From Streptomyces clavuligerus (GTDB lineage: Bacteria; Actinomycetota; Actinomycetes; Streptomycetales; Streptomycetaceae), in assembly GCF_005519465.1 (NCBI RefSeq), contig NZ_CP027858.1, positions 2,294,001-2,358,000 on the forward strand: a DNA stretch of 64,000 bases, written 5' to 3'. A program made the translations under genes and the position numbers. Positions 1-64,000 of this stretch are shown here, piece after piece (the first letter of the stretch is position 1; the number at the start of each line of letters is the position of its first letter). The notes below the pieces were generated by a model. It was not told where the DNA came from and did no database searches. It saw only the letters and a program-made list of their open reading frames with translations.

Positions 1-2
1 TG

Positions 3-488
3 GCCGCAGCGGCCAGGATTATCGGACAGATGTACAAGATGTGGGAGCCTGTCACTCTTTTCGATGGCTTCTATGATACAAAAGCCGCAACTTCAGACAT
101 CTTGAGGGCGGTTGCAGCATGGCCGGAGCTTACGACCATGGCCCCAATTGCCGCCGCGTCGTATCGAGCCTCCGGAATCAATCAGCCCACCCACCTGGCG
201 GTACTGGCACAAGCAGCACGAACGAACCATGAAGGCAAGATCGAGGATTGGGCCAGCGGTCTTATTTCCGGCGCCAATATGGATGCCAAAGACCCTCGCC
301 TCGTCCTCAGGAATCGATTCTTTCGGGATCGCGTGCTACTGGGAACGAGCGCAGGGCGTCGAGTATCCTACAATTTGATTGCCAAGTCATGGAACAGCTG
401 GGCCCAGGGGAAGCTGCTTGGGACTCTGAAGTCCCTTGATGGCGAGGGCGTAATTCCCGTGATTGGGACTGAAAAGTTCAGGCCCTAA
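3..488 (+). CDS. Hypothetical protein, probably truncated by the left edge
   Basis: The frame is open from the first complete codon of the window. The first ATG is at 30, and the residues before it (AAAARIIGQ) look like real coding sequence, so the true start may lie outside. At least 152 residues follow the ATG, with a mixed helical composition, no signal peptide and no membrane segment. I do not recognise the family. By eye the base composition is clearly lower in GC than the rest of the window (AT-ending codons such as ttt, gat, aca, tta occur freely), unlike every other gene here. That suggests recently acquired DNA or the end of an integrated element, but I see no integrase, tRNA or direct-repeat boundary in the visible part. 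Confidence 0.55.
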   Translation, partial: AAAARIIGQMYKMWEPVTLFDGFYDTKAATSDILRAVAAWPELTTMAPIAAASYRASGINQPTHLAVLAQAARTNHEGKIEDWASGLISGANMDAKDPRLVLRNRFFRDRVLLGTSAGRRVSYNLIAKSWNSWAQGKLLGTLKSLDGEGVIPVIGTEKFRP

Positions 489-1043
489 GGGCCCGAATAG
501 GGATTGAATAAGAGTCGGTTGAGCGGCTTTGAGTGGGAGCGGCCATGGGGCGAGAGATTCGGGAGCCTGCAAGGTTCCGCGATTCGGGCGGCCTGTGGAC
601 CTGCCCGGCAATGGACCCGATGGGCCCCCGATCTTCGAGGCTCGCCCCAAGGTGGCTGCCTGAAGCCGTGGAGCTGGCTGCCCAGCCGCCAAGGGTTTCT
701 CTCCGGATCTGGCGCGCTGCCTTGATCTCGTCACATGGGAGCCCTCGCGGCTGATGACGGCGGGCCACACGGCCTCCGTGACGATCTCTCCGAGCAGCGG
801 GCGCGTGGCCTCCCACGCATCACACGGGGTGTGGCTCCCGCCATCCGCTGATGCGTGCGGAGGCAAGCATTCGGCGCAGTGAGGTGGGCGTCCACGGCTG
901 GCCCGCCGGGTGACGGCATCACGCTCCTGCCGGTTCCGGCAGGAGCGGATACTCGAAAGGCTCTCGCTCGCCGGAACGGGCCGGGGCGCGGGCGGTTACA
1001 CCGCGCCCCGGCCCGGGCCGACGCCGCCAGTAGGGTTGTCGCC
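489..1043. other. Gene-poor gap between the low-GC ORF and the membrane protein gene
   Basis: About 555 bases in which I can support no gene. Open frames on both strands are rich in Arg, Gly and Pro and read like shadows. GC rises gradually rightwards to normal Streptomyces values. A small GGCCC/GGGCC hairpin around 481-494 could terminate the left-edge ORF. A much stronger palindrome lies at 923-946. Confidence 0.6.
923..946. repeat. Perfect inverted repeat, 11-bp arms with 2-base centre
   Basis: The arms gctcctgccgg and ccggcaggagc pair exactly around a tt centre. It lies 98 bases upstream of the chosen start of the membrane protein gene. No T-run follows on either strand, so it could be an operator, an RNA hairpin in a leader, or a GC-type terminator for something upstream. 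Arms and coordinates are read directly; the role is unknown. Confidence 0.6.
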
Positions 1044-2804
1044 GTGGGGAGCAGCGAGCGACAGGCACAGCGGACCGGACACGGCACGGCGGCGGAGTCG
1101 GGGGCGGCGGGGCAGGAGGCGCCGGCGGGGTCGGGGGTACCCGGACAGTGCTCCGGGGAGTGCGGAGCCGGTCACGGTCCGTCGTCGTCCGAGCGGGCGG
1201 CCGGGGGGACGGGTTCCGCACGGGGCTGGGCGTCGGCAGCCTGGCGTGTGCCGGTCTTCGTGACGGCGGCCGTCGTACCGCTGTATCTGGTGTGGGCGCT
1301 CTGGCTGGCCACCGGCGGCGGCGATCTCGCCGCGCAGTTCGCCTGGACCCGTTTCGCCCAGGACCACTCCGGGTCGGCGTACAACCTCTCCTGGTACGGG
1401 GGGATGCACACCGTCAACTACAGCGTGCTGGCTCCCCCGCTCATGGCGCTGTTCGGCGTGCGGACGGTCTCCGTCGCCGCCGGTCTGCTGGGGACCTGGG
1501 CGCTGGCCGCCCTCGTCGTCCGCAGCGGGGTGCGCGCGCCGCTGTGGCCCGCGCTGATGGGCGCGGTCGTCGTCTGGTGCAATCTCGCGTCCGGCCGGAC
1601 GACCTTCGCACTCGGTCTCGCGATCGGGCTGCTCGCGCTGTTGTGCGTCCGCAGGCCCGTACCGGCGGCCGTCGGCGCGGCCCTGGCCACGCTGGCGAGC
1701 CCGGTCGCCGGGCTCTTCCTGGTGGTGGCGGGCGCCGCGTACCTCCTCGACCGGCGCCCGCGGGTCGCGGTGGCGCTGCTGCTGCCGCCCGCCCTGGTGG
1801 TGGGGGTGACGACGGTCCTCTTCCCGTTCTCCGGGGAGATGCCGATGCCGGCGGGGAAGCTGTGGCTGCCGCTGCTGGTCTCCGCCGCCGTGGTGCTGGC
1901 CGCCCCGCGCGCGTGGCCCCTGGTGCGCTACGGCGCCGGGATCTACGGCGTGGGTGTGGTGCTGACGTTCTTCATCCCGACACCGATCGGGACGAACGTG
2001 GAACGCCTCGCCGGGCTCGCGGGGCCCGTGGTGCTGCTGGCGGCGGTGCTGACCGTGTCCGCGGGGGTGCCGAGGTCCGCGTGGCCGAGCCGGTCCCGGG
2101 CCGGCCTGGCCCGGCTGCTGCTGGTCGCGGTCCTGGTGGTGAACGTCTCCTGGCTCGCCGACAAGACCGAGGACGACCTCGGTGTCTCCACCGCGGTCCC
2201 GGCGTGGGCGCAGCACACGGACGGCGTGGTGCGGGAGCTGGAGCGGCTCGGTGCCGAGCGGACCCGGGTGGAGGTGGTCCCGGCGCGCAACCACCGGGAG
2301 GCCACCGTCCTCGCCCCGCACATCAATCTGGCCCGCGGCTGGAACCGTCAGCTCGACAAGGAGCGGGGACGGCTCTTCTACGACGGCTCGCTGACCGAGG
2401 AGAGCTACCGGCAGTGGCTCGACCGCTGGGCGGTGGGGCTCGTGGTGCTGCCGCACGGCCGGATCGACGGTCCGGCCCTCGGCGAGGCGGAGATCGTCCG
2501 GAGTGAGCCCGCGTGGCTGGAGAAGGTCTGGTCCGACGAGGGCTGGACCATCTACCGGGTCGCGGACGCGGTGCCGCTGGTCTCCCCGCCCGCCGCGGTG
2601 GTCAGCGGTGACGCCGGGGAGCTGGTGGTGCGGATGCCTTCGGCGGGTTCGGTGACCGTGCGGGTGGCGTACTCGCCCTGGCTGCGGGCCGAGGGGGCCT
2701 GTCTGCGCGAGGAGGGCGAGTACACCCGGCTGACGGTGGAGCGCGCCGGGGACTACCGGCTGGAGTCCGGCTACCGGCTGCCCGGGACGGGCGACGGCTG
2801 CTGA
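1044..2804 (+). CDS. Polytopic integral membrane protein with extracytoplasmic C-terminal domain
   Basis: About 586 residues from the GTG at 1044. The same frame is open back to an ATG at 855, but residues before 1044 are low-complexity and there is no clear ribosome site, so the start is uncertain. After a Gly/Ser/Ala-rich cytoplasmic lead of about 68 residues come roughly 9-11 hydrophobic segments (about 69-370), beginning VPVFVTAAVVPLYLVWALWL, with a loop containing SWYGGMHTVNYS after the first. The remaining 210 residues are soluble and probably outside. The layout resembles polytopic GT-C-like or uncharacterised actinobacterial membrane proteins that are often labelled MFS transporters, but I see no MFS signature. 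Function not assigned. It converges on the alcohol dehydrogenase gene. Confidence 0.8.
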   Translation: MGSSERQAQRTGHGTAAESGAAGQEAPAGSGVPGQCSGECGAGHGPSSSERAAGGTGSARGWASAAWRVPVFVTAAVVPLYLVWALWLATGGGDLAAQFAWTRFAQDHSGSAYNLSWYGGMHTVNYSVLAPPLMALFGVRTVSVAAGLLGTWALAALVVRSGVRAPLWPALMGAVVVWCNLASGRTTFALGLAIGLLALLCVRRPVPAAVGAALATLASPVAGLFLVVAGAAYLLDRRPRVAVALLLPPALVVGVTTVLFPFSGEMPMPAGKLWLPLLVSAAVVLAAPRAWPLVRYGAGIYGVGVVLTFFIPTPIGTNVERLAGLAGPVVLLAAVLTVSAGVPRSAWPSRSRAGLARLLLVAVLVVNVSWLADKTEDDLGVSTAVPAWAQHTDGVVRELERLGAERTRVEVVPARNHREATVLAPHINLARGWNRQLDKERGRLFYDGSLTEESYRQWLDRWAVGLVVLPHGRIDGPALGEAEIVRSEPAWLEKVWSDEGWTIYRVADAVPLVSPPAAVVSGDAGELVVRMPSAGSVTVRVAYSPWLRAEGACLREEGEYTRLTVERAGDYRLESGYRLPGTGDGC

Positions 2805-2904
2805 CCTCCCCCGGGGCGGACCTGACCAGCGCCCCCGGCGAACCCCGGCCGACCTGACGAGCGCTCCCGGCGCGTGCCCCCGGCGACCCGGCGGACCTCC
2901 CGAG

Positions 2905-2964
2905 GCCCGCCGGGGCCGGACTTCGGGCGCCCGCCGGGGCCGACTTGGGCGCGCGCCGGGGCCC
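2905..2964. repeat. Short tandem repeat between convergent genes
   Basis: About 2.5 imperfect copies of a 24-base unit (cccgccggggccg followed by an acttgggcg-like tail) fill the space between the membrane protein and the alcohol dehydrogenase. An unrelated pair of imperfect copies (gacctgacnagcgcncccggcg) lies just before it at about 2820-2872. Both genes end here, so the GC-rich repeats may also act in termination. Confidence 0.6.
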
Positions 2965-2965
2965 G

Positions 2966-4018
2966 TCAGATCGTCGCGGCGTCTATCACAAAGCGATAGC
3001 GCACATCGCTCGCGAGCACCCGCGCGTACGCCTCGTTGATCTGCTCCGCCCGGATCACCTCGACGTCGGAGGTGATCCCGTGCTCGGCGCAGAAGTCCAG
3101 CATCTCCTGGGTCTCCGCTATCCCGCCGATGTTCGACCCCGCGAGGGAGCGGCGGCCCTCGATCAGATCGAAGAGTTCCAGTTCGACGGGGACCTCGGGC
3201 GCGCCCAGGTGCACCAGGGTCCCTTCGGTCCGCAGCAGCTTCAGATATCTGCCCAGCGGCAGCGGCGCCGAGACCGTCGAGATGATGAGGTCGAAGCTCC
3301 CCGCCAGCTTGTCGAACGTCTCCTCGTCGGCGGTGGCGTAGTAGTGGTCGGCGCCCAGCCGCAGCCCGTCGTCCTTCTTCTTCAGGGTCTGGCTCAACAC
3401 GGTGACCTCGGCCCCCAGCGCGTGGGCGATCTTCACCCCCATGTGCCCGAGGCCGCCGAGACCGACGATGGCGATCTTCTTGCCCGGTCCCGCCTTCCAG
3501 TGGACGAGCGGGGAGTAGAGCGTGACTCCGGCGCAGAGCAGCGGCGCCGCGGCGGCCAGCGGAAGGTTCTCGGGTATCCGCAGGGTGAACGATTCGTCGA
3601 CCACGATGTGGGTGGAGTAGCCGCCGTAGGTCAGCTCGCCGTACCGGTCGCGGTCGTTGTAGGTGCCGACGTGGCGGGGGCAGTACTGCTCCTGTCCCGC
3701 CCGGCATTCGTCGCACGCGCCGCAGGCCTCGACCATGACGCCGACGCCGACCCGGTCACCGGCGGCGAAGCGGGTGACGGCGGGGCCGGTCGCCACCACG
3801 ACGCCCGCGATCTCATGGCCGGGGACCATCGGATAGGTGCCCGCGCCCCAGCCGTCCGTCACCTGGTGGATGTCGGAGTGGCAGATCCCCGCGTACTTGA
3901 TCTCGATCAGTACATCGCGGTCGCGCAGCGGACGGCGGGGGATGGTGGTGCGTTCGAGCGGAGCCTTGGCGGCGGGCGCGGCATAGGCGCCGACCGTGCT
4001 GAAGTCGGTGATGGTCAT
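2966..4018 (-). CDS. Zinc-dependent NAD(P) alcohol dehydrogenase, cinnamyl-alcohol-dehydrogenase clade
   Basis: 350 residues from the ATG at 4018, preceded by agggtgggg. Upstream in-frame residues derive from a repeat and are excluded. It oxidises alcohols or reduces aldehydes with NAD(P)(H) in the cytoplasm. Visible: catalytic zinc site C46 and GHE (67-69), four structural-zinc cysteines at about 99, 102, 105 and 113, a third catalytic-zinc Cys near 161 (LLCAG), and the Rossmann motif GLGGLGHMG near 188. The length and [12 protein letters not shown] signature fit the YahK/AdhC-like branch, which usually acts broadly on aldehydes with NADPH. It is monocistronic: it converges with the membrane protein and has a repeat-bearing upstream region. 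The substrate cannot be told from sequence. Confidence 0.93.
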
Positions 4019-4070
4019 GGCCCCACCCTGAACGATCAACGGCTCCCGGCACAGCCCCGTCAAGCGAAAA

Positions 4071-4146
4071 CGCAGCACCGCGTCAAGAACGCAGCACCGC
4101 GTCGAGAACGCAGCACCGCGTCGAGAACGCAGCATCGCGTCAAGAA
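4071..4146. repeat. Four tandem copies of a 19-bp unit
   Basis: Units at 4071-4089, 4090-4108, 4109-4127 and 4128-4146 have the form cgcagcaccgcgtcRagaa. Copies differ only at the A/G position, plus one c-to-t change in the last copy, and a fifth copy begins (cgca) and stops. The array lies immediately upstream of the alcohol dehydrogenase start and downstream of the L,D-transpeptidase gene. Perfect head-to-tail spacing without spacers marks it as a VNTR-type array, not CRISPR. Confidence 0.9.
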
Positions 4147-4176
4147 CGCACCAGCACTTCCAGCGTCCGGCACGGC

Positions 4177-4215
4177 ACCGGGGCGGCGTCTCCGCGAGGG
4201 AGGCACCGCCCCGGT
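4177..4215 (-). terminator. Terminator of the L,D-transpeptidase gene
   Basis: Perfect 10-bp arms accggggcgg and ccgccccggt enclose a 19-base loop, 33 bases after the L,D-transpeptidase stop codon. A second, overlapping palindrome (ccccggtaccgggg, 4209-4222) can form instead. No U-run, as is usual in Streptomyces. Confidence 0.6.
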
Positions 4216-4247
4216 ACCGGGGAGCCGGTGGGGGAATCAGTGGGGGA

Positions 4248-5492
4248 TCAGACGGCGGAGCCGGCCTTCCACTGGGCCCAGCCCATGTTCCAGCCGTTCA
4301 GGCCGTTGTCCGGGGCGATGGTCTTGTCCTGGGAGTTCTTGACGATCACCACATCGCCGAGCAGCGAGTTGTTGTAGAACCAGGCACCGGGCTTACCGGG
4401 GTTGCCGGCGCCCTGCGCATCCTCCAGGCCGACACAGCCGTGGCTGGTGTTGGCGCCGCCGAAGATGCCCCGGCCGCCCCAGTAGTTGCCGTGGATGAAG
4501 GTGCCGGAGGTGGAGAGCCGCATCGCGTGCGGGACGTCCTTGATGTCGTACTCGCCGCCGAAACCGACCGTGGCGCCGTTCATCCGGGTCTCCTTGTACT
4601 TCTCGGAGATCACCATCTGCCCGTTGTAGGTGGGCGTGGAGGGGGCGCCCGCGGAGATCGGGATGGTCCGGACGGTCTTGCCGTCCCGTTCGACCTTCAT
4701 GGTCTTGGTGGCGACGTCGACGGTCGAGACCTGGTTGCGGCCGACCTTGAAGTTCACCGTCTTCTGCTGCACCCCGACGACGCCGGGGGAGCCCTCGACC
4801 CCGTCCAGGCCCAGCTTCAGGGTGACGGTGGTGTTCGGCTTCCAGTAGTTCTCCGGGCGGAAGTCCAGGCGCTGGTTGTTGAACCAGTGCCCGACGATCT
4901 CCTGACCGCCGGTGGAGGAGACGGTGATCGCGGACTGTACGGCCTTGCGGTCCGCGATCGGCTTGTTGAAGTTGATCGAGACCGGCATCCCCACACCGAC
5001 CGTGGTGTCGGCCTCCGGGGTGAAGTTGCCGATGAAGCTGTTGGACGGGGAGACCGTGGTGAAGGAGCTGTTCTCGTGGGCCGTCAGCCCGGCGTCGTCC
5101 TTCGCCTTCGCGGAGAGCTGGTAGGAGGTGGAACGCTCCAACTGCTCGTCGGGCTGCCAGCTCTTGGCGTCGGCGGCCAGGGTTCCCTTGACCGGGGCGC
5201 CGCTCTCCGTGGTGAGCGCGACCTCGATGAGCCTCCCCTCGCTGACGGTCACCTTGCCCGCGTTGTTGATGCTCGCGTTCGTGGCGCCGTTCTTCGGCGC
5301 TATGGCTATTCGCGCCTTCGAGACCTTCTTGGCGGCGGCCTTGTCGACCTGTGCCTGGGACTGCGGCGAGGAGTCCTTGGCCTGATCGTCGCCGCCCCCG
5401 CAGGCCGACAGCACCAGCACTCCGCTGAGCACCGCTGCCGCGGCGGCCACACCCCGGCGCCGCTTGCTGTCCGTCATCACACGCTTCTCCAT
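4248..5492 (-). CDS. Lipoprotein L,D-transpeptidase (Ig-like domains plus YkuD domain)
   Basis: 414 residues. Cross-links peptidoglycan 3-3 at the outer face of the membrane. The signal peptide ends in the lipobox LSAC (lipidated Cys near residue 31), followed by an Asp/Gln/Lys-rich spacer, two Ig-like regions (about 50-255) and the YkuD catalytic domain (about 260-395). The catalytic motif is seen as HGNYWGG followed by SHGCVGLED, giving the His and nucleophilic Cys of the family. Domain order and length match the LdtMt2-like actinobacterial lipoproteins. Two starts are possible: ATG 5492 (aggggaa 10 bases upstream) and ATG 5477, which has a ggag at ideal distance; both give the same lipoprotein. 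Beta-lactam tolerance is a family property, not shown here. Confidence 0.93.
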
Positions 5493-5744
5493 CGTCGCCG
5501 ATTCCCCTGGACCGAACTACCTACTTGAACACCCATATCGGGCCACGCGGTTTCATTTCCCCGGGCGATGTGGGGAACGCCACTCTCGCCTTCCCTGTCT
5601 CCGGGCAACCATCCGGGTCCACCATCTTCCCTGGCACCGCCGCGCAGTCCTACGCCGGGACGGCTATCCCCGGATTTTCCCTGCCGCGCACCTCTCACTA
5701 CCATCTGCGCATCCGGTCAACTCCAGGACGCCTCAAGGGAGATC

Positions 5745-6179
5745 GTGTCCGTTTCCGTCGCGCGTCGACCTCTACTCACCGCAACCGCCGCGGGAACCCT
5801 GCTGTGCGCGCTGTGGTTCGTTCCGTCAGCGAACGCCTCCGCCGAGCAGGGCGCCGTCCCGGAGAGACAGCGGCAGATCACCACCGTCGGCGGCGACCGC
5901 ACCGCCGCCGACGACGGCACGGACGGCACCGCCGCCACGGGCGGGACGAACGGGATGAAAAGGGCGGACGGGACGGACGGCGCGCGGGGCACCGGGGACA
6001 TCGACCGGGCGGGCCTCGTCCGCGGGTCCGACGGTGTGACGACCGCTCAGCGGCTGCGGCTCGCGGAGACCGGCAGCTTCGACACCACCCCGTATCTCGT
6101 CGGTGGCACCGCCTTCCTCGGGGTCGGCATCGGCTTTGTGACGTACGCGGTGCGGCGGCGCGACTCCTCGCCGATGTGA
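5745..6179 (+). CDS. Small surface protein with LAETG sortase signal
   Basis: 144 residues from the GTG at 5745, which follows aagggag. The order is: an N-terminal signal peptide (about 1-32, ending SANASA), a low-complexity hydrophilic stretch rich in Asp, Gly, Thr (about 33-105), then LAETG (106-110), a hydrophobic segment of about 20 residues, and an Arg-rich tail (RRRDSSPM). That is the full tripartite cell-wall sorting signal. LAxTG is the form recognised by class E sortases of Streptomyces (established for S. coelicolor chaplins). The exposed part would be only about 75 residues with no recognisable domain. No sortase gene lies nearby, so it would depend on a housekeeping SrtE encoded elsewhere. 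A longer ORF start at 5568 gives no sensible signal peptide. Confidence 0.8.
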   Translation: MSVSVARRPLLTATAAGTLLCALWFVPSANASAEQGAVPERQRQITTVGGDRTAADDGTDGTAATGGTNGMKRADGTDGARGTGDIDRAGLVRGSDGVTTAQRLRLAETGSFDTTPYLVGGTAFLGVGIGFVTYAVRRRDSSPM

Positions 6180-6216
6180 CGGCCGCGGGGGCGGTGCGCC
6201 GGGCCGCCGGGAAAGC

Positions 6217-6254
6217 GGCCGGGGGCCGGTCCGGGCAGGGACCGGCCCCCGGCC
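6217..6254. terminator. Bidirectional terminator between sortase substrate and hutH
   Basis: Perfect 16-bp arms (ggccgggggccggtcc and its complement) with a 6-base loop lie midway between two convergent stop codons. It serves both strands. Confidence 0.8.
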
Positions 6255-6285
6255 GTACGGGGTACCGCCGGGGACGCGGCGGGGC

Positions 6286-7833
6286 TCAGGCGAGCGGGCC
6301 CGTGACGCGCTCCACGGCCGCCACGAGCCGCCCGTCCCGGACGAACACCTCGGCCGCCTCCAGCTCCGGGGCGAGGAAACGATCCGGCCCGGGGCCCTCG
6401 ACACCGGCGGCGCGCAGCGCGTCGACGGCCGCCCGGGAGGCGGGCGCGGGGGTCAGCCCCCGGCGCAGCTCGACGCCGCGCGTCGCCGCGTACAGCTCGA
6501 TGGCGAGCACCCGGCCGAGGGCGTCGACGGCGGTCCGCAGCTTGCGCGCGGCGGACCAGCCCATCGAGACATGGTCCTCCTGCATCGCGGAGGACGGGAT
6601 CGAGTCGGCGGACGCGGGCACGGCGAGCCGTTTCATCTCGCTGACCAGGGCGGCCTGGGTGTACTGGGCGATCATCAGCCCCGAGTCCACGCCCGGGTTC
6701 TCGGCGAGGAAGGGCGGGAGGCCGTGGCTGCGGTTCTTGTCGAGAAGCCGGTCGGTGCGGCGTTCCGCGATGGAGGCCAGGTCGGCGGCGGCGATCGCGA
6801 GGAAGTCGAGGGCGTAGGCGACGGGCGCGCCGTGGAAGTTGCCGTTGGACTCCACCCGGCCGTCGTGCAGGACCACGGGGTTGTCGACGGCGGCGGCCAG
6901 CTCGCGGTCGGCGACCAGCCGGGCGTGGGCGACGGTGTCCCGGCCCGCGCCCGCCACCTGCGGGGCGCAGCGCACGGAGTACGCGTCCTGCACCCGGGGC
7001 GCCTCGTCCTGCTGGAAGTGGCCGGTGAGTCCGGAGCCCTTGAGCACGGCGCTCATATTGGCGGCGGCGGCGGCCTGTCCAGGGTGGGGACGGACGGCGT
7101 GCAGTTCGGGCGCCAGGACCCGGTCGGTGCCGAGCAGGGCTTCGAGGCTGAGCGCGGCGGTGATGTCGGCGGAGGTGTAGAGGAGCTGGAGGTCGGCGAG
7201 GGCCAGGACCAGCATGCCGAGCATGCCGTCGGTGCCGTTGAGGAGGGCGAGGCCCTCCTTCTCCCGCAGTTCCACGGGGGTGATGCCGTGTTCGGCGAGG
7301 AGTTCGGCGGCGGGGCGGAGCCTGCCGTCGGGGCCCTCGGCCTCGCCCTCGCCCATCAGCGCCAGCGCGCAGTGGGAGAGGGGGGCGAGGTCTCCGGAGC
7401 AGCCGAGGGAGCCGTACTCGTGGACGACGGGGGTGATTCCGGCGTTCAGCAGGGCGGCCATGGAGTCGGCGACCTCGGGGCGTACGCCGGTATGCCCGGA
7501 GCAGACCGTTTTCAGCCGCAGGAACATCAGCGCCCGGACCACCTCGCGTTCGACGTGCGGCCCTATGCCCGCGGCGTGCGAACGGACGATGTTGCGCTGG
7601 AGCCTGGCGCGCATCTCGGGGCCGATGTGGCGGCTGGCGAGGGCGCCGAAGCCGGTGGAGACGCCGTAGACGGGCTCGGGGGTGGCGGCGAGCGTGTCGA
7701 CGATGGAACGGGCGGCGGCGAGGGCGGTGCGGGCCTCGGCCGAGATCTCGACCCGGGCGCCTTCGCGTGCCACGGCAACGACGTCATCGGCGGTGGTACC
7801 GGACGTCCCCACCACGACGGTATGCATATCCAT
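6286..7833 (-). CDS. hutH: Histidine ammonia-lyase
   Basis: 515 residues from ATG 7833 (MDMHTVVVG); 7827 is an alternative. Converts L-histidine to trans-urocanate and ammonia, the first step of histidine degradation. The self-processing MIO electrophile arises from the Ser of the GCSGD motif (about residues 141-145); here the tripeptide is Cys-Ser-Gly, as in S. griseus HutH, rather than Ala-Ser-Gly. Also visible are the YGVSTGFG tyrosine loop near residue 52, the NGTDGM segment and the QEDHVSMG motif. Length is normal. No other hut gene is adjacent, which is usual in Streptomyces, where the hut genes are scattered. A long repeat-filled leader lies upstream. The much longer ORF reading back to 8163 is out of character and rejected. 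Confidence 0.97.
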   Translation of the reverse strand: MDMHTVVVGTSGTTADDVVAVAREGARVEISAEARTALAAARSIVDTLAATPEPVYGVSTGFGALASRHIGPEMRARLQRNIVRSHAAGIGPHVEREVVRALMFLRLKTVCSGHTGVRPEVADSMAALLNAGITPVVHEYGSLGCSGDLAPLSHCALALMGEGEAEGPDGRLRPAAELLAEHGITPVELREKEGLALLNGTDGMLGMLVLALADLQLLYTSADITAALSLEALLGTDRVLAPELHAVRPHPGQAAAAANMSAVLKGSGLTGHFQQDEAPRVQDAYSVRCAPQVAGAGRDTVAHARLVADRELAAAVDNPVVLHDGRVESNGNFHGAPVAYALDFLAIAAADLASIAERRTDRLLDKNRSHGLPPFLAENPGVDSGLMIAQYTQAALVSEMKRLAVPASADSIPSSAMQEDHVSMGWSAARKLRTAVDALGRVLAIELYAATRGVELRRGLTPAPASRAAVDALRAAGVEGPGPDRFLAPELEAAEVFVRDGRLVAAVERVTGPLA

Positions 7834-7952
7834 ATTCAGCAGCGTACGGATTGAATTGCTGCATGTCACCAGGGGAAAACGGGGGTGATCCCGGCCCTTG
7901 GGACCGGCTCCGGCGGCACTTCGGCACCGCTCCGGCACCGCGTCGGCACCGG

Positions 7953-8430
7953 GGCGGGACCGCACGGCGGTGCACAGGCGACGCGCAGGCAATGCGCGCG
8001 GCGGCGCTCGCCCGGGACGCGGACGGGCACGGACGGACGCGGACGGGCACGGGACCGGGGCACGGGGCCGGGGCACCCGGCAGCGCACGCGCACCCGCGC
8101 CGGCACCGGCACCGGCACCGGCACCGCGGACCCGGGGACGGCCCGGACGGAGCCGTCCACCACTCCGGCCCGGCTCCGGAAGCCCCTCGCACCCGAGGGT
8201 CACGGCCCCGGCGGCCACACGGGCGCGGCACGGGCGGGACGCACGGCGGTGCGCGGGGCGGGACGAGCGGAGTACAGGGCGGCGCGGCCCGGGACACGGA
8301 CGGGCACGGGCCGGGCACGAGGCGGGGGCACCTGGCAGCGCACGCGGACCCGGGGACCCGGGGACGGCTCGGGCGCAGCCGTCCACCACCCCTCCCCGAG
8401 GTGGAAAACCCTCGCACCCGAGGAACACGA
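7953..8430. repeat. Degenerate duplication of about 200-280 bp in the hutH upstream gap
   Basis: The gap 7834-8488 (655 bases) holds no credible gene. Two successive blocks share ordered landmarks: gcacggcggtgc (7964 / 8245), cccgggac-cggacgggcacgg (about 8010 / 8290), cggcagcgcacgc (about 8079 / 8333), acccggggacgg followed by agccgtccaccac (about 8131 / 8357), and ctcgcacccgag (about 8188 / 8410). The first copy contains four extra cggcac hexamers at 8101-8124. Order is kept while spacing drifts, which indicates an old duplication with slippage. ORFs across it are Arg/Gly/Pro-rich in every frame. Confidence 0.7.
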
Positions 8431-8488
8431 CACCCGGCGGCACGACGTACACGACGTCACGACGTCACCAGCGGACGCCGGCACCGGA

Positions 8489-9823
8489 CTACGGTTCGCT
8501 CCAGGGCTCATCCGGGATGTCCAGAACATCCGGAACGTCATCGCCGTGCCGGCCGTCGGCGCCGTGCGGGTCACGGGGATCGCGGGCATCGCGCGGGCCG
8601 TCCGGCGGCGAGCCGCGGAAGGCGCGGCGCTCGCGCTCCGGGTGGGGCGGCGGGGTGTCCGCCAGCCGGAGCACCGCGCCGTCCCGCCCCGCGACGACCG
8701 GGTCGGGCGAGCGGGCGGCCTTCGCCCGGTACTGCGCGGCGTCCGCCAGCCGGAACAGCCGGCGGGCGGTACGGATCGGGCCGATCGGGTCGCCCGTGGA
8801 GGCGACGCCGCACGCCACCCCCTCCCCCAGCTCCAACGCGGCGGCCCGGACACAGAGTTCCGCCGCGACCCGGACCACCTCGTCGGCGGAGGGGCCGACG
8901 GAGAGCAGACAGAACTCGTCACCGCCGAGCCGGGCGGCGAGCGCGCCGGGCAGCATCGCCCCGCAGAACGAGAGCACCGAGCCGAACCGTTCCAGCAGAC
9001 GGTCGCCGACGGCGTGCCCCTGGGTGTCGTTCACCTGCTTGAGGCCGTTGAGGTCGCAGACGACCAGACTGACGACGGAGCCGTCCGCGCGATGGCGTTC
9101 CAGGGCCTCGTCGAGCCGAGTGTCGACGGCCCGGCGGTTGCCGAGGCCGGTCAGCGGGTCGGTGAAGGCGAGCCTCCGGACCTCCTCCAGGCGCTCGCTC
9201 TGGGCGATCCCGGAGGCGATGACCGAGGCGAGCACGGTGGCGAAATCCGTGTCCTCCCGGTCGAAGACGGGCGCGCCGAGGGGCCGGGCGACATACAGCT
9301 CGCCCCAGGCCCGCCCGTGCAGCACGATCGGCGCGACCACACAGCAGCCGCGCTCCCTGCGGCGCAGCGCGGCGGCCCGTCCGTCCGGCGGCGCGGAGGG
9401 GTGCCGGTACCCCTGCGACGGATTCTCGACGACGACGGGTCTCCCGACCCCGGCCGCCCCGGCTCCCCAGGAACCGCCCGTTCCGGGGTCGTCCGGCTCC
9501 GGAGCGGCGGTCTCGACCCAGGCGTCCGGTTCGCCGCCGCCCGCCCAGCGTTCGTGGAGGAATTCGGTGATCTCGGGGAAGCGGTTGACCGGGTAGGTCT
9601 CCGCTTCGGGGAACTCCTCCTCGTCCGGGGTCCGTTCACCCGCGTTGACCAGGACCTTGAGCCTGCCCCGCGCCCGCTCCCACACCGAGAGCGCGGCGAA
9701 GGAACCCCCCAGCGCGGAGCACGCGCCCAGCGCCGCGGCCCGCCAGAACTCCCGCGGGGTCTGCGCCGCCGCCATCGCCTGCGCCAGTGCCACAACGGCT
9801 CGCAGCCGCCGATCCTCAGCCAT
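8489..9823 (-). CDS. GAF-GGDEF diguanylate cyclase
   Basis: 444 residues from ATG 9823 (a TTG lies just before it). Makes cyclic di-GMP from two GTP, controlling development in Streptomyces. The N-terminal half (about 15-215) reads as a GAF-type sensory domain; the C-terminal half opens with FTDPLTGLGNRRA and carries an intact active-site loop RLGGDEF, so the enzyme should be active. The product-inhibition I-site (RxxD five residues before GGDEF) is absent. A charged, low-complexity tail of about 60 residues, rich in Asp, Pro, Arg, follows the domain. No EAL or HD-GYP domain. Position next to hutH fits the S. coelicolor diguanylate cyclase I recall as CdgE; the symbol is left open because this is from memory. 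Downstream of an enoyl-CoA hydratase gene on the same strand. Confidence 0.92.
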   Translation of the reverse strand: MAEDRRLRAVVALAQAMAAAQTPREFWRAAALGACSALGGSFAALSVWERARGRLKVLVNAGERTPDEEEFPEAETYPVNRFPEITEFLHERWAGGGEPDAWVETAAPEPDDPGTGGSWGAGAAGVGRPVVVENPSQGYRHPSAPPDGRAAALRRRERGCCVVAPIVLHGRAWGELYVARPLGAPVFDREDTDFATVLASVIASGIAQSERLEEVRRLAFTDPLTGLGNRRAVDTRLDEALERHRADGSVVSLVVCDLNGLKQVNDTQGHAVGDRLLERFGSVLSFCGAMLPGALAARLGGDEFCLLSVGPSADEVVRVAAELCVRAAALELGEGVACGVASTGDPIGPIRTARRLFRLADAAQYRAKAARSPDPVVAGRDGAVLRLADTPPPHPERERRAFRGSPPDGPRDARDPRDPHGADGRHGDDVPDVLDIPDEPWSEP

Positions 9824-10023
9824 CAAACCAGCTTAGGGAGGATTGGCGTGTTTTGATCGGTGAAGCCGGTGCGGATTCCATCGTTCCGGCCGTTCCGCCG
9901 GACCACGCCCGCCCCGGGCCAGGCACGGGCCCAGGCAGGAGCCCAGGCGCGGACACAGCCACGGCCGGGGACACGGCCCCGGCCACCGCCGGGGCAGCGA
10001 CCGGGAGCCGGGGCCGGGGGGCG

Positions 10024-10818
10024 TCACTCCCCGGGCCACACCGGCTTCCGCTTCTCGTTGAAGGCGGCCACGCCCTCCGCGCGGTCGCCGGAGAACGCGA
10101 CCGAGCGCCAGGCCGCGTCCTCGACCTCAAGACCGGAGCGCAGATCGAGCCCCTGCCCCAGCCGCAGGGCCCGCTTCGCGGCGCGCAGCCCCACCGGCGA
10201 GTTCGCGGCCATCCGGGCGGCGAGCGCCAGCGCCTCCGTGCGGGCGTCGTCGCCGAGTTGGTCGACGAGGCCCAGCTCCCGGGCCTCCTTCGCCGCCACC
10301 CTGCGGGCCGTGTAGACCAGCTCGGCCGCCCGCGCCGCACCGACCCGGCGGGGCAGGAGCTGCGTCCCGCCGCCGCCGGGGACCACGCCGACGGACACCT
10401 CCGGCAGCCCCACCACCGTGGTGGCGTCGGCCACGATCACATCGCAGGAGAGCGCCAGCTCGAAGCCGCCGCCGAGGGCGAAGCCGTGCACCGCCGCGAG
10501 CGCGGGCATCGGCAGCTCCAGCACCCCCGTGTACGCGGCCCTGGCCAGCGGCCGCTGCCGCCGCAGCTCCTCGTCCGAGAAGCCGTTGCGCTCCTTGAGG
10601 TCCGCTCCGACGCAGAACGCGCGGTCGTTGGACGAGGTGAGAACGGTGACCCGGACGGCGCTCTCCCCGGCGAGCGCGGCACAGGCGGCGGTGATCGACC
10701 GGGCCATCCCGGTGGAGACCGCGTTCAGCGCCTCGGGCCGATCGAGGACCAACTCGGCGACATGGCCATGGGTACGGACCAGGACGTGCTCGCCGAACCG
10801 CTGCTCGGACACGGACAT
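10024..10818 (-). CDS. Enoyl-CoA hydratase/isomerase family protein
   Basis: 264 residues; ATG 10818 preceded by gggaggg at 6-base spacing. Crotonase-fold enzyme expected to hydrate 2-enoyl-CoA in fatty-acid or amino-acid breakdown. Visible: the CoA/oxyanion-hole segment AFCVGADLKE (near 68), the second oxyanion region GFALGGGFELAL (near 112), and LPEVSVGVVPGGGGTQ, where the E of PEV and the residue after GVVPGGGG occupy the catalytic positions. Length is normal. It lies between the adenylate cyclase and diguanylate cyclase genes on the same strand with gaps of about 170-200 bases. No other beta-oxidation gene is adjacent, so the substrate is unknown. Confidence 0.92.
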   Translation of the reverse strand: MSVSEQRFGEHVLVRTHGHVAELVLDRPEALNAVSTGMARSITAACAALAGESAVRVTVLTSSNDRAFCVGADLKERNGFSDEELRRQRPLARAAYTGVLELPMPALAAVHGFALGGGFELALSCDVIVADATTVVGLPEVSVGVVPGGGGTQLLPRRVGAARAAELVYTARRVAAKEARELGLVDQLGDDARTEALALAARMAANSPVGLRAAKRALRLGQGLDLRSGLEVEDAAWRSVAFSGDRAEGVAAFNEKRKPVWPGE

Positions 10819-10985
10819 GGGGCACCCTCCCGGTTAACGACGGTTCACCATCCTGACCCGGATCATAGGCCCACCCTCCGGCGGCCGGTCCAGCCCCGTA
10901 CCGGCCCCGCGGGGCCCACCGGTCGGGGGCCGGACGGAAACGGCCGCGCGGAAACGGACTGATCCGTGGCGGCTCGGACAGGCCG

Positions 10986-12134
10986 TCAGCGGCGGCGCGC
11001 GAGCAGCCAGGGCTCGACGACCCCGAGCCCCCGGACGGGCCGCTGCCACATCGGCTGGAGCGAGAAGCGGTACCCGGGCGGCGCCTCGCCCTCCTTCTCC
11101 GCCGCCGCGGCCTCCTCGGCCGCCTGCGCCTCCGACTTCGGCGCGTCGCCGGTCCGGATCAGCTCCTCGGCGAAGGCGCCGTCCACCAGCACCGCGTCCT
11201 TGGGCGCTATCGAGGTGAGCCGGCTGGCCAGATTCACGGTGGTCCCGAAAACATCGCCCATCCGGGTGGTGACCGTCCCGAAGGCGATGCCCACCCGCAG
11301 CGCGGGCATGGTCTCGTCCTGTGTCATCGCGTCGATCAGCCGGAGCGCGATCTCGGACGCCGTCCCGGCGTCGTCCGCCGCGTACAGCACCTCGTCGCCC
11401 AGGGTCTTGATCAGCCGTCCGCCGTACCCGGCCACCAGGTCGGCGGCCGTGGTCTCGAAGGACTCGACCAGCTCGCCCAGCTCCTCCTCCTCCAGGCGGC
11501 GGGTGAGCCGGGTGAAGCCGACCAGGTCGGCGAAGCCGACGGCGAGCCTGCGGTCGACCATCTCCTCGTCGTCGGCGGCCTGGACCACCCGGCCGGTCGC
11601 CGCCGCGAGCTGGCGGCGCCAGACATAGCGGAGGAACTCCTCCAGCTCGGGCAGGAGCAGCTCGATCAGCGGATAGGTGACCTCGGTCCGGGTCATTCCC
11701 GGCTCGGGCGGCTCGGTCAGCCCCTCCAGGAAGGAGTCGATCTGCCACTCCGCGAGCCGGGCGGTGGTCTGGCCGGTGGAGCGCGCCACCTGGATCGCCA
11801 TCGGCTCGCTGAGCAGCCCCGCCTCGACCAGGCCCGCCAGCCGCCGCAGCGCCAGGACGTCGGCCTCGGTGAGCGCCTTGGCCTGGCCGATGTCGGCGAA
11901 GCCCATGGCCCGCCAGAAGCGGGACGCCAGCTCCATCGAGACACCGGCGGTCCGGGCGGCCTGGAAGGGGGTGTAGCGGCGGTCCGCGCCGAGGATGAGC
12001 TGTTCCAGCCGGATGGCGAGGGGGTCGTCGGTCGGCTCGGCCGTGTGGTCGACGGCGTGGTGGGGCATCGGATGCGCGGACCGGGCGGACCCTCCTGGCG
12101 CACCCGCGCCGGACGTGGACGGTTCGCCGGTCAC
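10986..12134 (-). CDS. cya: Class III adenylate cyclase
   Basis: 382 residues from GTG 12134, which has aggagg six bases upstream; this beats the longer ORF. Makes cAMP from ATP. The N-terminal region (about 35-190) is a helical segment with MerR/HTH-like character (SMELASRFWRAMGFADI) typical of the single Streptomyces Cya. The C-terminal catalytic domain (about 205-345) starts AVGFADLVGFTRLTRR with the first metal-binding Asp, followed by GGRLIKTLGDEVLYAA with the second Asp, and GIAFGTVTTRMGDVFGTTVNLASRL. A final GLGVVEPWLL tail is conserved in memory of SCO4928. No membrane segment, so cytosolic. In S. coelicolor cAMP from this enzyme affects germination and development (established knowledge). 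It follows birA on the same strand after a terminator. Confidence 0.95.
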   Translation of the reverse strand: MTGEPSTSGAGAPGGSARSAHPMPHHAVDHTAEPTDDPLAIRLEQLILGADRRYTPFQAARTAGVSMELASRFWRAMGFADIGQAKALTEADVLALRRLAGLVEAGLLSEPMAIQVARSTGQTTARLAEWQIDSFLEGLTEPPEPGMTRTEVTYPLIELLLPELEEFLRYVWRRQLAAATGRVVQAADDEEMVDRRLAVGFADLVGFTRLTRRLEEEELGELVESFETTAADLVAGYGGRLIKTLGDEVLYAADDAGTASEIALRLIDAMTQDETMPALRVGIAFGTVTTRMGDVFGTTVNLASRLTSIAPKDAVLVDGAFAEELIRTGDAPKSEAQAAEEAAAAEKEGEAPPGYRFSLQPMWQRPVRGLGVVEPWLLARRR

Positions 12135-12287
12135 CAGCCGCCTCCTGCCCGTTCCCTGCCCACTGTCCTGCCGTTTCTCGTTCTGTCGCCCGACCGCCTC
12201 AACGATACGGCAGGTGTGCCCTAGCTCACGTCCGGGCGCCTGCCGAGGTTCATCGGGTGGCCGACGGAGGGGGCGTCCCCGGGCCCC

Positions 12288-12328
12288 GGGTACGGGGCGG
12301 AGCGGTCCGGCGCCCCTGCCCCGTACCC
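12288..12328 (-). terminator. Terminator after birA
   Basis: Perfect 11-bp arms gggtacggggc and gccccgtaccc with a 19-base loop lie between the birA stop (12352) and the cya start, suggesting cya is transcribed mostly from its own promoter in 12135-12287. Confidence 0.6.
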
Positions 12329-12351
12329 GCCCGTCCCACCCTGCCGGACGC

Positions 12352-13218
12352 TCACCCGGCGGGGCGCAGATGGACGATGTCCCCCGCGCCGACCGCCTCG
12401 CGGGTCCCGTCCTCCATGGCCAGAACCAGCCGTCCGGCACCGTCCAGGGCCACCGCCTCACCGGTCAGCGAGCGGTCCCCGGGCAGTTCGGCCCGGACGG
12501 TGCGGCCGAGGGTCGCGCACCCGGCCGCGTACGCCTCCTGGACCCGGGAGGCCAGGGGGTCGCCACCGGCCCCGCGCCACTGGCCGTACCAGTGCTCCAG
12601 GGCCCGCAGCACGGCCCTGAGCAGGGGATCGCGGTCGGTGGACACGGCACCGGCCAGGGCGAGCGAGCCCGCCGCCGGGACGGGCAGCTCCTCGGCCCGC
12701 AGCGAGACATTGACGCCGATGCCGACGACCACGGTGTCCTCGCCCGCCCGCTCGGCGAGGACGCCGCCGGCCTTGCGTTCCTCCCCGTCCACGGTCACCA
12801 GCAGGTCATTGGGCCATTTGAGGGACGTGTCCACTCCGGCGGCCCGGCTCAGCCCGGTCGCCACCGCGACCCCGGCGAGCAGCGGCAGCCAGCCCCAGCG
12901 CTCGACGGGCACCTCGGGGCCCGGTCGCAGCGCCACCGAGAAGAAGAGCCCCGAGCGGGGCGAGGCGGTCCAGACCCGGTCCAGCCTGCCCCGTCCGGCG
13001 GTCTGTTCCTCGGCGACCAGGACCGCCCCCTCCACCGCGGGCGGGGAGCCCGTCACCGCGGCGGCCAGGTCGGAGTTGGTGGAGCCGGTGGCGGGGACCA
13101 CGTCCACGGAGGTCCACAGACCGCCGGGGCGGAGCAGGGCACGGCGCAGCGCGGTGGCGTTCAGCGGTGGCCGGTCCAGGTCGGACCAGCGGTTCCCGGG
13201 CGCATCGGATGGCGTCAT
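12352..13218 (-). CDS. birA: Biotin--[acetyl-CoA-carboxylase] ligase, no DNA-binding domain
   Basis: 288 residues from ATG 13218. Attaches biotin, via biotinyl-AMP, to the lysine of carboxyl-carrier domains. Visible: ATGSTNSDL near 42-50, the ATP/biotin loop EEQTAGRGRLDRVW (about 70-84), the KWPNDLLV substrate motif (near 130), GIGVNVS, and a small C-terminal SH3-like domain (about 235-285). The N-terminal winged helix of E. coli BirA is absent, so this is the monofunctional type that does not repress biotin genes. It is divergent from pccB, the beta subunit of a biotin-dependent carboxylase, and the biotin acceptor AccA2 is encoded about 4 kb away, a logical grouping. No clear ribosome site precedes the ATG. 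Confidence 0.95.
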   Translation of the reverse strand: MTPSDAPGNRWSDLDRPPLNATALRRALLRPGGLWTSVDVVPATGSTNSDLAAAVTGSPPAVEGAVLVAEEQTAGRGRLDRVWTASPRSGLFFSVALRPGPEVPVERWGWLPLLAGVAVATGLSRAAGVDTSLKWPNDLLVTVDGEERKAGGVLAERAGEDTVVVGIGVNVSLRAEELPVPAAGSLALAGAVSTDRDPLLRAVLRALEHWYGQWRGAGGDPLASRVQEAYAAGCATLGRTVRAELPGDRSLTGEAVALDGAGRLVLAMEDGTREAVGAGDIVHLRPAG

Positions 13219-13679
13219 GCAAGCCAGGTTAGGTGTGGTGAACACCGCACTGCCGAACGGTATCCGCGCCGATACGCTACGGGTCGGTAGCAAGGGTTTC
13301 GGGGCCGGTCCGGACATATTCCGTGCGTCCCGCCCCGGCTGCCGTACGACAGCCGGCGCAGCACCGGCGGACGCAGGACCGGAACAGAGCACCGCGAGCA
13401 GCCGCACCACCGCAGACATCACGACAGCAGCCGCACCACCGCAGACATCAGGCCACCCGACCGACCGACAGCAGACGCCGCGACAGCCGACGTCACCACA
13501 GCAGACGCATCGGCAGCCGACGTCACCCCAGCAGACCGACCGACAGCAGACACACAGCAGACACACCGACCGCAGAGCACCCAGCCCGCCCAGACGCCCG
13601 CAGCACAGCCGCACCGCAGCTCAGCCGCACCGCGACTCAGCCGCCGTCGGCGCTGACCAGCCAGGGGAGCCGCATCCCG
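13219..13679. repeat. CAG/GCAGAC-rich repeat tract between birA and pccB
   Basis: The 461-base divergent intergenic region has an ordinary first 100 bases, presumably both promoters, then a tract about 13385-13640 dominated by cagcag, cagac, ccgaccgac and cgcacc words. A 25-base direct repeat, agcagccgcaccaccgcagac plus atca, occurs exactly at 13397-13421 and 13426-13450; cagccgacgtcacc recurs at about 13484 and 13513. All frames remain open but read as Thr/Ala/Gln/Arg low complexity, so I regard it as the non-coding pccB leader. aggggag at 13662 is the probable pccB ribosome site. Confidence 0.65.
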
Positions 13680-15335
13680 ATGTCCCAGCCGGAACAGGTC
13701 CAGGGAGGGAACGCGAAGAGCGCCGAGTCCGCCACGCCCTTCGCCCCCGCCCATCGGCCGACCGATATCCACACCACCGCCGGGAAGATCGCCGATCTCC
13801 GGCGCCGCGTCGACGAGGCCGCGCACGCGGGCTCCGCGCGCGCGGTGGAGAAGCAGCGCGCCAAGGGCAAACTGACCGCGCGCGAACGGATCGATCTGCT
13901 GCTGGACGAGGAGTCGTTCGTCGAGTTCGACGAGCTGGCCCGGCACCGTTCCACCGGCTTCGGCCTGGAACGGACCCGTCCGTACGGGGACGGCGTGGTC
14001 ACCGGCTACGGCACGGTCGACGGCCGCCCGGTCGCCGTCTTCTCCCAGGACTTCACGGTCTTCGGCGGCGCGCTCGGCGAGGTCTTCGGCCAGAAGATCA
14101 TCAAGGTGATGGACTTCGCGCTGAAGACGGGCTGTCCGGTGATCGGGATCAACGACTCCGGCGGGGCCCGGATCCAGGAGGGGGTGAGCGCCCTCGGGAT
14201 GTACGGCGAGATCTTCCGGCGCAACACCCACGCCTCCGGGGTGATCCCGCAGATCTCGCTGGTCGTGGGGCCGTGCGCGGGCGGCGCCGTCTACTCCCCC
14301 GCCATCACCGACTTCACCGTGATGGTGGACCGGACCTCGCACATGTTCATCACGGGCCCGGATGTGATCAAGACGGTCACCGGCGAGGACGTGGGCTTCG
14401 AGGCGCTGGGCGGGGCCCGTACCCACAACACCGCCTCGGGCGTGGCCCACCATCTGGCGGCGGACGAGAAGGACGCCGTCGAGTATGTGAAGTCGCTGCT
14501 CTCCTATCTCCCGTCCAACAACCTCTCCGAGCCGCCCGCCTTCCCGGAGGAGGCCGATCTGCGGCACTCCCCCGAGGATCTGGAGCTGGACGGGCTGATC
14601 CCGGACAGCGCGAACCAGCCCTACGACATGCACACCGTGATCGAACATGTGCTGGACGAGGGCGAGTTCCTGGAGACGCAGACGCTGTTCGCGCCGAACA
14701 TCCTCACCGGCTTCGGCCGGGTGGAGGGCTTCCCGGTCGGGGTGGTGGCCAATCAGCCGCTCCAGTTCGCGGGCTGTCTGGACATCAACGCCTCGGAGAA
14801 GGCGGCCCGCTTCGTCCGCACCTGCGACGCGTTCAACATCCCGGTGCTGACCTTCGTCGACGTGCCCGGCTTCCTCCCCGGCGTCGACCAGGAGTACGGG
14901 GGGATCATCCGCCGGGGCGCCAAGCTGATCTACGCCTACGCGGAGGCGACGGTTCCGCTGATCACGGTCATCACCCGCAAGGCGTTCGGCGGCGCGTACG
15001 ACGTGATGGGCTCGAAGCATCTGGGCGCGGATCTCAACCTCGCCTGGCCGACCGCCCAGATCGCCGTCATGGGCGCCCAGGGCGCGGTCAACATCCTGCA
15101 CCGGCGCACCATCGCCGAGGCCGGGACGGCCGAGGAGCAGGAGGCCCGGCGCGCGGAGCTGATCCAGGAGTACGAGGACGCACTGCTCAATCCGTACACA
15201 GCGGCTGAACGCGGCTATATCGATGCGGTGATCGCGCCGTCCGACACCCGGGGGCAGATCGTCCGGGGACTGCGGCAGCTACGGACCAAACGGGAGAGCC
15301 TGCCGCCCAGGAAACACGGCAACATCCCGCTGTGA
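13680..15335 (+). CDS. pccB: Propionyl-CoA carboxylase beta subunit (carboxyltransferase)
   Basis: 551 residues from ATG 13680; the frame is open far upstream through a repeat tract. Transfers the carboxyl group from biotin to propionyl-CoA, giving (2S)-methylmalonyl-CoA, a polyketide and odd-chain fatty acid precursor. Visible: [12 protein letters not shown] near 65, two crotonase-like halves, the oxyanion glycines in [12 protein letters not shown] and [13 protein letters not shown] (first half), and [26 protein letters not shown] in the second half. A Met/Asp at the substrate-pocket position sets acyl specificity, but I cannot align it reliably here. The N-terminus is about 20 residues longer than the S. 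coelicolor protein I recall. Followed by the epsilon subunit; the alpha subunit is accA2 downstream. Confidence 0.96.
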
Positions 15336-15379
15336 GCCGGGCGACGGGCCCGGCCCCCACCGAGCGGAGGGACGACACG

Positions 15380-15586
15380 ATGATCAGGGTGGTACGCGGC
15401 AACCCCACGCCGGAGGAGCTGGCCGCCGCGCTCGCGGTGGTGCGCGCCCGGGCGGCGGCGACGGCGGAGGCCGGGGACGGCCCGGCGGGGCCGCCGGAAC
15501 AGTGGTCGGACCCGGCGCGGATCGCCCGCAGCCACCGCCCGCGGCCGGGCCCGCGGGCGTGGGCCCGCACCTACTGGCCGGTCTAG
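15380..15586 (+). CDS. pccE: Acyl-CoA carboxylase epsilon subunit
   Basis: 68 residues; ATG 15380 preceded by ggagg nine bases upstream. Small stimulatory subunit found only in actinobacterial acyl-CoA carboxylases, linking alpha and beta subunits and increasing activity. The sequence begins MIRVVRGNPTPEELAAALAV, the hallmark of the family (VxGxPTxEELAAL), then an Ala-rich helix, and ends in W-x3-RTYWPV-like residues common in PccE/AccE proteins. It starts 44 bases after pccB and is surely cotranscribed with it. No catalytic residues are expected. Confidence 0.92.
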   Translation: MIRVVRGNPTPEELAAALAVVRARAAATAEAGDGPAGPPEQWSDPARIARSHRPRPGPRAWARTYWPV

Positions 15587-15828
15587 GCGGACCCGGAACG
15601 GCCCGGGGCGGGACGGGCGCACCACGGCCGCGCCCCGCCCGGCACCACGGCCGGGCCTCTCGCGGTACCGGGGCCGGGCCCGGGGCTCTCCTCGTGCTGG
15701 CGGGCGCCCGGCCGGGCCGGTTATCACGCGATGGCTTGCGCCCGGCGGCACCCTGTGTCCAAGGTCCCGGGCGGCTTGAGTACCCGTACTCAGGCGCGCC
15801 CCCGCCACCCGGCGCCACCATCGGAAAC

Positions 15829-15957
15829 ATGCTGTGGTCCGACCCGGAGGACGAACCTCCCGAGGAGATGCGTGAGACGCAGGCCATGATGCGTCGCGCG
15901 GGCCTGTTGCTTGCACTGGCCATGGTGCTGGGGATGTTCGTCGTCGGTCTGCGCTGA
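15829..15957 (+). CDS. 42-residue single-pass membrane peptide
   Basis: ATG 15829, weak ggaa upstream. An acidic N-terminus (MLWSDPEDEPPEEMRE) is followed by RR and one hydrophobic helix (about 25-41) reaching the C-terminus (VVGLR). It sits between the carboxylase epsilon gene and maf, ending 12 bases before maf, as I recall for a small conserved ORF in other streptomycetes. No known function; the position suggests cotranscription with maf. Its small size leaves some doubt. Confidence 0.6.
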   Translation: MLWSDPEDEPPEEMRETQAMMRRAGLLLALAMVLGMFVVGLR

Positions 15958-15969
15958 GCGCGGCCTACC

Positions 15970-16584
15970 ATGGCGGGCATGACCGCCCGAACCCCCCGCC
16001 TGGTACTCGCATCCGCATCGCCCGCCCGTCTCCGTCTGCTGCGGAACGCGGGCTTCGCGCCCGAGGTCGTCGTCAGCGGTGTCGACGAGGACGCCCTGAC
16101 CGCGCCGACCCCCGCCGAGCTGGCCCTGGTGCTCGCCGAGGCGAAGGCGGCGGTCGTCGCCGCCCGTCCCGAGCTGGCCGGAGCACTGGTCATCGGCTGT
16201 GACTCGGTACTGGAGCTGGACGGGGAAGCCCTCGGCAAGCCCAAGGACGCCGAGGAGGCGACGGCCCGCTGGAAGGCGATGCGCGGCCGCACCGGAGTGC
16301 TCCAGACCGGCCACTGTGTGACCGACACCGCCACCGGACGGATCGCGTCCGCCACCGCGTCCACGACGGTCCGCTTCGGGGAGCCGACGGACGCGGAGGT
16401 CGCCGCGTATGTCGCCACCGGGGAGCCGCTCCAGCTCGCGGGCGCGTTCTCCCTGGAGGGGAAGTCGGCCCCGTTCATCGACCGGATCGAGGGCGACCAC
16501 GGCAATGTCATCGGCCTCTCGCTGCCGCTGCTGCGGAGGCTGCTGGCCGAGCACGGCCGCTCGGTGACCGAGTTCTGGGCCTGA
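15970..16584 (+). CDS. maf: Maf-family nucleotide pyrophosphatase
   Basis: 204 residues (ATG 15970; ATG 15979 also possible). Hydrolyses non-canonical or selected nucleoside triphosphates to monophosphates, a house-cleaning role. Visible: the N-terminal [12 protein letters not shown] (family SxSxxR motif), [18 protein letters not shown] containing the catalytic Asp and the conserved Lys, and [22 protein letters not shown] at the C-terminus. Substrate subfamily (dTTP/UTP or m7GTP/CTP) is not safely readable. Just downstream of the small membrane peptide and upstream of accA2. A separate promoter for accA2 is likely because 399 bases follow. Confidence 0.93.
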
Positions 16585-16983
16585 TCACCGGCCCGGCGCG
16601 GAGCGCGGCCGACCCCTCACCACCGGTGCACACGGGCGGGACTCCACCGGTGCGCGGGGGCGGGACCGGGCCCGGCCGAGAGGCACAACCGCGCCGTACC
16701 GCGCCCTCGAACGCGCCGGAGCGTGGGGGAAACGCCCATGGTCCATTCGTAGACACCCCACAAAGAAACACGTCGGGCCGCTGGGCTCCCTAACAGAGAC
16801 CCGCACCGCGCAAGAGGGCTACGCTGCCAGAAGGAAGCCCGTCGCGCCGTGGTGCGACAAGGGATTTCGCGACTTGCGCGAGCCTCGAATCACGCTCCGT
16901 GTGGGCAAGCTCACCAATGGGGACGGGTCGAAAGGCCGTGTCGGTAGTCCCTAAACTCAGCTTGTTTCAAGGAGGGAGCCATC
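16585..16983. other. Intergenic region with the accA2 promoter and ribosome site
   Basis: No gene seen. The second half becomes AT-richer (cctaaactcagcttgtttc, about 16950-16968), fitting a promoter/leader, and ends with aaggaggga at 16969-16977, a near-perfect ribosome site six bases before the accA2 GTG. Short imperfect inverted repeats occur at about 16840-16885 (gtcgc...gcgac; tcgcgacttgcgcga). No riboswitch class recognised. Confidence 0.5.
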
Positions 16984-18738
16984 GTGCGCAAGGTGCTCAT
17001 CGCCAACCGTGGCGAAATCGCTGTCCGCGTTGCCCGTGCCTGCCGGGATGCCGGAATCGCGAGCGTAGCCGTCTACGCCGACCCGGACCGGGACGCCCTG
17101 CACGTCCGCGCGGCAGACGAGGCGTTCGCCCTGGGCGGTGACACTCCGGCCGCCAGCTATCTGGACATGGGCAAGGTGCTCCAGGCCGCCCGGGACTCCG
17201 GAGCGGACGCCATCCACCCCGGCTACGGATTTCTCTCCGAGAACGCCGAGTTCGCCCAGGCCGTCCTGGACGCCGGGCTGATCTGGATCGGCCCCCCGCC
17301 CTCCGCGATCCGCGACCTCGGCGACAAGGTCGCCGCCCGCCATATCGCCCAGCGCGCGGGAGCCCCCCTGGTCGCCGGGACCCCCGACCCCGTCTCCGGG
17401 GCCGACGAGGTCGTCGCCTTCGCCCGGGAGAACGGACTCCCCATCGCGATCAAGGCCGCCTTCGGCGGCGGCGGACGCGGCCTCAAGGTCGCCCGCACCC
17501 TCGAAGAGGTCCCCGAGCTGTACGACTCCGCCGTCCGCGAGGCCGTCGCCGCCTTCGGCCGCGGCGAGTGCTTCGTCGAGCGCTACCTCGACAAGCCCCG
17601 CCATGTCGAGACCCAGTGCCTGGCCGACCAGCACGGCAACGTGGTCGTCGTCTCCACCCGCGACTGCTCGCTCCAGCGCCGCCACCAGAAGCTCGTCGAG
17701 GAGGCCCCCGCGCCCTTCCTGACGGACGCGCAGAACGCCGAGCTGTACCGCGCCTCCAAGGCCATCCTCAAGGAGGCCGGCTACGTCGGCGCGGGCACCG
17801 TCGAGTTCCTCGTCGGCCTCGACGGCACCATCTCCTTCCTGGAGGTCAACACCCGCCTCCAGGTCGAGCACCCCGTCACCGAGGAGGTCACCGGCCTCGA
17901 CCTCGTCCGCGAGATGTTCCGCATCGCCGTCGGCGAGGAACTCGGCTACGACGACCCGCCGGTGCGCGGCCACTCCTTCGAGTTCCGCATCAACGGCGAG
18001 GACCCGGGCCGCGGCTTCCTGCCCGCCCCCGGCACCGTGACCGTCTTCAACCCGCCCACCGGCCCCGGCGTCCGCCTCGACGCCGGTGTCGAGTCCGGCA
18101 GCGTCATCGGCCCCGCCTGGGACTCCCTCCTCGCCAAGCTGGTCATCACCGGCGCCACCCGGGAACAGGCCCTCCAGCGCGCCGCCCGCGCCCTGGCCGA
18201 ATTCCAGGTCGAGGGCATGGCCACCGCCATCCCCTTCCACCGCGCCGTCGTCACCGACCCGGCCTTCACCAGCGACCCCTTCCGGGTCCACACCCGCTGG
18301 ATCGAGACCGAGTTCGTCAACGAGATCCCCGCCTTCACGGTGCCCTCCGCGCCGGAGGCCGAGGACGAGCCCGGCCGGGAGACCGTCGTCGTCGAGGTCG
18401 GCGGCAAGCGCCTGGAGGTCTCGCTGCCCTCCTCGCTGGGCATGACCCTGGCCCGCACCGGCCTCGCCGCGGGCGCCCGTCCCAAGCGCCGCGCCGCGAA
18501 GAAGTCCTCCGCCGCCGCCTCCGGCGACACCCTCGCCTCCCCCATGCAGGGCACCATCGTCAAGGTCGCCGTGGAGGAGGGGCAGGAGGTCCAGGAGGGC
18601 GACCTCATCGTGGTCCTGGAGGCCATGAAGATGGAACAGCCCCTCAACGCCCACCGCGCGGGCACCGTCAAGGGCCTCAGCGCCGAGGTCGGCGCCGCCG
18701 TCTCCTCCGGCGCCCCCATCTGCGAGATCAAGGACTGA
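16984..18738 (+). CDS. accA2: Acyl-CoA carboxylase alpha subunit (biotin carboxylase plus biotin carrier)
   Basis: 584 residues from GTG 16984 with strong aaggaggga. Carboxylates biotin with ATP and bicarbonate and carries it to the carboxyltransferases; in S. coelicolor the same alpha subunit serves both acetyl- and propionyl-CoA carboxylases (established). Visible: [15 protein letters not shown] at the start, the ATP-grasp glycine loop [13 protein letters not shown] (near 155), [26 protein letters not shown] with metal ligands, then a linker rich in Lys/Arg/Ala and the carrier domain (about 510-584) with the biotinylation motif EAMKMEQP, Lys about 549. Length is normal. Tandem hairpins follow directly. 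Confidence 0.97.
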
Positions 18739-18742
18739 GCCG

Positions 18743-18764
18743 CGGGAACGGATCGCCGTTCCCG
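18743..18764 (+). terminator. First terminator after accA2
   Basis: cgggaacgg / ccgttcccg, a perfect 9-bp stem with an ATCG tetraloop, starting five bases after the stop codon. Confidence 0.7.
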
Positions 18765-18769
18765 CGCCC

Positions 18770-18813
18770 GACGGCCCGTGCCGCCCGGATCACCCCGGGC
18801 GGCACGGGCCGTC
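18770..18813 (+). terminator. Second, longer terminator after accA2
   Basis: Perfect 19-bp arms (gacggcccgtgccgcccgg and complement) with a 6-base loop, the longest perfect stem I found in the window, only five bases after the first hairpin. The remaining 245 bases to the TetR gene hold nothing clear beyond its ribosome site. Confidence 0.85.
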
Positions 18814-19058
18814 GCCGTGTCCGCGCCCCCTCCGTCGCACCGCCGCGCGCGGCGTCCTCGTACGGCCGCCGCACCGCCCTGACGCGGCGGCCGTACCACC
18901 CGCGGAGGCCGCTCGTACAGCCGCCGTACCGCAGCCGTCGGCGCCGCTGTTTCCCCCGTCCGTCAAGGAGTTCGGCTTCCCCGGGAGCCGGGGCCCCCTC
19001 GGTGGCATCCTGGCCTCCTGGCCGGGAGGCCCGGAGAGACCCCAGAGAGGACCGCGGG

Positions 19059-19661
19059 ATGGCGACACCGACGGCAGGCACGGCCCGCCCCATGCGGGCG
19101 GACGCCCGACGCAACTACGAGCGGCTGCTCACCGAGGCCCGTGCCGTCTTCGCCGAGCGGGGCACGGACGCCTCGCTGGAGGAGATCGCCCGCCGCTCGG
19201 GCGTCGGCATCGGCACGCTCTACCGCCACTTCCCCAACCGTCAGGCGATCATGAACGCGGTCTTCCGGGAGGCGGCCGAGGCCCTGCTCGACCACTCCCG
19301 CGAGCTGGCGTACGCGGAGCGCCCGCGTACAGCGCTGATGGAGTGGCTGCGCGCCCTCATCACCCATGCGAGTGAGTACCGGGGGCTGTCCCGGGCGCTG
19401 ATGTCCGCCTCGCAGGACGCGAGTTCGGCGCTCTCGCCGTGCTGTGTACCGCTGCACCAGGCGGGGGAGCGGCTGCTCGACCGGGCGCGGGAGGCGGGGG
19501 CGGTGCGCGATGACGTGTCCATCGGCGATCTGATGCAGCTCACCAACGCCGTCGCGCTGGCCGCCGAGCAGTCGCCGGACGATCCCGCGCTCCCCGACCG
19601 CCTCCTGAATCTCACCGTGCGGGGCCTGGCGCCCGGCCCCGGACCCGCCGAGGCCGTCTGA
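19059..19661 (+). CDS. TetR-family transcriptional regulator
   Basis: 200 residues from ATG 19059, with agagagg eight bases upstream; ATG 19092 is an alternative. N-terminal TetR HTH (about 14-62): RNYERLLTEARAVFAERG, then ASLEEIARRSGVGIGTLYRHFPNRQAI, a textbook recognition helix. The C-terminal ligand domain has PCCVPLHQAG, with adjacent cysteines that might sense redox or metals, though this is speculation. Residues 62-190 are otherwise unremarkable. It is isolated: accA2 terminators lie upstream, and it converges with the DeoR gene, so the target cannot be inferred from position. Autoregulation is likely, as is usual in the family. Confidence 0.93.
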   Translation: MATPTAGTARPMRADARRNYERLLTEARAVFAERGTDASLEEIARRSGVGIGTLYRHFPNRQAIMNAVFREAAEALLDHSRELAYAERPRTALMEWLRALITHASEYRGLSRALMSASQDASSALSPCCVPLHQAGERLLDRAREAGAVRDDVSIGDLMQLTNAVALAAEQSPDDPALPDRLLNLTVRGLAPGPGPAEAV

Positions 19662-19700
19662 CGCCTCCGGCCCGGAGCCCCGCAGGGCAGGACCGAAACA

Positions 19701-19743
19701 GACCGAACCAGACCTGAGTGGCCCGGGTCGGACCGGTTCGGTT
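19701..19743. terminator. Weak hairpin between convergent TetR and DeoR genes
   Basis: gaccgaacc (19701-19709) can pair with ggttcggtt (19735-19743), eight of nine positions plus a wobble. The region also holds repeated ggttc / gaacc words. Location between two convergent stops makes it a candidate terminator. Confidence 0.4.
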
Positions 19744-19747
19744 CGGT

Positions 19748-20758
19748 TCAGCGGCGGCGGAGGTCCGCCATCCGGGCCACCCGTTCCATGGAGCCGCCGG
19801 GACCCGGGGCCGTCCCCGGCTCCAGACCGCCCGCCGGGCCCAGCCGCGCCGGTCCGGGCCCGGCCCCGCCCCGGGTCCTGCGCTGCCCCGGCAGCGGCAT
19901 CTCACGGCGCTGCGGCCGGACCTTCTCCGACTCGGCGGAGGAGGCCGGAGCCTGGGCGGCGGCCGACGGGGACACCGGGACCCCCGCCACCGTGATCTGC
20001 ACCCCCTGGTCCGCCAGGGCCTGCAACTCGGTCGACGCCCGCTCGTCATGGGCCGGTGGCTCGTCCGTCACCAGCCGGGTGATCACATCCGTGGGCACGG
20101 TCTGGAACATCGTGTCGGCGCCGAGCTTGGTGTGGTCGGCGAGCACCACCACTTCCGCCGCCGCCTGCACCAGCGCCCGATCGACGCTGGCGGAGAGCAT
20201 GTTGGAGGTGGAGAGGCCCCGTTCGGCGGTCAGCCCGCTGCCGGAGAGGAAGGCGCGGGAGACCCTGAGCCCCTGGAGGGACTGCTCCGCCCCGCTGCCC
20301 ACCAGCGCGTAGTTGGAGCCGCGCAGCGTCCCCCCGGTCATGACGACCTCGACCCGGTTGGCGTGGGCGAGGGCCTGTGCGACCAGCAGGGAGTTGGTGA
20401 CGACGGTGAGACCGGGCACCCGGGCGAGCCGGCGGGCCAGCTCCTGGGTGGTGGTTCCCGCGCCGACGACGATCGCCTCGCCCTCGTCGACGAGGCCCGC
20501 GGCGAGATCGGCGATCGCCGTCTTCTCCGCGGTGGCGGACAGGGACTTCTGCGGAAAGCCGGACTCGCGGGTGAACCCGCCCGGCAATACCGCACCGCCG
20601 TGCCGGCGGTCGAGGAGTCCTTCGGCCTCCAGCGCCCGCACATCACGTCGTACGGTCACTTCGGAGGTCTGGACGACGCGGGCGAGCTCACGGAGGGACA
20701 CGGCTCCGTTGGCCCGCACCATTTCAAGGATCAATTGGCGACGTTCTGCAGCGAACAC
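19748..20758 (-). CDS. DeoR-family transcriptional regulator
   Basis: 336 residues from GTG 20758. N-terminal DeoR winged helix (about 1-57): MFAAERRQLILEMVRANG, SLRELARVVQTSEVTVRRDV, LDRRHGGAV. Then the sugar-phosphate sensing DeoRC domain (about 75-235) with VVGAGTTTQELA, TNSLLVAQAL, GGTLR, the conserved pattern of the phosphate-sugar isomerase-like fold. A 90-residue Pro/Arg/Gly-rich tail after about 245 is unusual for the family. Its own upstream region (20759-20830) is AT-rich and lacks the CTACGCGCGTAG palindrome found before the nucleoside genes. As a DeoR protein close to pnp and deoC it is one candidate regulator of that set, binding for example (deoxy)ribose phosphates; this is inference only. 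Confidence 0.92.
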   Translation of the reverse strand: MFAAERRQLILEMVRANGAVSLRELARVVQTSEVTVRRDVRALEAEGLLDRRHGGAVLPGGFTRESGFPQKSLSATAEKTAIADLAAGLVDEGEAIVVGAGTTTQELARRLARVPGLTVVTNSLLVAQALAHANRVEVVMTGGTLRGSNYALVGSGAEQSLQGLRVSRAFLSGSGLTAERGLSTSNMLSASVDRALVQAAAEVVVLADHTKLGADTMFQTVPTDVITRLVTDEPPAHDERASTELQALADQGVQITVAGVPVSPSAAAQAPASSAESEKVRPQRREMPLPGQRRTRGGAGPGPARLGPAGGLEPGTAPGPGGSMERVARMADLRRR

Positions 20759-20881
20759 GAAACTGACAGTAACCTGAGCGGCCGATAGTTTTCAGCAGTA
20801 TGCGCCGAATAATAAGTAGTGCGCTCGCCGGGGACCGGCAAGTGGTATGAGCGAGCACACCCAGGGGATTCCGAACGGTCA

Positions 20882-20905
20882 CGGCCCGGCCGAACGGCCG
20901 GGCCG
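20882..20905 (-). terminator. Terminator after the LpdA-type gene
   Basis: cggcccggcc / ggccgggccg, a perfect 10-bp stem with a GAAC loop, 25 bases beyond the flavoprotein stop codon. Confidence 0.75.
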
Positions 20906-20929
20906 CACCCGGGCGGGGCGCCGCTCCCG

Positions 20930-22450
20930 TCAGCCCTCGTCGGCGGCCTTCCGGGTCTGCAACTGCCGTGCGACCTCGGCAATCGACCCCGACAGCGAGG
21001 GATAGACGGTAAAGGCGTTGGCGATCTGCTCCACCGTCAGATTGTTGTCCACGGCGATCGAGATCGGATGGATCAGCTCACTCGCGCGGGGGGCCACCAC
21101 ACACCCGCCCACCACGATTCCCGTGCCGGGACGACAGAAGATCTTCACAAAACCATCGCGGATTCCCTGCATCTTCGCGCGGGGGTTGCGGAGCAACGGC
21201 AGCTTGACGACCCGCGCGTCGATCGTGCCCGCGTCCACATCCGCCTGGGTGCAGCCGATGGTCGCGATCTCCGGGTCGGTGAAGACATTCGCCGACACGG
21301 TCTTCAGATTGAGCGGGGTGACCGCGTCGCCCAGGAAGTGGTACATCGCGATCCGGCCCTGCATCGCGGCCACCGAGGCGAGCGCGAAGACCCCGGTGAC
21401 ATCACCGGCGGCGTACACGCCCGGGGCGCTGGTGCGGGAGACCCGGTCGGTCCAGATGTGGCCGGAGTCCTTGAGCCGGACACCCGCCTCCTCCAGGCCC
21501 ATCCCGGCGCTGTTCGGGATCGCGCCGACCGCCATCAGACAGTGCGTCCCGGAGATCACCCGGCCGTCGGAGAGGGTCACCTCGACCCGGTCGCCGACCC
21601 GTCCCTCCGGGCCCGCGTCCGGCGAGGAGGGCCCCTGCGACGCGGCGCCGGGAATCCGCTTGACGGCCGCCGCGCGCGAGCGGGCCATGACGTTCATGCC
21701 CCGGCGGCGGAAGACGTCCTCCAGCACGGCGGCGGCGTCGGGGTCCTCGCCGGGGAGCACCCGGTCCCGGGAGGAGACGAGGGTGACGCGGGAGCCGAGC
21801 GCCTGGTAGGCACCGGCGAACTCGGCGCCGGTGACACCGGAGCCGACCACGATCAGCTCCTCGGGCAGCTCCTCCAGGTCGTAGACCTGGGTCCAGTTGA
21901 GGATGCGCTCGCCGTCGGGGAGGGCGTCCGGGATCTCCCGGGGGTGACCGCCGGTGGCGATCAGCACCGCGTCGGCGACAAGGGTCTCCTCGGTGCCGTC
22001 GGCGGCCCGGACGACGACCTTGCGGGAGCCGTCGGCGGCCTGCTGCCCCTCCAGCCGGCCCCGGCCGCGCACCACGCGGGCCCCGGCCCGGGTGACCGAG
22101 GCGGTGATGTCGTGCGACTGGGCGAGCGCGAGGCGCTTCACCCGGCGGTTGACCTTGCCGAGGTCCACACCCACGACCCGGGCGGAGGTCCCCGGCGGCG
22201 GACCCGCGGCGGAGCCCTCGTCGGACACGGTGTCCGCCACGATGATGCCCAGCTCCTCGTAGGAGGAGTCGAAGGTGGTCATCACCTCGGCCGTGGCGAT
22301 GAGGGTCTTGGAGGGCACGCAGTCCGTCAGCACGGACGCGCCGCCGAGGCCGTCGCAGTCGACGACGGTCACCTCCGCGCCGAGTTGGGCGCCCACCAGG
22401 GCCGCCTCGTATCCGCCGGGTCCGCCGCCGATGATCACGATCCGGGTCAC
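20930..22450 (-). CDS. LpdA-type NAD(P)H quinone reductase (flavoprotein disulfide reductase fold)
   Basis: 506 residues from GTG 22450. FAD-binding N-terminus RIVIIGGGPGGYEAALVG; second dinucleotide fold VVGSGVTGAEFAGAY (near 230); FAD motif PGVYAAGDVTG (near 375); C-terminal dimerisation domain. At the place where lipoamide dehydrogenase has the redox pair CxxxxC, this protein reads GGASVLTDCVPSKTL: only the second Cys remains. That is the pattern of M. tuberculosis LpdA (Rv3303c), which reduces quinones with NAD(P)H and lacks lipoamide dehydrogenase activity. An insert of about 20 residues (near 75-95, rich in Gly/Pro/Ser) and another near 280-300 are not usual. Gene is divergent from the gamma-glutamylcyclotransferase gene. 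Not a component of a 2-oxoacid dehydrogenase here. Confidence 0.88.
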   Translation of the reverse strand: MTRIVIIGGGPGGYEAALVGAQLGAEVTVVDCDGLGGASVLTDCVPSKTLIATAEVMTTFDSSYEELGIIVADTVSDEGSAAGPPPGTSARVVGVDLGKVNRRVKRLALAQSHDITASVTRAGARVVRGRGRLEGQQAADGSRKVVVRAADGTEETLVADAVLIATGGHPREIPDALPDGERILNWTQVYDLEELPEELIVVGSGVTGAEFAGAYQALGSRVTLVSSRDRVLPGEDPDAAAVLEDVFRRRGMNVMARSRAAAVKRIPGAASQGPSSPDAGPEGRVGDRVEVTLSDGRVISGTHCLMAVGAIPNSAGMGLEEAGVRLKDSGHIWTDRVSRTSAPGVYAAGDVTGVFALASVAAMQGRIAMYHFLGDAVTPLNLKTVSANVFTDPEIATIGCTQADVDAGTIDARVVKLPLLRNPRAKMQGIRDGFVKIFCRPGTGIVVGGCVVAPRASELIHPISIAVDNNLTVEQIANAFTVYPSLSGSIAEVARQLQTRKAADEG

Positions 22451-22640
22451 AGGGGTTACGCCTCGCGCTCTCGTTGCTGCGGGGGTGTCCCCGCGGGGCT
22501 GAGTCCCACTGGTGGGCTGGAATACGTACCCCATTGTCCCGCACGCATCAAGCTGCTCGCTCCCGGGGCCCACCCCGTGGACACGCGCCGCCCGCGGGGG
22601 TGCGCACGGCCCCGCCCGGAGGGGTGGCCGCGGACCCGCC

Positions 22641-22687
22641 GGACCAAGGACGGGGAGCCACGCCGGACCAAGGACGGGAGCCACGCC
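22641..22687. repeat. Two tandem copies of a 23-24 bp unit
   Basis: ggaccaaggacgggga + gccacgcc (22641-22664) is followed directly by the same unit less one g (22665-22687). The surrounding gap 22451-22813 (363 bases), between divergent genes, holds no credible gene; it must contain both promoters. An AT-richer tgctcgctcccggggcccac stretch is the only other landmark. Confidence 0.7.
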
Positions 22688-22813
22688 GGGAAGGGCCCCG
22701 TCCGGGGGCGTGGAGGCCGTCCGCCGCAGGCCCCGGCTGCCCCGGCCGCCCCTACTCCCCCGTAACACATCGGGAAACGCGGCCACCCGCGCCCCTCCCG
22801 TACCCTCGATCCC

Positions 22814-23251
22814 ATGTCGCTCTACGCCGCGTACGCCGGCAACCTCGACGCGCGGCTGATGAGCCGCCGCGCACCGCACTCCCCGCTGCGCGGCACGGGC
22901 TGGCTCAACGGCTGGCGGCTGACGTTCGGCGGCGAGCAGATGGGCTGGGAGGGGGCGCTCGCCACCATCGTGGAGGCCCCGCGCTCGCAGGTCTTCGTCG
23001 CCCTCTACGACATCGCCCCGATGGACGAGGACTCGATGGACCGCTGGGAGGGTGTCGGCCTCGACATCTACCGGCGGATGCGCGTCCGGGTGCACACGCT
23101 GGACGGTGAGGAACCCGCCTGGGTGTATGTCCTGAACGGGTACGAGGGCGGGCTGCCGTCGGCCCGCTATCTGGGGGAGCTGGCCGACGCGGCGGATTCG
23201 GCGGGAGCGCCGCACGACTATGTGATGGAGCTGCGCAAGCGGCCCTGCTGA
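22814..23251 (+). CDS. Gamma-glutamylcyclotransferase-like protein
   Basis: 145 residues from ATG 22814. The fold cyclises gamma-glutamyl groups to 5-oxoproline. Visible: the N-terminal substrate loop YAAYAGNLDARLM (variant of YGSNL), central YDIAPMDEDSMDRWEG, and YEGGLPSARYLGELADAA at the C-terminus. The conserved catalytic Glu of the family may be the one in MDRWEG, which precedes the usual VYRR-like DIYRRMRV strand. Length fits the compact bacterial family. Streptomyces make mycothiol rather than glutathione, so the natural substrate is open. Divergent from the LpdA-type gene; a hairpin with short A/T run follows about 100 bases downstream. Confidence 0.85.
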   Translation: MSLYAAYAGNLDARLMSRRAPHSPLRGTGWLNGWRLTFGGEQMGWEGALATIVEAPRSQVFVALYDIAPMDEDSMDRWEGVGLDIYRRMRVRVHTLDGEEPAWVYVLNGYEGGLPSARYLGELADAADSAGAPHDYVMELRKRPC

Positions 23252-23354
23252 CGGCACGGCGCCCACCGGCCCGTCCCGCGCGGGTCCGCCCGGGACACCC
23301 CCGGGCGCCCCTTCGCACGCCCCCGCGCACGCCTTTCCACTGCCATGCGCCCCT

Positions 23355-23385
23355 CGCCACTTCCACCTCTTCGGCGGAAGTGGCG
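23355..23385. terminator. Hairpin between gamma-glutamylcyclotransferase and pnp
   Basis: cgccacttcc / ggaagtggcg, a perfect 10-bp stem with an 11-base loop followed by aaaac. Likely terminator of the preceding gene. Confidence 0.6.
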
Positions 23386-23742
23386 AAAACTCATCGGGCG
23401 CGGGGCCGGCGCGCGCCGTGGAATGCCCGCCGGAAGCCCCGGGAAAGTCCGCCGCGCCCGGCTGTTGTCCTGCGAAATCCGTCCGCCGCGCCCGGGGTGC
23501 CGCGCGGGCTCGTTCGCGGAGTGTTTCCAGGCGGACGCGCCGCGTATGCGCCGGTATTCGCGCCGCGCCACTCCCCCGTCCGCTCCCCCGGTCCGGCGAC
23601 ACAATTCCGGGGTCCTTCCCGGGCCCTTCCCAGCGCCTTCCCGGCTTCTTCCAGCGGCGTTCCGGACAGCGTTGGGACGGTGTTCACGGAGCATTCGTCG
23701 GAAACGACAAGACAACGATCCGAGGACCTTGTACCACCGCAT
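23386..23742. other. Long upstream region of pnp, no gene seen
   Basis: Between the hairpin and the operator palindrome there is no supportable gene; open frames on both strands are Arg/Pro/Ser-rich. The last 80 bases become AT-richer (ttcgtcggaaacgacaagacaacgatcc), consistent with a promoter. The whole gap from 23252 to 23779 is 528 bases, long for a gene without a complex leader. Confidence 0.5.
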
Positions 23743-23754
23743 CTACGCGCGTAG
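23743..23754. promoter_or_regulatory. CTACGCGCGTAG palindrome before pnp
   Basis: Exact 12-bp palindrome, 25 bases before the pnp GTG start. The same 12-mer stands before deoC (30034) and before the nucleoside importer operon (55587), with a half-degenerate copy before bmpA (56823). Close to the start codon, it would overlap the transcription start region, fitting a repressor operator. The binding protein is unknown. Confidence 0.8.
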
Positions 23755-23779
23755 GGAATCAGCGGTTACTCTCATTCGC

Positions 23780-24610
23780 GTGAACGCACATGTGAATCCG
23801 GACCTCGACGGCACCAGCGCCGATCCCCACCGGGCGGCCGGTGCCGCGGCTGCCCGTCTGCGCGAGCTGACCGGCGCCGAAACCCACGACGTCGCCCTGG
23901 TGATGGGCTCCGGCTGGGCCCCGGCCGTGGACGCGCTCGGCGCGCCCGAGGCCGAGTTCCCGGTGACCGAACTGCCCGGCTTCCCGCCGCCGGTGGTCGC
24001 GGGCCACGGCGGCAAGATCCGCTCGTACCGCATCGGTGACAAGCGTGCCCTGGTCTTCCTCGGCCGTACGCACTACTACGAGGGCCGGGGCGTCGCCCCC
24101 GTCGCCCACGGTGTGCGCACCGCCGTCGCAGCGGGCTGCAAGACCGTCGTCCTCACCAACGGCTGCGGCGGTCTGCGCGAGGGCATGCGCCCCGGGCAGC
24201 CCGTCCTGATCAGCGACCACATCAACCTCACGGCGACCTCGCCGATCGTGGGCGCGAACTTCGTCGACCTGACGGATCTGTACTCGCCGCGGCTGCGGAC
24301 GCTCTGCAAGGACATCGACCCCTCGCTGGAGGAGGGCGTGTACGTGCAGTTCCCCGGCCCGCACTACGAGACCCCGGCCGAGATCAACATGGTGCGGGTC
24401 CTCGGCGGCGACCTGGTGGGCATGTCCACCGTCCTGGAGGCCATCGCCGCGCGTGAGGCGGGCGCCGAGGTGCTGGGCATCTCCCTGGTCACCAATCTGG
24501 CGGCGGGCATGAGCGGCGAGCCGCTCAACCATGAAGAGGTGCTCCAGGCCGGCCGCGACTCGGCCGCCCGCATGGGCGAGCTGCTGACGCGGGTGCTGGC
24601 CCGCATCTGA
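23780..24610 (+). CDS. Purine nucleoside phosphorylase
   Basis: 276 residues from GTG 23780. Splits purine (deoxy)ribonucleosides with phosphate into base and (deoxy)ribose-1-phosphate. It belongs to the trimeric PNP/MTAP family: phosphate loop [11 protein letters not shown] (near 42), [10 protein letters not shown] with the conserved His (near 100), [18 protein letters not shown] (near 195), [14 protein letters not shown] methionine segment and [16 protein letters not shown] with the base-binding Asn/Glu region. Length fits the trimeric class. It is followed, after a strong hairpin, by the phosphosugar mutase gene that could convert its product. The operator palindrome upstream ties it to deoC and the nucleoside importer. 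Confidence 0.95.
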
Positions 24611-24720
24611 CCGGCCCCGGCCGGTCGTCGCCCACGGCCCCCAGCCCCCTTGTCGCGAAGGCGGTGGCGGGCGCGGCGCGGCCGACGGCACGACCGGCTC
24701 CGGCAGCAGAGCACCGGGCA

Positions 24721-24750
24721 CGTCCGGGCGGGACCGTTCCCGCCCGGACG
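24721..24750 (+). terminator. Strong hairpin between pnp and the mutase gene
   Basis: cgtccgggcggga / tcccgcccggacg, a perfect 13-bp stem with a CCGT loop, 111 bases after pnp. It suggests the mutase gene is not simply read through from pnp. Confidence 0.7.
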
Positions 24751-24755
24751 TTCGC

Positions 24756-24860
24756 GTTGTCCCGGCCGTACCGCGGGTATACGTCGTCCCGGCCCCACCC
24801 CCGGGTGGACGTGGTCCCGGCCCCGTCCGGGTACCCGTTCCCGGCCGTGCCCGGGTCCGC
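24756..24860. repeat. Four imperfect tandem copies of a ~26-bp unit
   Basis: Units begin gttgtcccggcc (24756), gtcgtcccggcc (24783), gtggtcccggcc (24811) and gttcccggcc (24837), each followed by a short ccgnggt or cgggt segment. They occupy the leader between the hairpin and the mutase start (24919), inside a 308-base gap without genes. Confidence 0.65.
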
Positions 24861-24918
24861 GCGGACCCGGCACAGCAGGACCCAGCAGACAGAGCAGCAG
24901 GAGAAAAGGGGAGCGAGC

Positions 24919-26565
24919 GTGCAGCAGGACCAGGATCTCTTGGCGCGGGCCCGGACGTGGCTGGCCGAGGACCCGGACCCGGACACCCGGGCCGAGCTGG
25001 ACCGCCTCATCGAGGCGGGCGACACGGCGGAGCTGGCCGACCGGTTCGGCGGCACCCTCCAGTTCGGCACCGCCGGACTCCGCGGCGAACTGGGCGCGGG
25101 CCCCATGCGGATGAACCGCTCCGTGGTCATCCGCGCCGCCGCGGGCCTCGCCGCGTATCTGCGGGCCCAGGGCCAGGGGGACGGCCTCGTCGTCATCGGC
25201 TACGACGCCCGCTACAAGTCGGCCGACTTCGCCCGGGACACGGCGGCGGTCATGGTCGGCGCGGGGCTGCGTGCCGCGCTGCTGCCCCGTCCGCTGCCGA
25301 CGCCCGTCCTCGCCTTCGCGATAAGGGAGCTGGGCGCCGTGGCCGGGGTGGAGGTCACCGCCAGCCACAACCCGCCGCGCGACAACGGCTACAAGGTCTA
25401 TCTGGGCGACGGCTCCCAGATCGTGCCCCCGGCGGACACCGGGATCGCGGCGGAGATCGCCGCGGTCCGCTCCCTGGCCGACGTCCCGCGCCCCGACTCC
25501 GGCTGGCAGGTCCTCGGCGACGAGGTCCTGGACGCCTATCTGGCCCGTACGGACGCCGTCCTCACCCCCGGTTCGCCGCGCACCGCCCGGGTCGTCCACA
25601 CCGCGCTGCACGGGGTGGGCACGGCCGTGCTGACGGCCGCGTTCGCCCGCGCGGGCTTCCCCGAGCCGGTGCTCGTGGCGGAGCAGGCCGAGCCCGACCC
25701 GGCGTTCCCGACGGTGGCCTTCCCCAACCCGGAGGAGCCGGGCGCGATGGACCTCGCGTTCGAGACCGCCCGCCGGGTCCGGCCGGACATCGTGATCGCC
25801 AACGACCCCGACGCGGACCGCTGCGCCGTCGCCGTCCCCGACGGCGAGGACTGGCGGATGCTCCGCGGCGACGAGGTCGGCGCCCTGCTCGCCGCCCATC
25901 TGGTCCGGGGCGGCGCGCACGGCACCTTCGCCGAGTCGATCGTCTCCTCCTCGCTGCTGGGCCGGATCGCCGAGGCGGCCGGCGTCGGCCACGAGGAGAC
26001 CCTCACCGGCTTCAAGTGGATCGCCCGGGTCGAGGGGCTGCGCTACGGGTACGAGGAGGCGCTGGGCTACTGCGTCGACCCCGAGGGCGTCCGGGACAAG
26101 GACGGCATCACGGCGGCGCTGCTCGTCGCCGAGCTGGCGTCCGTCCTCAAGGAGGAGGGCCGCACCCTCACGGACCTGCTGGACGAGCTGGCCGTGGCAC
26201 ACGGTCTGCACGCCACCGACCAGCTCTCGGTACGGGTGAAGGACCTCGGCATCATCGCGGACGCCATGCGCGCCCTGCGGTCCGCCCCGCCCGCCGAACT
26301 GGCCGGTCTCGCGGTGACCTCGGCCGAGGACCTGAGCGAGGGCAGCGCCGCGCTGCCCCCGACGGACGGTCTGCGCTACTACCTCGACGGCGCGTTCAAG
26401 GCCCGTGTGATCGTCCGCCCCAGCGGCACCGAGCCCAAGCTCAAGTGCTACCTGGAGGTCGTGGTCCCGGTCCCCGCCCCGGCCGGCCTCCCGGCGGCCC
26501 GGGAGCGCGCCACCGAGGTCCTCACCGCCCTGAAGCGCGACCTGTCGACGGCCGCGGGCATCTGA
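24919..26565 (+). CDS. Phosphohexomutase-superfamily enzyme, probably acting as phosphopentomutase/phosphomannomutase
   Basis: 548 residues from GTG 24919, after agggg-ag. Interconverts sugar 1- and 6(5)-phosphates through a phosphoserine. Visible: GTAGLRGELGAGPMRMN near 50; catalytic phosphoserine loop VTASHNPPRDNGYKVY (near 155); metal loop NDPDADRCAVA (near 297); sugar-specificity loop YEEALGYCVDPEG (near 375); phosphate-binding RPSGTEPKLKCYLE (near 505). The length and EEALGY loop match the Gram-positive PgcA/PmmB branch, some members of which act on ribose-1-phosphate and deoxyribose-1-phosphate. No deoB-type phosphopentomutase is present, so between pnp and deoC this gene is the natural candidate for that step. 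Inference from context, not sequence proof. Confidence 0.9.
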   Translation: MQQDQDLLARARTWLAEDPDPDTRAELDRLIEAGDTAELADRFGGTLQFGTAGLRGELGAGPMRMNRSVVIRAAAGLAAYLRAQGQGDGLVVIGYDARYKSADFARDTAAVMVGAGLRAALLPRPLPTPVLAFAIRELGAVAGVEVTASHNPPRDNGYKVYLGDGSQIVPPADTGIAAEIAAVRSLADVPRPDSGWQVLGDEVLDAYLARTDAVLTPGSPRTARVVHTALHGVGTAVLTAAFARAGFPEPVLVAEQAEPDPAFPTVAFPNPEEPGAMDLAFETARRVRPDIVIANDPDADRCAVAVPDGEDWRMLRGDEVGALLAAHLVRGGAHGTFAESIVSSSLLGRIAEAAGVGHEETLTGFKWIARVEGLRYGYEEALGYCVDPEGVRDKDGITAALLVAELASVLKEEGRTLTDLLDELAVAHGLHATDQLSVRVKDLGIIADAMRALRSAPPAELAGLAVTSAEDLSEGSAALPPTDGLRYYLDGAFKARVIVRPSGTEPKLKCYLEVVVPVPAPAGLPAARERATEVLTALKRDLSTAAGI

Positions 26566-26572
26566 CCCCGCC

Positions 26573-26601
26573 CCCGGCCGCCCCGCCACGGGGCGGCCGG
26601 G
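26573..26601 (+). terminator. Terminator after the mutase gene
   Basis: Perfect 12-bp arms cccggccgcccc / ggggcggccggg with a 5-base loop, eight bases after the stop codon. Confidence 0.8.
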
Positions 26602-26809
26602 CCCTCACAGACCACTGCGAACACCGGCACCGCCGGGACGCGCCGGGCGGTACCGGCCCCCTGGCCAGGGCTCCCCGTCCACCGGGGACCGGACCCACCG
26701 CCGGGGCGGGACGACCGCCGCCCGGCGGTCACGGGCTTCCCGGGCGTACGGGTGAATCTGCCGCGGAATCCCGGGTGCGGGGCGTGCTCGTGGCGGTGGG
26801 ACGGCGATC

Positions 26810-28063
26810 GTGAGCCGGACGTGCCCGCCGACATCAGGAGCCGCGCCGTTGTCCCCCGCCGCGACCGCTCACCCTTCCTCCTCCCCCTCCGTCCCCGCGT
26901 CCCGGCGGACCCGGGGTCCGTCGGAGAGGGCCGCCGGGAGCGCGGGGCCGGGCGGACGGCTGGCGCGGTCCCTGCGGCGGGCCGCGCCCGCGCTCGCCGC
27001 GTACACCGCCGTGCGGCTCTGCGGGCTGCTGCTGGTCGCCCGGCTCGCGCACGCGCAGGGCACCGGCCTCTGGCCGGTGCTCGCGTCCTCCTGGGACTCG
27101 GACTGGTACCTGGGCATCGCGGCCCACGGCTACGCCGACTCCCTGGGCACCCGGGTCAACGCCAACAACCTGGCCTTCTTCCCGCTCTACCCGGTCCTCG
27201 TACGCGGGCTCGCCGCACTCGTGCCCGGCCCGGCCGCGGCGGCGGCGCTGCTGCTCGCGGTGGGGTGTTCCCTGCTCGCCGCGTGGGGCGTCTTCGCCGT
27301 GGGCGACCGGCTCCACGGCCGCCGCGCCGGCACCCTGCTCGCGGTGGCCTGGGGAGCGCTGCCGGTGGCGCAGGTCCAGTGGATGGCGTACACGGAGTCG
27401 CTGTTCACGGCGCTGGCCGCGTGGTCGCTGTACGCGGCGCTCGGCGGCCGGTGGCCCCTCGCGGGCGCCCTCGCGGCGCTGGCGGGGCTGACCCGCCCCA
27501 CCGGAGTCGCCGTGGCCGCGGCCGTCACCCTGGCCGCCCTGCTCGCCTGCCGCCGCGCACCCCGCGTCCGGGCGGTGACGGGCGCGCTGCTCGCGCCGCT
27601 GGGCTGGCTGGCGTATGTCGCCTGGGTGGGGCTGCGGGTCGGCCGCCCGGACGGCTATTTCGCCGTCCAGCGGCTGTGGAAGAACGAGTGGGACGGGGGC
27701 CGCGCCACCCTGCTGGAGCTGCGTCAGCAACTGCTCTACGCGAGCCGTCCACCGCTGTTCGTGCTGCTGGTCTCGGCGGTGCTGATCGTCTCGTCGGTGC
27801 TGTACGTGCTGTCGCTCGCCGACCGGCAGCCGCTGGTGCTGCTGGTGTTCAGCGGGGTGCTGCTGCTGGTGGTGCTGGGGAGCGCGGGGGTCTACTTCCC
27901 CCGGGCCCGCTTCCTGCTGCCCGCCTTCCCCCTGCTGCTGCCCGTCGCGCGGGCGCTCGCCGCCGCGCGTCCGGTGACGGTGGCCGTGGTGCTCGTCTCG
28001 GCGACGGCGCTGTCGGCGTGGACGGGCGCGCACATGCTCCTGGTGTGGAACGGTCCGCCCTGA
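26810..28063 (+). CDS. PIG-V-like GT-C mannosyltransferase family membrane protein
   Basis: 417 residues from GTG 26810; a TTG at 26849 has a better ribosome site (aggag, 8 bases) and would remove 13 residues. After a basic, Ser/Pro-rich cytoplasmic lead, about 9-10 membrane segments follow. The first extracytoplasmic loop carries WDSDWYLGIAAHGYAD, with the acidic residues of GT-C glycosyltransferases, then NNLAFFPLYPVLVR and later AYTESLF and LTRPTG, all hallmarks of the PIG-V/DUF2029-like group that adds mannose or other sugars from polyprenyl-phosphate donors. The acceptor is unknown; cell-wall glycans or protein O-mannosylation are options. Single gene after a terminator; the next gene is on the other strand. 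Confidence 0.85.
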   Translation: MSRTCPPTSGAAPLSPAATAHPSSSPSVPASRRTRGPSERAAGSAGPGGRLARSLRRAAPALAAYTAVRLCGLLLVARLAHAQGTGLWPVLASSWDSDWYLGIAAHGYADSLGTRVNANNLAFFPLYPVLVRGLAALVPGPAAAAALLLAVGCSLLAAWGVFAVGDRLHGRRAGTLLAVAWGALPVAQVQWMAYTESLFTALAAWSLYAALGGRWPLAGALAALAGLTRPTGVAVAAAVTLAALLACRRAPRVRAVTGALLAPLGWLAYVAWVGLRVGRPDGYFAVQRLWKNEWDGGRATLLELRQQLLYASRPPLFVLLVSAVLIVSSVLYVLSLADRQPLVLLVFSGVLLLVVLGSAGVYFPRARFLLPAFPLLLPVARALAAARPVTVAVVLVSATALSAWTGAHMLLVWNGPP

Positions 28064-28099
28064 CGGGGGTCCGCCCCGCGACGCCCGCCCGCGGCGGGG

Positions 28100-28717
28100 T
28101 CACCCCAGCGCGAAGAGAACGGCGAGCAGCACCGCGCCGACGGCGGCCGGGGCCATGATCTCGTACGCCCAGCGGATCGCGACCTCGCCCTTGGTGCCCG
28201 GGCTCCCGGCGTGGTGCTCGCACAGCAGCCGCAGCTCACGGATGGTCTGATCGACCTGCGCGAGCTTCACCTCGCCCTGCGGGTTCTCCCCCTTGGCGCT
28301 CGCGCGGGCGAGCTTCATCTGCTGGCGGTTGGCCCGCTTGCGCTGCCGCAGCGAGACCGGGACGGCCCACATCGGGTACTTCGTCCCGTCCTCGGTGACC
28401 AGCTCGGTGGAGTACGCGGCCCGGAACTCGTCGACCGAGGCCCAGGGGACGTCGATCGTGCGGAACGGATTGCGGACCCGCACCCGGCGCTCGCCCGCGA
28501 GGACGACGGGCCGCAGGGTGAACGCCACCACCAGCGGCAGCACCAGCAGCAGCCAGGCGACGGCGAACCAGGGCGTGCGCCCCTCGCCCCGGAGGATCGC
28601 GTCCCCGCCGAGCCACACGGCCAGGCCGAGCAGCAGCACACCCCCCACCATTCCGGCGGGTGATCGGAACGCCCGATCCGGGTACGAGGACTCCACGGGC
28701 GGCTGCGAGCTGGTCAT
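28100..28717 (-). CDS. Bacterial PH-domain membrane protein
   Basis: 205 residues from ATG 28717. Two hydrophobic segments near residues 25-72 (VGGVLLLGLAVWLGG; FAVAWLLLVLPLVVAF), then a PH-like domain (about 73-120) with RRVRVRNPFRTIDVPWASVDEFRA, the b-strand pattern of DUF-type bPH proteins. A basic, coiled segment follows (RQRKRANRQQMKLARAS), and a last membrane helix reaches the C-terminus (AAVGAVLLAVLFALG). Such proteins are common and uncharacterised in actinobacteria. It converges with the mannosyltransferase gene at a distance of only 36 bases. Confidence 0.8.
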   Translation of the reverse strand: MTSSQPPVESSYPDRAFRSPAGMVGGVLLLGLAVWLGGDAILRGEGRTPWFAVAWLLLVLPLVVAFTLRPVVLAGERRVRVRNPFRTIDVPWASVDEFRAAYSTELVTEDGTKYPMWAVPVSLRQRKRANRQQMKLARASAKGENPQGEVKLAQVDQTIRELRLLCEHHAGSPGTKGEVAIRWAYEIMAPAAVGAVLLAVLFALG

Positions 28718-28813
28718 ACCCCCGATTCTGCCCCACGGCCCCCACGGGCCGCGCCCGGCTCCCGCCCCGCGCCGCCGGGTGACCCGCGCGGACGGATCAC
28801 CCGGCGCGCCTCC

Positions 28814-29227
28814 TCAGACCTGGGGCCGGAGAAAGGACACCGAGCTGATCATGTCGTTGAACCCGGGCAGTGAGGCGTAGGCGCCGACGGCGGGCAGCCG
28901 GTTCCACTTCCCGCCCAGGGCCCCGTGCTCGTAGACGATCAGAGCGCAGCTCTTCAGGGTGTGGATCGAGCTGATCCGGTCGTTCCACCGCTCCTCGATC
29001 ACATCCTGGTGCTGCGGTGCGGCGTTGCCACGGCACTCGTCGGCGTAGAACGGGTACCGCTCGCCCTCGAAGTTGATGTGCTCGTAGCCGATCGCCACCA
29101 GGATGCCCCCGTGGGGCCCCGTCCGCTCCGGCCGCGGCGCGGCGTCGGCCACCCCCGCCGTGCCGATCAGCAGCGCAAGACACGCACCCGCCGTGACCAG
29201 AGCCTTCGTCCCCGTCCGCTGGACCAT
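28814..29227 (-). CDS. Secreted beta/gamma-crystallin-like small protein (paralogue 1)
   Basis: 137 residues from ATG 29227, with ggaggg upstream. Sec signal peptide of about 29 residues ending ADAA. The mature part of about 108 residues contains IAIGYEHINFEG-like and VYEHGALGGKW segments, each followed by NDRISSIHTL and NDMISSVSFL: the N/D-D-x-x-S-S pattern is typical of beta/gamma-crystallin Greek-key motifs, which often bind calcium. Two cysteines (ADECRG, LKSCAL) could form a disulfide. The next upstream gene is a clear paralogue with the same layout. Comparable Streptomyces proteins are also filed as I36-family peptidase inhibitors (SMPI-like). Activity unknown. Confidence 0.8.
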   Translation of the reverse strand: MVQRTGTKALVTAGACLALLIGTAGVADAAPRPERTGPHGGILVAIGYEHINFEGERYPFYADECRGNAAPQHQDVIEERWNDRISSIHTLKSCALIVYEHGALGGKWNRLPAVGAYASLPGFNDMISSVSFLRPQV

Positions 29228-29257
29228 CGCACCCTCCGATTCCGCTGGATTCCCACA

Positions 29258-29325
29258 CGTCGTTGTCGTCGTGTCGTCGTTGCCGTCGTTATCGCTGTTG
29301 GCGCTGTTGTCGCCGTCGCCGTACG
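29258..29325. repeat. GTC/GTT trinucleotide-like tract
   Basis: Runs of cgttgtcgtcgtgtcgtcg and related ttgtcgccg words fill the space between the two crystallin-like genes; simple-sequence DNA without coding signs. Confidence 0.6.
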
Positions 29326-29349
29326 GCCTTCGCCGTCCGCCCCGGCCGG

Positions 29350-29772
29350 TCAGGACCAGGGTCTGATGAACGTGACCGAGCTGACCCGGTCGTTGAAAAA
29401 GCCGAGCACGGGGTAGCTCGCGCCTGCCGAGAGCTGGAGGAACCGGCCCTTCCCACCGCTGTGCTCATAGGTGAGCAGATGGCACTCGGGCCCGATCCGT
29501 ATCGAGCTGATCCGGTCGTTCCAGCCCCAGGGCAGGTCGTCGATGACCTGGGGCACCTGGATGTCGCGGCACTTCTGCGCGTAGAACGCGATGCTCGCGC
29601 CCTGGTGGCCGGCGTGCTCGTGGGCCACCGCCACCAGCACCCCGCCGCTGCCGATCCGGACGGACTCCACCGCGGCGCGCGGGGTCGCGTCCGCCGTTCC
29701 CGCCGCGCCGAGGACGAGCGCCATGCCCACCCCCGCCGCCATGAGGCCCGCTGATCCGAGTCGCTGAGGCAT
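29350..29772 (-). CDS. Secreted beta/gamma-crystallin-like small protein (paralogue 2)
   Basis: 140 residues from ATG 29772, preceded by ggagg; the ORF extends further upstream without signal-peptide logic. Signal peptide ends at about residue 30 (TADATP). Two motifs NDRISSIRI and NDRVSSVTFI follow AHEHAGHQG and YEHSGGKGRF, matching paralogue 1 step by step, with cysteines at equivalent places (AQKCRD, GPECHL). The C-terminus FIRPWS parallels FLRPQV. Tandem duplication is the simplest origin. The divergent upstream region leads to deoC. Confidence 0.8.
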   Translation of the reverse strand: MPQRLGSAGLMAAGVGMALVLGAAGTADATPRAAVESVRIGSGGVLVAVAHEHAGHQGASIAFYAQKCRDIQVPQVIDDLPWGWNDRISSIRIGPECHLLTYEHSGGKGRFLQLSAGASYPVLGFFNDRVSSVTFIRPWS

Positions 29773-30020
29773 CTCTCCGTCCTCCAGGGTCGGTGGATGA
29801 TCGCCGGGCCTGCGCCCGGCACGGTGCGGCCGCCCACTTCCACGCGCCCTCCGGAGGGCCGGTTCATCAGGAACGGGCCGGATAAATCCCGGGCCATCAC
29901 CCATGAAAACTGCGCAAAACCCCACAAGGACGGGCCGAGTCGGGCAGGACCCGGGCACAATCGGGCGCAACCCGGGTGGAGCGGGGGTGGAACCGGGCCG
30001 GGGCCGGGACGAGCACACCC

Positions 30021-30030
30021 CCTGTACAGG
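30021..30030. promoter_or_regulatory. CCTGTACAGG palindrome before deoC
   Basis: Perfect 10-bp palindrome three bases before the CTACGCGCGTAG operator. A related element, ccctgtgtacaggg, lies just upstream of the adenosine deaminase start (about 42027-42040). Either could be a second regulator site; significance uncertain. Confidence 0.4.
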
Positions 30031-30033
30031 CAG

Positions 30034-30045
30034 CTACGCGCGTAG
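30034..30045. promoter_or_regulatory. CTACGCGCGTAG palindrome before deoC
   Basis: Exact copy of the pnp operator, ending 13 bases before the deoC GTG. At this distance it must overlap the transcription start or the ribosome-binding region, fitting repression. Confidence 0.8.
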
Positions 30046-30058
30046 ATATGCTCGGCTG

Positions 30059-31015
30059 GTGAGCATGCCCATCGCACCCGCATCCGCCCTCCCGGAGGTC
30101 ACCGCCTCCGATCAAGCCCTCCGTCGCTTTCTGCACGGGCTCCCGGGGGTCGACCCCGTCGGGCTCGAAGCGCGGGCCGCGTCCCTCGGGACCCGGTCGA
30201 TCAAGACGAGCGCCAAGGCGTACGCCATCGATCTGGCGATCTCGATGATCGACCTCACCACGCTCGAAGGCGCCGACACCCCGGGCAAGGTCCGGTCCCT
30301 GGCCGCCAAGGCCGTGCACCCCGACCCGACCGACCGGACCAGCCCGACGACCGCCGCCGTCTGCGTCTACCCGGACCTGGTGGCCACCGCCAAGGAGGCG
30401 CTGAACGGCGCGGACGTCAAGGTCGCGTCCGTCGCCACCGCCTTCCCCGCGGGCCGGGCCGCCCTCGGCGTCAAGCTCGCCGACACCCGGGACGCGGTCG
30501 CCGCCGGGGCCGACGAGATCGACATGGTCATCGACCGCGGTGCCTTCCTGGCCGGAAAGTATCTGAAGGTCTACGAGGAGATCCTCGCCGTCAAGGAGGC
30601 CGCGGGCCCGGCCCGGCTGAAGGTCATCTTCGAGACCGGCGAGCTGTCGACGTACGACAACATCCGCCGCGCGAGCTGGCTCGGCATGCTCGCGGGTGCC
30701 GACTTCATCAAGACCTCCACCGGGAAGGTCGCGGTCAACGCCACCCCGGCCAACACCCTGCTGATGCTGGAGGCCGTCCGGGACTTCCGGCTCCAGACCG
30801 GTGTCCAGGTCGGGGTGAAGCCCGCGGGAGGCATCCGCACCACCAAGGACGCGATCAAGTTCCTCGTCCTGGTCAACGAGACCGCGGGCCCGGACTGGCT
30901 GGCCAACCGGTGGTTCCGTTTCGGTGCCTCCAGCCTGCTCAACGATCTGCTGATGCAGCGCCAGAAGCTGGCCACCGGCCGCTACTCCGGCCCCGACTAC
31001 GTGACTGTGGACTGA
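30059..31015 (+). CDS. deoC: Deoxyribose-phosphate aldolase
   Basis: 318 residues from GTG 30059 (ATG 30065 possible). Cleaves 2-deoxy-D-ribose-5-phosphate into D-glyceraldehyde-3-phosphate and acetaldehyde. Visible: IDLTTLEG at the start of the barrel, AAVCVYPDLVATA, VASVATAFPAG, AGADEIDMVIDRGAFLAG, KVIFETGEL, FIKTSTGK with the Schiff-base lysine, VGVKPAGGIRTTKDA with the second active-site lysine. It is longer than E. coli DeoC (259) owing to N- and C-terminal extensions, as in the actinobacterial/human-like class. The aldehyde dehydrogenase gene starts five bases after the stop, so acetaldehyde removal is translationally close. Preceded by the shared operator. Confidence 0.97.
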   Translation: MSMPIAPASALPEVTASDQALRRFLHGLPGVDPVGLEARAASLGTRSIKTSAKAYAIDLAISMIDLTTLEGADTPGKVRSLAAKAVHPDPTDRTSPTTAAVCVYPDLVATAKEALNGADVKVASVATAFPAGRAALGVKLADTRDAVAAGADEIDMVIDRGAFLAGKYLKVYEEILAVKEAAGPARLKVIFETGELSTYDNIRRASWLGMLAGADFIKTSTGKVAVNATPANTLLMLEAVRDFRLQTGVQVGVKPAGGIRTTKDAIKFLVLVNETAGPDWLANRWFRFGASSLLNDLLMQRQKLATGRYSGPDYVTVD

Positions 31016-31020
31016 GCGAG

Positions 31021-32481
31021 ATGACCGAGATGACGAACACCGCCGCGGGCAACCCGTTCACGTACGCGCCCGCGCCCGAATCCCGCGCGATCGTCGACAT
31101 CGCCCCCTCCTACGGCCTCTTCATCGACGGGGAGTTCACCGAGTCCAGCGGCCAGGAGATGGTCAAGACCGTCTCCCCCGCCACCGAGGAGGTCCTCGCG
31201 GAGTACACGCAGGGCACCGGGGAGGACGTGGACCGCGCGGTCCGCGCCGCCCGCAAGGCGTTCTCGACGTGGTCCGCGCTGCCCGGCGCGGAGCGCGCGA
31301 AGTACCTCTTCCGGATCGCCCGGATCATCCAGGAGCGCAGCCGTGAGCTGGCCGTCCTGGAGACCCTGGACAACGGCAAGCCGATCCGGGAGACCCGGGA
31401 CGCCGATCTGCCCCTGGTGGCCGCGCACTTCTTCTACTACGCGGGCTGGGCCGACAAGCTGGGCCACGCGGGCTTCGGCCCGAACCCGCGCCCGCTGGGC
31501 GTCGCGGGCCAGGTCATCCCGTGGAACTTCCCGCTGCTGATGCTCGCCTGGAAGATCGCCCCGGCGCTGGCCGCCGGTAACACGGTGGTGCTGAAGCCCG
31601 CCGAGACCACCCCGCTCTCCGCCCTCTTCTTCGCGGACATCTGCCGTCAGGCGGGGCTGCCCAAGGGTGTCGTGAACATCGTCACCGGCGACGGCCGCAC
31701 CGGTGAGGCCCTGGTCACCCACCCGGGCATCGACAAGGTGGCCTTCACCGGCTCCACGGCGGTCGGCAAGGCCATCGCCCGCCAGGTCGCCGGGACCGGC
31801 AAGCGGCTCACCCTGGAGCTGGGCGGCAAGGGCGCCAACATCGTCTTCGACGACGCCCCGATCGACCAGGCGGTCGAGGGGATCGTCACCGGCATCTTCT
31901 TCAACCAGGGCCAGGTCTGCTGCGCGGGCTCCCGGCTGCTGGTCCAGGAGTCGATCCAGGACGAGCTGCTGGACGCGCTCAAGCGCCGGCTGGCCACGCT
32001 GCGGCTGGGCGACCCGCTGGACAAGAACACCGACATCGGCGCGATCAACTCCGCCGAGCAGCTCGCCCGGATCACCGCGCTCGCCCGCACGGGCGAGGCG
32101 GAGGGCGCCGAGCGCTGGTCCGCCCCGTGCGAGCTGCCCTCCTCGGGCTTCTGGTTCCCGCCGACCCTCTTCACCGGGGTCACGCAGGCCCACACCGTCG
32201 CCCGGGACGAGATCTTCGGCCCGGTGCTGTCGGTGCTGAGCTTCCGCACCCCCGACGAGGCCGTGGCCAAGGCCAACAACAGCCAGTACGGACTCTCCGC
32301 GGGCATCTGGACCGAGAAGGGCTCCCGCATCCTCGCCGTCGCGAACAAGCTCCGCGCGGGTGTCGTCTGGGCCAATACGTTCAACAAGTTCGACCCGACC
32401 TCGCCCTTCGGCGGCTACAAGGAGTCGGGCTTCGGCCGCGAGGGCGGTCGCCACGGCCTGGAGGCTTACCTCGATGTCTGA
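31021..32481 (+). CDS. NAD-dependent aldehyde dehydrogenase
   Basis: 486 residues from ATG 31021. Oxidises an aldehyde to the acid; next to deoC the likely substrate is acetaldehyde (inference). All functional residues are in place: PWNFPLLMLAWK with the oxyanion Asn, KPAETTP for NAD, FTGSTAVGKAI, LELGGKGANIVF with the general-base Glu, FFNQGQVCCAGSR with the nucleophilic Cys, and EIFGPVLSVL. Length is normal for class ALDH. Its last eight bases overlap the start of the second ALDH-like gene, implying coordinated, perhaps stoichiometric expression. Confidence 0.95.
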   Translation: MTEMTNTAAGNPFTYAPAPESRAIVDIAPSYGLFIDGEFTESSGQEMVKTVSPATEEVLAEYTQGTGEDVDRAVRAARKAFSTWSALPGAERAKYLFRIARIIQERSRELAVLETLDNGKPIRETRDADLPLVAAHFFYYAGWADKLGHAGFGPNPRPLGVAGQVIPWNFPLLMLAWKIAPALAAGNTVVLKPAETTPLSALFFADICRQAGLPKGVVNIVTGDGRTGEALVTHPGIDKVAFTGSTAVGKAIARQVAGTGKRLTLELGGKGANIVFDDAPIDQAVEGIVTGIFFNQGQVCCAGSRLLVQESIQDELLDALKRRLATLRLGDPLDKNTDIGAINSAEQLARITALARTGEAEGAERWSAPCELPSSGFWFPPTLFTGVTQAHTVARDEIFGPVLSVLSFRTPDEAVAKANNSQYGLSAGIWTEKGSRILAVANKLRAGVVWANTFNKFDPTSPFGGYKESGFGREGGRHGLEAYLDV

Positions 32482-33370
32482 GTCCGCACGACTGCATGTG
32501 TTCAAGACCTACAAGCTGTACGTGGGCGGGAAGTTCCCGCGTTCCGAGAGCGGCCGGGTGTACGAGGTGACCGACGCGAAGGGCACATGGCTGGCGAACG
32601 CCCCTCTCTCCTCCCGCAAGGACGCCCGGGACGCCGTCGTCGCGGCCCGCAAGGCGGTGGGCGGCTGGTCGGGAGCGACCGCGTACAACCGGGGGCAGAT
32701 CCTCTACCGCGTCGCCGAGATGCTGGAGGGCCGCCGCGAGCAGTTCGTCCGTGAGGTCGCGGACGCGGAGGGGCTGTCCAAGTCCAAGGCGGCGGCGCAG
32801 GTGGACGCGGCCGTCGACCGCTGGGTCTGGTACGCCGGGTGGACCGACAAGATCGCCCAGGTGGTCGGCGGCGCCAACCCGGTCGCCGGGCCGTTCTTCA
32901 ACCTCTCCACGCCCGAGCCGACCGGTGTGGTCGCGGTCCTCGCCCCGCAGGAGTCCTCGTTCCTGGGGCTGGTCTCCGTGATCGCCCCGGTGATCGCCAC
33001 CGGCAACACGGCCGTCGTCGTGGCGAGCGAGCGGGCCCCGCTGCCCGCGCTCTCCCTCGGCGAGGTGCTGGCCACGTCCGACCTGCCGGGCGGTGTGGTC
33101 AACGTCCTCTCCGGCCGGACCGCGGAGCTCGCGGCCCCGCTCGCCGCGCACCAGGACGTCAACGCGATCGACCTCACGGGCGCGGTGGCCGACGAGTCCC
33201 TGGCCAAGGAGCTGGAGATCGCGGCGGCGGACAACCTCAAGCGGGTGCTGCGCCCGCGTGCCGAGGAGTGGGCCACCGAGCCGGACATCCACCGGATGAC
33301 GGCGTTCCTGGAGACCAAGACGGTCTGGCACCCCACCGGGGCGCTGGGCGCGGCGGGTTCCTCGTACTGA
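32474..33370 (+). CDS. Short aldehyde-dehydrogenase-like protein without catalytic domain residues
   Basis: 298 residues from ATG 32474. The first 260 residues follow the ALDH cofactor-domain plan: TYKLYVGGKFPRSESGR, AVVAARKAVGGWSG, ILYRVAEMLEGR, WYAGWTDKIAQ, GVVAVLAPQESSFLGLV where active enzymes have PWNFP, and GGVVNVLSG. The protein ends before or without the segment that would carry ELGGK and GQVC; I find neither Glu nor Cys motif. It is thus a pseudo-ALDH of about 60% of normal length, not a frameshift product, since codon use is normal and the end is clean. Together with the preceding gene it looks like a split version of two-domain ALDH16 proteins, whose C-terminal ALDH-like domain is inactive and structural. 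Confidence 0.85.
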   Translation: MSESARLHVFKTYKLYVGGKFPRSESGRVYEVTDAKGTWLANAPLSSRKDARDAVVAARKAVGGWSGATAYNRGQILYRVAEMLEGRREQFVREVADAEGLSKSKAAAQVDAAVDRWVWYAGWTDKIAQVVGGANPVAGPFFNLSTPEPTGVVAVLAPQESSFLGLVSVIAPVIATGNTAVVVASERAPLPALSLGEVLATSDLPGGVVNVLSGRTAELAAPLAAHQDVNAIDLTGAVADESLAKELEIAAADNLKRVLRPRAEEWATEPDIHRMTAFLETKTVWHPTGALGAAGSSY

Positions 33371-33426
33371 GCCGCTGAGCCGCTGAGCGCACCGGGCACT
33401 CCGGGCCGCTGAGCCGCCCGCGGCAC

Positions 33427-33475
33427 CGGCGCCCCTGTCCCGTCCCGTCGTCCCGGCGGGCGGACGGGGGCGCCG
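33427..33475. terminator. Terminator between convergent ALDH-like and secreted-protein genes
   Basis: cggcgcccc / ggggcgccg, a perfect 9-bp stem, with inner partial pairing. A small direct repeat gagccgct (x3) lies just before at about 33369-33413. Confidence 0.6.
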
Positions 33476-33490
33476 CCGTGTACGGGCCCC

Positions 33491-33913
33491 CTACAGCGGC
33501 AGGGCCTGGACCACTCCGCCGACGAGGGGCAGCTCGGCGGCCGACGCGCCCTGGGCGAGCGGGCCGGTGGCGACCTCCGTGGAGACCGGCTTGAAGTCGG
33601 CGACCTGGGCGGCGACCCCGTTGGCCAGCGGGTCGACGCCCGTCTTCGCCAACGGGTTGAGCTGGAGTTTCGTGAGCTGGTCCACACCGGTCACCGAGTT
33701 GGTGACGACCCCGCCGAGCCCGCCGGTGGCCGGTCCGGCCAGCGGAGTCCCGCCGAGGGCGGCCCCCACGGTGTCGAGGGGGCTGCCCGACGCGGTCGCG
33801 GTGGCCGCGTGCGCGGCGGTCCCGCCCGCGCCGAGGGCGGCGGCCACCGCCGCCATGGTCAGACCGGCGCGCAGGGCGAACCGAGGGGGGTGGGGGGCTG
33901 AGTGACGTGCCAT
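33491..33913 (-). CDS. Secreted Ala/Gly-rich protein, unknown function
   Basis: 140 residues from ATG 33913. Sec signal peptide of about 37 residues (RAGLTMAAVAAALGAGGTAAHA). The mature part is short, Gly/Ala/Leu/Val-rich, with repeated DxLxxGxA or PLA elements (SPLDTVGAALGG, DQLTKLQLNPLAKTGVDPLANG). No cysteine or catalytic motif. It resembles, in style, the protein at 40206-40625; both are of a type widespread in Streptomyces and often mislabelled ATP-binding. The start is divergent from the uridine kinase-like gene. Confidence 0.75.
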   Translation of the reverse strand: MARHSAPHPPRFALRAGLTMAAVAAALGAGGTAAHAATATASGSPLDTVGAALGGTPLAGPATGGLGGVVTNSVTGVDQLTKLQLNPLAKTGVDPLANGVAAQVADFKPVSTEVATGPLAQGASAAELPLVGGVVQALPL

Positions 33914-34076
33914 GGGTCGGGCTCCCGCCGGACGAGACGATGGGGGTACGGGACGAGCACACTGGGCACGGCTTGCGTGACCAGAGGGGCACTGAGCGTA
34001 GTTGAGATGTGATTCTCCCTCCACCGCTCTTCCCGGTGGGTCCCCTTCACGGGTCAATGCCTCACACTGGTGTCCC

Positions 34077-34718
34077 GTGACTGATTCCCCCACGCCGAGG
34101 CGCGTCGTCCTGCTCACGGGCCCCTCGGGTTCCGGAAAGACCTCTCTCGCCGCGCGGACGGGCCTTCCCGTGCTGCGTCTGGACGACTTCTACAAAGAGG
34201 GCGACGACCCCACGCTTCCGCTGGTCGCGGGGGGAACGGACATCGACTGGGACTCCCCGCTCTCCTGGGACACGGACACGGCTCTCGCGGCGATCGCGGC
34301 CCTCTGCCGCGAGGGGCGCACCGCGGTCCCGGTCTACGACATCGGGGCCAGCGCGCGGACGGGCGACGAACTCCTGGACATCGGCCGGGCGCCGCTGTTC
34401 ATCGCGGAGGGGATCTTCGCGGCGGAGCTGGTGACCCGCTGCCGTGAGCGGGGGCTGCTCGCGGACGCGCTCTGTCTGCGGGGCCGTCCGTCGACCACCT
34501 TCCGGCGGCGGCTCGCCCGCGATCTGCGTGAGGGGCGCAAGTCCGTCGGGTTCCTGTTGCGGCGGGGGTGGCGGCTGATGCGTGCCGAACGGTCGATCGT
34601 GGCGCGTCAGACGGGTCTCGGCGCGTACGCGTGCGGCCGGGACGAGGCGCTGGGCCGGGTGGCCGCGGCGGCCCGGTGCGGCGGGCGCGCCGTATCGGGC
34701 ATGACGCAGCGGGCATGA
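34077..34718 (+). CDS. Uridine kinase-like P-loop protein
   Basis: 213 residues from GTG 34077. Phosphorylates a nucleoside with ATP or GTP. Walker A GPSGSGKTSLA (near 15-25), LRLDDFYKEGDDPTLP (near 36) with the nucleoside-contacting Asp-Asp-Phe-Tyr typical of uridine/cytidine kinases, WDSPLSWDTD, VYDIG, and AEGIFAAELV. The C-terminal third is Arg-rich (RRRLARDLREGRKSVGFLLRRG), as in the actinobacterial group. A salvage role fits the region, but the gene lacks the shared palindrome. Convergent with the sigma factor gene across a strong hairpin. Confidence 0.88.
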   Translation: MTDSPTPRRVVLLTGPSGSGKTSLAARTGLPVLRLDDFYKEGDDPTLPLVAGGTDIDWDSPLSWDTDTALAAIAALCREGRTAVPVYDIGASARTGDELLDIGRAPLFIAEGIFAAELVTRCRERGLLADALCLRGRPSTTFRRRLARDLREGRKSVGFLLRRGWRLMRAERSIVARQTGLGAYACGRDEALGRVAAAARCGGRAVSGMTQRA

Positions 34719-34780
34719 CCCAGGGGGTGTGACACGGCGGGCACGACCCAGTGCGTGTGACACGGCGGGTGTGACACGAA

Positions 34781-34825
34781 AGAGCGGGACCGGACAAGAC
34801 CCCCCGGCCCGTCCGATCCCGCTCT
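34781..34825. terminator. Bidirectional terminator between uridine kinase-like gene and sigQ
   Basis: agagcgggaccggac / gtccgatcccgctct, 15-bp arms with one G-T wobble and a 15-base loop. Short gtgtgacacggcggg repeats precede it at about 34727-34778. Confidence 0.8.
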
Positions 34826-34971
34826 CCCCCGTTTCCCCCGTTGACCCCGCGGGTCCCCCGACCCTCGTGGCCCCCCTCTTTCCCGTCGCTCCCCCGAGAC
34901 GACGGCCCCCTCTCACATTCCCCCGTGTTCTACCCCCGGTGTTTCTCCCCCGTGGGGGTTCCCCCGGTCCC

Positions 34972-35715
34972 TCAGGCCACCAGCTCGCCGAAGGACTCCT
35001 CCTCGTCACGGCCGAAGCTGAGGACCTGGTCCTCGCGCAGCCGGCGCAGCGAACGCCAGATGCTCGACTTCACCGTGCCGACACTGATGTCCAGGATCTG
35101 CGCGATCTCCGGGTCGGTGCGGCCCTCGTAGTACCGGAGGACCAGCATCGTCCGCTGGAGTTCGGGAAGCCTGGCCAGCGCCTGCCAGAGCACGGCCCGC
35201 AGCTCGGTCCCCCGCATCGCGTCGGTGTCGCCCGCCGTCTCCGGCAGCTCCTCCGTGGGGTACTCGTTGAGCTTGCGCCGCCGCCAGGCGCTGATGTGCA
35301 GATTCGTCATGGTCCTGCGGAGATAGCCGCCGACCGCCGCCTTGTCGCTGATCCGGTCCCAGGCCCGGTAGGTGGAGAACAGCGCGCTCTGGAGCAGGTC
35401 CTCGGCCTCGAAGCGGTCGCCGGTCAGGTGGTAGGCGGTCGCGTACAGGGAGGAACGACGTTCCTGCACATAGGCGGTGAACTCCGCCTCCGTGAGGGCC
35501 TGCCGTCCCCCGTTGTTCTCCCGGTACGCGGCCGCTCCCGTGCCGGCGCCCCCCGTGGCACCGTCGACGACCGACATGTACGGCGCCTTGTGCTGGCGCC
35601 CGGTGCCGCGCACGCACCCCCGTCCGTTCACGGCACCGGACTTCTCCGTGCTCCGTCCGACATCGTGAAGACGCGTGACGACTGCGCTTGAGGTCGTGCT
35701 GTGCAGTGCCTTCAT
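34972..35715 (-). CDS. sigQ: ECF sigma factor SigQ (SigE-family)
   Basis: 247 residues from ATG 35715 with aggggggc upstream. Directs RNA polymerase to a special promoter set. After about 75 poorly conserved residues: region 2 (FTAYVQERRSSLYATAYHLTG, EAEDLLQSALFSTYRAWDRI, AVGGYLRRTMTNLHISAWRR) and region 4 (LARLPELQRTMLVLRYYEGRTDPEIAQILDISVGTVKSSIWRSLRRLRE). No anti-sigma gene follows. It is divergent from afsQ1, exactly as sigQ is in S. coelicolor, where AfsQ1 activates sigQ and SigQ counteracts AfsQ1/Q2 effects on antibiotic production (established). The N-terminal extension with two Cys (GRGCVRG only one clear) has no known role. Confidence 0.93.
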   Translation of the reverse strand: MKALHSTTSSAVVTRLHDVGRSTEKSGAVNGRGCVRGTGRQHKAPYMSVVDGATGGAGTGAAAYRENNGGRQALTEAEFTAYVQERRSSLYATAYHLTGDRFEAEDLLQSALFSTYRAWDRISDKAAVGGYLRRTMTNLHISAWRRRKLNEYPTEELPETAGDTDAMRGTELRAVLWQALARLPELQRTMLVLRYYEGRTDPEIAQILDISVGTVKSSIWRSLRRLREDQVLSFGRDEEESFGELVA

Positions 35716-35800
35716 TCCGCGCCCCCCTGTCGATGGAGTCCGTTTCCGTCTGTGTGCATCACAGCTTGCCCAGGCAGTTTCATGGAGGTGTCCGTCGACT

Positions 35801-35816
35801 GTCACAGACCTGTCAC
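35801..35816. promoter_or_regulatory. AfsQ1-type box in the sigQ-afsQ1 intergenic region
   Basis: gtcac-agacct-gtcac matches the published AfsQ1 consensus GTnAC-N6-GTnAC at every fixed position. It lies 85 bases before the sigQ start and 110 before the afsQ1 start, so it can serve both. Match is seen; binding is inferred from S. coelicolor. Confidence 0.75.
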
Positions 35817-35926
35817 AGGGAAAGAGGAGAGCAGTCCTGTGACGGCTGGGGCGACGGCGGTGCTGGTCGGGGGCATCGGGGTGCGGCCGGTCGAAGCCCG
35901 GCGCGGCCATGGGCCAGAATGGGCCC

Positions 35927-36604
35927 GTGCCTTTCCTGTTGCTGATCGAGGACGACGACGCCATCCGCACGGCCCTCGAACTCTCGCTCTCCCGCCAGGG
36001 CCACCGTGTGGCCACCGCGGCGACGGGCGAGGACGGCCTGAAGCTGCTCCGGGAGCAGCGGCCGGATCTGATCGTGCTGGATGTGATGCTGCCCGGGATC
36101 GACGGCTTCGAGGTGTGCCGCCGTATCCGGCGCACCGACCAGTTGCCGATCATCCTGCTGACCGCCCGCAGCGACGACATCGACGTGGTCGTGGGGCTGG
36201 AGTCCGGTGCGGACGACTATGTGGTCAAGCCGGTGCAGGGGCGGGTGCTGGACGCCCGTATCCGTGCCGTGCTGCGCCGGGGGGAGCGGGAGGCCACCGA
36301 CTCGGCCACCTTCGGCTCCCTGGTGATCGACCGCTCCGCCATGACCGTGACCAAGAACGGCGAGGACCTCCAGCTCACGCCGACCGAGCTGCGACTCCTG
36401 CTGGAACTGAGCCGGCGGCCGGGGCAGGCGCTGTCCCGGCAGCAACTGCTGCGGCTGGTGTGGGAGCACGACTATCTCGGGGACTCGCGGCTGGTGGACG
36501 CCTGTGTCCAGCGGCTGCGGGCGAAGGTGGAGGACGTGCCGTCCTCGCCCACCCTGATCCGTACCGTGCGCGGTGTGGGCTACCGGCTGGACGCGCCGCA
36601 GTGA
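35927..36604 (+). CDS. afsQ1: Response regulator AfsQ1
   Basis: 225 residues from GTG 35927, identical in length to S. coelicolor AfsQ1; the longer ORF start at 35909 is not needed. OmpR family: receiver with FLLLIEDDDAIR (acidic pocket), phospho-acceptor Asp in IVLDVMLPG, LLTARSDD, VVKPVQ (Lys); then a winged helix (about 130-223) with LTPTELRLLLELSRRPGQALSRQQLL and RTVRGVGYRLD. Controls antibiotic synthesis and nitrogen/carbon metabolism genes, notably on glutamate medium in S. coelicolor. Its stop overlaps the start of afsQ2 (gtga). Confidence 0.96.
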   Translation: MPFLLLIEDDDAIRTALELSLSRQGHRVATAATGEDGLKLLREQRPDLIVLDVMLPGIDGFEVCRRIRRTDQLPIILLTARSDDIDVVVGLESGADDYVVKPVQGRVLDARIRAVLRRGEREATDSATFGSLVIDRSAMTVTKNGEDLQLTPTELRLLLELSRRPGQALSRQQLLRLVWEHDYLGDSRLVDACVQRLRAKVEDVPSSPTLIRTVRGVGYRLDAPQ

Positions 36605-38235
36605 GCGGTGCCGCCAAGCGCGCGATAGTCGCCGGGCTGCGCTGGACGAGTCTGCGGCTCCGTCTGGTCGTGGTCTTCGCCGTGGTCGCGCTGACCGCCG
36701 CGGTGTCCGCGTCGGGCATCGCCTACTGGCTCAACCGCGAGGCCGTGCTCACCCGGGTGCAGGACTCCGCGCTGGAGAGTTTCCGCAAGGACATGCAGGG
36801 CCGGGCCGCGGCGCTGCCGGTCGGCCCGTCCCGGGAGGAGCTGGCCGACGCCGCCCGGCAGATGGCGGGCGGCCAGGAGGGCTACGGGGTGCTGCTGCTG
36901 GGCGACGCCGCGTCGGGGACACCGGTGACGGGCTCGTCCGACCCGCTGCTCTACACCCTGGACCGGGTCCCCGGGGCGCTCCAGGAGGCCGTGAACCGGC
37001 GGCAGGAGACGGGTTCCGGGAATGCGGCCGAGTACCACCTGTACTGGCAGCGCACCGAGTTGGGCGGCGAGCCGTATCTCGTCGGCGGTTCCCGGATCGT
37101 GGGCGGCGGGCCGACCGGCTATGTCTTCAAGTCGCTGGAGCAGGAGCGGGACGACCTCAATACGCTCGCCTGGTCGCTGGGGATCGCCACCACGCTGGCA
37201 CTCGTCGGTTCGGCGCTGCTGGCGCAGGCCGCGGCGACGACCGTGCTGCGGCCGGTGCGGCGGCTCGGGGAGGCGGCCCGCAGGCTGGGCGAGGGGAAGC
37301 TGGACACCCGGCTGCGGGTGTCGGGCACCGACGAGCTGGCGGAGCTGGCGCGGACCTTCAACAGGACGGCGGAGTCGCTGGAGAAGAAGGTCGCCGACAT
37401 GAGCGCCCGGGAGGAGTCCAGCCGTCGTTTCGTGGCGGACATGTCGCACGAGCTGCGGACCCCGCTGACGGCGCTGACCGCCGTCACCGAGGTGCTGGAG
37501 GACGAGGTCGACAGCCTGGACCCGATGATCGCTCCCGCGGTGACGCTGGTGGTGAGCGAGACCCGGCGGCTGGGCGACCTGGTGGAGAATCTGATGGAGG
37601 TCACCCGCTTCGACGCGGGCACCGCCAAGGTGGTCCTGGACACGGTGGACGTGGCCGACCAGGTGACCGCCTGCATCGACGCGCGGGCCTGGCTGGACGC
37701 GGTGGAGCTGGACGCCGAGCGCGGGATCATGGCGCGGCTCGACCCCCGGCGGCTCGATGTGATCCTGGCGAACCTGATCGGCAACGCGCTCAAGCACGGC
37801 GGTTCGCCGGTGCGGGTCTCGGTGCGGCTCGTCGAGGGCGCCGGGCTGGTGATCGAGGTACGGGACCACGGCCCCGGCATCCCCGCCGATGTGCTGCCGC
37901 ATGTCTTCGACCGTTTCTACAAGGCCAGCGCCTCCCGGCCGCGGTCCGAGGGGAGCGGACTGGGGCTGTCGATCGCGATGGAGAACGCGCTCGCGCACGG
38001 CGGCACCATCACCGCGGCGAACTCGCCGGACGGCGACGGCGCGGTGTTCGTGCTGCGGCTGCCGCAGGACGCGTCCGCGCCCAAGGAGGACTACTCCGGC
38101 GAGGACGGCGTGGACGGCGAGGAGACCCCGTCCACCGGGACCGGCGCGGACGCGGGCGGGAGCACGGCCGGGGAGTCGGGGTCCGCCCCGGCGGACGGGC
38201 GCGACGAGGCGCCCGGAGAGGGGAGCACACGGTGA
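36601..38235 (+). CDS. afsQ2: Sensor histidine kinase AfsQ2
   Basis: 544 residues from GTG 36601, overlapping afsQ1 by four bases. Membrane sensor: helix 1 at about 18-40 (LVVVFAVVALTAAVSASGIA), an extracytoplasmic sensor of about 135 residues, helix 2 near 180-205, HAMP (LRPVRRLGEAARRLGEG). Kinase core: phospho-His in MSHELRTPL, N-box NLIGNALKHG, G1 DHGPGIP, G2 GSGLGLSIA. The last 60 residues after PQDASAP are acidic low-complexity (Asp, Gly, Glu, Thr, Ser), a strain-specific looking tail. The signal is not known. Followed by the lipoprotein with another four-base overlap. Confidence 0.95.
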   Translation: MSGAAKRAIVAGLRWTSLRLRLVVVFAVVALTAAVSASGIAYWLNREAVLTRVQDSALESFRKDMQGRAAALPVGPSREELADAARQMAGGQEGYGVLLLGDAASGTPVTGSSDPLLYTLDRVPGALQEAVNRRQETGSGNAAEYHLYWQRTELGGEPYLVGGSRIVGGGPTGYVFKSLEQERDDLNTLAWSLGIATTLALVGSALLAQAAATTVLRPVRRLGEAARRLGEGKLDTRLRVSGTDELAELARTFNRTAESLEKKVADMSAREESSRRFVADMSHELRTPLTALTAVTEVLEDEVDSLDPMIAPAVTLVVSETRRLGDLVENLMEVTRFDAGTAKVVLDTVDVADQVTACIDARAWLDAVELDAERGIMARLDPRRLDVILANLIGNALKHGGSPVRVSVRLVEGAGLVIEVRDHGPGIPADVLPHVFDRFYKASASRPRSEGSGLGLSIAMENALAHGGTITAANSPDGDGAVFVLRLPQDASAPKEDYSGEDGVDGEETPSTGTGADAGGSTAGESGSAPADGRDEAPGEGSTR

Positions 38236-38885
38236 GGCGGAGGGTCCGGCGGCTGACCGCCCTGGCGCTGGCGGGCGGCGCGCTGCTGCTCGCCGGGTGC
38301 GGGATCAGGACCACACAGGTACCGGTGGACGCCGGTCCCGCGCCCTCCCGGCTGCCGTGCACGGTGACCGACGGCCCGGACGGCGGTCCGGGGGCGGGCG
38401 ACGGCCTGCCGGTACGGGTCGAGCTGCTGTGCGCGGCCAAGCTGAAGCAGGTGGACCGCACGGTGGAGCTGCCCGCCGACGGCCTCCACGACGAACAGCT
38501 CCGGATGGCGACCGCGCTCCTCGACGAGCTGCGGCGCAAGCCGACGGCGGACGAGCGCGGGGCGGGCTTCGGGACGGACGTGCCCGCGGGGCTGACCGTG
38601 GCCGGCGGGGCCCGCGCCGGTGACCCGGTGGGCACGCTGCGGCTGAGCCTGCGGCCGGAGCGGCTGCCCGGGGCGGCGCTCGCGCAGATCGTGTGCACCT
38701 TCGCGGAGAGCCGGGCCGCGGCGGCGGGCGGCGCGGTGATCCTGGGCGGTCCCGACGAGAGCGGCCCGCGCGGGTACACCTGTCCGCAGCGGCTGACGGA
38801 GCGTCCCGCGGAGCCGGTGCCGACCCTGTCGTCCCTGCCCGCGCCCGCGGCGCCGGTGTACCCCGGCGCCGCCACCACGTTCTGA
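38232..38885 (+). CDS. Lipoprotein of the afsQ operon
   Basis: 217 residues from GTG 38232, overlapping afsQ2. Basic start (VRRRVRRLT), hydrophobic h-region and lipobox LLAGC (Cys about 24). The mature domain has a GerMN-like flavour (VRVELLCAAKLKQVDRTVEL, LHDEQLRMATALLDELRRKP, TLRLSLRPERLP), but the match is loose. This is the third gene of the AfsQ locus (called afsQ3 by some authors in S. coelicolor). A membrane-anchored partner that modulates sensing by AfsQ2 is likely from context and analogy with MtrAB-LpqB, where the third gene is also a GerMN-containing lipoprotein. Confidence 0.85.
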   Translation: MRRRVRRLTALALAGGALLLAGCGIRTTQVPVDAGPAPSRLPCTVTDGPDGGPGAGDGLPVRVELLCAAKLKQVDRTVELPADGLHDEQLRMATALLDELRRKPTADERGAGFGTDVPAGLTVAGGARAGDPVGTLRLSLRPERLPGAALAQIVCTFAESRAAAAGGAVILGGPDESGPRGYTCPQRLTERPAEPVPTLSSLPAPAAPVYPGAATTF

Positions 38886-39060
38886 CCGTCTGCTGACCGC
38901 GTTCCGGCCGTGTCCCTGCTGTGTCCCTGCTGTGTCCCGCCGCCGGTCCGGGGCCCCGCGAAGCAGCCCCGGAGGCGGCCGTGACCGGCGGCGGGAGGCC
39001 GCGGAAGACCGCTGCCGACGGCGGGGAACCGTTTCCGGGGCGTCGTGCGTCTTGTGTGCC

Positions 39061-39726
39061 GTGCAGTGTCAAGGTAAGAGCGGCAGCAGTGCCGCGACCC
39101 GGATGCGCGTGGCGGGGGCCGTCCTCCTCCTCGTGCACTTGCTGCTCGTCTGCTGGCTGACCCTGCGCCCGTTGGACGTTCCCTGGGTGACGCCCGCGAA
39201 TCTGGAGCTGTTCGCCGGTATCCGGGCGGATCTGGAGCTGCCCCCGCCGGACGCGGCGCTCCAGATAGGCGCGGGGCTGTTCCTGCTGGCGCCCCTCGGG
39301 GTGCTGCTCCCGATGGCGGGCGGCAGGCTCACGGTCTCCCCGTTCGTCTCGCTGGCGCGGACCGCCGTCGCGGGGGGTCTGATCTCGCTGGCGATCGAGC
39401 TGTTGCAGACGGGTGTGCCGGGGCGGGTGCTCGATGTGGACTCGCTGCTGTTGAACACCGCCGGGGTGGTGATCGCGCATCTGCTGGTGGTGCCGCTGGC
39501 GCGGGCCCGGCTGCGGCGCGCGCGGACGGCGGCCCCGGCACGCGGTCCTGCGGGGACCCCGGGCGCCCCGGGGGCGGGCCCGGTGGGGCGGGTGCCGCTC
39601 GCGGCACTGCCCCGGTCCCGGCCGCAGCGGCTCGGCGGGGGCTCGGGGACCGGTCCCGTCCTCCGGGAGGACCAGAGGGCTCAGGGACCGACCCCGACGA
39701 TTTCCAGGGTCGGGATCGCCCCGTAG
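39061..39726 (+). CDS. VanZ-like membrane protein
   Basis: Start uncertain: GTG 39061 (221 residues) or ATG 39103; neither has a clear ribosome site, and the frame is open back to 38932. Four hydrophobic segments: [75 protein letters not shown]. The pattern RPLDVPW after helix 1, NxxLFxPLG-like AGLFLLAPLGVLLP and SLAIELLQ...GRVLDVDSLLLNTAG are the VanZ hallmarks. VanZ-like proteins are widespread and mostly unrelated to glycopeptide resistance; a cell-envelope role is all that can be said. The C-terminal 60 residues are Pro/Gly/Arg-rich. Confidence 0.82.
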   Translation: MQCQGKSGSSAATRMRVAGAVLLLVHLLLVCWLTLRPLDVPWVTPANLELFAGIRADLELPPPDAALQIGAGLFLLAPLGVLLPMAGGRLTVSPFVSLARTAVAGGLISLAIELLQTGVPGRVLDVDSLLLNTAGVVIAHLLVVPLARARLRRARTAAPARGPAGTPGAPGAGPVGRVPLAALPRSRPQRLGGGSGTGPVLREDQRAQGPTPTISRVGIAP

Positions 39727-39848
39727 AGGGAGGATCTGTCCCGGTCGAGACGGCATGGTGGAGGTACCGGGGAGCGAGCGGGACCGATGCTCACCGGACC
39801 GGCCCGGAGCCGGACGACGCCCCACGGTCCCCCGAGGAGGAACCCACC

Positions 39849-40052
39849 ATGGCCGCAGTTGTCCGCCCGAGTTCGGGACGCGTGATCGGTGGCGTGTGCG
39901 CGGCGCTGGCCCGGCGGTTCTCCACCTCGGCCAGGACGGTACGCATCCTGTTCGCGGTCTCGTGCCTGCTGCCCGGCCCGCAGTTCCTGCTCTATCTGGC
40001 GCTCTGGATACTGCTGCCCGCCGAGCGGGCCACGCCGAAGGCCGCCTGGTAG
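39849..40052 (+). CDS. PspC-domain membrane protein
   Basis: 67 residues from ATG 39849 with gaggagg upstream. One PspC domain: VRPSSGRVIGGVCAALARRFSTSARTVRILF, then the membrane helix FAVSCLLPGPQFLLYLALWILLP and a short basic tail. PspC proteins are membrane-stress modulators; in Streptomyces short stand-alone versions are common. No phage-shock partner gene is adjacent. A 14-bp-stem terminator follows within 30 bases. Confidence 0.9.
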   Translation: MAAVVRPSSGRVIGGVCAALARRFSTSARTVRILFAVSCLLPGPQFLLYLALWILLPAERATPKAAW

Positions 40053-40081
40053 GACGCCGGGCGGGATTCCGGTCCGTACGC

Positions 40082-40114
40082 GTGGGGCGCGCACCGGTGC
40101 GGTGCGCGCCCCAC
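40082..40114. terminator. Terminator after PspC gene
   Basis: Perfect 14-bp arms gtggggcgcgcacc / ggtgcgcgccccac with a 5-base loop between convergent genes. Confidence 0.85.
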
Positions 40115-40205
40115 GGCGCTGCCGGACCGCCGTGCGGAGGGGAAGTGACGGCGGGCGGGTGGGAGGACCGGACCGCCCGGGGCGCCGAAGCGGCCCGGGG
40201 GCGGA

Positions 40206-40625
40206 TCAGAGCGGCTGGGAGCCGGTGTTCAGGGCGGGCGCGAGCTGGAGCGGAGCCGGGGCCAGCTTGCTCACCTCGCCGACCGGGAGCCCGCCGAGCA
40301 GGCTGCCGAGGAGCTCCTTGCCCGCGCCGGGGGCCATGGCCCGGGCGGTGGCGGACCCGAGGGTCGCCGGCAGGGTGGCCGCGCTCTCGACGAGGGCGGC
40401 CTGGGTGCTGGCCTGGACTCCGGTCAGGGTCTGGGGGGCGCCCGCGGGGAGCTTCGAGACGACCTTCTGCACCGGCGCCGCGTTGGTGAGGGTGTCGAGG
40501 GACGTCAGCGTCTCCAGGGAGGGCGCGGGGACGGTCGCCGCGGCGGCGGCGTTGCCCGCGCTGACGACGGCGAAGGCGGCGCCGAGCGCGGCGGCACCGA
40601 GGGTCCTGGCGGCAGACTGCTTCAT
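40206..40625 (-). CDS. Secreted Ala-rich protein, unknown function
   Basis: 139 residues from ATG 40625. Signal peptide of about 29 residues (RTLGAAALGAAFAVVSAGNAAA). The mature part is Ala/Leu/Pro/Thr-rich and helical (TLTSLDTLTNAAPVQKVVSK, LGSLLGGLPVGEVSKLAP), no Cys. Same type as the secreted protein at 33491-33913, with similar length and LGG-x-P elements, so they may be distant paralogues. Expression during development is typical of such proteins, but unknown here. Confidence 0.75.
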   Translation of the reverse strand: MKQSAARTLGAAALGAAFAVVSAGNAAAAATVPAPSLETLTSLDTLTNAAPVQKVVSKLPAGAPQTLTGVQASTQAALVESAATLPATLGSATARAMAPGAGKELLGSLLGGLPVGEVSKLAPAPLQLAPALNTGSQPL

Positions 40626-40864
40626 CAGGGATATGTCCTTGGCAGGTGAAAGCGGAACAGGAAGAGGGAAGGGGCGAAGGGCGGGGACAGGGGGTGAAGA
40701 GGTGCGGGACAGCGGTCGAGAAGGGGACGGCCGCACCCTGGAAAGGGAAAACGGCGGCTCCGCAAGCTAGCCACACGGGCGGAGTCGGCGCAAATACCGC
40801 CGGGCGGTGTGGTCTTCACTTTTTCCGGTATTTCCGAAGCCCTTCCCGATCGCCCGGTTCAGCT

Positions 40865-42013
40865 TTAACCTCCCGAAGAACTGCTGGCCACAGCGGTCTG
40901 CGAGAACAGCCATTCGGACTTCAACTCGGAAAATCCAGGTTTGATCACATCATTGATCATCGCCAATCGTTCATCGAAAGGAATGAATGCCGATTTCATG
41001 GCATTGACGGTGAACCACTGAATGTCGTCGAGTGAGTATCCGAAGGCTTCGGTCAGCCGCTCGAACTCCTGCGACACACTGGTCCCGGACATCAGCCGGT
41101 TGTCGGTGTTGACCGTGGCACGGAAGTGCAGTCGGCGGAGCAGCCCGATGGGGTGGTCCGCGTAGGAGCCGACGGCGCCGGTCTGGAGGTTCGACGTCGG
41201 GCACAGTTCCAGGGGGACGCGCCGGTCGCGCACATAGGCGGCGAGCCGGCCGAGGGTCACCTCGCCGTCGGCGCCGACGGTGATGTCGTCGACGATGCGG
41301 ACACCGTGGCCGAGCCGGTCGGCCCCGCACCACTGGAGCGCCTGCCAGATCGAGGGGAGTCCGAACGCCTCACCGGCGTGGATGGTGAAGTGGTTGTTCT
41401 CCCGCTTGAGATATTCGAAGGCGTCGAGATGGCGGGTGGGCGGATGTCCCGCCTCGGCCCCCGCGATGTCGAAGCCGACGACTCCCGTGTCCCGGTGGCG
41501 GTTGGCCAGTTCGGCGATCTCCAGGGAGCGGGCGGCGTGCCGCATGGCCGTCAGGAGCGCGCCCACCCGGATGCGCCGGCCGTTCTCGCGGGCCAGCCGC
41601 TCCCCTTCCCGGAAGCCCTCGTTCACCGCCGCCACGACCTCTTCGAGACCGAGCCCGCCCTCCAGGTGCTGTTCGGGCGCGTAGCGGACCTCCGCGTACA
41701 CGACGCCGTCCGCGGCCAGGTCCTCCGCGCACTCGGCGGCGACCCGGAAGAGCGCGTCGGCGGTCTGCGTCACGGCGCAGGTGTGCGCGAAGGTTTCGAG
41801 GTAGCGCTCCAGCGAGCCGGAGTCGGCGGCTTCGCGGAACCAGGCACCGAGCCGGTCGGGCTCGGTCTCGGGCAGCGCCTCGTAGCCCGCGTCCCGGGCG
41901 AGGTCGACGACCGTACCGGGGCGCAGGCCACCGTCGAGATGGTCGTGGAGGAGCACCTTCGGGGCACGGCGGATCTGCTCCGCAGTGGGGGTATTGAGGG
42001 GCTTTGTCGCCAT
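40865..42013 (-). CDS. add: Adenosine deaminase
   Basis: 382 residues from ATG 42013. Converts (deoxy)adenosine to (deoxy)inosine, feeding purine nucleoside phosphorylase. Zinc-TIM-barrel motifs: [14 protein letters not shown] (metal His-x-His), [23 protein letters not shown] with metal His and catalytic Glu, GHGVRIVDD (catalytic His), [12 protein letters not shown], and [10 protein letters not shown] containing the metal Asp. Length is as in S. coelicolor enzymes. No CTACGCGCGTAG upstream, but a ccctgtgtacaggg element precedes it. Divergent from the alpha/beta hydrolase gene. Confidence 0.96.
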
Positions 42014-42115
42014 TGGCGCACTCTAGCCCTGTGTACAGGGAGGGAGCCGGGGCGCTCCGTAACAATGACCGTGCATTCGGGTGGCTCGGAGAACCCCTTC
42101 TGCCAGTGTTCAGCC

Positions 42116-42943
42116 ATGGCAGACCATGTACTGCCCCGCTGGTGGGGGCGTCAGGAGAGACAGCGTCCGCGGCAGGCGCCGCGAACGGCCGGAACGGCGG
42201 CGGACATACGCCTGGGCAAGGCGTTCCGGAGCACCATTCCACCGCCGGACCCGATGGTGGGCGGGGTGGTGCTGCTGCTGCCGGACGGCGAGCCCGACTC
42301 GGAGCGCGGCCCGTCCCGGTGGGCGGCGGCGCGGGCCAGGCCGCTGGGGCGGGCGCTGGCCCGGGCGGGCGGGCCGCACGGTCTGGTGGTGCACCCGGTG
42401 CGGTACCGGTCCCGGGGCTGGAACGGGACGCAGGCCCGGCTCGCCGAGGACGCGGTGGGCGCGGCCGACGAGGTGCTGCGCCGCTATGGGGATGTCCCGG
42501 TCTGTCTGGCGGGGCACGGCCTCGGCGGGCGGGCGGCGCTCCACGCGGCGGACCATCCGTCGGTCGGCGTGGTGCTGGCGCTGGCGCCCTGGCTGCCGGA
42601 GGGCCCGGCGTCGGCGGCGGAGCCGGTGCGGCAGCTCGTGGGGCGGCGGGTGATGATCGTGCACGGCACGAACGACCGCCGTACGGACCCCGATCTCTCG
42701 TACCGGCTGGCGGAGCGGGCGAAGAAGGTCAACCGGAGCATATGCCGGTTCGAGGTCCACACGGACGGGAACGCGCTGCGCCAGCACCACGCCGAAGTGC
42801 TCGCGCTGGCCACGGACTTCGTGCTGGGTTCGCTCTTCCCGCACCCGTACGCCCGCCCGGTCGCGGACGCGCTCGCGGCACCGCCGCCGCTGGGGCTGCG
42901 GATGCCGCTGGCCGCGGGCTTCGGCAGATCCCTGCGCCCCTGA
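42116..42943 (+). CDS. Alpha/beta-hydrolase-fold protein with altered nucleophile elbow
   Basis: 275 residues from ATG 42116; ATG 42065 would add 17 residues and neither has a strong ribosome site. Fold markers: VGGVVLLLPDGEPDS strand and oxyanion loop, CLAGHGLGGRAALHAA elbow, VVLALAPWLPEGP, MIVHGTNDRRTDP with the acid, and the C-terminal HHAEVLALATDFVLGSLF with a possible catalytic His. The elbow reads G-H-G-L-G where the family has G-x-S-x-G, so the nucleophilic Ser is Gly (codon ggc). Relatives I recall keep a Ser or Asp there. Either the activity is lost or another residue serves. Divergent from add. Confidence 0.8.
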   Translation: MADHVLPRWWGRQERQRPRQAPRTAGTAADIRLGKAFRSTIPPPDPMVGGVVLLLPDGEPDSERGPSRWAAARARPLGRALARAGGPHGLVVHPVRYRSRGWNGTQARLAEDAVGAADEVLRRYGDVPVCLAGHGLGGRAALHAADHPSVGVVLALAPWLPEGPASAAEPVRQLVGRRVMIVHGTNDRRTDPDLSYRLAERAKKVNRSICRFEVHTDGNALRQHHAEVLALATDFVLGSLFPHPYARPVADALAAPPPLGLRMPLAAGFGRSLRP

Positions 42944-42948
42944 CCGTC

Positions 42949-43512
42949 CCGGCCCCCTCCACCCGGGGGCCACGGGACGGCCCCACCGGGCATGCCCGTA
43001 CCGCACGCCCCTCCGCCGGACCCCGCCGCGCGGGCCCACGCCCTGACCCCGACCGGGGACGGACGCGCCGACCGGGACCGGCCACCGCCACGGCACGGGG
43101 AACACCCCGGCCCCCTCCACCCGGGGGGCCACGGGACGGCCCCACCGGGCACGGCCGTACCGCACACCCCTCCGCCGGACCCCGCCCCGCGGGCCCACAT
43201 CCCGACCCGACCGGGACCGGCCACCGCCACGGCACCGGGAACACGCCGAGGCCAGGACCCGCACCACGGCCGCGCCCGGCACCCCCGGCACCCCCGGCGC
43301 CCCCGGCGCACAACGGCCACGAACCGTTCCCGGGCCCACATCCCCGCCCCGGCCAGGGGACGACCGGCCCCACGACCGGGACCGGCCACCGTCACGGCAC
43401 GGCACGGGGAACACCCGGGGGCCACGGGACCGCCCCGCCGGGCACGGCCCGTACCGCACACCCCTCCACGGACCCCGCCGCGCGGGCCCACGTCCTGACC
43501 CCGACCGGGGAC
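42949..43512. repeat. Repeat island: three to four degenerate copies of a ~140-160 bp unit
   Basis: Landmarks recur in order: ccggccccctccacccgggg (42949, 43108), gccacgggac (42969, 43129, 43421), ccgtaccgcac (42996, 43156, 43450), ccggaccccgccgcgcggg-like (43016, 43176, 43470), gaccgggaccggccacc (43070, 43210, 43374), cacggggaacacc (about 43094, 43404; a variant near 43232). The third copy is preceded by an unrelated insert with cacccccgg triplets (43246-43330). The island fills the 576-base gap after the hydrolase gene and runs directly into an MFS half-gene. Minus-strand frames translate to repeated Gly/Arg/Pro-rich segments but lack coding character. Confidence 0.8.
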
Positions 43513-43516
43513 GGGC

Positions 43517-44194
43517 CCGGTCGCCACCCTGCGGGCGGGCCTCGGCCAGGTGCGGACCGTCCGGCCGGTGCGCCGCGCGCTGCTGCTGTCGGTGGCGGTC
43601 ACCTCGCTCTGGGGCGCGCTGGACGAGTACGTTCCGCTGCTGGCCGCCGGGACCGGGGTGGCGACGGGGACCGTCCCGTTCCTGGTGCTGGCGGTGTGGG
43701 CGGGTGTGACCCTGGGCGGGCTGCTCGCGGGGCGGGCCGAACGGCTGCCGGGGCGGGCGCTCGCCGTGCTGCTCCTGGCGGCGGGGGTGCTGCTCGCGGC
43801 GGGGGCGCTGGGGCGGTCGGCGGCCGGATTCGCCCTGCTGGCCGGGGCGTTCCTGGTGTTCCAGCTTCTGGACGTGGTCGCGGACGCCCGGCTCCAGGCG
43901 GCCATCGAGGGACCGGCGGCGCGGGCGACGGTGACCTCGCTGGCCGGGTTCGGGAGCAGCGCGGGGACGCTGCTGGTGTACGGGGTGTACGGGGCGGCCT
44001 CGGGCGCCGGTCTGGACCACGGTTCGGTGTTCGCGCTGTTCGCGGTGGTCTGTCCGGTGATCGCGGTGCTGCTCCTCGGGGTCGCGGCGCCCGCCGGGAC
44101 CCCCGTTCCGACCGTTCCGACCGTTCCGGAGGGGACTACTCCGGCAGGCCCGTCGGCAGCAGCCGGCCCCGGCGGGACAGCAGGAACTTCTTGA
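43517..44194 (+). pseudogene. C-terminal half of an MFS transporter
   Basis: From about 43517 the frame reads VATLRAGLGQVRTVRPVRRA, the usual cytoplasmic linker that joins the two halves of MFS proteins, then six hydrophobic segments (LLLSVAVTSLWGALDEYVPLL, TVPFLVLAVWAGVTLGGLLAG, LAVLLLAAGVLLAAGAL, FALLAGAFLVFQLLDVV, AGTLLVYGVYGAAS, VFALFAVVCPVIAVLLLGVA). Helices 1-6 are absent; in their place is the repeat island. The first possible start is GTG 43550 without a ribosome site. The end overlaps the convergent LysR gene by 59 bases with a low-complexity tail, so the original stop may also be lost. Probably a remnant rather than a functional half-transporter. Confidence 0.7.
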
Positions 44195-45044
44195 ACGCGG
44201 CGACCGGCGGGGTGTCGGGGTGGCCGTCGAGCCAGGCGACACCGATCTCGCGGACGGCGCGCGGCGCCGTCACCGTCAGCTCCACGACCCCGGGCCTGGC
44301 CACCGCCGGAGGGGGCAGCAGCGCCACCCCGAGCCCGGCGGCGACCAGCCCCCGCAGGGTCTCGGCCTCCTCGCCCTCGAAGGCGACCTTCGGGGTGAAC
44401 CCGGCCCGGGCGCACAGGGCGTCGGTGATCCGGCGCAGCCCGTACCCGGGTTCCAGGGTGACGAAGACATCGTCCGCCGCCTCCGCGAGCCGGACCCGTT
44501 TGCGGCGGGCGAGCCGGTGGTCGTCCGGGACGACGAGCCGCAGCCGCTGCTCGTCCAGTCTGCGGGCGACCAGGTCGGGCGCGTCGGGGACGGGCGAGGT
44601 GAGACAGAGGTCGAGATCGCCGGAGCGCAGCCCGCCGAGCATGGCGTCCCCATGGTTCTGGACGAGGGTGAAGCGGACCCGGGGGTGATCGGCGCGGAAG
44701 GCGCGCAGCAGCCCGGGGACCGTCTCCGAGCCCATGGTGTGGAGGAAGCCGAAGGCGACCTTGCCCGCCCGGGGGTCGGCGTCGGCGCGGACGGCACCGG
44801 CGGCCCGTTCCACCTCGGCGAGCGCGCGCTCCACGGAGGTGAGGAAGGTCCGTCCGGCGGGCGTGAGGGAGACGGTGCGGCCCTTGCGGGCGAAGAGGGC
44901 GACGCCCAAGTCGCGTTCCAGCCGGACCATCGCCCGGGAGAGGGTCGACTGGGGCACCCCCAGCTCCAGGGCGGCGCGCGTCACATGCTCCTGGCGGGCG
45001 ACCCCGGCGAAGTAGGCGAGGCGCGGCGCGAGCAGCAGCGCCAT
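44136..45044 (-). CDS. LysR-family transcriptional regulator
   Basis: 302 residues from ATG 45044; an in-frame ATG at 45173 would add 43 residues without HTH content. HTH (about 4-62): APRLAYFAGVARQEHVTRAALELGVPQSTLSRAMVRLERDLGVALFARKGR, then the substrate-binding domain (about 88-295) with KVAFGFLHTMGSETVPGLLRAF and GLRSGDLDLCLTSP. Gene pair with the divergent MFS exporter is the classic LysR arrangement, and this combination (LysR plus YnfM-like MFS) recurs across bacteria. Likely controls that transporter in response to an unknown ligand. Its 3' end overlaps the MFS remnant. Confidence 0.92.
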   Translation of the reverse strand: MALLLAPRLAYFAGVARQEHVTRAALELGVPQSTLSRAMVRLERDLGVALFARKGRTVSLTPAGRTFLTSVERALAEVERAAGAVRADADPRAGKVAFGFLHTMGSETVPGLLRAFRADHPRVRFTLVQNHGDAMLGGLRSGDLDLCLTSPVPDAPDLVARRLDEQRLRLVVPDDHRLARRKRVRLAEAADDVFVTLEPGYGLRRITDALCARAGFTPKVAFEGEEAETLRGLVAAGLGVALLPPPAVARPGVVELTVTAPRAVREIGVAWLDGHPDTPPVAAFKKFLLSRRGRLLPTGLPE

Positions 45045-45125
45045 GTCCTCGGCCCACTCGTCATATCCGGCGGACCCGGCGGGCCCCGTGGTCGCGCCAT
45101 GCGGAGGGTACCCATTGTTTACTTC

Positions 45126-45141
45126 GTAACTGCCGTGTGAC
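45126..45141. promoter_or_regulatory. Second sequence fitting the AfsQ1 consensus
   Basis: gtaac-tgccgt-gtgac satisfies GTnAC-N6-GTnAC, between the LysR and MFS starts. About one match is expected by chance in a window this size, so this is weak evidence of AfsQ1 control. Confidence 0.3.
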
Positions 45142-45190
45142 AGCCGACGCTGTGAGCTGCGGTCATGCACCATGGGAACGATTATCGCCA

Positions 45191-45204
45191 TTCCATGCAT
45201 TGGA
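45191..45204. promoter_or_regulatory. Candidate LysR operator
   Basis: ttccatgcattgga contains inverted TCCA/TGGA arms and fits the T-N11-A LysR box, between the divergent starts, 33 bases before the MFS ATG. Confidence 0.45.
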
Positions 45205-45236
45205 CGCATGAACCTCGCCGGTCGTACGTTCGACGC

Positions 45237-46637
45237 ATGCCCAGTGCCAGTACCAAGGCGTCCACCGAGGTGGGCGCCGTAGCCGAGACCGCAGCCGCCG
45301 AGACCACCACCGCGGGGACCGCCGCCACCGGGACCGCCGGGACCGACCGGGAGTCCGGGGCGGAGCCCGCCCCCGGAGCCGGGTCCGGCTCCGGCTCCGG
45401 GTCCGCCGAGGGGCCGCTCGCCCCGGGCCGCCCCGGCTTCCGCCGGATGAGCCTGGCCCTCTTCGCCGCCGGAGTGGCGGCGTTCGCCCTCCTCTACTCC
45501 ACGCAGGCGCTGCTGCCCGCGATCTCCGCCGACTTCGGCGTGAGCGCGTCGGCGGCGAGCTGGACGGTGTCCGCCGCGACGGGCGCGCTGGCCCTCTTCG
45601 TCCTTCCGCTGTCCGCGCTCTCCGAGCGGTTCGGGCGGCGCGCGATGATGACCGCCTCCCTCGCCGTCGCGGTGGCGGTCGGTCTGCTGGTGCCGTTCGC
45701 CCCCTCCCTGGAGTGGCTGGTGGCGCTGCGCGCCGTGCAGGGCGCCGCGCTGGCCGGGCTGCCCGCGTCCGCGATGGCGTATCTCGCGGAGGAGGTGCGG
45801 CCCCGGGCGCTGGTGGGCGCGATCGGGCTCTTCGTCGCGGGCAACAGCGTCGGCGGGATGAGCGGCCGGATCGTCACCGGCTGGGCGGCCCAGCTCGGCG
45901 GCTGGCGCGCGGGCCTGCTGGCCGTCGGCGCGCTGGCGCTGGTGGGCGCGGTGGCGTTCCGGCTGCTGCTGCCCCGGCCCCGGCGCTTCACCCCGGGGAC
46001 GCTGAGCCCCCGGGCGCTGGCGGCGACCGTGCGCGGGCATCTCTCCGATCCGCTGCTGATGCGGCTGTACGCGATCGGCGCGCTCTTCATGACGGTGTTC
46101 GGCGCGGTGTACACGGTGATCGGGTACCGGCTGGTGCAGGAGCCGTTCGGGCTGTCGCCGGGCGTGGTGGGCTCGGTCTTCCTCGTCTATCTCGTCGGTA
46201 CGGCCTCGTCCGCGGCGGCGGGGCGGCTGGTGGACCGGCTGGGGCGGCGCGGCGCGCTGTATCTGGCGGTGACCACGACGGCGGCGGGTCTGCTGCTCTC
46301 GCTCTCCGCCTCGCTGACGGCCGTGCTGCTGGGCCTGGTGCTGATCACGGCCGGTTTCTTCGCCGGGCACGCGGTCGCGTCGGCGGCCGTGAGCCGGACC
46401 GCGACCACGGGCCGCGCGCAGGCGTCGGCGCTCTACCAGTCCTCGTACTACCTGGGCAGCAGCGTGGGCGGCACGCTCGGCGCGATCGCCTTCCACGCGG
46501 GCGGCTGGGCCGGGACGGTGGGGCTCGCGCTCCTCGCGGTGACCGGGGTCGTGTCGATCACCCTGTACGGGACCCGGGTGGCCCGGGCCGAGCGGCGGTC
46601 GCTCGTCGTGGCGGGCGCCGTCCCCGCGAGCCGCTGA
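45237..46637 (+). CDS. MFS transporter, YnfM-like
   Basis: 466 residues from ATG 45237. A cytoplasmic N-terminus of about 65 residues, rich in Ala, Thr, Gly, Ser (with GSGSGSGS), precedes 12 membrane helices beginning MSLALFAAGVAAFALLYSTQALLPAIS, the YnfM-type opening (STQALLP). Motif A between helices 2 and 3: LSERFGRRAMM. Central loop LLPRPRRFTPG. Probably a drug or metabolite/H+ antiporter. Divergent from the LysR gene, its likely regulator. Confidence 0.93.
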   Translation: MPSASTKASTEVGAVAETAAAETTTAGTAATGTAGTDRESGAEPAPGAGSGSGSGSAEGPLAPGRPGFRRMSLALFAAGVAAFALLYSTQALLPAISADFGVSASAASWTVSAATGALALFVLPLSALSERFGRRAMMTASLAVAVAVGLLVPFAPSLEWLVALRAVQGAALAGLPASAMAYLAEEVRPRALVGAIGLFVAGNSVGGMSGRIVTGWAAQLGGWRAGLLAVGALALVGAVAFRLLLPRPRRFTPGTLSPRALAATVRGHLSDPLLMRLYAIGALFMTVFGAVYTVIGYRLVQEPFGLSPGVVGSVFLVYLVGTASSAAAGRLVDRLGRRGALYLAVTTTAAGLLLSLSASLTAVLLGLVLITAGFFAGHAVASAAVSRTATTGRAQASALYQSSYYLGSSVGGTLGAIAFHAGGWAGTVGLALLAVTGVVSITLYGTRVARAERRSLVVAGAVPASR

Positions 46638-46814
46638 GGCGCCCCTCGCGTACGCACGGCTCCCGTTACCGGCGCACAGCCGGACGACGTGCTTCGATTT
46701 CCGGTCGGCTGTGGCGAGATCGAGACATTCTCCGCGCAGCGGGTGCTCCCGTATCGTCGTCATACGGGGAGAGCGACCGCACTCCGGCGGTACTCGAAGG
46801 GGGAGTTGAGAGCA

Positions 46815-47534
46815 GTGGGGAAGACGACGGGCGGGGCCCGCAGAACGGCACGGCGGGCGGGCGTCGCGCTCGGGCTGACCGGGATGGTGGTGCCGCTGAC
46901 GCTGGCACTCGGCAGCACGCCGGCCGCGGCCGCGGCGGCCTGTTCGGCGAAGGCCGGGCCGTATCAGAAGCAGGTCGAGAGGTTCCTCGGCCGCAAGGCC
47001 GACGGCAAGCAGTCCGCGGCGGACTGCCGGGCCGTCAGGGCCTTCCAGAAGACGCACGGCATCAGCCCGGCGGCGGGGTACGCGGGCCCGCTGACCTGGC
47101 AGGTCATGAATGTCATGACCCAGCAGAAGGCCGCGGGGAAGAACCCGAACAAGGCGGGCAAGTGCCCGACGAACAAGGGCCGCATCGCCTGTGTGGACCT
47201 GACCCGGCAGCTCAGCTGGATCCAGGACGGCAGGAAGCTGCGGTTCGGCCCGGTCCCGGTGCGCACCGGGCGGAACGGCGACGAGACCCGGACCGGCCTC
47301 AAGAGGATCTACTGGCGGAACATCGACCATGTGTCCTCGCTGTACGACGTGAAGATGCCCTACGCCCAGTTCTTCGACGGCGGCCAGGCGTTCCACTCGG
47401 TGACCAAGTCGGTGTGGAACCCGCCGGGTTCGGCGGGCTGCGTCAATATGCGTCCCTCCGACGCCAAGACGTACTGGAACATGCTCAGGAACGGCGACGA
47501 CGTGTACGTCTACGGCCGGAAGCCCGGCACCTGA
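46815..47534 (+). CDS. Secreted L,D-transpeptidase with peptidoglycan-binding domain
   Basis: 239 residues from GTG 46815 (TTG 46806 also possible; gggggag lies upstream of both). Twin-Arg-like but Sec-type signal (RRTARRAGVALGLTGMVVPLTLALG, cleavage after AAAA). Domain 1 (about 45-105) is peptidoglycan-binding-like: GPYQKQVERFLGRKADGK, CRAVRAFQKTHGI. Domain 2 (about 125-235) is YkuD: IACVDLTRQLSWIQDG, RTGRNGDETRTG, and the catalytic patch FHSVTKSVWNPPGSAGCVNM, with Cys in S-A-G-C instead of the usual S-H-G-C. Shorter than the lipoprotein enzyme at 4248-5492, and presumably wall-associated. Confidence 0.9.
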   Translation: MGKTTGGARRTARRAGVALGLTGMVVPLTLALGSTPAAAAAACSAKAGPYQKQVERFLGRKADGKQSAADCRAVRAFQKTHGISPAAGYAGPLTWQVMNVMTQQKAAGKNPNKAGKCPTNKGRIACVDLTRQLSWIQDGRKLRFGPVPVRTGRNGDETRTGLKRIYWRNIDHVSSLYDVKMPYAQFFDGGQAFHSVTKSVWNPPGSAGCVNMRPSDAKTYWNMLRNGDDVYVYGRKPGT

Positions 47535-47605
47535 GCCACCGCTGTCAGTCCCCTCCGGTAGGTTGCCCAAGCGCAGGGAACGCAGGGGCGACAGGGGTGG
47601 ACCCG

Positions 47606-48598
47606 ATGAGTGATCTCGCGACGACCGACGGCGTCGACGCCGAGCTGGAGAAGTACCGCCGGGAGCTGACCGGTTACTGCTACCGGATGCTGGGCTCGTC
47701 CTTCGAGGCGGAGGACGCCGTACAGGACACGCTGGTGCGGGCCTGGCGGAGCAGGGAGAAGTTCGAGGGGCGTTCGTCGCTGCGGTCCTGGCTGTACCGC
47801 ATCGCGACGAACGTCTGCCTCGACATGCTGAACGCGGGCAGCCGCAGGGCCCGCCCGATGGATCTGTCGGGGCCCACCCCGGTCGCGCAGGCGCAACTGC
47901 GGACCCGTCCGGAGGAGACCTGGTTGGAGCCCATGCCCGACGGACGGGTCCTGCCGCCGGTGGCCGACCCGGCGGAGCGCGCGGTGGAACGGGAGAGCAT
48001 CCGGCTGGCGTTCGTCGCCGCGCTCCAGCATCTGCCGCCGAAGCAGCGTGCCGTGCTGATCCTCCGCGAGGTGCTGGCGTGGAAGGCGGCGGAGGTGGCC
48101 GAGCTGCTCGACACCTCGGTCGCCTCGGTCAACAGCGCGCTCCAGCGCGCCCGCGCCACCCTGGCGGAGTCCTCGCCCGCCCCGAGCGACCCGGCGGACC
48201 CGCTGGACGAGGAGCAGCGCAAGCTGCTGGAGCGCTATGTCGCCGCGTTCGAGGGCTATGACATGGAGGCGCTGAAGCAGGTCCTCCACGACGACGCCAC
48301 CCTCTCCATGCCGCCGTACGACCTGTGGCTGCGGGGCCACGACGACATCGTGGGCTGGATGCTGGGCGTGGGCTCGGTCTGCCGGGGCTCCCGGCTGATC
48401 CCGACGGCGGCCAACGGGATGCCCGCCTTCGCCCACTACCACCTGGCCGAGGACGTGAACGGCCATACGCCGTGGGCGCTGATGGTGATGGACATCCGCG
48501 AGGGGAAGATCGCGGGGATCAACTCCTTCCTGGACACGGCCCGCTGGTTCCCCCTCTTCGGCCTCCCGGACCGGCTGGCCCCGGAGCCGGGCGCCTAG
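47606..48598 (+). CDS. SigG/SigJ-type ECF sigma factor with C-terminal SnoaL-like domain
   Basis: 330 residues from ATG 47606 (GTG 47597 possible), after aggggtgg. Region 2: ELTGYCYRMLGSSFEAEDAVQDTLVRAWRS, then SSLRSWLYRIATNVCLDML; region 4: LQHLPPKQRAVLILREVLAWKAAEVAELLDTSVASVNSALQRAR. From about 205 a SnoaL/NTF2-like domain follows (LLERYVAAFEGYDMEALKQVLHDDATLSMPP) to FGLPDRL, the layout and ending of M. tuberculosis SigG. In this group the C-terminal domain replaces a classical anti-sigma and modulates activity. No DGPF/YCII partner gene is adjacent. It converges, with a four-base overlap, on the STAS gene. Confidence 0.93.
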   Translation: MSDLATTDGVDAELEKYRRELTGYCYRMLGSSFEAEDAVQDTLVRAWRSREKFEGRSSLRSWLYRIATNVCLDMLNAGSRRARPMDLSGPTPVAQAQLRTRPEETWLEPMPDGRVLPPVADPAERAVERESIRLAFVAALQHLPPKQRAVLILREVLAWKAAEVAELLDTSVASVNSALQRARATLAESSPAPSDPADPLDEEQRKLLERYVAAFEGYDMEALKQVLHDDATLSMPPYDLWLRGHDDIVGWMLGVGSVCRGSRLIPTAANGMPAFAHYHLAEDVNGHTPWALMVMDIREGKIAGINSFLDTARWFPLFGLPDRLAPEPGA

Positions 48599-48930
48599 CC
48601 TGTACTGCCGGGCTCGACCGGCTCGATCAGCGTGTCGAGCCCGGCGAGGGCCAGCAGGGCCCGCAGGGCGGGCGGGGTGTCGCGGGTCCGCAGCTCCCGG
48701 CCCGCCCGGCGGGCGGTGAGCCGCAGCCGGGCGACGGCTTCCACGGCGGCGAGGTCGGCCCGCTCCAGGGCCCCCAGATCGCACACCACGCTGTGGGCCC
48801 CGTCCGCGTACAGCGCGCGCAGCCGCTCGCACAGCGGCGGCACATCGGCGAGGGTGATCCCTTCGGGGACGACAAGCACGAAGACGGTGGGGTCAGCGGG
48901 GTCGGTGATGTCGGGGGTATCGGTGTTCAT
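48595..48930 (-). CDS. STAS-domain protein
   Basis: 111 residues from ATG 48930. Single STAS fold: TVFVLVVPEGITLADVPPLCERLRALYADGAHSVVCDL, ALERADLAAVEAVARLRLTARRAG. Anti-sigma antagonists normally have a phosphorylatable Ser after CDL (D-S-S pattern); here the place reads ADLAAV, so phospho-switching is unlikely. MlaB-type or structural STAS function is an alternative. Overlaps the sigma factor gene tail to tail by four bases. Confidence 0.85.
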   Translation of the reverse strand: MNTDTPDITDPADPTVFVLVVPEGITLADVPPLCERLRALYADGAHSVVCDLGALERADLAAVEAVARLRLTARRAGRELRTRDTPPALRALLALAGLDTLIEPVEPGSTG

Positions 48931-48992
48931 GCCTCATCGGACTCGCCGAGCGGGCACAACTCATCGGTGGGGCCGCCGGCGGGGCCGCGGGC

Positions 48993-49589
48993 TCAACCCT
49001 TCGCAGGGAAGTCCCCGGTCTCCAGATCCAGCCCGATGGGTTCCGGCAAACGGATCGGATCACCGAACTTACCTGTCTGGAGGACACGGTAGAGACCCCC
49101 CTTCGGTTCGCCGTACAGCGTGACGGTGGGGCCGCCGGGCGTCCAGGCATCGATGAGAAGGTAGAGCGGAATTCCGGCATGAGAGTAGGCGGCGGCCTTC
49201 TGGATGCGGTCCTGGTAAGCGTTGGACGGCGAGGTGATCTCCGCGACCAGCTCAGCGGCAGCGGCTGGAATGCAGTGCCCTTCCTCCGTGGCAAGGACAT
49301 CGTTCAGCGCCACCACCAGGTCAGGGATGAATAGCCCCTGTCGTGATGGAACCGCGATGCCCACGTGAGGGAAGAGCCCCCATTCGTCTGGCAGCGCAGC
49401 GGAAAGACACCGAATAAGCTTACTGTTGATCAGATTGTGGGCATTGGACGGCGGTGGTGCCACGGTGATGATTCCTTCGACGATCTCCACCTTGCAGCCC
49501 TCGGGAGCGTCCGTCTTCTCCAAGATACGGACAAGCTTGTCCCACTCGTCATCGGTCTCGTGCGAGTAGTAGACAGTGAGTACGCTCAC
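48993..49589 (-). CDS. Uma2-family (DUF820) PD-(D/E)xK nuclease-like protein
   Basis: 198 residues from GTG 49589 with aaggag six bases upstream. Uma2 pattern: WDKLVRILEKTDAPEGCKVEIVEGIITVAPPPSNAHN, VPSRQGLFIPDLVVAL (catalytic Asp), AELVAEITSPSNAYQDRIQKAAAYSHAGIPLYLLID (E-x-S-P-S and Lys). The family is expanded in Streptomyces and cyanobacteria, with unknown biological role, possibly linked to mobile DNA. Base composition is visibly less GC-rich than neighbours. Isolated gene. Confidence 0.93.
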   Translation of the reverse strand: MSVLTVYYSHETDDEWDKLVRILEKTDAPEGCKVEIVEGIITVAPPPSNAHNLINSKLIRCLSAALPDEWGLFPHVGIAVPSRQGLFIPDLVVALNDVLATEEGHCIPAAAAELVAEITSPSNAYQDRIQKAAAYSHAGIPLYLLIDAWTPGGPTVTLYGEPKGGLYRVLQTGKFGDPIRLPEPIGLDLETGDFPAKG

Positions 49590-49709
49590 GGCGGTCTCCT
49601 TGGCCTCGTTGCATCACCGACTCCAGCATGCCGAACGGGACCGGCGCAGGGCTACCGGTCCCGTTCACCCGTACGGGTCGGTACGGGTCCATCTGGAGAA
49701 AAGTGCAGG

Positions 49710-50987
49710 TCAGGCCAGGCGATCCAGCACGATCGGGGACGGGGTGAAGTCCGTGCCGGCGGGGGCGATGTCGTAGGCCGACGCCAGCGGGGCCAGGGCG
49801 TAGTCGAACTTCTCCGGGGTGTCGGTGTGCAGGGTCAGCAGGGGCTGGCCCGCGGTGACGCGGTCGCCCGGCTTGGCGTGGAGCTCGACGCCCGCGCCCG
49901 CCTGGACCGGGTCCTCCTTGCGGGCGCGGCCCGCGCCCAGGCGCCAGGCGGCGATGCCGATGTCGTAGGCGTCGAGGCGGGTCAGCACACCGGAGGCGGG
50001 GGCGGTGACGACATGCCGCTCGCGGGCGACGGGCAGTTCCGCGTCCGGGTCGCCGCCCTGGGCGGAGATCATCCGGCGCCAGACGTCCATGGCGGAGCCG
50101 TCGGCGAGGGCCTTCGCCGGGTCGGCGTCCTTGACCCCGGCGGCGTCGAGCATCTCGCGGGCCAGCGCGAGGGTCAGCTCCACGACATCGGCGGGGCCGC
50201 CGCCCGCGAGGACCTCGACGGACTCGCGGACCTCCAGGGCGTTGCCCGCCGTCAGCCCGAGCGGGGTCGACATGTCGGTGAGGAGCGCGACGGTCCGCAC
50301 CCCGCTGTCGGTGCCCAGGGCCACCATGGTGGAGGCCAGCTCACGGGCGTCGTCGAGGTTCTTCATAAAGGCGCCGGAGCCGACCTTGACGTCCAGGACC
50401 AGCGAGCCGGTGCCCTCGGCGATCTTCTTGGACATGATGGAGGAGGCGATCAGCGGGATCGCCTCGACCGTGCCGGTGACATCGCGCAGCGCGTAGAGCT
50501 TCTTGTCGGCGGGGGCGAGGCCGTCGCCCGCCGCGCAGATGACCGCGCCGGTGGTGTCGAGGACGTGCAGCATCTCCTCGTTGGAGAGCAGCGCCCGCCA
50601 GCCGGGGATGGACTCCAGCTTGTCCAGGGTGCCGCCGGTGTGGCCGAGGCCCCGGCCGGAGAGCTGGGGCACGGCGGCGCCGCACGCGGCGACCAGCGGG
50701 GCGAGCGGCAGGGTGATCTTGTCGCCGACGCCGCCGGTGGAGTGCTTGTCGGCGGTGGGGCGGGAGAGCGCGTCAAAGTTCATCCGCTCGCCGGAGGCGA
50801 TCATCGCGGCGGTCCAGCGGGCGATCTCCGTCCGGTTCATCCCGTTGAGGAGGATCGCCATCGCCAGCGACGACATCTGCTCGTCGGCGACCTCGCCCCG
50901 GGTGTACGCGTCGATCACCCAGTCGATCTGCTCGGGGCTCAGCTCCCCGCGGTCCCGCTTGGTCCGGATGACGGAGATGACGTCCAT
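49710..50987 (-). CDS. deoA: Thymidine phosphorylase
   Basis: 425 residues from ATG 50987 with ggagg. Cleaves thymidine or deoxyuridine with phosphate. Visible: MDVISVIRTKRDRGELSPEQIDWVI, ADKHSTGGVGDKITLPLAPLVAACG (phosphate loop), GLGHTGGTLDKLESIPG, DVTGTVEAIPLIASSIMSKKIAEG, LVLDVKVGSGAFMK, and the C-terminal PYNP domain with GAGRARKEDPVQAGAG. Last gene of the importer-cdd cluster; a 14-bp-stem hairpin separates it from cdd, so its level may be set by attenuation or its own promoter. Products feed the mutase and DeoC. Confidence 0.97.
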   Translation of the reverse strand: MDVISVIRTKRDRGELSPEQIDWVIDAYTRGEVADEQMSSLAMAILLNGMNRTEIARWTAAMIASGERMNFDALSRPTADKHSTGGVGDKITLPLAPLVAACGAAVPQLSGRGLGHTGGTLDKLESIPGWRALLSNEEMLHVLDTTGAVICAAGDGLAPADKKLYALRDVTGTVEAIPLIASSIMSKKIAEGTGSLVLDVKVGSGAFMKNLDDARELASTMVALGTDSGVRTVALLTDMSTPLGLTAGNALEVRESVEVLAGGGPADVVELTLALAREMLDAAGVKDADPAKALADGSAMDVWRRMISAQGGDPDAELPVARERHVVTAPASGVLTRLDAYDIGIAAWRLGAGRARKEDPVQAGAGVELHAKPGDRVTAGQPLLTLHTDTPEKFDYALAPLASAYDIAPAGTDFTPSPIVLDRLA

Positions 50988-51044
50988 GGATTTCCTCCAG
51001 AGTCGCGACGTGCGCGCTCTGCGCGCAGAAAGATCGAGGGTGCA

Positions 51045-51080
51045 GCCACGGCCCCTCCACCGGGGCGGAGGGGCCGTGGC
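51045..51080 (-). terminator. Hairpin between cdd and deoA
   Basis: gccacggcccctcc / ggaggggccgtggc, a perfect 14-bp stem with an 8-base loop in the 99-base gap. It may terminate part of the importer-cdd transcripts. Confidence 0.65.
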
Positions 51081-51086
51081 GAGGGT

Positions 51087-51488
51087 TCACGCCAGGTGTG
51101 CCGGGCCGAAGGGCTGGGGCAGGAGCTGCTCCAGCGTGACGATCCCGCCGGGGGTGTCGAGCAGCAGCCCGGGGCCCCCGAACTCGTACAGGAGCTGACG
51201 GCAGCGGCCACAGGGGACCAGCGGCCCGCCCGTGCGGTCCACGCAGGTGAAGTGGGTCAGCCGGCCACCGCCGCCCGCCTGGAGCGCGGAGACGAGACCG
51301 CACTCGGCGCAGAGCGAGAGGCCGTAGGAAGCGTTCTCGACATTGCAGCCGGTGACCGTGCGGCCGTCGTCGACCAGCGCGGCCACGCCGACCGGGAAAC
51401 CCGAGTAGGGCGCGTACGCGCGGGCCATGGCCGCGCGCGCCTGAACCCGCAGGGCCTCCCAGTCGAACCCGGCCGCCGCCGTCGTCAC
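51087..51488 (-). CDS. cdd: Cytidine deaminase
   Basis: 133 residues from GTG 51488, overlapping the permease stop by four bases. Converts (deoxy)cytidine to (deoxy)uridine. Homotetrameric class: YAPYSGFPVGVAALVDDG, TGCNVENASYGLSLCAECGLV (zinc Cys and catalytic Glu in CAE), and LVPCGRCRQLLYEF with the two further zinc Cys. Length is normal. Coupling to the nucleoside importer fits intake followed by deamination. Confidence 0.96.
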   Translation of the reverse strand: MTTAAAGFDWEALRVQARAAMARAYAPYSGFPVGVAALVDDGRTVTGCNVENASYGLSLCAECGLVSALQAGGGGRLTHFTCVDRTGGPLVPCGRCRQLLYEFGGPGLLLDTPGGIVTLEQLLPQPFGPAHLA

Positions 51489-52774
51489 TTGCCCTGGCCC
51501 TTGCGGTAGCGCATGCCGTCCGCCTTGGGCATTCTCAGCCGTTGCGCGGAGAGCGAGAGCACCAGCAGGGTCACCACATACGGGGTCGCGGCCACGAACT
51601 CGGTCGGGACCACGTCCGTGCCGAGGTACCAGGCCAGCACGGCCAGGCCGATGACTCCGCTGATCGCGCCCTGGAGGTAGCTCTTGCGGTAGAGCTTCCA
51701 GACGGCGAGGACGATCAGGACCACGACGAGCAGGAGCAGCAGCGCGTGGACGGACTCGCCGCCGTTGCGGAGCTGGAGGGCGTCGGCGTAGCCGAAGAGG
51801 CCCGCGCCCATGGCGAGGCCGCCGGGGCGCCAGTTGCCGAAGATCATCGCCGCGAGGCCGATGTAACCGCGGCCACCGGTCTGGCCCTCGTTGTAGATGT
51901 GCGAGGTGACCAGCGACAGGAAGGCGCCGCCGAGGCCCGCCATACCGCCGGAGACGATCACGGCGATGTACTTGTACTTGTAGACGTTGACGCCGAGGGA
52001 CTCCGCGGCGATCGGGTTCTCGCCGCAGGAGCGCAGCCGCAGACCGAACGCGGACTTCCACAGCACCACGAAGGTGCCGACGAAGAGCAGCACGGCCACG
52101 ATCGTGAGCAGCGAGACATCGGTGACCAGACCGGCGAGGATGCCCGCGAGGTCGGAGACGAAGAACCACCCGTGGTCCTCGATCGACTTCAACCCGTCGG
52201 AGAGGCCGGGGACGGTGATGTCGGCGATGCTGTCCGCCGGTGGGGACTGCTTGGGGCTGCCGCCCTTCTCCAGGGCCTCACCGGTGTTGAACCAGAGCTT
52301 GGCGAGGTAGGTGGTGAACCCGAGCGCCAGGATGTTGATCGCGATACCGGAGATGATGTGGTCCACGCCGAAGGTGACCGTGGCGACCGCGTGCAGCAGA
52401 CCGCCGAGCATGCCGCCCAGCACACCGGCGAGCACGCCGATCCAGGGGTTGGTCTGCCAGCCCGCCCAGGCGCCGAAGAAGGTGCCCAGGATCATCATGC
52501 CTTCGAGGCCGATGTTGACCACACCGGCGCGCTCGGCCCACAGACCGCCGAGACCGGCGAGACCGATCGGCACCGCCATCGCCAGCGCCGTGCTGATCTG
52601 GCCGGAGGAGGTGATGTCCTCGGCCCCGGTGATGACGCGCACCGCGGACAGGGCCAGCAGCGCGCCCGCGATGATCAGCAGGATCACCGGGAAGGAGAGG
52701 CGGACACGGCCGCCCTTGCCACCGCTCACCTTGGGTGCGGCGGGCGGCGGGGTGGAAGTCGCCGTGGCGCTCAC
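51485..52774 (-). CDS. Nucleoside ABC transporter permease 2
   Basis: 429 residues from GTG 52774, overlapping the first permease by four bases. BPD_transp_2 (RbsC/LivH-like) permease: GLGGLWAERAGVVNIGLEGMMILGTFFGAWAGW, GVDHIISGIAINILALGFTTYLA, FGLRLRSCGENPIAAESLGVNVYKYKY, GGMAGLGGAFLSL. About 9-10 helices. The signature GEN-P-AAESLG is typical of the BmpA-linked nucleoside/guanosine importers (NupQ-like). Part of the ATPase-permease-permease-cdd chain. Confidence 0.95.
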   Translation of the reverse strand: MSATATSTPPPAAPKVSGGKGGRVRLSFPVILLIIAGALLALSAVRVITGAEDITSSGQISTALAMAVPIGLAGLGGLWAERAGVVNIGLEGMMILGTFFGAWAGWQTNPWIGVLAGVLGGMLGGLLHAVATVTFGVDHIISGIAINILALGFTTYLAKLWFNTGEALEKGGSPKQSPPADSIADITVPGLSDGLKSIEDHGWFFVSDLAGILAGLVTDVSLLTIVAVLLFVGTFVVLWKSAFGLRLRSCGENPIAAESLGVNVYKYKYIAVIVSGGMAGLGGAFLSLVTSHIYNEGQTGGRGYIGLAAMIFGNWRPGGLAMGAGLFGYADALQLRNGGESVHALLLLLVVVLIVLAVWKLYRKSYLQGAISGVIGLAVLAWYLGTDVVPTEFVAATPYVVTLLVLSLSAQRLRMPKADGMRYRKGQGK

Positions 52775-53883
52775 GCCGACACCTCCTGCTGGTCGGAGTT
52801 ACGGGCCTGGGCGGCGAGCTTGGCGCCGACCTGCCGTTGCTGGAGCTTGAGGCCGTAGCGGCGCACGACCTCGTAGGCGATGACGACGCACAGGACGATG
52901 ACGCCCTGGATGACGCCGACGATCTCCTTGTCGTAGCCCTGGAATTCGAGCTGGCCGCTGCCGCGCTCCAGGAAGGCCCACAGCAGCGCGCCGAGGGCGA
53001 TGCCGACCGGGTGGTTGCGGCCGAGCAGGGCGATGGCGATACCGGTGAAGCCGACGCCGACCGGGAAGTCGCCGCTGTACTCGTAGCTCTCGTTGAGCAG
53101 CGTCGGCATGCCGACCAGACCGGCCATGGCGCCGGAGATCAGCATGGAGGTGACGACCATGCGCTTGACGTTGACGCCGCTGGCCTCGGCGGCGGAGCCG
53201 GACTGGCCGACGGTGCGCAGGTCGAAGCCGAAGCGGGTGCGGGAGAGGGTGAACCAGTAGCCGATGCCCGCGATCACGGCGACCACGATGAAGCCCCAGA
53301 CCGGGGCCGGGGTGGTCGGGAACTCGAAGAAGTGCGCGGACTCCGGCAGCGGCTTGGTCGCGATCTTGGTCCCGGCGGCGTCCAGGTGGCCGAGGCGGCC
53401 CTGCTGGAGGAGGTAGCCGATGATCGCGGTCGCGATCGCGTTCAGCATGATCGTGGAGACGACCTCGCTGACGCCCCGGGTGACCTTGAGGACACCCGCG
53501 ATACCGGCCCACATCGCGCCGACGAGCATGGCGCAGATGATGATCATCGGGATCTGGAGCGGGGCGGGCAGGGTCACCGCGCCGCCGAGGGCCGCGGCGA
53601 AGAAGGCCGCGAGCCGGTACTGGCCGTCCACACCGATGTTGAACAGGTTCATCCGGAAGCCGACGGCGACCGCGATGCCCGCCAGGTAGTACGTGGTGGC
53701 CTTGTTCAGGATGTAGACCTGGCTGTCCGACTTCGAGCCGTAGTCGAACATGATGCCGAACGCGTTGAACGGTTCCTTGCCGGTCGCCAGCAGCACCAGC
53801 GCGGTGACCAGGAACGCGACGACGATCGCGAGCAGCGGGGCGGCGATCCCCAGGAGCACCCGCTCCTTGTCGAACTTCTTCAT
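52771..53883 (-). CDS. Nucleoside ABC transporter permease 1
   Basis: 370 residues from ATG 53883, overlapping the ATPase stop (atga). NupP-like permease: helix 1 LGIAAPLLAIVVAFLVTALVLLATG, AGIAVAVGFRMNLFNIGVDGQYRLAAFFAA, GVLKVTRGVSEVVSTIMLNAIA, RTVGQSGSAAEASGVNVKRMVVTS. Longer soluble loop near 175-195 (AAGTKIATKPLPESAHF), as in homologues. Pairs with permease 2 to form the membrane channel. Confidence 0.95.
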   Translation of the reverse strand: MKKFDKERVLLGIAAPLLAIVVAFLVTALVLLATGKEPFNAFGIMFDYGSKSDSQVYILNKATTYYLAGIAVAVGFRMNLFNIGVDGQYRLAAFFAAALGGAVTLPAPLQIPMIIICAMLVGAMWAGIAGVLKVTRGVSEVVSTIMLNAIATAIIGYLLQQGRLGHLDAAGTKIATKPLPESAHFFEFPTTPAPVWGFIVVAVIAGIGYWFTLSRTRFGFDLRTVGQSGSAAEASGVNVKRMVVTSMLISGAMAGLVGMPTLLNESYEYSGDFPVGVGFTGIAIALLGRNHPVGIALGALLWAFLERGSGQLEFQGYDKEIVGVIQGVIVLCVVIAYEVVRRYGLKLQQRQVGAKLAAQARNSDQQEVSA

Positions 53884-55544
53884 CGGTCCTCTCCCCCGCC
53901 CTGGGGGTCGTCGCCGCCGGTGTCGGCGGCGTCGGTGGCGTCGTGGTGTTCCAGATGGCCGGAGGCCGCGCCGGTCATGGCCGAGCCCAGCTCCTCGGGG
54001 GTGATGTCGGCCGGGTCGGCGTCCGCCACCAGCCGGCCGCGGTACATGACCCGCAGGGTGTCGGAGAGCCCGATCAGCTCGTCCAGGTCGGCGGAGATCA
54101 GCAGGACCGCCAGGCCCTCGCGGCGGGCCTCGCGGATCTGGTCCCAGATCTGCGCCTGCGCGCCGACGTCCACGCCCCGGGTGGGGTGGGCCGCGATCAG
54201 CAGCTTGGGCCGGTGGCTCATCTCGCGGCCGACGATCAGCTTCTGCTGGTTGCCGCCGGAGAGCGAGGCCGCGGTGACGTCGATGCCGGGGGTGCGGACG
54301 TCGTACTCGCGCACGATCCGCTCGGTGTCGGCGCGGGCCGCCCGGAGGTCGAGGAAGGCGCCCTTGCTGTTGGGGCGCTCGGTGACATGGCCGAGGATGC
54401 GGTTCTCCCAGAGGGGGGCCTCCAGGAGCAGACCGTGCCGGTGGCGGTCCTCGGGGATGACGCCGATGCCGTCCTCGCGGCGCTTGCGGGTCGGCAGGGC
54501 GGCGATGTCCTCGCCGTCGAAGACGAGGGTGCCGCTGTCCAGGTGGCGCATCCCCATGATCGCCTCGACCAGCTCGGACTGGCCGTTGCCCTCCACTCCG
54601 GCGATGCCGAGGACCTCGCCCTGGTGGATGGTGAAGTCGATGCCGTCGAGCACCGCGCGGACCACCCCGTCGGGGTCGGTCGCGGTCATCCGCAGCCCCT
54701 CGACGGTGAGCATCGGGACATCGGTGACCGTGGACTCACGGGTCTCCGGCGAGGGCAGTTCGCTGCCCACCATCAGCTCGGCGAGCTGCTTGGGGGTGGT
54801 GGAGGCCGGGTCGGCGGTGCCGACCGTGGTGCCCCGGCGGATCACCGTGATGTCGTCGGCGACCGACAGCACCTCGCCCAGCTTGTGCGAGATGAAGATG
54901 ACCGTGAGGCCCTCGGCCTTGAGCTCGCGCAGATTGTCGAAGAGGGCGTCGACCTCCTGCGGGACCAGGACGGCGGTCGGCTCGTCCAGGATCAGGATGC
55001 GCGCGCCGCGGTAGAGGACCTTGAGGATCTCCACCCGCTGGCGGTCGGCGACGCCCAGGTCCTCGACCATGACATCGGGCCGCACATTGAGCCCGTACGC
55101 GTCCGAGATCTCCTTGATCTTCGCGCGGGCCCGGTCGCCGATCCCGTACAGCTTCTCGGAGCCGAGAACGACGTTCTCCAGGACCGTGAGGTAGTCGGCG
55201 AGCATGAAGTGCTGGTGCACCATGCCGATGCCGCAGGCGATGGCGTCCCCGGGGGTGTGGAAGGAGACGTCCTGGCCATCGATGGTGATCGTGCCCTCGT
55301 CCGGCTTCTGCATGCCGTAGAGGATCTTCATCAGGGTGGACTTGCCTGCGCCGTTCTCACCCATGAGGGCGTGGACGGTGCCGCGGGTCACGGTGATGTC
55401 GATGTCGTGGTTGGCCACGACGCCGGGGAAGCGTTTGGTGATGCCGCGCAGCTCCACGGCGTTGGGGCTGCTGGGCCTGTCGGCGGCCTGCGGACTGCTG
55501 GACGGTTTGATGGCGCACTCTCCAGGACTGGAGCGGAGGAGCAT
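53880..55544 (-). CDS. Nucleoside ABC transporter ATP-binding protein (two ABC domains)
   Basis: 554 residues from ATG 55544; no good ribosome site precedes it, and the first 25 residues are poorly conserved in type, so the start may lie slightly downstream. RbsA-type duplicated ATPase: domain 1 with Walker A GENGAGKST, Q-loop MVHQHFMLAD, signature-like region LGVADRQRVEI, Walker B ILILDEPTAVL; domain 2 with degenerate Walker A GVEGNGQSE, signature LSGGNQQKLIVG, and HPTRGVDVGA. This is the pattern of BmpA-linked nucleoside importers. First gene of the importer operon, with an operator palindrome 43 bases upstream. Confidence 0.95.
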   Translation of the reverse strand: MLLRSSPGECAIKPSSSPQAADRPSSPNAVELRGITKRFPGVVANHDIDITVTRGTVHALMGENGAGKSTLMKILYGMQKPDEGTITIDGQDVSFHTPGDAIACGIGMVHQHFMLADYLTVLENVVLGSEKLYGIGDRARAKIKEISDAYGLNVRPDVMVEDLGVADRQRVEILKVLYRGARILILDEPTAVLVPQEVDALFDNLRELKAEGLTVIFISHKLGEVLSVADDITVIRRGTTVGTADPASTTPKQLAELMVGSELPSPETRESTVTDVPMLTVEGLRMTATDPDGVVRAVLDGIDFTIHQGEVLGIAGVEGNGQSELVEAIMGMRHLDSGTLVFDGEDIAALPTRKRREDGIGVIPEDRHRHGLLLEAPLWENRILGHVTERPNSKGAFLDLRAARADTERIVREYDVRTPGIDVTAASLSGGNQQKLIVGREMSHRPKLLIAAHPTRGVDVGAQAQIWDQIREARREGLAVLLISADLDELIGLSDTLRVMYRGRLVADADPADITPEELGSAMTGAASGHLEHHDATDAADTGGDDPQGGGEDR

Positions 55545-55585
55545 GAGGCGGGTCGGTGGCGGGCAAACTATCGCGCGGAGAGGGA

Positions 55586-55599
55586 GCTACGCGCGTAGC
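55586..55599. promoter_or_regulatory. CTACGCGCGTAG palindrome before the nucleoside importer operon
   Basis: Contains the exact 12-mer at 55587-55598, extended to a 14-bp palindrome g...c. It lies 43 bases upstream of the ATPase start and downstream of the bmpA terminator, so it belongs to a separate promoter. Confidence 0.8.
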
Positions 55600-55652
55600 G
55601 CCGCCAGATCGTGCAGGAACCGGACGCAGAGCATCCGATTCCACACGCGCGT

Positions 55653-55692
55653 CGGGGCCCGGAGGACGGCACGGCCGCTCGTCCGGGCCCCG
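55653..55692 (-). terminator. Terminator after bmpA
   Basis: cggggcccgga / tccgggccccg, a perfect 11-bp stem with an 18-base loop, 13 bases beyond the bmpA stop. It separates bmpA from the importer operon. Confidence 0.75.
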
Positions 55693-55705
55693 ATGGCAGC
55701 GGCGA

Positions 55706-56758
55706 TCAGGTGGTGGTCTTGACCTTGATCTGGCCGTCGATGATCTTCTTCTTCGCCTCGTCGATCTTGCCCTGGATGTCCTTCAGGTGGCCACCCGTGG
55801 TGGTGAGGCTGACACCGTCCTCGGCGAGGGTGTAGGCGTGGGTGCCGGTCAGCGGCTTGCCGTCCTTGACGGACTTGGCCAGCGCGAAGACACCCGCGTC
55901 CACGTTCTTGACGACCGAGGTCAGGATGGTGGAGGCGTACTTCGCCAGCGCCGGGTCCTTGGCCTGGTCCGAGTCGACGCCGATGGACCAGGCGCCCTTC
56001 TTGCCCGCCACGGCCTCGATCGCGCCGGCGCCGGAGCCGCCCGCCGCGGTGTAGATGACGTCCATGCCCTTGTCGAGCATGCCCTGGGCGGCGGCGCGGC
56101 CCCGGTCGGGGCTGCCGAAGCCGGACAGGTCCGTGCCGTAGCTCAGGTACTGGAGCTGGACCTTCGCCTTGGGGTTGGTGTCCAGGACACCCTGCTCGAA
56201 GCCCGCGGCGAACTTCTTGATCAGCGGCAGGTCGACACCGCCGATGAAGCCGACCTTGCCGTCCTTGGACTTCAGGGCGGCGGCGACACCGGCGAGGTAC
56301 GAGCCCTGCTCCTCGGCGAAGACGATGCTGTCGACGTTCTTGTGCTCGGAGATCGAGTCGACCATGCCGAACGTCGTCTTCGGGAACTGCACGGCGACCT
56401 TGTCGACCGCGTCCTTGTAGGCGAAGCCGACGGCGAAGACGGGGTTGAAGCCGCCCTTCGCCAGCGAGGCGAGGCGGGCCTCACGGTCGGCGGGGGTCTC
56501 GCCGTGCTTGGCGGTCAGCTCCTTGGTCTCCGCGCCCAGCTCGGCCTTGGCCTTGTCCAGACCGCGGGCGGCGGAGTCGTTGAAGGAGTTGTCGCCACGG
56601 CCGCCGACGTCGTAGGCCATACCGATCTTGAGCTTGCCCGCGGCGTCCCCCGAGCCGGAGCCCGTGTCCTCGGTGGAGGACTCTCCGCACGCGGTGGCGG
56701 TGAAAGCGAGGGCCGCGGTCGCGATGCACGCGGCAGTGATCTTGGATACCCGGCGCAA
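55706..56758 (-). CDS. bmpA: BmpA-family nucleoside-binding lipoprotein
   Basis: 350 residues from TTG 56758 (LRRVSKITAACIATAAL), with aaggga about ten bases upstream. The ORF extends to 56857, but that stretch carries the operator and lacks signal-peptide logic. Lipobox ATAC (Cys about 22), then a Ser/Gly/Asp linker, then the PBP1-Med domain: KIGMAYDVGGRGDNSFNDSAARGL, VFAVGFAYKDAVDKVA, GMVDSISEHKNVDSIVFAEEQGSYLAGVAA, GFIGGVDLPLIKKFAAGFEQG, VIYTAAGGSGAGAIEAV. The ligand is probably purine and pyrimidine nucleosides, as for PnrA/BmpA proteins. Confidence 0.95.
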   Translation of the reverse strand: MRRVSKITAACIATAALAFTATACGESSTEDTGSGSGDAAGKLKIGMAYDVGGRGDNSFNDSAARGLDKAKAELGAETKELTAKHGETPADREARLASLAKGGFNPVFAVGFAYKDAVDKVAVQFPKTTFGMVDSISEHKNVDSIVFAEEQGSYLAGVAAALKSKDGKVGFIGGVDLPLIKKFAAGFEQGVLDTNPKAKVQLQYLSYGTDLSGFGSPDRGRAAAQGMLDKGMDVIYTAAGGSGAGAIEAVAGKKGAWSIGVDSDQAKDPALAKYASTILTSVVKNVDAGVFALAKSVKDGKPLTGTHAYTLAEDGVSLTTTGGHLKDIQGKIDEAKKKIIDGQIKVKTTT

Positions 56759-56822
56759 GAGAAGGGGTCCCTTCGAGACTGACCGAAAGCGCCTCTTCCC
56801 GGCGCTGGTTTTGTCGCGATCG

Positions 56823-56834
56823 TAACGCGCGTAG
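56823..56834. promoter_or_regulatory. Half-conserved CTACGCGCGTAG site before bmpA
   Basis: taacgcgcgtag keeps the acgcgcgt core and the right half exactly; the first two bases differ. It lies 65 bases before the TTG start, next to AT-rich atgtcagttaaag. The rest of the gap 56759-57212 shows a small gcggcg/cgccgc hairpin at 57159-57174 and no gene. Confidence 0.6.
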
Positions 56835-57212
56835 ATGTCAGTTAAAGCCCTGTTCATGAGTCGTTATCGGATCGTCGCGAACGGACCCGCGCGGCGACTC
56901 AGCGTAGCGCGCCGGGCACGGTAGAGGCCGCTGCGGGACGGGGCGGCCGGGCCTGCGCGGATACCCTCCCCGCGGCCGGGGAACGGCCCTCTGCCGTCGT
57001 CCCGGCGCGGTCGCCCACTCGTGGTGGCGGAGCCGGGCACGGAACGGTACGGATTCCCGGGAACTCCCTCGGAGCATGGCCGGATCTCGACGATTCTCTG
57101 GGAGTTTTCTCCGGTTATGGAGAGGGAGGAGAGGGATACGGAGGGCGGGCGATGGGACGCGGCGTGTACGCCGCTCGACTGCGGGGTAACGGGGGCGTCC
57201 CGGGTACGGGGG

Positions 57213-58580
57213 TCAGTTCCGGGGGACGTCCAGCAGGGCGGCGGCCGTGAACAGCTCGACGCCGACCTCGATCGCGTACTCGTCGACGTCGAAGTCGCCC
57301 CGGTGCAGATCGCGCTGCGCGGTGTCGCCGGGGGTGCGCACACCCAGCCGGGCCATCGCGCCCGGGACGTGCTCCAGGTACCAGGAGAAGTCCTCGCCGC
57401 CCAGGCTCTGTTCCGTGTCCTCGACCGCGTACACGCCCCGGCGGGCGGTCTGTGCCTCGCGCAGCAGCTCGGCGACGACCGGGTCGTTGACCACCGGCGG
57501 AACCCCGCGCACATAGGTGACCTCGGGCTTGGCCCCGTAGAGCCGGGCGATCTCGTCGACGGCGGTATGCACCAGGTCGGGGGCGGCGCGCCAGCTCGGC
57601 AGGTCCAGGCAGCGCACGGTCCCGGACAGCTCGGCGTGCTGGGGGATCACATTGCAGGCGTGCCCGGCGGCGATCCGGCCCCAGGTGACGGCGAGCCCCG
57701 CGCGGGCGTCCACCCGCCGGGAGAGCAGCGCCGGGACCTCGGCGGCCACCTTCGCCGCCGCCGTGACCAGGTCGGTGGTCAGATGGGGGCGGGCGGTGTG
57801 GCCGCCGGGCCCGTCGAGGGCGATCTCCAGCCGGTCGCAGGCGGAGGTGATGGGACCGGGGCGCAGGCCGATGACGCCCGCGTCCACCTTGGGGTCGCAG
57901 TGCACCGCGATGATCTTGCCGACGCCGTCCAGGGCCCCGGCGTCGATGACGTCGGTGGCGCCGCCCGGCAGCACCTCCTCGGCGGGCTGGAAGATCAGCC
58001 GTACCGGGCGCGGCAGCAGCCCCTGCCGGTGCAGTTCGGCGAGGACGAGACCGGCGCCGAGGACGGCCGTGGTGTGGACGTCGTGGCCGCAGGCGTGGGC
58101 CCGTTCGGGCACGGTGGAGCGGTAGGCCACACCGGCCTTGGTGTCCGGGATGGGCAGCGCGTCGATGTCCGCGCGCAGGGCGAGCAGTGGCGTTTCGCCG
58201 CTCAGGCCGGCGTTCAGGTCACCGCTCAGATCGCCGCTCAGGCCGGCGATCGGCTCCCGGGCCGCCGCCGGGACCGGGCCGCCGCCGGGGGCGGCGTCCG
58301 GCGCGGCTCCGTGCGGGGGTGTCTCGTTCCGCGCACCGATGTCCTCGCGTACGCCGATGTCACAGACGAGCCCGGTGCCGGTCGGGAGCACCCGGGGCCT
58401 GAGCCCGGCCCGTTCCAGGCGTTCCTTGAGGGCGGCGGTGGTGCGGAATTCCTGGTTGCCGAGCTCGGGGTGCATATGCAGATCGCGGCGGAAGGCGATC
58501 AGCTCGTCGCGCAGGGCGGTGGACAGTGTGCCGGGCAGTGCGGCGCTCCCGGGCAGATCGGTTTCGGGCTCGCGGGACAT
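57213..58580 (-). CDS. M20-family amidohydrolase (peptidase M20D)
   Basis: 455 residues from ATG 58580. Hydrolyses amide bonds of N-acyl amino acids or similar compounds. Visible: FRRDLHMHPELGNQEF, LALRADIDALPI, HACGHDVHTTAVLGA (zinc-binding CGHD), IFQPAEEVLPGG (catalytic Glu), VHCDPKVDAGVIG, GPGGHTARPHLTTD (dimerisation lid), GGEDFSWYLEHVPG with the last metal ligand. An insert of about 45 residues near 80-125 is Ala/Pro/Gly-rich and holds three GLSGxL-type repeats (GLSGDLSGDLNAGLSG), not part of the family. Monocistronic; bmpA lies downstream. Confidence 0.93.
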   Translation of the reverse strand: MSREPETDLPGSAALPGTLSTALRDELIAFRRDLHMHPELGNQEFRTTAALKERLERAGLRPRVLPTGTGLVCDIGVREDIGARNETPPHGAAPDAAPGGGPVPAAAREPIAGLSGDLSGDLNAGLSGETPLLALRADIDALPIPDTKAGVAYRSTVPERAHACGHDVHTTAVLGAGLVLAELHRQGLLPRPVRLIFQPAEEVLPGGATDVIDAGALDGVGKIIAVHCDPKVDAGVIGLRPGPITSACDRLEIALDGPGGHTARPHLTTDLVTAAAKVAAEVPALLSRRVDARAGLAVTWGRIAAGHACNVIPQHAELSGTVRCLDLPSWRAAPDLVHTAVDEIARLYGAKPEVTYVRGVPPVVNDPVVAELLREAQTARRGVYAVEDTEQSLGGEDFSWYLEHVPGAMARLGVRTPGDTAQRDLHRGDFDVDEYAIEVGVELFTAAALLDVPRN

Positions 58581-58808
58581 CAGCTTGTTCACCTGTTGAA
58601 GAGTAGGCCCAGACGGGTGCCAACTGGCCACTGATCAACAAAAGTTCAATCCGATAGGGGAAGGAAACACCGTTCGAAGGGGCATGATCCAGGCTCCCCG
58701 TGGGTACACTGCGCGCCCTTCTCGAACGTACCCCACCTGCGTCGATCCCGCCCGGGCTGCGGCGGATCACCGCGTGATGGCGGCCCCTCGCGGGCCCGGT
58801 CGTCCAAG

Positions 58809-58874
58809 GCCCGTCCAGAACCGGTCCAGCGCCCGTCCAGAGCTGTTTCAGAGCCCGTCCAGAGCTGTTTCAGG
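58809..58874. repeat. Three tandem copies of a ~22-bp unit
   Basis: gcccgtccagagctgtttca recurs at 58831 and 58853 with a diverged copy (gcccgtccagaaccggtccag) at 58809. It lies in the 334-base gap 58581-58914 between the glycosyltransferase and M20 genes; nothing else is seen there apart from an AT-rich caacaaaagttcaatccg stretch upstream of the M20 start. Confidence 0.75.
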
Positions 58875-58914
58875 GCGGTTCCCGGCGGCCCTCAAGCCCG
58901 GCGCGGCCCGTCCT

Positions 58915-60006
58915 TCAGGCCGGGGCGGGGAGCCGCCGCACGCCCCGGGCGGTGCCGGTGATGCCCGCGAGGAAGCCCTCGGCCCGGGGGGAGGCCCCGT
59001 CCTTCAGCCACTGGGGCGCGATGTCGCAGACGGCGACCGTGACGGGGGTGTCCGCGAGGGCGAGCGGCAGGGTGTGCACCACCGTGGAGGGGAAGCTCAG
59101 CACGGTGGCGGCGGTCGGGCCCCGGCGGGCGACCAGTTCCAGCGGCAGTTCGGGGCGGACGATCTCCAGCCCGGTGAGCCGGGCCAGCCGCTGGAGCTTG
59201 TCCGGGCTCTCCCGGCGGTGGGCGAGGTAGCGCCGTGCCCCGTGGGCCGCGGCGAGCCGGTGCACGGCGTCGGCGTAGCGCTCCGGGTCGACGACGCCGG
59301 TCTCCACCAGGGAGGTGCCGACGAGGTCGGCGCCCGGGAGCACGGTGGGCGGGCCGAAGCGGGCGCGGGTCCAGCCGAAGTCGTTGGGGGTGACGTCGAC
59401 GCCCTCGGGCGGCTGGACCGGCATCGCGGTGAAGACCTCCACCCGGCGGTCCGGCGCCGGGGCCAGGCGCCGCCTCGCCAGTCGGCTCACGGGCGCGAGC
59501 AGCCGCTCCCTGGCTCCGCCGGTGCCGCGCCGGTGCCAGCGCACCAGCCGTTCGCCCCGGGCGAGCTGGGCGGCGAACTCCAGGGTGGCGGTGCCGTCGT
59601 CCACGACGGTCAGCTCCTTGGCCCCGGCCAGGGAGAGCAGCAGATGGACATAGCGCGAGAAGGGGTCGCCGACGACGACCCGCTCCGCCCGGCGCAGCAG
59701 GGGTGCCAGCTCGCGCACCGCCTTCAGGGGGGCTCCGGCCCCGCCCCTGGCCTCCTGCCAGCGGACGGCGAAGCCCTCGTCGCGGGCGAGTCCGGCCATG
59801 CGGCGGAGCTGGCCCCGGGAGAGCGGGTCGGTGGGCGACAGCACCACGACGGTGAGTCCTTCGGCGGGGGTCGGGGGGCCGGGCGGAAGGCTCTGGCCGG
59901 GCGGAAGGTTCCGGCCGGATCGGGGCTGGTGGCCGGGCGGCCGGGTGTGGGCCCACTCCAGGACGTTGAGCAGTTGGACGGGGCTCTCGACGAAGGCCAG
60001 TTGCAC
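58915..60006 (-). CDS. Polysialyltransferase/GT52-like glycosyltransferase
   Basis: 363 residues from ATG 60006. N-terminus MQLAFVESPVQLLNVLEW is the typical opening of GT52/polysialyltransferase-like proteins (VxSPxQLLNxxE). Later: VVGDPFSRYVHLLLS, VVDDGTATLEF (conserved DDG), YLAHRRESPDKLQRL (acceptor/donor site HRRE), STVVHTLPLAL. A Pro/Gly-rich insert at about 26-48 with two PPGQ/LPPGP repeats looks slipped in. It would transfer a nonulosonic acid such as Kdn or sialic acid from its CMP form. Follows neuB on the same strand. Confidence 0.85.
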   Translation of the reverse strand: MQLAFVESPVQLLNVLEWAHTRPPGHQPRSGRNLPPGQSLPPGPPTPAEGLTVVVLSPTDPLSRGQLRRMAGLARDEGFAVRWQEARGGAGAPLKAVRELAPLLRRAERVVVGDPFSRYVHLLLSLAGAKELTVVDDGTATLEFAAQLARGERLVRWHRRGTGGARERLLAPVSRLARRRLAPAPDRRVEVFTAMPVQPPEGVDVTPNDFGWTRARFGPPTVLPGADLVGTSLVETGVVDPERYADAVHRLAAAHGARRYLAHRRESPDKLQRLARLTGLEIVRPELPLELVARRGPTAATVLSFPSTVVHTLPLALADTPVTVAVCDIAPQWLKDGASPRAEGFLAGITGTARGVRRLPAPA

Positions 60007-60110
60007 TGCGGGTCACCTCGTACGGGTGGGGGCGGGTGAGGGGTGGGGCAGCGGCGGCGGGCACGGGCCCCGGCGGGGGCGCCGGGAGTCGGCGCACCCC
60101 GCCGGGGCGG

Positions 60111-60150
60111 GTGAAACGGGGTGAAACGGGGTGAAACGGGGTGGAACGGG
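60111..60150. repeat. Four tandem copies of a 10-bp unit
   Basis: gtgaaacggg three times exactly (60111, 60121, 60131) and gtggaacggg (60141), just after the neuB stop codon. Simple tandem array. Confidence 0.9.
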
Positions 60151-60153
60151 GCG

Positions 60154-61077
60154 TCAGACGGCCACGGGCTCGCGGTCGCCCGCCTCGGCGACGACGCCGG
60201 TGACCCGGCGGAGCTTGCGCATGGGGGCGAGTTCGGAGTCGTACACCCGCTTCACACCGTCGCCGAGGGCGGTCTCGATGGTGCGGATGTCCCGCACCAG
60301 CCGGGCCAGTCCGCCCGGTTCGACGGACGCCGCCTGGTCGGAGCCCCACATCGCGCGGTCGAGCGTGATGTGCCGCTCGACGAAGACCGCGCCGAGGGCG
60401 ACGGCGGCGAGGGTGGTCTGGAGCCCGGTCTCATGGCCGGAGTAGCCGATCGGGACGTTCGGGTACTCGCCCTGGAGGGTCCGGATGACGTTGAGGTTCA
60501 GCTCCTCGGCGCGGGCCGGGTAGGTCGAGGTGGCGTGGCACAGAACGATGTTGTCGCTGCCGAGCACCTCCACCGCGTGCCGGATCTGGCGCGGGGTCGA
60601 CATCCCGGTGGAGAGGATGACCGTCTTGCCGGTGGCCCGCAGGGCGCGCAGCAGCTCGTCGTCGGTGAGCGAGGCGGAGGCCACCTTGTGCGCGGGGACG
60701 TCGAACCGCTCCAGGAAGGCGACGGCCTCGGTGTCCCACGGCGAGGCGAACCAGTCGATGCCGCGCCGGGCGCAGTGCTCGTCGATACGGCGGTAGTCCT
60801 CCTCGTCGAACTCGACACGGTGGCGGTAGTCGATGTAGGTCATCCGGCCCCAGGGGGTGTCGCGCTCGATGTCCCACTGGTCGCGCGGGGTGCAGATCTC
60901 CGGGGTGCGCTTCTGGAACTTGACGGCGTCGCAGCCCGCGTCGGCGGCGGCGTCGATGAGCGCGAAGGCGTTCTCCAGATCGCCGTTGTGGTTGATGCCG
61001 ATCTCGCCCGTGACATAGACGGGGCGGCCCGGCCCGGCGGTCCTGGTGCCGAGGGTGCGCAGACGGGACGTGCTCAT
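60154..61077 (-). CDS. neuB: Sialic acid/nonulosonic acid synthase, lacking the C-terminal SAF domain
   Basis: 307 residues from ATG 61077 with aagga. Condenses phosphoenolpyruvate with a hexose (ManNAc, mannose-6-phosphate or relative) to a nine-carbon sialic-acid-like sugar. TIM barrel: YVTGEIGINHNGDLENAFALIDAA, DAVKFQKRTPEIC, WFASPWDTEAVAFLERF, KVASASLTDDELLRALRATGKTVILSTGM, LCHATSTYPARAEELNLNVI, PIGYSGHETGLQTTLAAVALGA, ERHITLDRAMWGSDQAAS. It stops after the barrel: the antifreeze-like SAF domain of about 60 residues that closes the active site in NeuB is missing. Start overlaps nothing; neuA-like gene is 76 bases upstream. Confidence 0.93.
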   Translation of the reverse strand: MSTSRLRTLGTRTAGPGRPVYVTGEIGINHNGDLENAFALIDAAADAGCDAVKFQKRTPEICTPRDQWDIERDTPWGRMTYIDYRHRVEFDEEDYRRIDEHCARRGIDWFASPWDTEAVAFLERFDVPAHKVASASLTDDELLRALRATGKTVILSTGMSTPRQIRHAVEVLGSDNIVLCHATSTYPARAEELNLNVIRTLQGEYPNVPIGYSGHETGLQTTLAAVALGAVFVERHITLDRAMWGSDQAASVEPGGLARLVRDIRTIETALGDGVKRVYDSELAPMRKLRRVTGVVAEAGDREPVAV

Positions 61078-61153
61078 GGGGTGGTTCCTTACGTCGGTGA
61101 GGGGGTGGCCGTCAGGGGGCGCGGCCGAGGGGGAGGTGTGGTGGGGGGACGGG

Positions 61154-62494
61154 TCAGCGGGTGGGCGGGGCGGCCGACAGGAGTTCGGCGGGGCCGTCCG
61201 CGGAGCAGGGAGGAGAGCAGGGAGCGGAGTCGGGAGGGGAGTCGGGGGTGGGAGTGAGGGCGGGGCCCAGGAGCCAGCTCGCGATCTCCCGTACGGCGCC
61301 GTGTCCGCCGGGGGCCGCCGTGACCGCGCGCGCCGCCGCCCGGACCGGCCCATGCGCGTCGGCGACGGCGACCGGCCAGCCCGCGAGGGAGAAGCAGGGC
61401 AGGTCGTTGACGTCGTTGCCCGCGTAGAGCACCCGCCGGAGGTCGATGCCCCGTTCCTCGCACCAGCGGCTGAGCGCGAGGTCCTTGCGGTCGATGCCCT
61501 GGAGGACCGGTATCCGCAGTTTGAGGGCGCGGGCCGCGACCACCGGGTTCCGCTCCGTGGAGAGGATCAGCAGGTCGAGGCCCGCCTCGCGCAGCCGGGC
61601 GACGCCGAGTCCGTCGCCCCGGTGGACGGCGACGGTCTCCCGGCCCTCGGCGTCGATCCAGGCGCGGTCGTCGGTCTGGGTGCCGTCGAAGTCGAGGACG
61701 ACGGCGTCGATGTCCGCACGGGTGGGCAGAGCGGTGCCCCGGGCCGCCGTGTCGAGCAGCGGGGCGAGGGCGCGGGCGCGGGCCAGGTCGTGCGGGTCGT
61801 CGATCTCCAGGACCCGGGCGGGGTCGGTGCGGACCAGCGCCGTCCGGCCGAAGAAGCGGTGCCGGGCGGCGCGGAAGCCCTCGGCGTCCATGGCGTACGC
61901 GGCGCCGGTCTCCAGGTGGTCCCGGGGCCGGTCCTGGCGGCGGGGGCGCACGGCCGCGTCGTGGTTGACGCCCACGCCGGAGGAGGCGGTGCCCAAGCCG
62001 GGGCCGGGGCCGGTGTCCTTCCCCGGGCCGGGGTCGGTGTCCGGGCCGGGGTCGGCGCCCTCGCGCCAGACGAAGCCGTGGAAGGGGGCCACGGTCACCG
62101 CGCTGTCGGCGCCGTCCCGGACCACCGCGGCGGCCACGCCCTGGATGTCCTCCCGGGTGAGGAAGGGGCTGGTGCACTGCACCAGCAGGACGGCCCGCAC
62201 CCGCGCCCCGTGCGCCGCCCCGAAGGCGTCAAGGGCGTGCAGCACCGCCGCCTCGCTGCTCGCCGTGTCCCCCGAAAGCCCGGCGGGCCGGTCGACGACC
62301 CACGCGCCCGCCGCCCGGGCGGCGGCGGCGATCCCCGGGTCGTCGGTGGAGACCGCGACATCGGTCACCAGCGGGGCGGCCAGGGCCTCCCGGACGGCCC
62401 GGACCACGAGCGGGACACCGCCCACGGGGGCGAGGTTCTTGCCCGGGACGCCCTTGGACCCGCCACGGGCGGGGATCACGGCGAGGACGGTCAT
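61154..62494 (-). CDS. neuA: CMP-nonulosonate synthetase fused to HAD phosphatase
   Basis: 446 residues from ATG 62494 with aggag eight bases upstream. Domain 1 (about 1-235) activates the sugar with CTP: VIPARGGSKGVPGKNL, LVQCTSPFLTREDIQG, ETGAAYAMDAEGF. Domain 2 (about 250-405) is a KdsC-like HAD phosphatase: AVVLDFDGTQTDDRAWI (catalytic Asp-x-Asp), LSTERNPVVAARALKL, KDLALSRWCEERG, YAGNDVNDLPCF. The fusion makes sense if the synthase yields a 9-phosphate that must be removed before activation. A Pro/Gly/Asp repeat insert (DPGPDTDPGPGKDTGPGPG) interrupts domain 1 near 150-170, and a Pro/Ser tail follows domain 2. Confidence 0.92.
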   Translation of the reverse strand: MTVLAVIPARGGSKGVPGKNLAPVGGVPLVVRAVREALAAPLVTDVAVSTDDPGIAAAARAAGAWVVDRPAGLSGDTASSEAAVLHALDAFGAAHGARVRAVLLVQCTSPFLTREDIQGVAAAVVRDGADSAVTVAPFHGFVWREGADPGPDTDPGPGKDTGPGPGLGTASSGVGVNHDAAVRPRRQDRPRDHLETGAAYAMDAEGFRAARHRFFGRTALVRTDPARVLEIDDPHDLARARALAPLLDTAARGTALPTRADIDAVVLDFDGTQTDDRAWIDAEGRETVAVHRGDGLGVARLREAGLDLLILSTERNPVVAARALKLRIPVLQGIDRKDLALSRWCEERGIDLRRVLYAGNDVNDLPCFSLAGWPVAVADAHGPVRAAARAVTAAPGGHGAVREIASWLLGPALTPTPDSPPDSAPCSPPCSADGPAELLSAAPPTR

Positions 62495-62527
62495 CCGCTG
62501 GTCTCCTGAGCTGATCGGTGCGTGCGC

Positions 62528-62569
62528 GGGTGCGTGAGGTGCGGGTGCCTGTACGGGTGCGTGAGGTGC
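62528..62569. repeat. Short direct repeats upstream of the neuA-like gene
   Basis: gggtgcgtgaggtgc occurs at 62528-62542 and 62555-62569 within a G/T-rich tract (62495-62730) that has no gene; the frame is open on the minus strand but Pro/Ala low-complexity. Confidence 0.6.
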
Positions 62570-62730
62570 CTGTGCCCGTGCGGGTGTGTGGGGTGCGGGT
62601 GGACGGGCCGCGCGCGGGTGCGGTGCGGTCTTCAGCGGGGCCGGGGGCGACAGGCCCGGGAGCGGAGGCGCGGCCGGGGGCATGGCCAGGACCGGGACCG
62701 GGGCCGGGGGCGGCAGGCCCGGGGACGGGC

Positions 62731-64000
62731 TCACAGCTCGCCCATCCGCCGGATCGCGGGCGCGACGCGCTGCACGCCCTGCCGGTACGCGCCCCGGGCA
62801 GCCCCCCGTACGGCGTCGCGCACCAGCCGCCGCACCCCTCCCGCCGCCCCGGGGCCCGGCTCCGCGCCCGCGAGCGGGGTGCCGTCGGGGGCGAGCCGGT
62901 GCCGGGCGAGGATGCCGGGCAGATAGCCGGGCGCGGTGGCGGGGGTGTAGTAGGGCCTGATCGGCGGCAGCGGCCCCCCGTCCAGCAGGGCCGCGAGCCG
63001 CCCCCGGGCCGCGTCGAAAGCGGTCTCGTACCCGCCCCCGGTCGCCACGCCCTGCTCCCCGAGCCAGTGCGGATCGGGTACCGGGCGGTGGCCGCTGTCG
63101 AGCGCGTCGAACGAGGTCAGCAGCCCGGAGCCGATGAAGTGGTGGTTCCCGTGGGGCTCGCGCACCCCGAGGTCGGTGAGGACGGCGGTGGGAATGGACC
63201 GGTGCAGGGATTCGAGCGCCGCCGTGGACGAGACGGTGACCAGCAGATCCGTACGGTCCAGGACCTCCCCCATGTGCCCGTGGACCAGCCGGAGGTTGGG
63301 CGGCAGCGGGCCGGTGGCCTGCCCGGCGAGCCGCTGGTACGGGAACTCCTCCAGGTGAGTGGTGTGCTCACCGGGGCGCGAGCGGAGCTTGAGCAGCACC
63401 TCACGGCCCGGGTGGAGCCGGGCGTGCCCGATCAGCCGGCGCAGTACATAGGCGCGTTCGGCGCGGCTCGCGGGGACGGAGGGCTGGGCGGCGAAGACCA
63501 GCGTGTCGCGCCCCTCCTCGGGCCGGTAGGGCGCGCCGCCGAGGAACGGCAGCGCGGCCTCGACCACGGCGGAGGGATCGGCTCCGACCCCTTCGTACAC
63601 CTCCCGGAAGCGCCGGGCGTCCTGCCGGGAGTTGGCGAGCACGAGATCCGCGCCGTGGCGCAGCAGCAGCCCGTCGGCCAGCTTCTCGTAGACGACGCCG
63701 ACATAGCCGGTGACCACGACGGGGCGGCGGGCCGGGGGCAGGGCGGCGAGCCCGTGCAGCATGGCCTGGACACCGCCGCCGACCAGCGCGAGGACGACCA
63801 CGTCGCAGCCGCCGTCCGCGACGGTGCGCAGAAACTCCGTACCGGTCACCTCGTGCAGCGCGCTCGCCTCGGCGCCGACCTCGGCGAGTTGGCGGGGCGT
63901 GGGCGTGGCCCGGCCGCGCAGCAGGTATCCGGTCGGCCGGGCCGGGCCGGGGACGAGGCGGCGCGCGGTCAGCGCACCCCATTTCCACCGGGTGTCGGAA
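62731..64000 (-). CDS. Putative glycosyltransferase (DUF6716-like), cut by the right edge
   Basis: The frame is open to the window end; the visible 423 residues start SDTRWKWGALTARRLVPG, followed by LLRGRATPTPRQLAEVGAEA, so the GTG at 63849 is not the true start. Rossmann-like GT-B features: DVVVLALVGGGVQAML, VVTGYVGVVYEKLADGLLLRHGADLVLANSRQD, LVFAAQPSVPASRAERAYVL, VLLKLRSRPGEHTTHLEEFPY, LVTVSSTAALESLHRSIPTAVLTDLG. The opening resembles proteins annotated DUF6716 putative glycosyltransferase, as far as I remember. Next to the CMP-sugar synthetase and a GT52-like enzyme it probably builds the same glycopolymer. The C-terminus is Arg/Gly-rich. Confidence 0.85.
   Translation of the reverse strand, partial: SDTRWKWGALTARRLVPGPARPTGYLLRGRATPTPRQLAEVGAEASALHEVTGTEFLRTVADGGCDVVVLALVGGGVQAMLHGLAALPPARRPVVVTGYVGVVYEKLADGLLLRHGADLVLANSRQDARRFREVYEGVGADPSAVVEAALPFLGGAPYRPEEGRDTLVFAAQPSVPASRAERAYVLRRLIGHARLHPGREVLLKLRSRPGEHTTHLEEFPYQRLAGQATGPLPPNLRLVHGHMGEVLDRTDLLVTVSSTAALESLHRSIPTAVLTDLGVREPHGNHHFIGSGLLTSFDALDSGHRPVPDPHWLGEQGVATGGGYETAFDAARGRLAALLDGGPLPPIRPYYTPATAPGYLPGILARHRLAPDGTPLAGAEPGPGAAGGVRRLVRDAVRGAARGAYRQGVQRVAPAIRRMGEL

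Follow-up and report, generated by a model that had tools for sequence, protein, structure and literature searches.

A 12-bp palindrome precedes scattered nucleoside genes

The window analysed here, a 64-kb stretch of the 8.54-Mb Streptomyces clavuligerus genome, carries genes of nucleoside breakdown and uptake at several separate places, three of which are preceded by an exact copy of the palindrome CTACGCGCGTAG, a predicted operator to which no strand is assigned. One copy (23743–23754) lies 25 bp before pnp, encoding purine nucleoside phosphorylase (23780–24610, plus strand; GTG start read from the sequence; PF01048, 5e-43, matched on the enclosing open reading frame (ORF) 23345–24610), which is followed by a phosphoglucomutase/phosphomannomutase ORF (24664–26565, plus strand; PF02878/PF02879/PF02880; start unrefined). 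Another (30034–30045) lies 13 bp before deoC, encoding deoxyribose-phosphate aldolase (30059–31015, plus strand; TIGR00126, 3e-55, on the enclosing ORF), and ends one base before a presumed −10 element, TATGCT; with its GTG start, also read from the sequence, deoC is probably leaderless.

The remaining copy (55587–55598) stands 42 bp before the ATPase gene of a BMP-type ABC importer (53880–55544, minus strand; best match NF047930, below cut-off; start unrefined). On the same strand follow two permeases (51485–53883), whose best matches, NF047928 and NF047929, are putative B6 ABC permeases in NCBIfam and likewise fall below cut-off, cdd for cytidine deaminase (51087–51488; NF004064, 1.5e-51, on the enclosing ORF) and, downstream of the importer genes, deoA for thymidine phosphorylase (49710–50987; NF004490, 5e-193). 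Also on the minus strand are add for adenosine deaminase (40865–42013; PF00962, 1e-103), which has no site within two mismatches upstream of its start at 42013, and bmpA for a BMP-family lipoprotein (55706–56758; NF047927, 1e-26, below cut-off), with a two-mismatch copy of the palindrome upstream at 56823–56834. The initial annotation had given the distances of the three exact copies as 25, 13 and 43 bp, which agrees with ours to within one base.

String matching bears out the earlier statement that the window holds no further exact copy and extends it to the whole genome, where these three are the only ones and the reversed control sequence has none. Markov models of order 1–5 predict 0.001–0.006 exact copies in 64 kb and 0.16–0.78 in 8.54 Mb, and a window-wide count found no other 12-bp palindrome present three times. 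CTACGCGCGTAG is thus more frequent than expected by chance and clusters in promoters of related genes, as an operator would. At up to two mismatches the window count is at chance level (4 against a shuffle mean of 3.81), and the signal therefore depends on exactness. We rejected two-mismatch copies as a class of targets, since they are rarer genome-wide than those of the reversed control (163 per strand compared to 479) and 15 inspected loci (L338–L352, part of those listed) had no convincing target.

The palindrome is conserved throughout Streptomycetaceae

Exact CTACGCGCGTAG is found in all 151 genomes sampled across the genus, at 2–6 copies each compared to 0–3 for the reversed control, and in all 150 genomes sampled across Streptomycetaceae, covering 16 of 16 genera. 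A class-wide sample contains it in 26 of 26 genomes of the genus, compared to 9 of 220 others. Genera that are poor in exact copies retain one-mismatch sites at the same places, in loci that were not selected by their own site.

Loci picked through the neighbouring deoR gene, independently of the site, show the same constraint at orthologous promoters, in a check that the initial annotation had proposed: 77 of 78 pnp promoters carry the exact palindrome and one a single mismatch, and 52 of 54 deoC promoters are exact, one having one mismatch and one having two. Aside from the presumed −10 elements, the conserved block shared by the pnp and deoC classes is the 12 bp itself, and the flanks of the site differ between the two classes. 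Outside Streptomycetaceae, 25 deoC loci have no exact or one-mismatch site upstream, and two of them have a two-mismatch site.

Other targets were sampled with less independence. Of 18 importer promoters, partly chosen by site as many regions were fetched because they bear one, 11 are exact, four have one mismatch and three have no site. The site precedes add in 18 of 19 promoters, from regions fetched because they are site-bearing; add is a regular target in other genomes and has lost the site in S. clavuligerus.

Copies concentrate at genes for nucleoside and nucleic-acid metabolism

We fetched every copy in 17 genomes, comprising S. clavuligerus, 15 of the other 20 genomes for which the genus scan listed copies (leaving out G016, G070, G077, G094 and G120) and G107, included for its six copies. 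pnp, deoC, add and the importer account for 59 of these 67 copies, and an add paralogue, 5′-nucleotidases or secreted nucleases for five more, which brings the number attributed to nucleoside or nucleic-acid genes to 64; the palindrome is not as frequent before unrelated genes. Among 35 Streptomycetaceae loci, most of which had been picked because they were additional copies, as had most of a set of 40 regions, ten sites fall within coding sequence or have no recognisable target next to them.

S. clavuligerus itself has 12 one-mismatch copies, four of which stand 33–54 bp before genes of nucleotide metabolism, namely purSQL, a Xan_ur-type permease, a 5′-nucleotidase and a dihydropyrimidinase operon; purS carries the site in two genomes. 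We propose secreted nucleases, 5′-nucleotidases, the Xan_ur-type permease, the dihydropyrimidinase (pyrimidine-degradation) operon and purSQL as putative clade-dependent targets. For purSQL and purN one would expect a response opposite to that of the catabolic genes, so one simple inducer logic may not fit all targets.

At bmpA the site is a fixed variant, CTACGCGCGTTA (56823–56834, minus strand), about 64 bp before a TTG start that we place at 56758 (the longest ORF begins at 56857), and merges at its right end with the presumed −10 element, TTACGAT. Read on the bmpA strand, the same 12 letters occur in 21 of 21 bmpA promoters, none selected by its own site. CTACGCGCGTTA occurs once in the S. 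clavuligerus genome, and all 16 genomes searched have it at bmpA; six of its 25 copies fall within coding sequence or have no recognisable target next to them. A decayed site is therefore rejected: the two-mismatch copy described initially does exist, but what was called degenerate is strictly kept.

A predicted operator of a nucleoside-supply regulon

Taken together, orthologue conservation and placement support the earlier view of a single nucleoside regulon, and its stated genes stand; that list was too narrow, as add and, less regularly, other supply genes belong to it as well. We consider CTACGCGCGTAG, with a probability of roughly 85%, to be the operator of one dimeric transcription factor for nucleoside and nucleobase supply in the whole of Streptomycetaceae. 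At the core of its predicted regulon stand pnp, deoC, add, bmpA and the BMP-type nucleoside importer, downstream of which lie cdd and deoA. The factor would as a rule bind one 12-bp site at each of these scattered genes. It is most likely a repressor, judging from the site, which lies within or next to the presumed core promoter, its offset differing from gene to gene: around −35 at pnp, between −35 and −10 at deoC and merged with the −10 element at bmpA. Binding would be released by an accumulating product of nucleoside breakdown or pentose supply, for which (deoxy)ribose phosphate or PRPP are candidates.

An activator bound to the same site is unlikely. A position near −35 at pnp and in the −35/−10 spacer at deoC could suit class II or MerR-like activation, but activators usually require a fixed face and distance, whereas the offset from the presumed −10 is 0 at bmpA, 1 at deoC, 4 at add and about 12 at pnp, and some genomes have the importer site near the start codon. 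We give practically no credence to a chance repeat or to another kind of site, such as a restriction or methylation site or a mobile repeat, located beside these genes by coincidence. Restriction sites are typically short, rigid palindromes, and copies do occur in unrelated genomes (the 9 of 220 above). Yet the tests of conservation and placement contradict such an origin, as the palindrome is kept at orthologous promoters between differing pnp and deoC flanks, is present in 16 of 16 genera and is placed at related genes in 64 of 67 cases; chance in particular is rejected by the genome counts, the genus and class scans, the Markov expectation and placement alike.

Candidate binding proteins

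A tentative first candidate for the binding protein, at somewhat less than even odds, is the DeoR-family regulator encoded at 19748–20758 (minus strand), which has both the DeoR helix–turn–helix (HTH, PF08220) and the DeoRC sensor domain (PF00455). A PDB search returned one match, 7l6l, the sensor domain of an E. coli-type deoxyribose operon repressor. All 23 Streptomycetaceae genomes searched have an orthologue with 72–88% identity and also carry CTACGCGCGTAG. Three homologues from another family are 59–68% identical; two of their genomes (G191 and G179) have no site and the third (G227) has one.

The foremost rival leaves the operator reading as it is and changes only the protein: the binder would be encoded at an unlinked place, perhaps a purine sensor resembling PurR or a regulator of LacI, GntR or XRE type, leaving DeoR to control itself or other genes, a reading that we regard as an even bet. 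A regulator's own promoter usually, though not obligatorily, holds an autoregulatory site, and of the deoR promoters in 80 loci, the 78 that could be placed through their conserved end all lack an exact CTACGCGCGTAG. Across the 80 loci this promoter is strongly conserved, column by column, around a sequence resembling the imperfect inverted repeat TTCGGCGCATACTGCTGAA (20791–20809, minus strand), possibly a separate operator; within two mismatches it has only one other genome copy, inside an ORF, and at three mismatches five. The site before purS in two genomes also favours an unlinked binder, as does a gene for an 84-residue XRE-type HTH protein about 0.4–0.7 kb from a site in two genomes (loci L335 and L162). 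On the side of the neighbouring DeoR are that no other HTH regulator turned up a few kilobases or less from a core target, that its HTH is nearly invariant across the 23 genomes, mirroring the invariance of the operator, that G227, from another family, combines a 61% homologue with one exact copy, and that E. coli DeoR controls deoC, deoA and deoD. That single copy in G227 is not within 10 kb of the homologue; a 68% homologue in another family has the same recognition helix, SEVTVRRD, in a genome without the site; and no site within one mismatch occurs in the roughly 20 kb surrounding four DeoR homologues from other families.

Scope of the regulon and relation to known systems

On balance we slightly favour one undescribed master regulator, fixed throughout Streptomycetaceae, that would link, through its 12-bp operator, the breakdown of nucleic acids outside the cell, the dephosphorylation of nucleotides, the import of nucleosides and bases, the catabolism of purines and pyrimidines and part of de novo purine synthesis. 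So constrained is the operator that in all 16 genera sampled an exact string match suffices to read it. Nucleotide pools feed (p)ppGpp, the onset of antibiotic production, nucleoside antibiotics and the recycling of DNA from dying hyphae, and the open-access literature searched yielded no description of how Streptomyces controls its purine and nucleoside supply, nor any description of, or binding or expression experiment on, a CTACGCGCGTAG operator. The operator can serve as an exact pull-down bait, comes with a list of targets and allows the neighbouring DeoR to be tested cleanly, which makes the question of the regulator directly testable in a laboratory strain.

The E. coli DeoR/CytR regulon (deoCABD, cdd, udp, nupC, nupG and tsx) covers the same pathway steps, namely deoC, pnp (deoD), deoA, cdd and nucleoside uptake. 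Here, by contrast, the genes are scattered, as a rule with one 12-bp site each, and add, secreted nucleases, a 5′-nucleotidase and purSQL join them. The purine regulons of B. subtilis PurR and E. coli PurR likewise combine de novo purine genes with nucleoside or base uptake, whereas the core here is catabolic (deoC, pnp and add) and pur genes are occasional. Neither the E. coli DeoR operator, TGTTAGAATTCTAACA, nor the E. coli PurR box, ACGCAAACGTTTGCGT, has a match in the window at up to three mismatches. NupR of Bacillus thuringiensis, a GntR/HutC protein that controls nucleoside transport, is likewise a dedicated nucleoside-uptake regulator, in a Bacillus, a likeness that holds at the level of its description (PMC9430930).

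One study centres an inferred network, in which sigma factors are enriched, on SCO4920, presumably DeoR, in passages that name no nucleoside genes (PMC3224704), and in the relevant part of another study SCO4920 appears only in a table of glucose-affected regulators (PMC4848846). The promoter of SCO4914 (deoC) is listed as bound and repressed by WblC/WhiB7 of S. coelicolor, which differs from the regulator proposed here in being an antibiotic-response regulator with a broad regulon; beside SCO4914 the passage names cvnA1, guaB2, SCO3064, wblE and citA, and neither pnp nor add (PMC7157823). Table 3 of a study of S. lividans speaks for one regulon in that SCO4917 (pnp), SCO4914 (deoC) and SCO4901 (add) rise in the same comparison, by log2 values of 3.70, 3.24 and 2.16, and against it in that the importer and bmpA genes are absent from the table (PMC6302529).

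A probable operator at nucleoside genes throughout Streptomycetaceae

The initial annotation placed exact copies of the 12-bp palindrome CTACGCGCGTAG before pnp, deoC and the nucleoside importer operon, and we confirmed these at positions 23743, 30034 and 55587. They are the only exact copies in the window and in the entire Streptomyces clavuligerus genome (8,544,086 bases, two contigs), where 0.16–0.78 are expected by chance (window-trained Markov models of order 1 to 5) and the reversed control, that is, the same letters read backwards, has none. Three copies in a genome of this size would all land inside one 32-kb span with a probability of about 4e-5. Copies with two mismatches are background (163 per strand in this genome versus 479 for the reversed control). 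Genes were called by NCBIfam and Pfam scans of part of the window ORFs, with start codons read from the sequence; pnp, deoC, add, deoA and cdd were identified in this way, while two permeases, the ABC ATPase and the BMP-family lipoprotein (bmpA) are named from best matches below cut-off.

The exact 12-mer occurs in all 151 genomes of the genus (2–6 copies each versus 0–3 for the control) and in all 150 sampled from the family, covering 16 of 16 genera with 1–6 copies each. A third sample drew 246 genomes from the whole class, some genomes being shared among the three samples. Here it is present in 26 of 26 from Streptomyces (100 copies versus 15 of the control) and in 9 of 220 from elsewhere; at the loci inspected in six of these nine carriers (L144–L146, L248–L252), it stands at none of the core genes, namely pnp, deoC, add and the BMP-type importer ATPase. 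The initial annotation proposed to look before orthologous genes, and there the palindrome is kept: among 80 loci brought in via their DeoR gene and not via the site, it is exact in 77 of 78 readable pnp promoters (one mismatch in the other) and in 52 of 54 for deoC (one and two mismatches in the remaining two). In further genera with few exact copies, the site persists at equivalent positions with one mismatch, in most cases a transition (CTACGCGCATAG and CTACGCGTGTAG are examples).

To place the site, we fetched every exact copy, 67 in total, from 17 genomes. The core genes account for 59 of them (deoC 17, pnp 16, add 16 and importer ATPase 10, one of these last assigned at less than 70% identity), and one further copy lies at an add paralogue. 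In two homologous loci (L132, L229) the site separates a 5'-nucleotidase gene from a divergently transcribed GNAT gene, lying roughly 60 and 70 bp from either, and another homologous pair (L133, L231) has it before ExeM/NucH-type secreted nucleases, all these genes being domain-scanned. Thus the proposed concentration at one pathway holds, as 64 of 67 copies stand at nucleoside or nucleic-acid genes; the other three (L137, L138 and L162) are unassigned.

Within the open-access literature searched, none of the results listed, including those for SCO4920, describes such a regulon; two papers contain the 12-mer, neither of which concerns bacterial nucleoside regulation by title and abstract, and eight contain its inner 10-mer, with nothing relevant by title. 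Excerpts of published studies report that pnp, deoC and add rise together in one S. lividans comparison, in a table that, as excerpted, lists neither importer nor bmpA genes (PMC6302529), that S. coelicolor has higher levels of SCO4901 (add) together with several nucleases than S. lividans (PMC7244524), that WblC is listed as repressing the SCO4914 (deoC) promoter in S. coelicolor (PMC7157823), and that an argR mutant has less SCO4914 protein (PMC3293853).

Promoter architecture and the bmpA variant

The block conserved in both pnp and deoC promoters ends at the 12 bp, presumed -10 elements aside. In deoC the site fills the gap separating a TGTACA/TGACA element from TATGCT. The latter lies six to seven bases before the GTG start, so that the transcript is probably leaderless; in pnp it covers the presumed -35 position, and in bmpA it is merged with the presumed -10. 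This gene-to-gene variation in overlap with the presumed core promoter fits a repressor.

The bmpA copy at 56823, first described as half-degenerate, does carry two mismatches, but it is not a decayed site: read on the bmpA strand as CTACGCGCGTTA, the same 12 letters are fixed in all 21 readable bmpA promoters (from the window plus 16 of 18 retrieved loci; four loci have two bmpA genes). The right end of CTACGCGCGTTA overlaps the presumed -10 box, TTACGAT or TTAATCT, and this overlap may account for the two fixed differences. It occurs once in the S. clavuligerus genome, at bmpA, and 25 times in 16 genomes searched, with 19 copies before bmpA (at least one per genome) and six elsewhere. Some of the latter recur at matching places in genome pairs (L315 and L328; L320 and L330), one place being 90-odd bp from a gene that resembles SIMPL/DUF541 by sequence, and are possible further targets.

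The add promoter of S. clavuligerus lacks the operator and has instead CCTGTACACAGG (42028–42039), with 5-bp arms and almost unchanged spacing to the presumed -10 TAGAGT; one operator may have been swapped for another. A SigE-type sigma factor (34972) and a response regulator (35909) are encoded between deoC and add. At L237, what looks like a duplicated promoter separates deoC from its divergent PH-domain-like gene and contains two operator copies (1213 and 1536), in mirror orientation and spaced by 323 bp.

Candidate binding proteins

Among the ORFs scanned, the DeoR-family protein at 19748–20758 (PF08220, PF00455) is the regulator closest to a core target; by gene order it is presumably the SCO4920 orthologue. 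We regard it as a tentative candidate for binding the 12-mer, at somewhat below even odds. All 23 Streptomycetaceae genomes searched encode an orthologue of 72–88% identity, and the first 60 residues barely vary, paralleling the unchanging operator. Against this, the promoter of deoR, itself strongly conserved over the 80 loci, lacks the 12-mer in all 78 located, and one genome without any copy encodes a 68% homologue whose recognition helix is the same. A 61% homologue is encoded in a genome with one copy. The leaderless-looking deoR promoter (20759–20850) instead carries, over the 80 loci, a TTCGGCGCATACTGCTGAA-like repeat that is possibly the true DeoR operator; elsewhere in the S. clavuligerus genome, its sole match at up to two mismatches is inside an ORF.

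An 84-aa XRE-type HTH protein is encoded near a site in two genomes (L335:6834–7085 and L162:1642–1887). In both, its gene adjoins one resembling methionine aminopeptidase by sequence, and the nearby operator precedes different genes, a dihydropyrimidinase operon in L335 and a HAD phosphatase in L162.

A possible wider regulon

The S. clavuligerus genome has 12 one-mismatch copies, four of which stand 33–54 bp before nucleotide-metabolism genes: an operon of CN-hydrolase, class III aminotransferase and dihydropyrimidinase (the last passing TIGR02033), a Xan_ur permease, a 5'-nucleotidase and purS-purQ-purL. The chance of at least four is below 1e-7 even allowing 150 such genes with 150 bp counted for each, a figure that flatters as the set was recognised post hoc. 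The dihydropyrimidinase operon would degrade pyrimidines; its CN-hydrolase best matches N-carbamoylputrescine amidase, below cut-off. The remaining eight copies lie in coding sequence or have no clear adjacent target, one being at the rpoB start. One other genome (L235) has an exact copy in the corresponding position, 51 bp before purS, and in one sister genus purN and a membrane-protein gene flank an exact copy in 4 of 4 genomes examined (L216, L218, L222, L223).

In five genomes (L166, L236, L242, L244, L246) the site runs across the first codons of a second add gene. It there includes codons such as GCT and GTA, which are rare in GC-rich Streptomyces; the site itself seems to be selected. 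Six genomes of two genera (L217, L219, L221, L224, L234, L243) have a copy upstream of an uncharacterised secreted protein or spanning the start of its long ORF; the members of this protein family measure 517–572 aa with a weak ABC_transp_aux match (L255:3202–4917, L256:1139–2710, L257:4488–6038). Of the 35 Streptomycetaceae loci fetched mostly as extra copies, ten have no recognised target (L215, L220, L225, L232, L233, L238–L241, L245). Two of these, L239 and L240, mirror each other near the two ends of a 12.1-Mb contig, each operator copy being about 171.5 kb from its end, presumably within terminal inverted repeats and with no clear adjacent gene.
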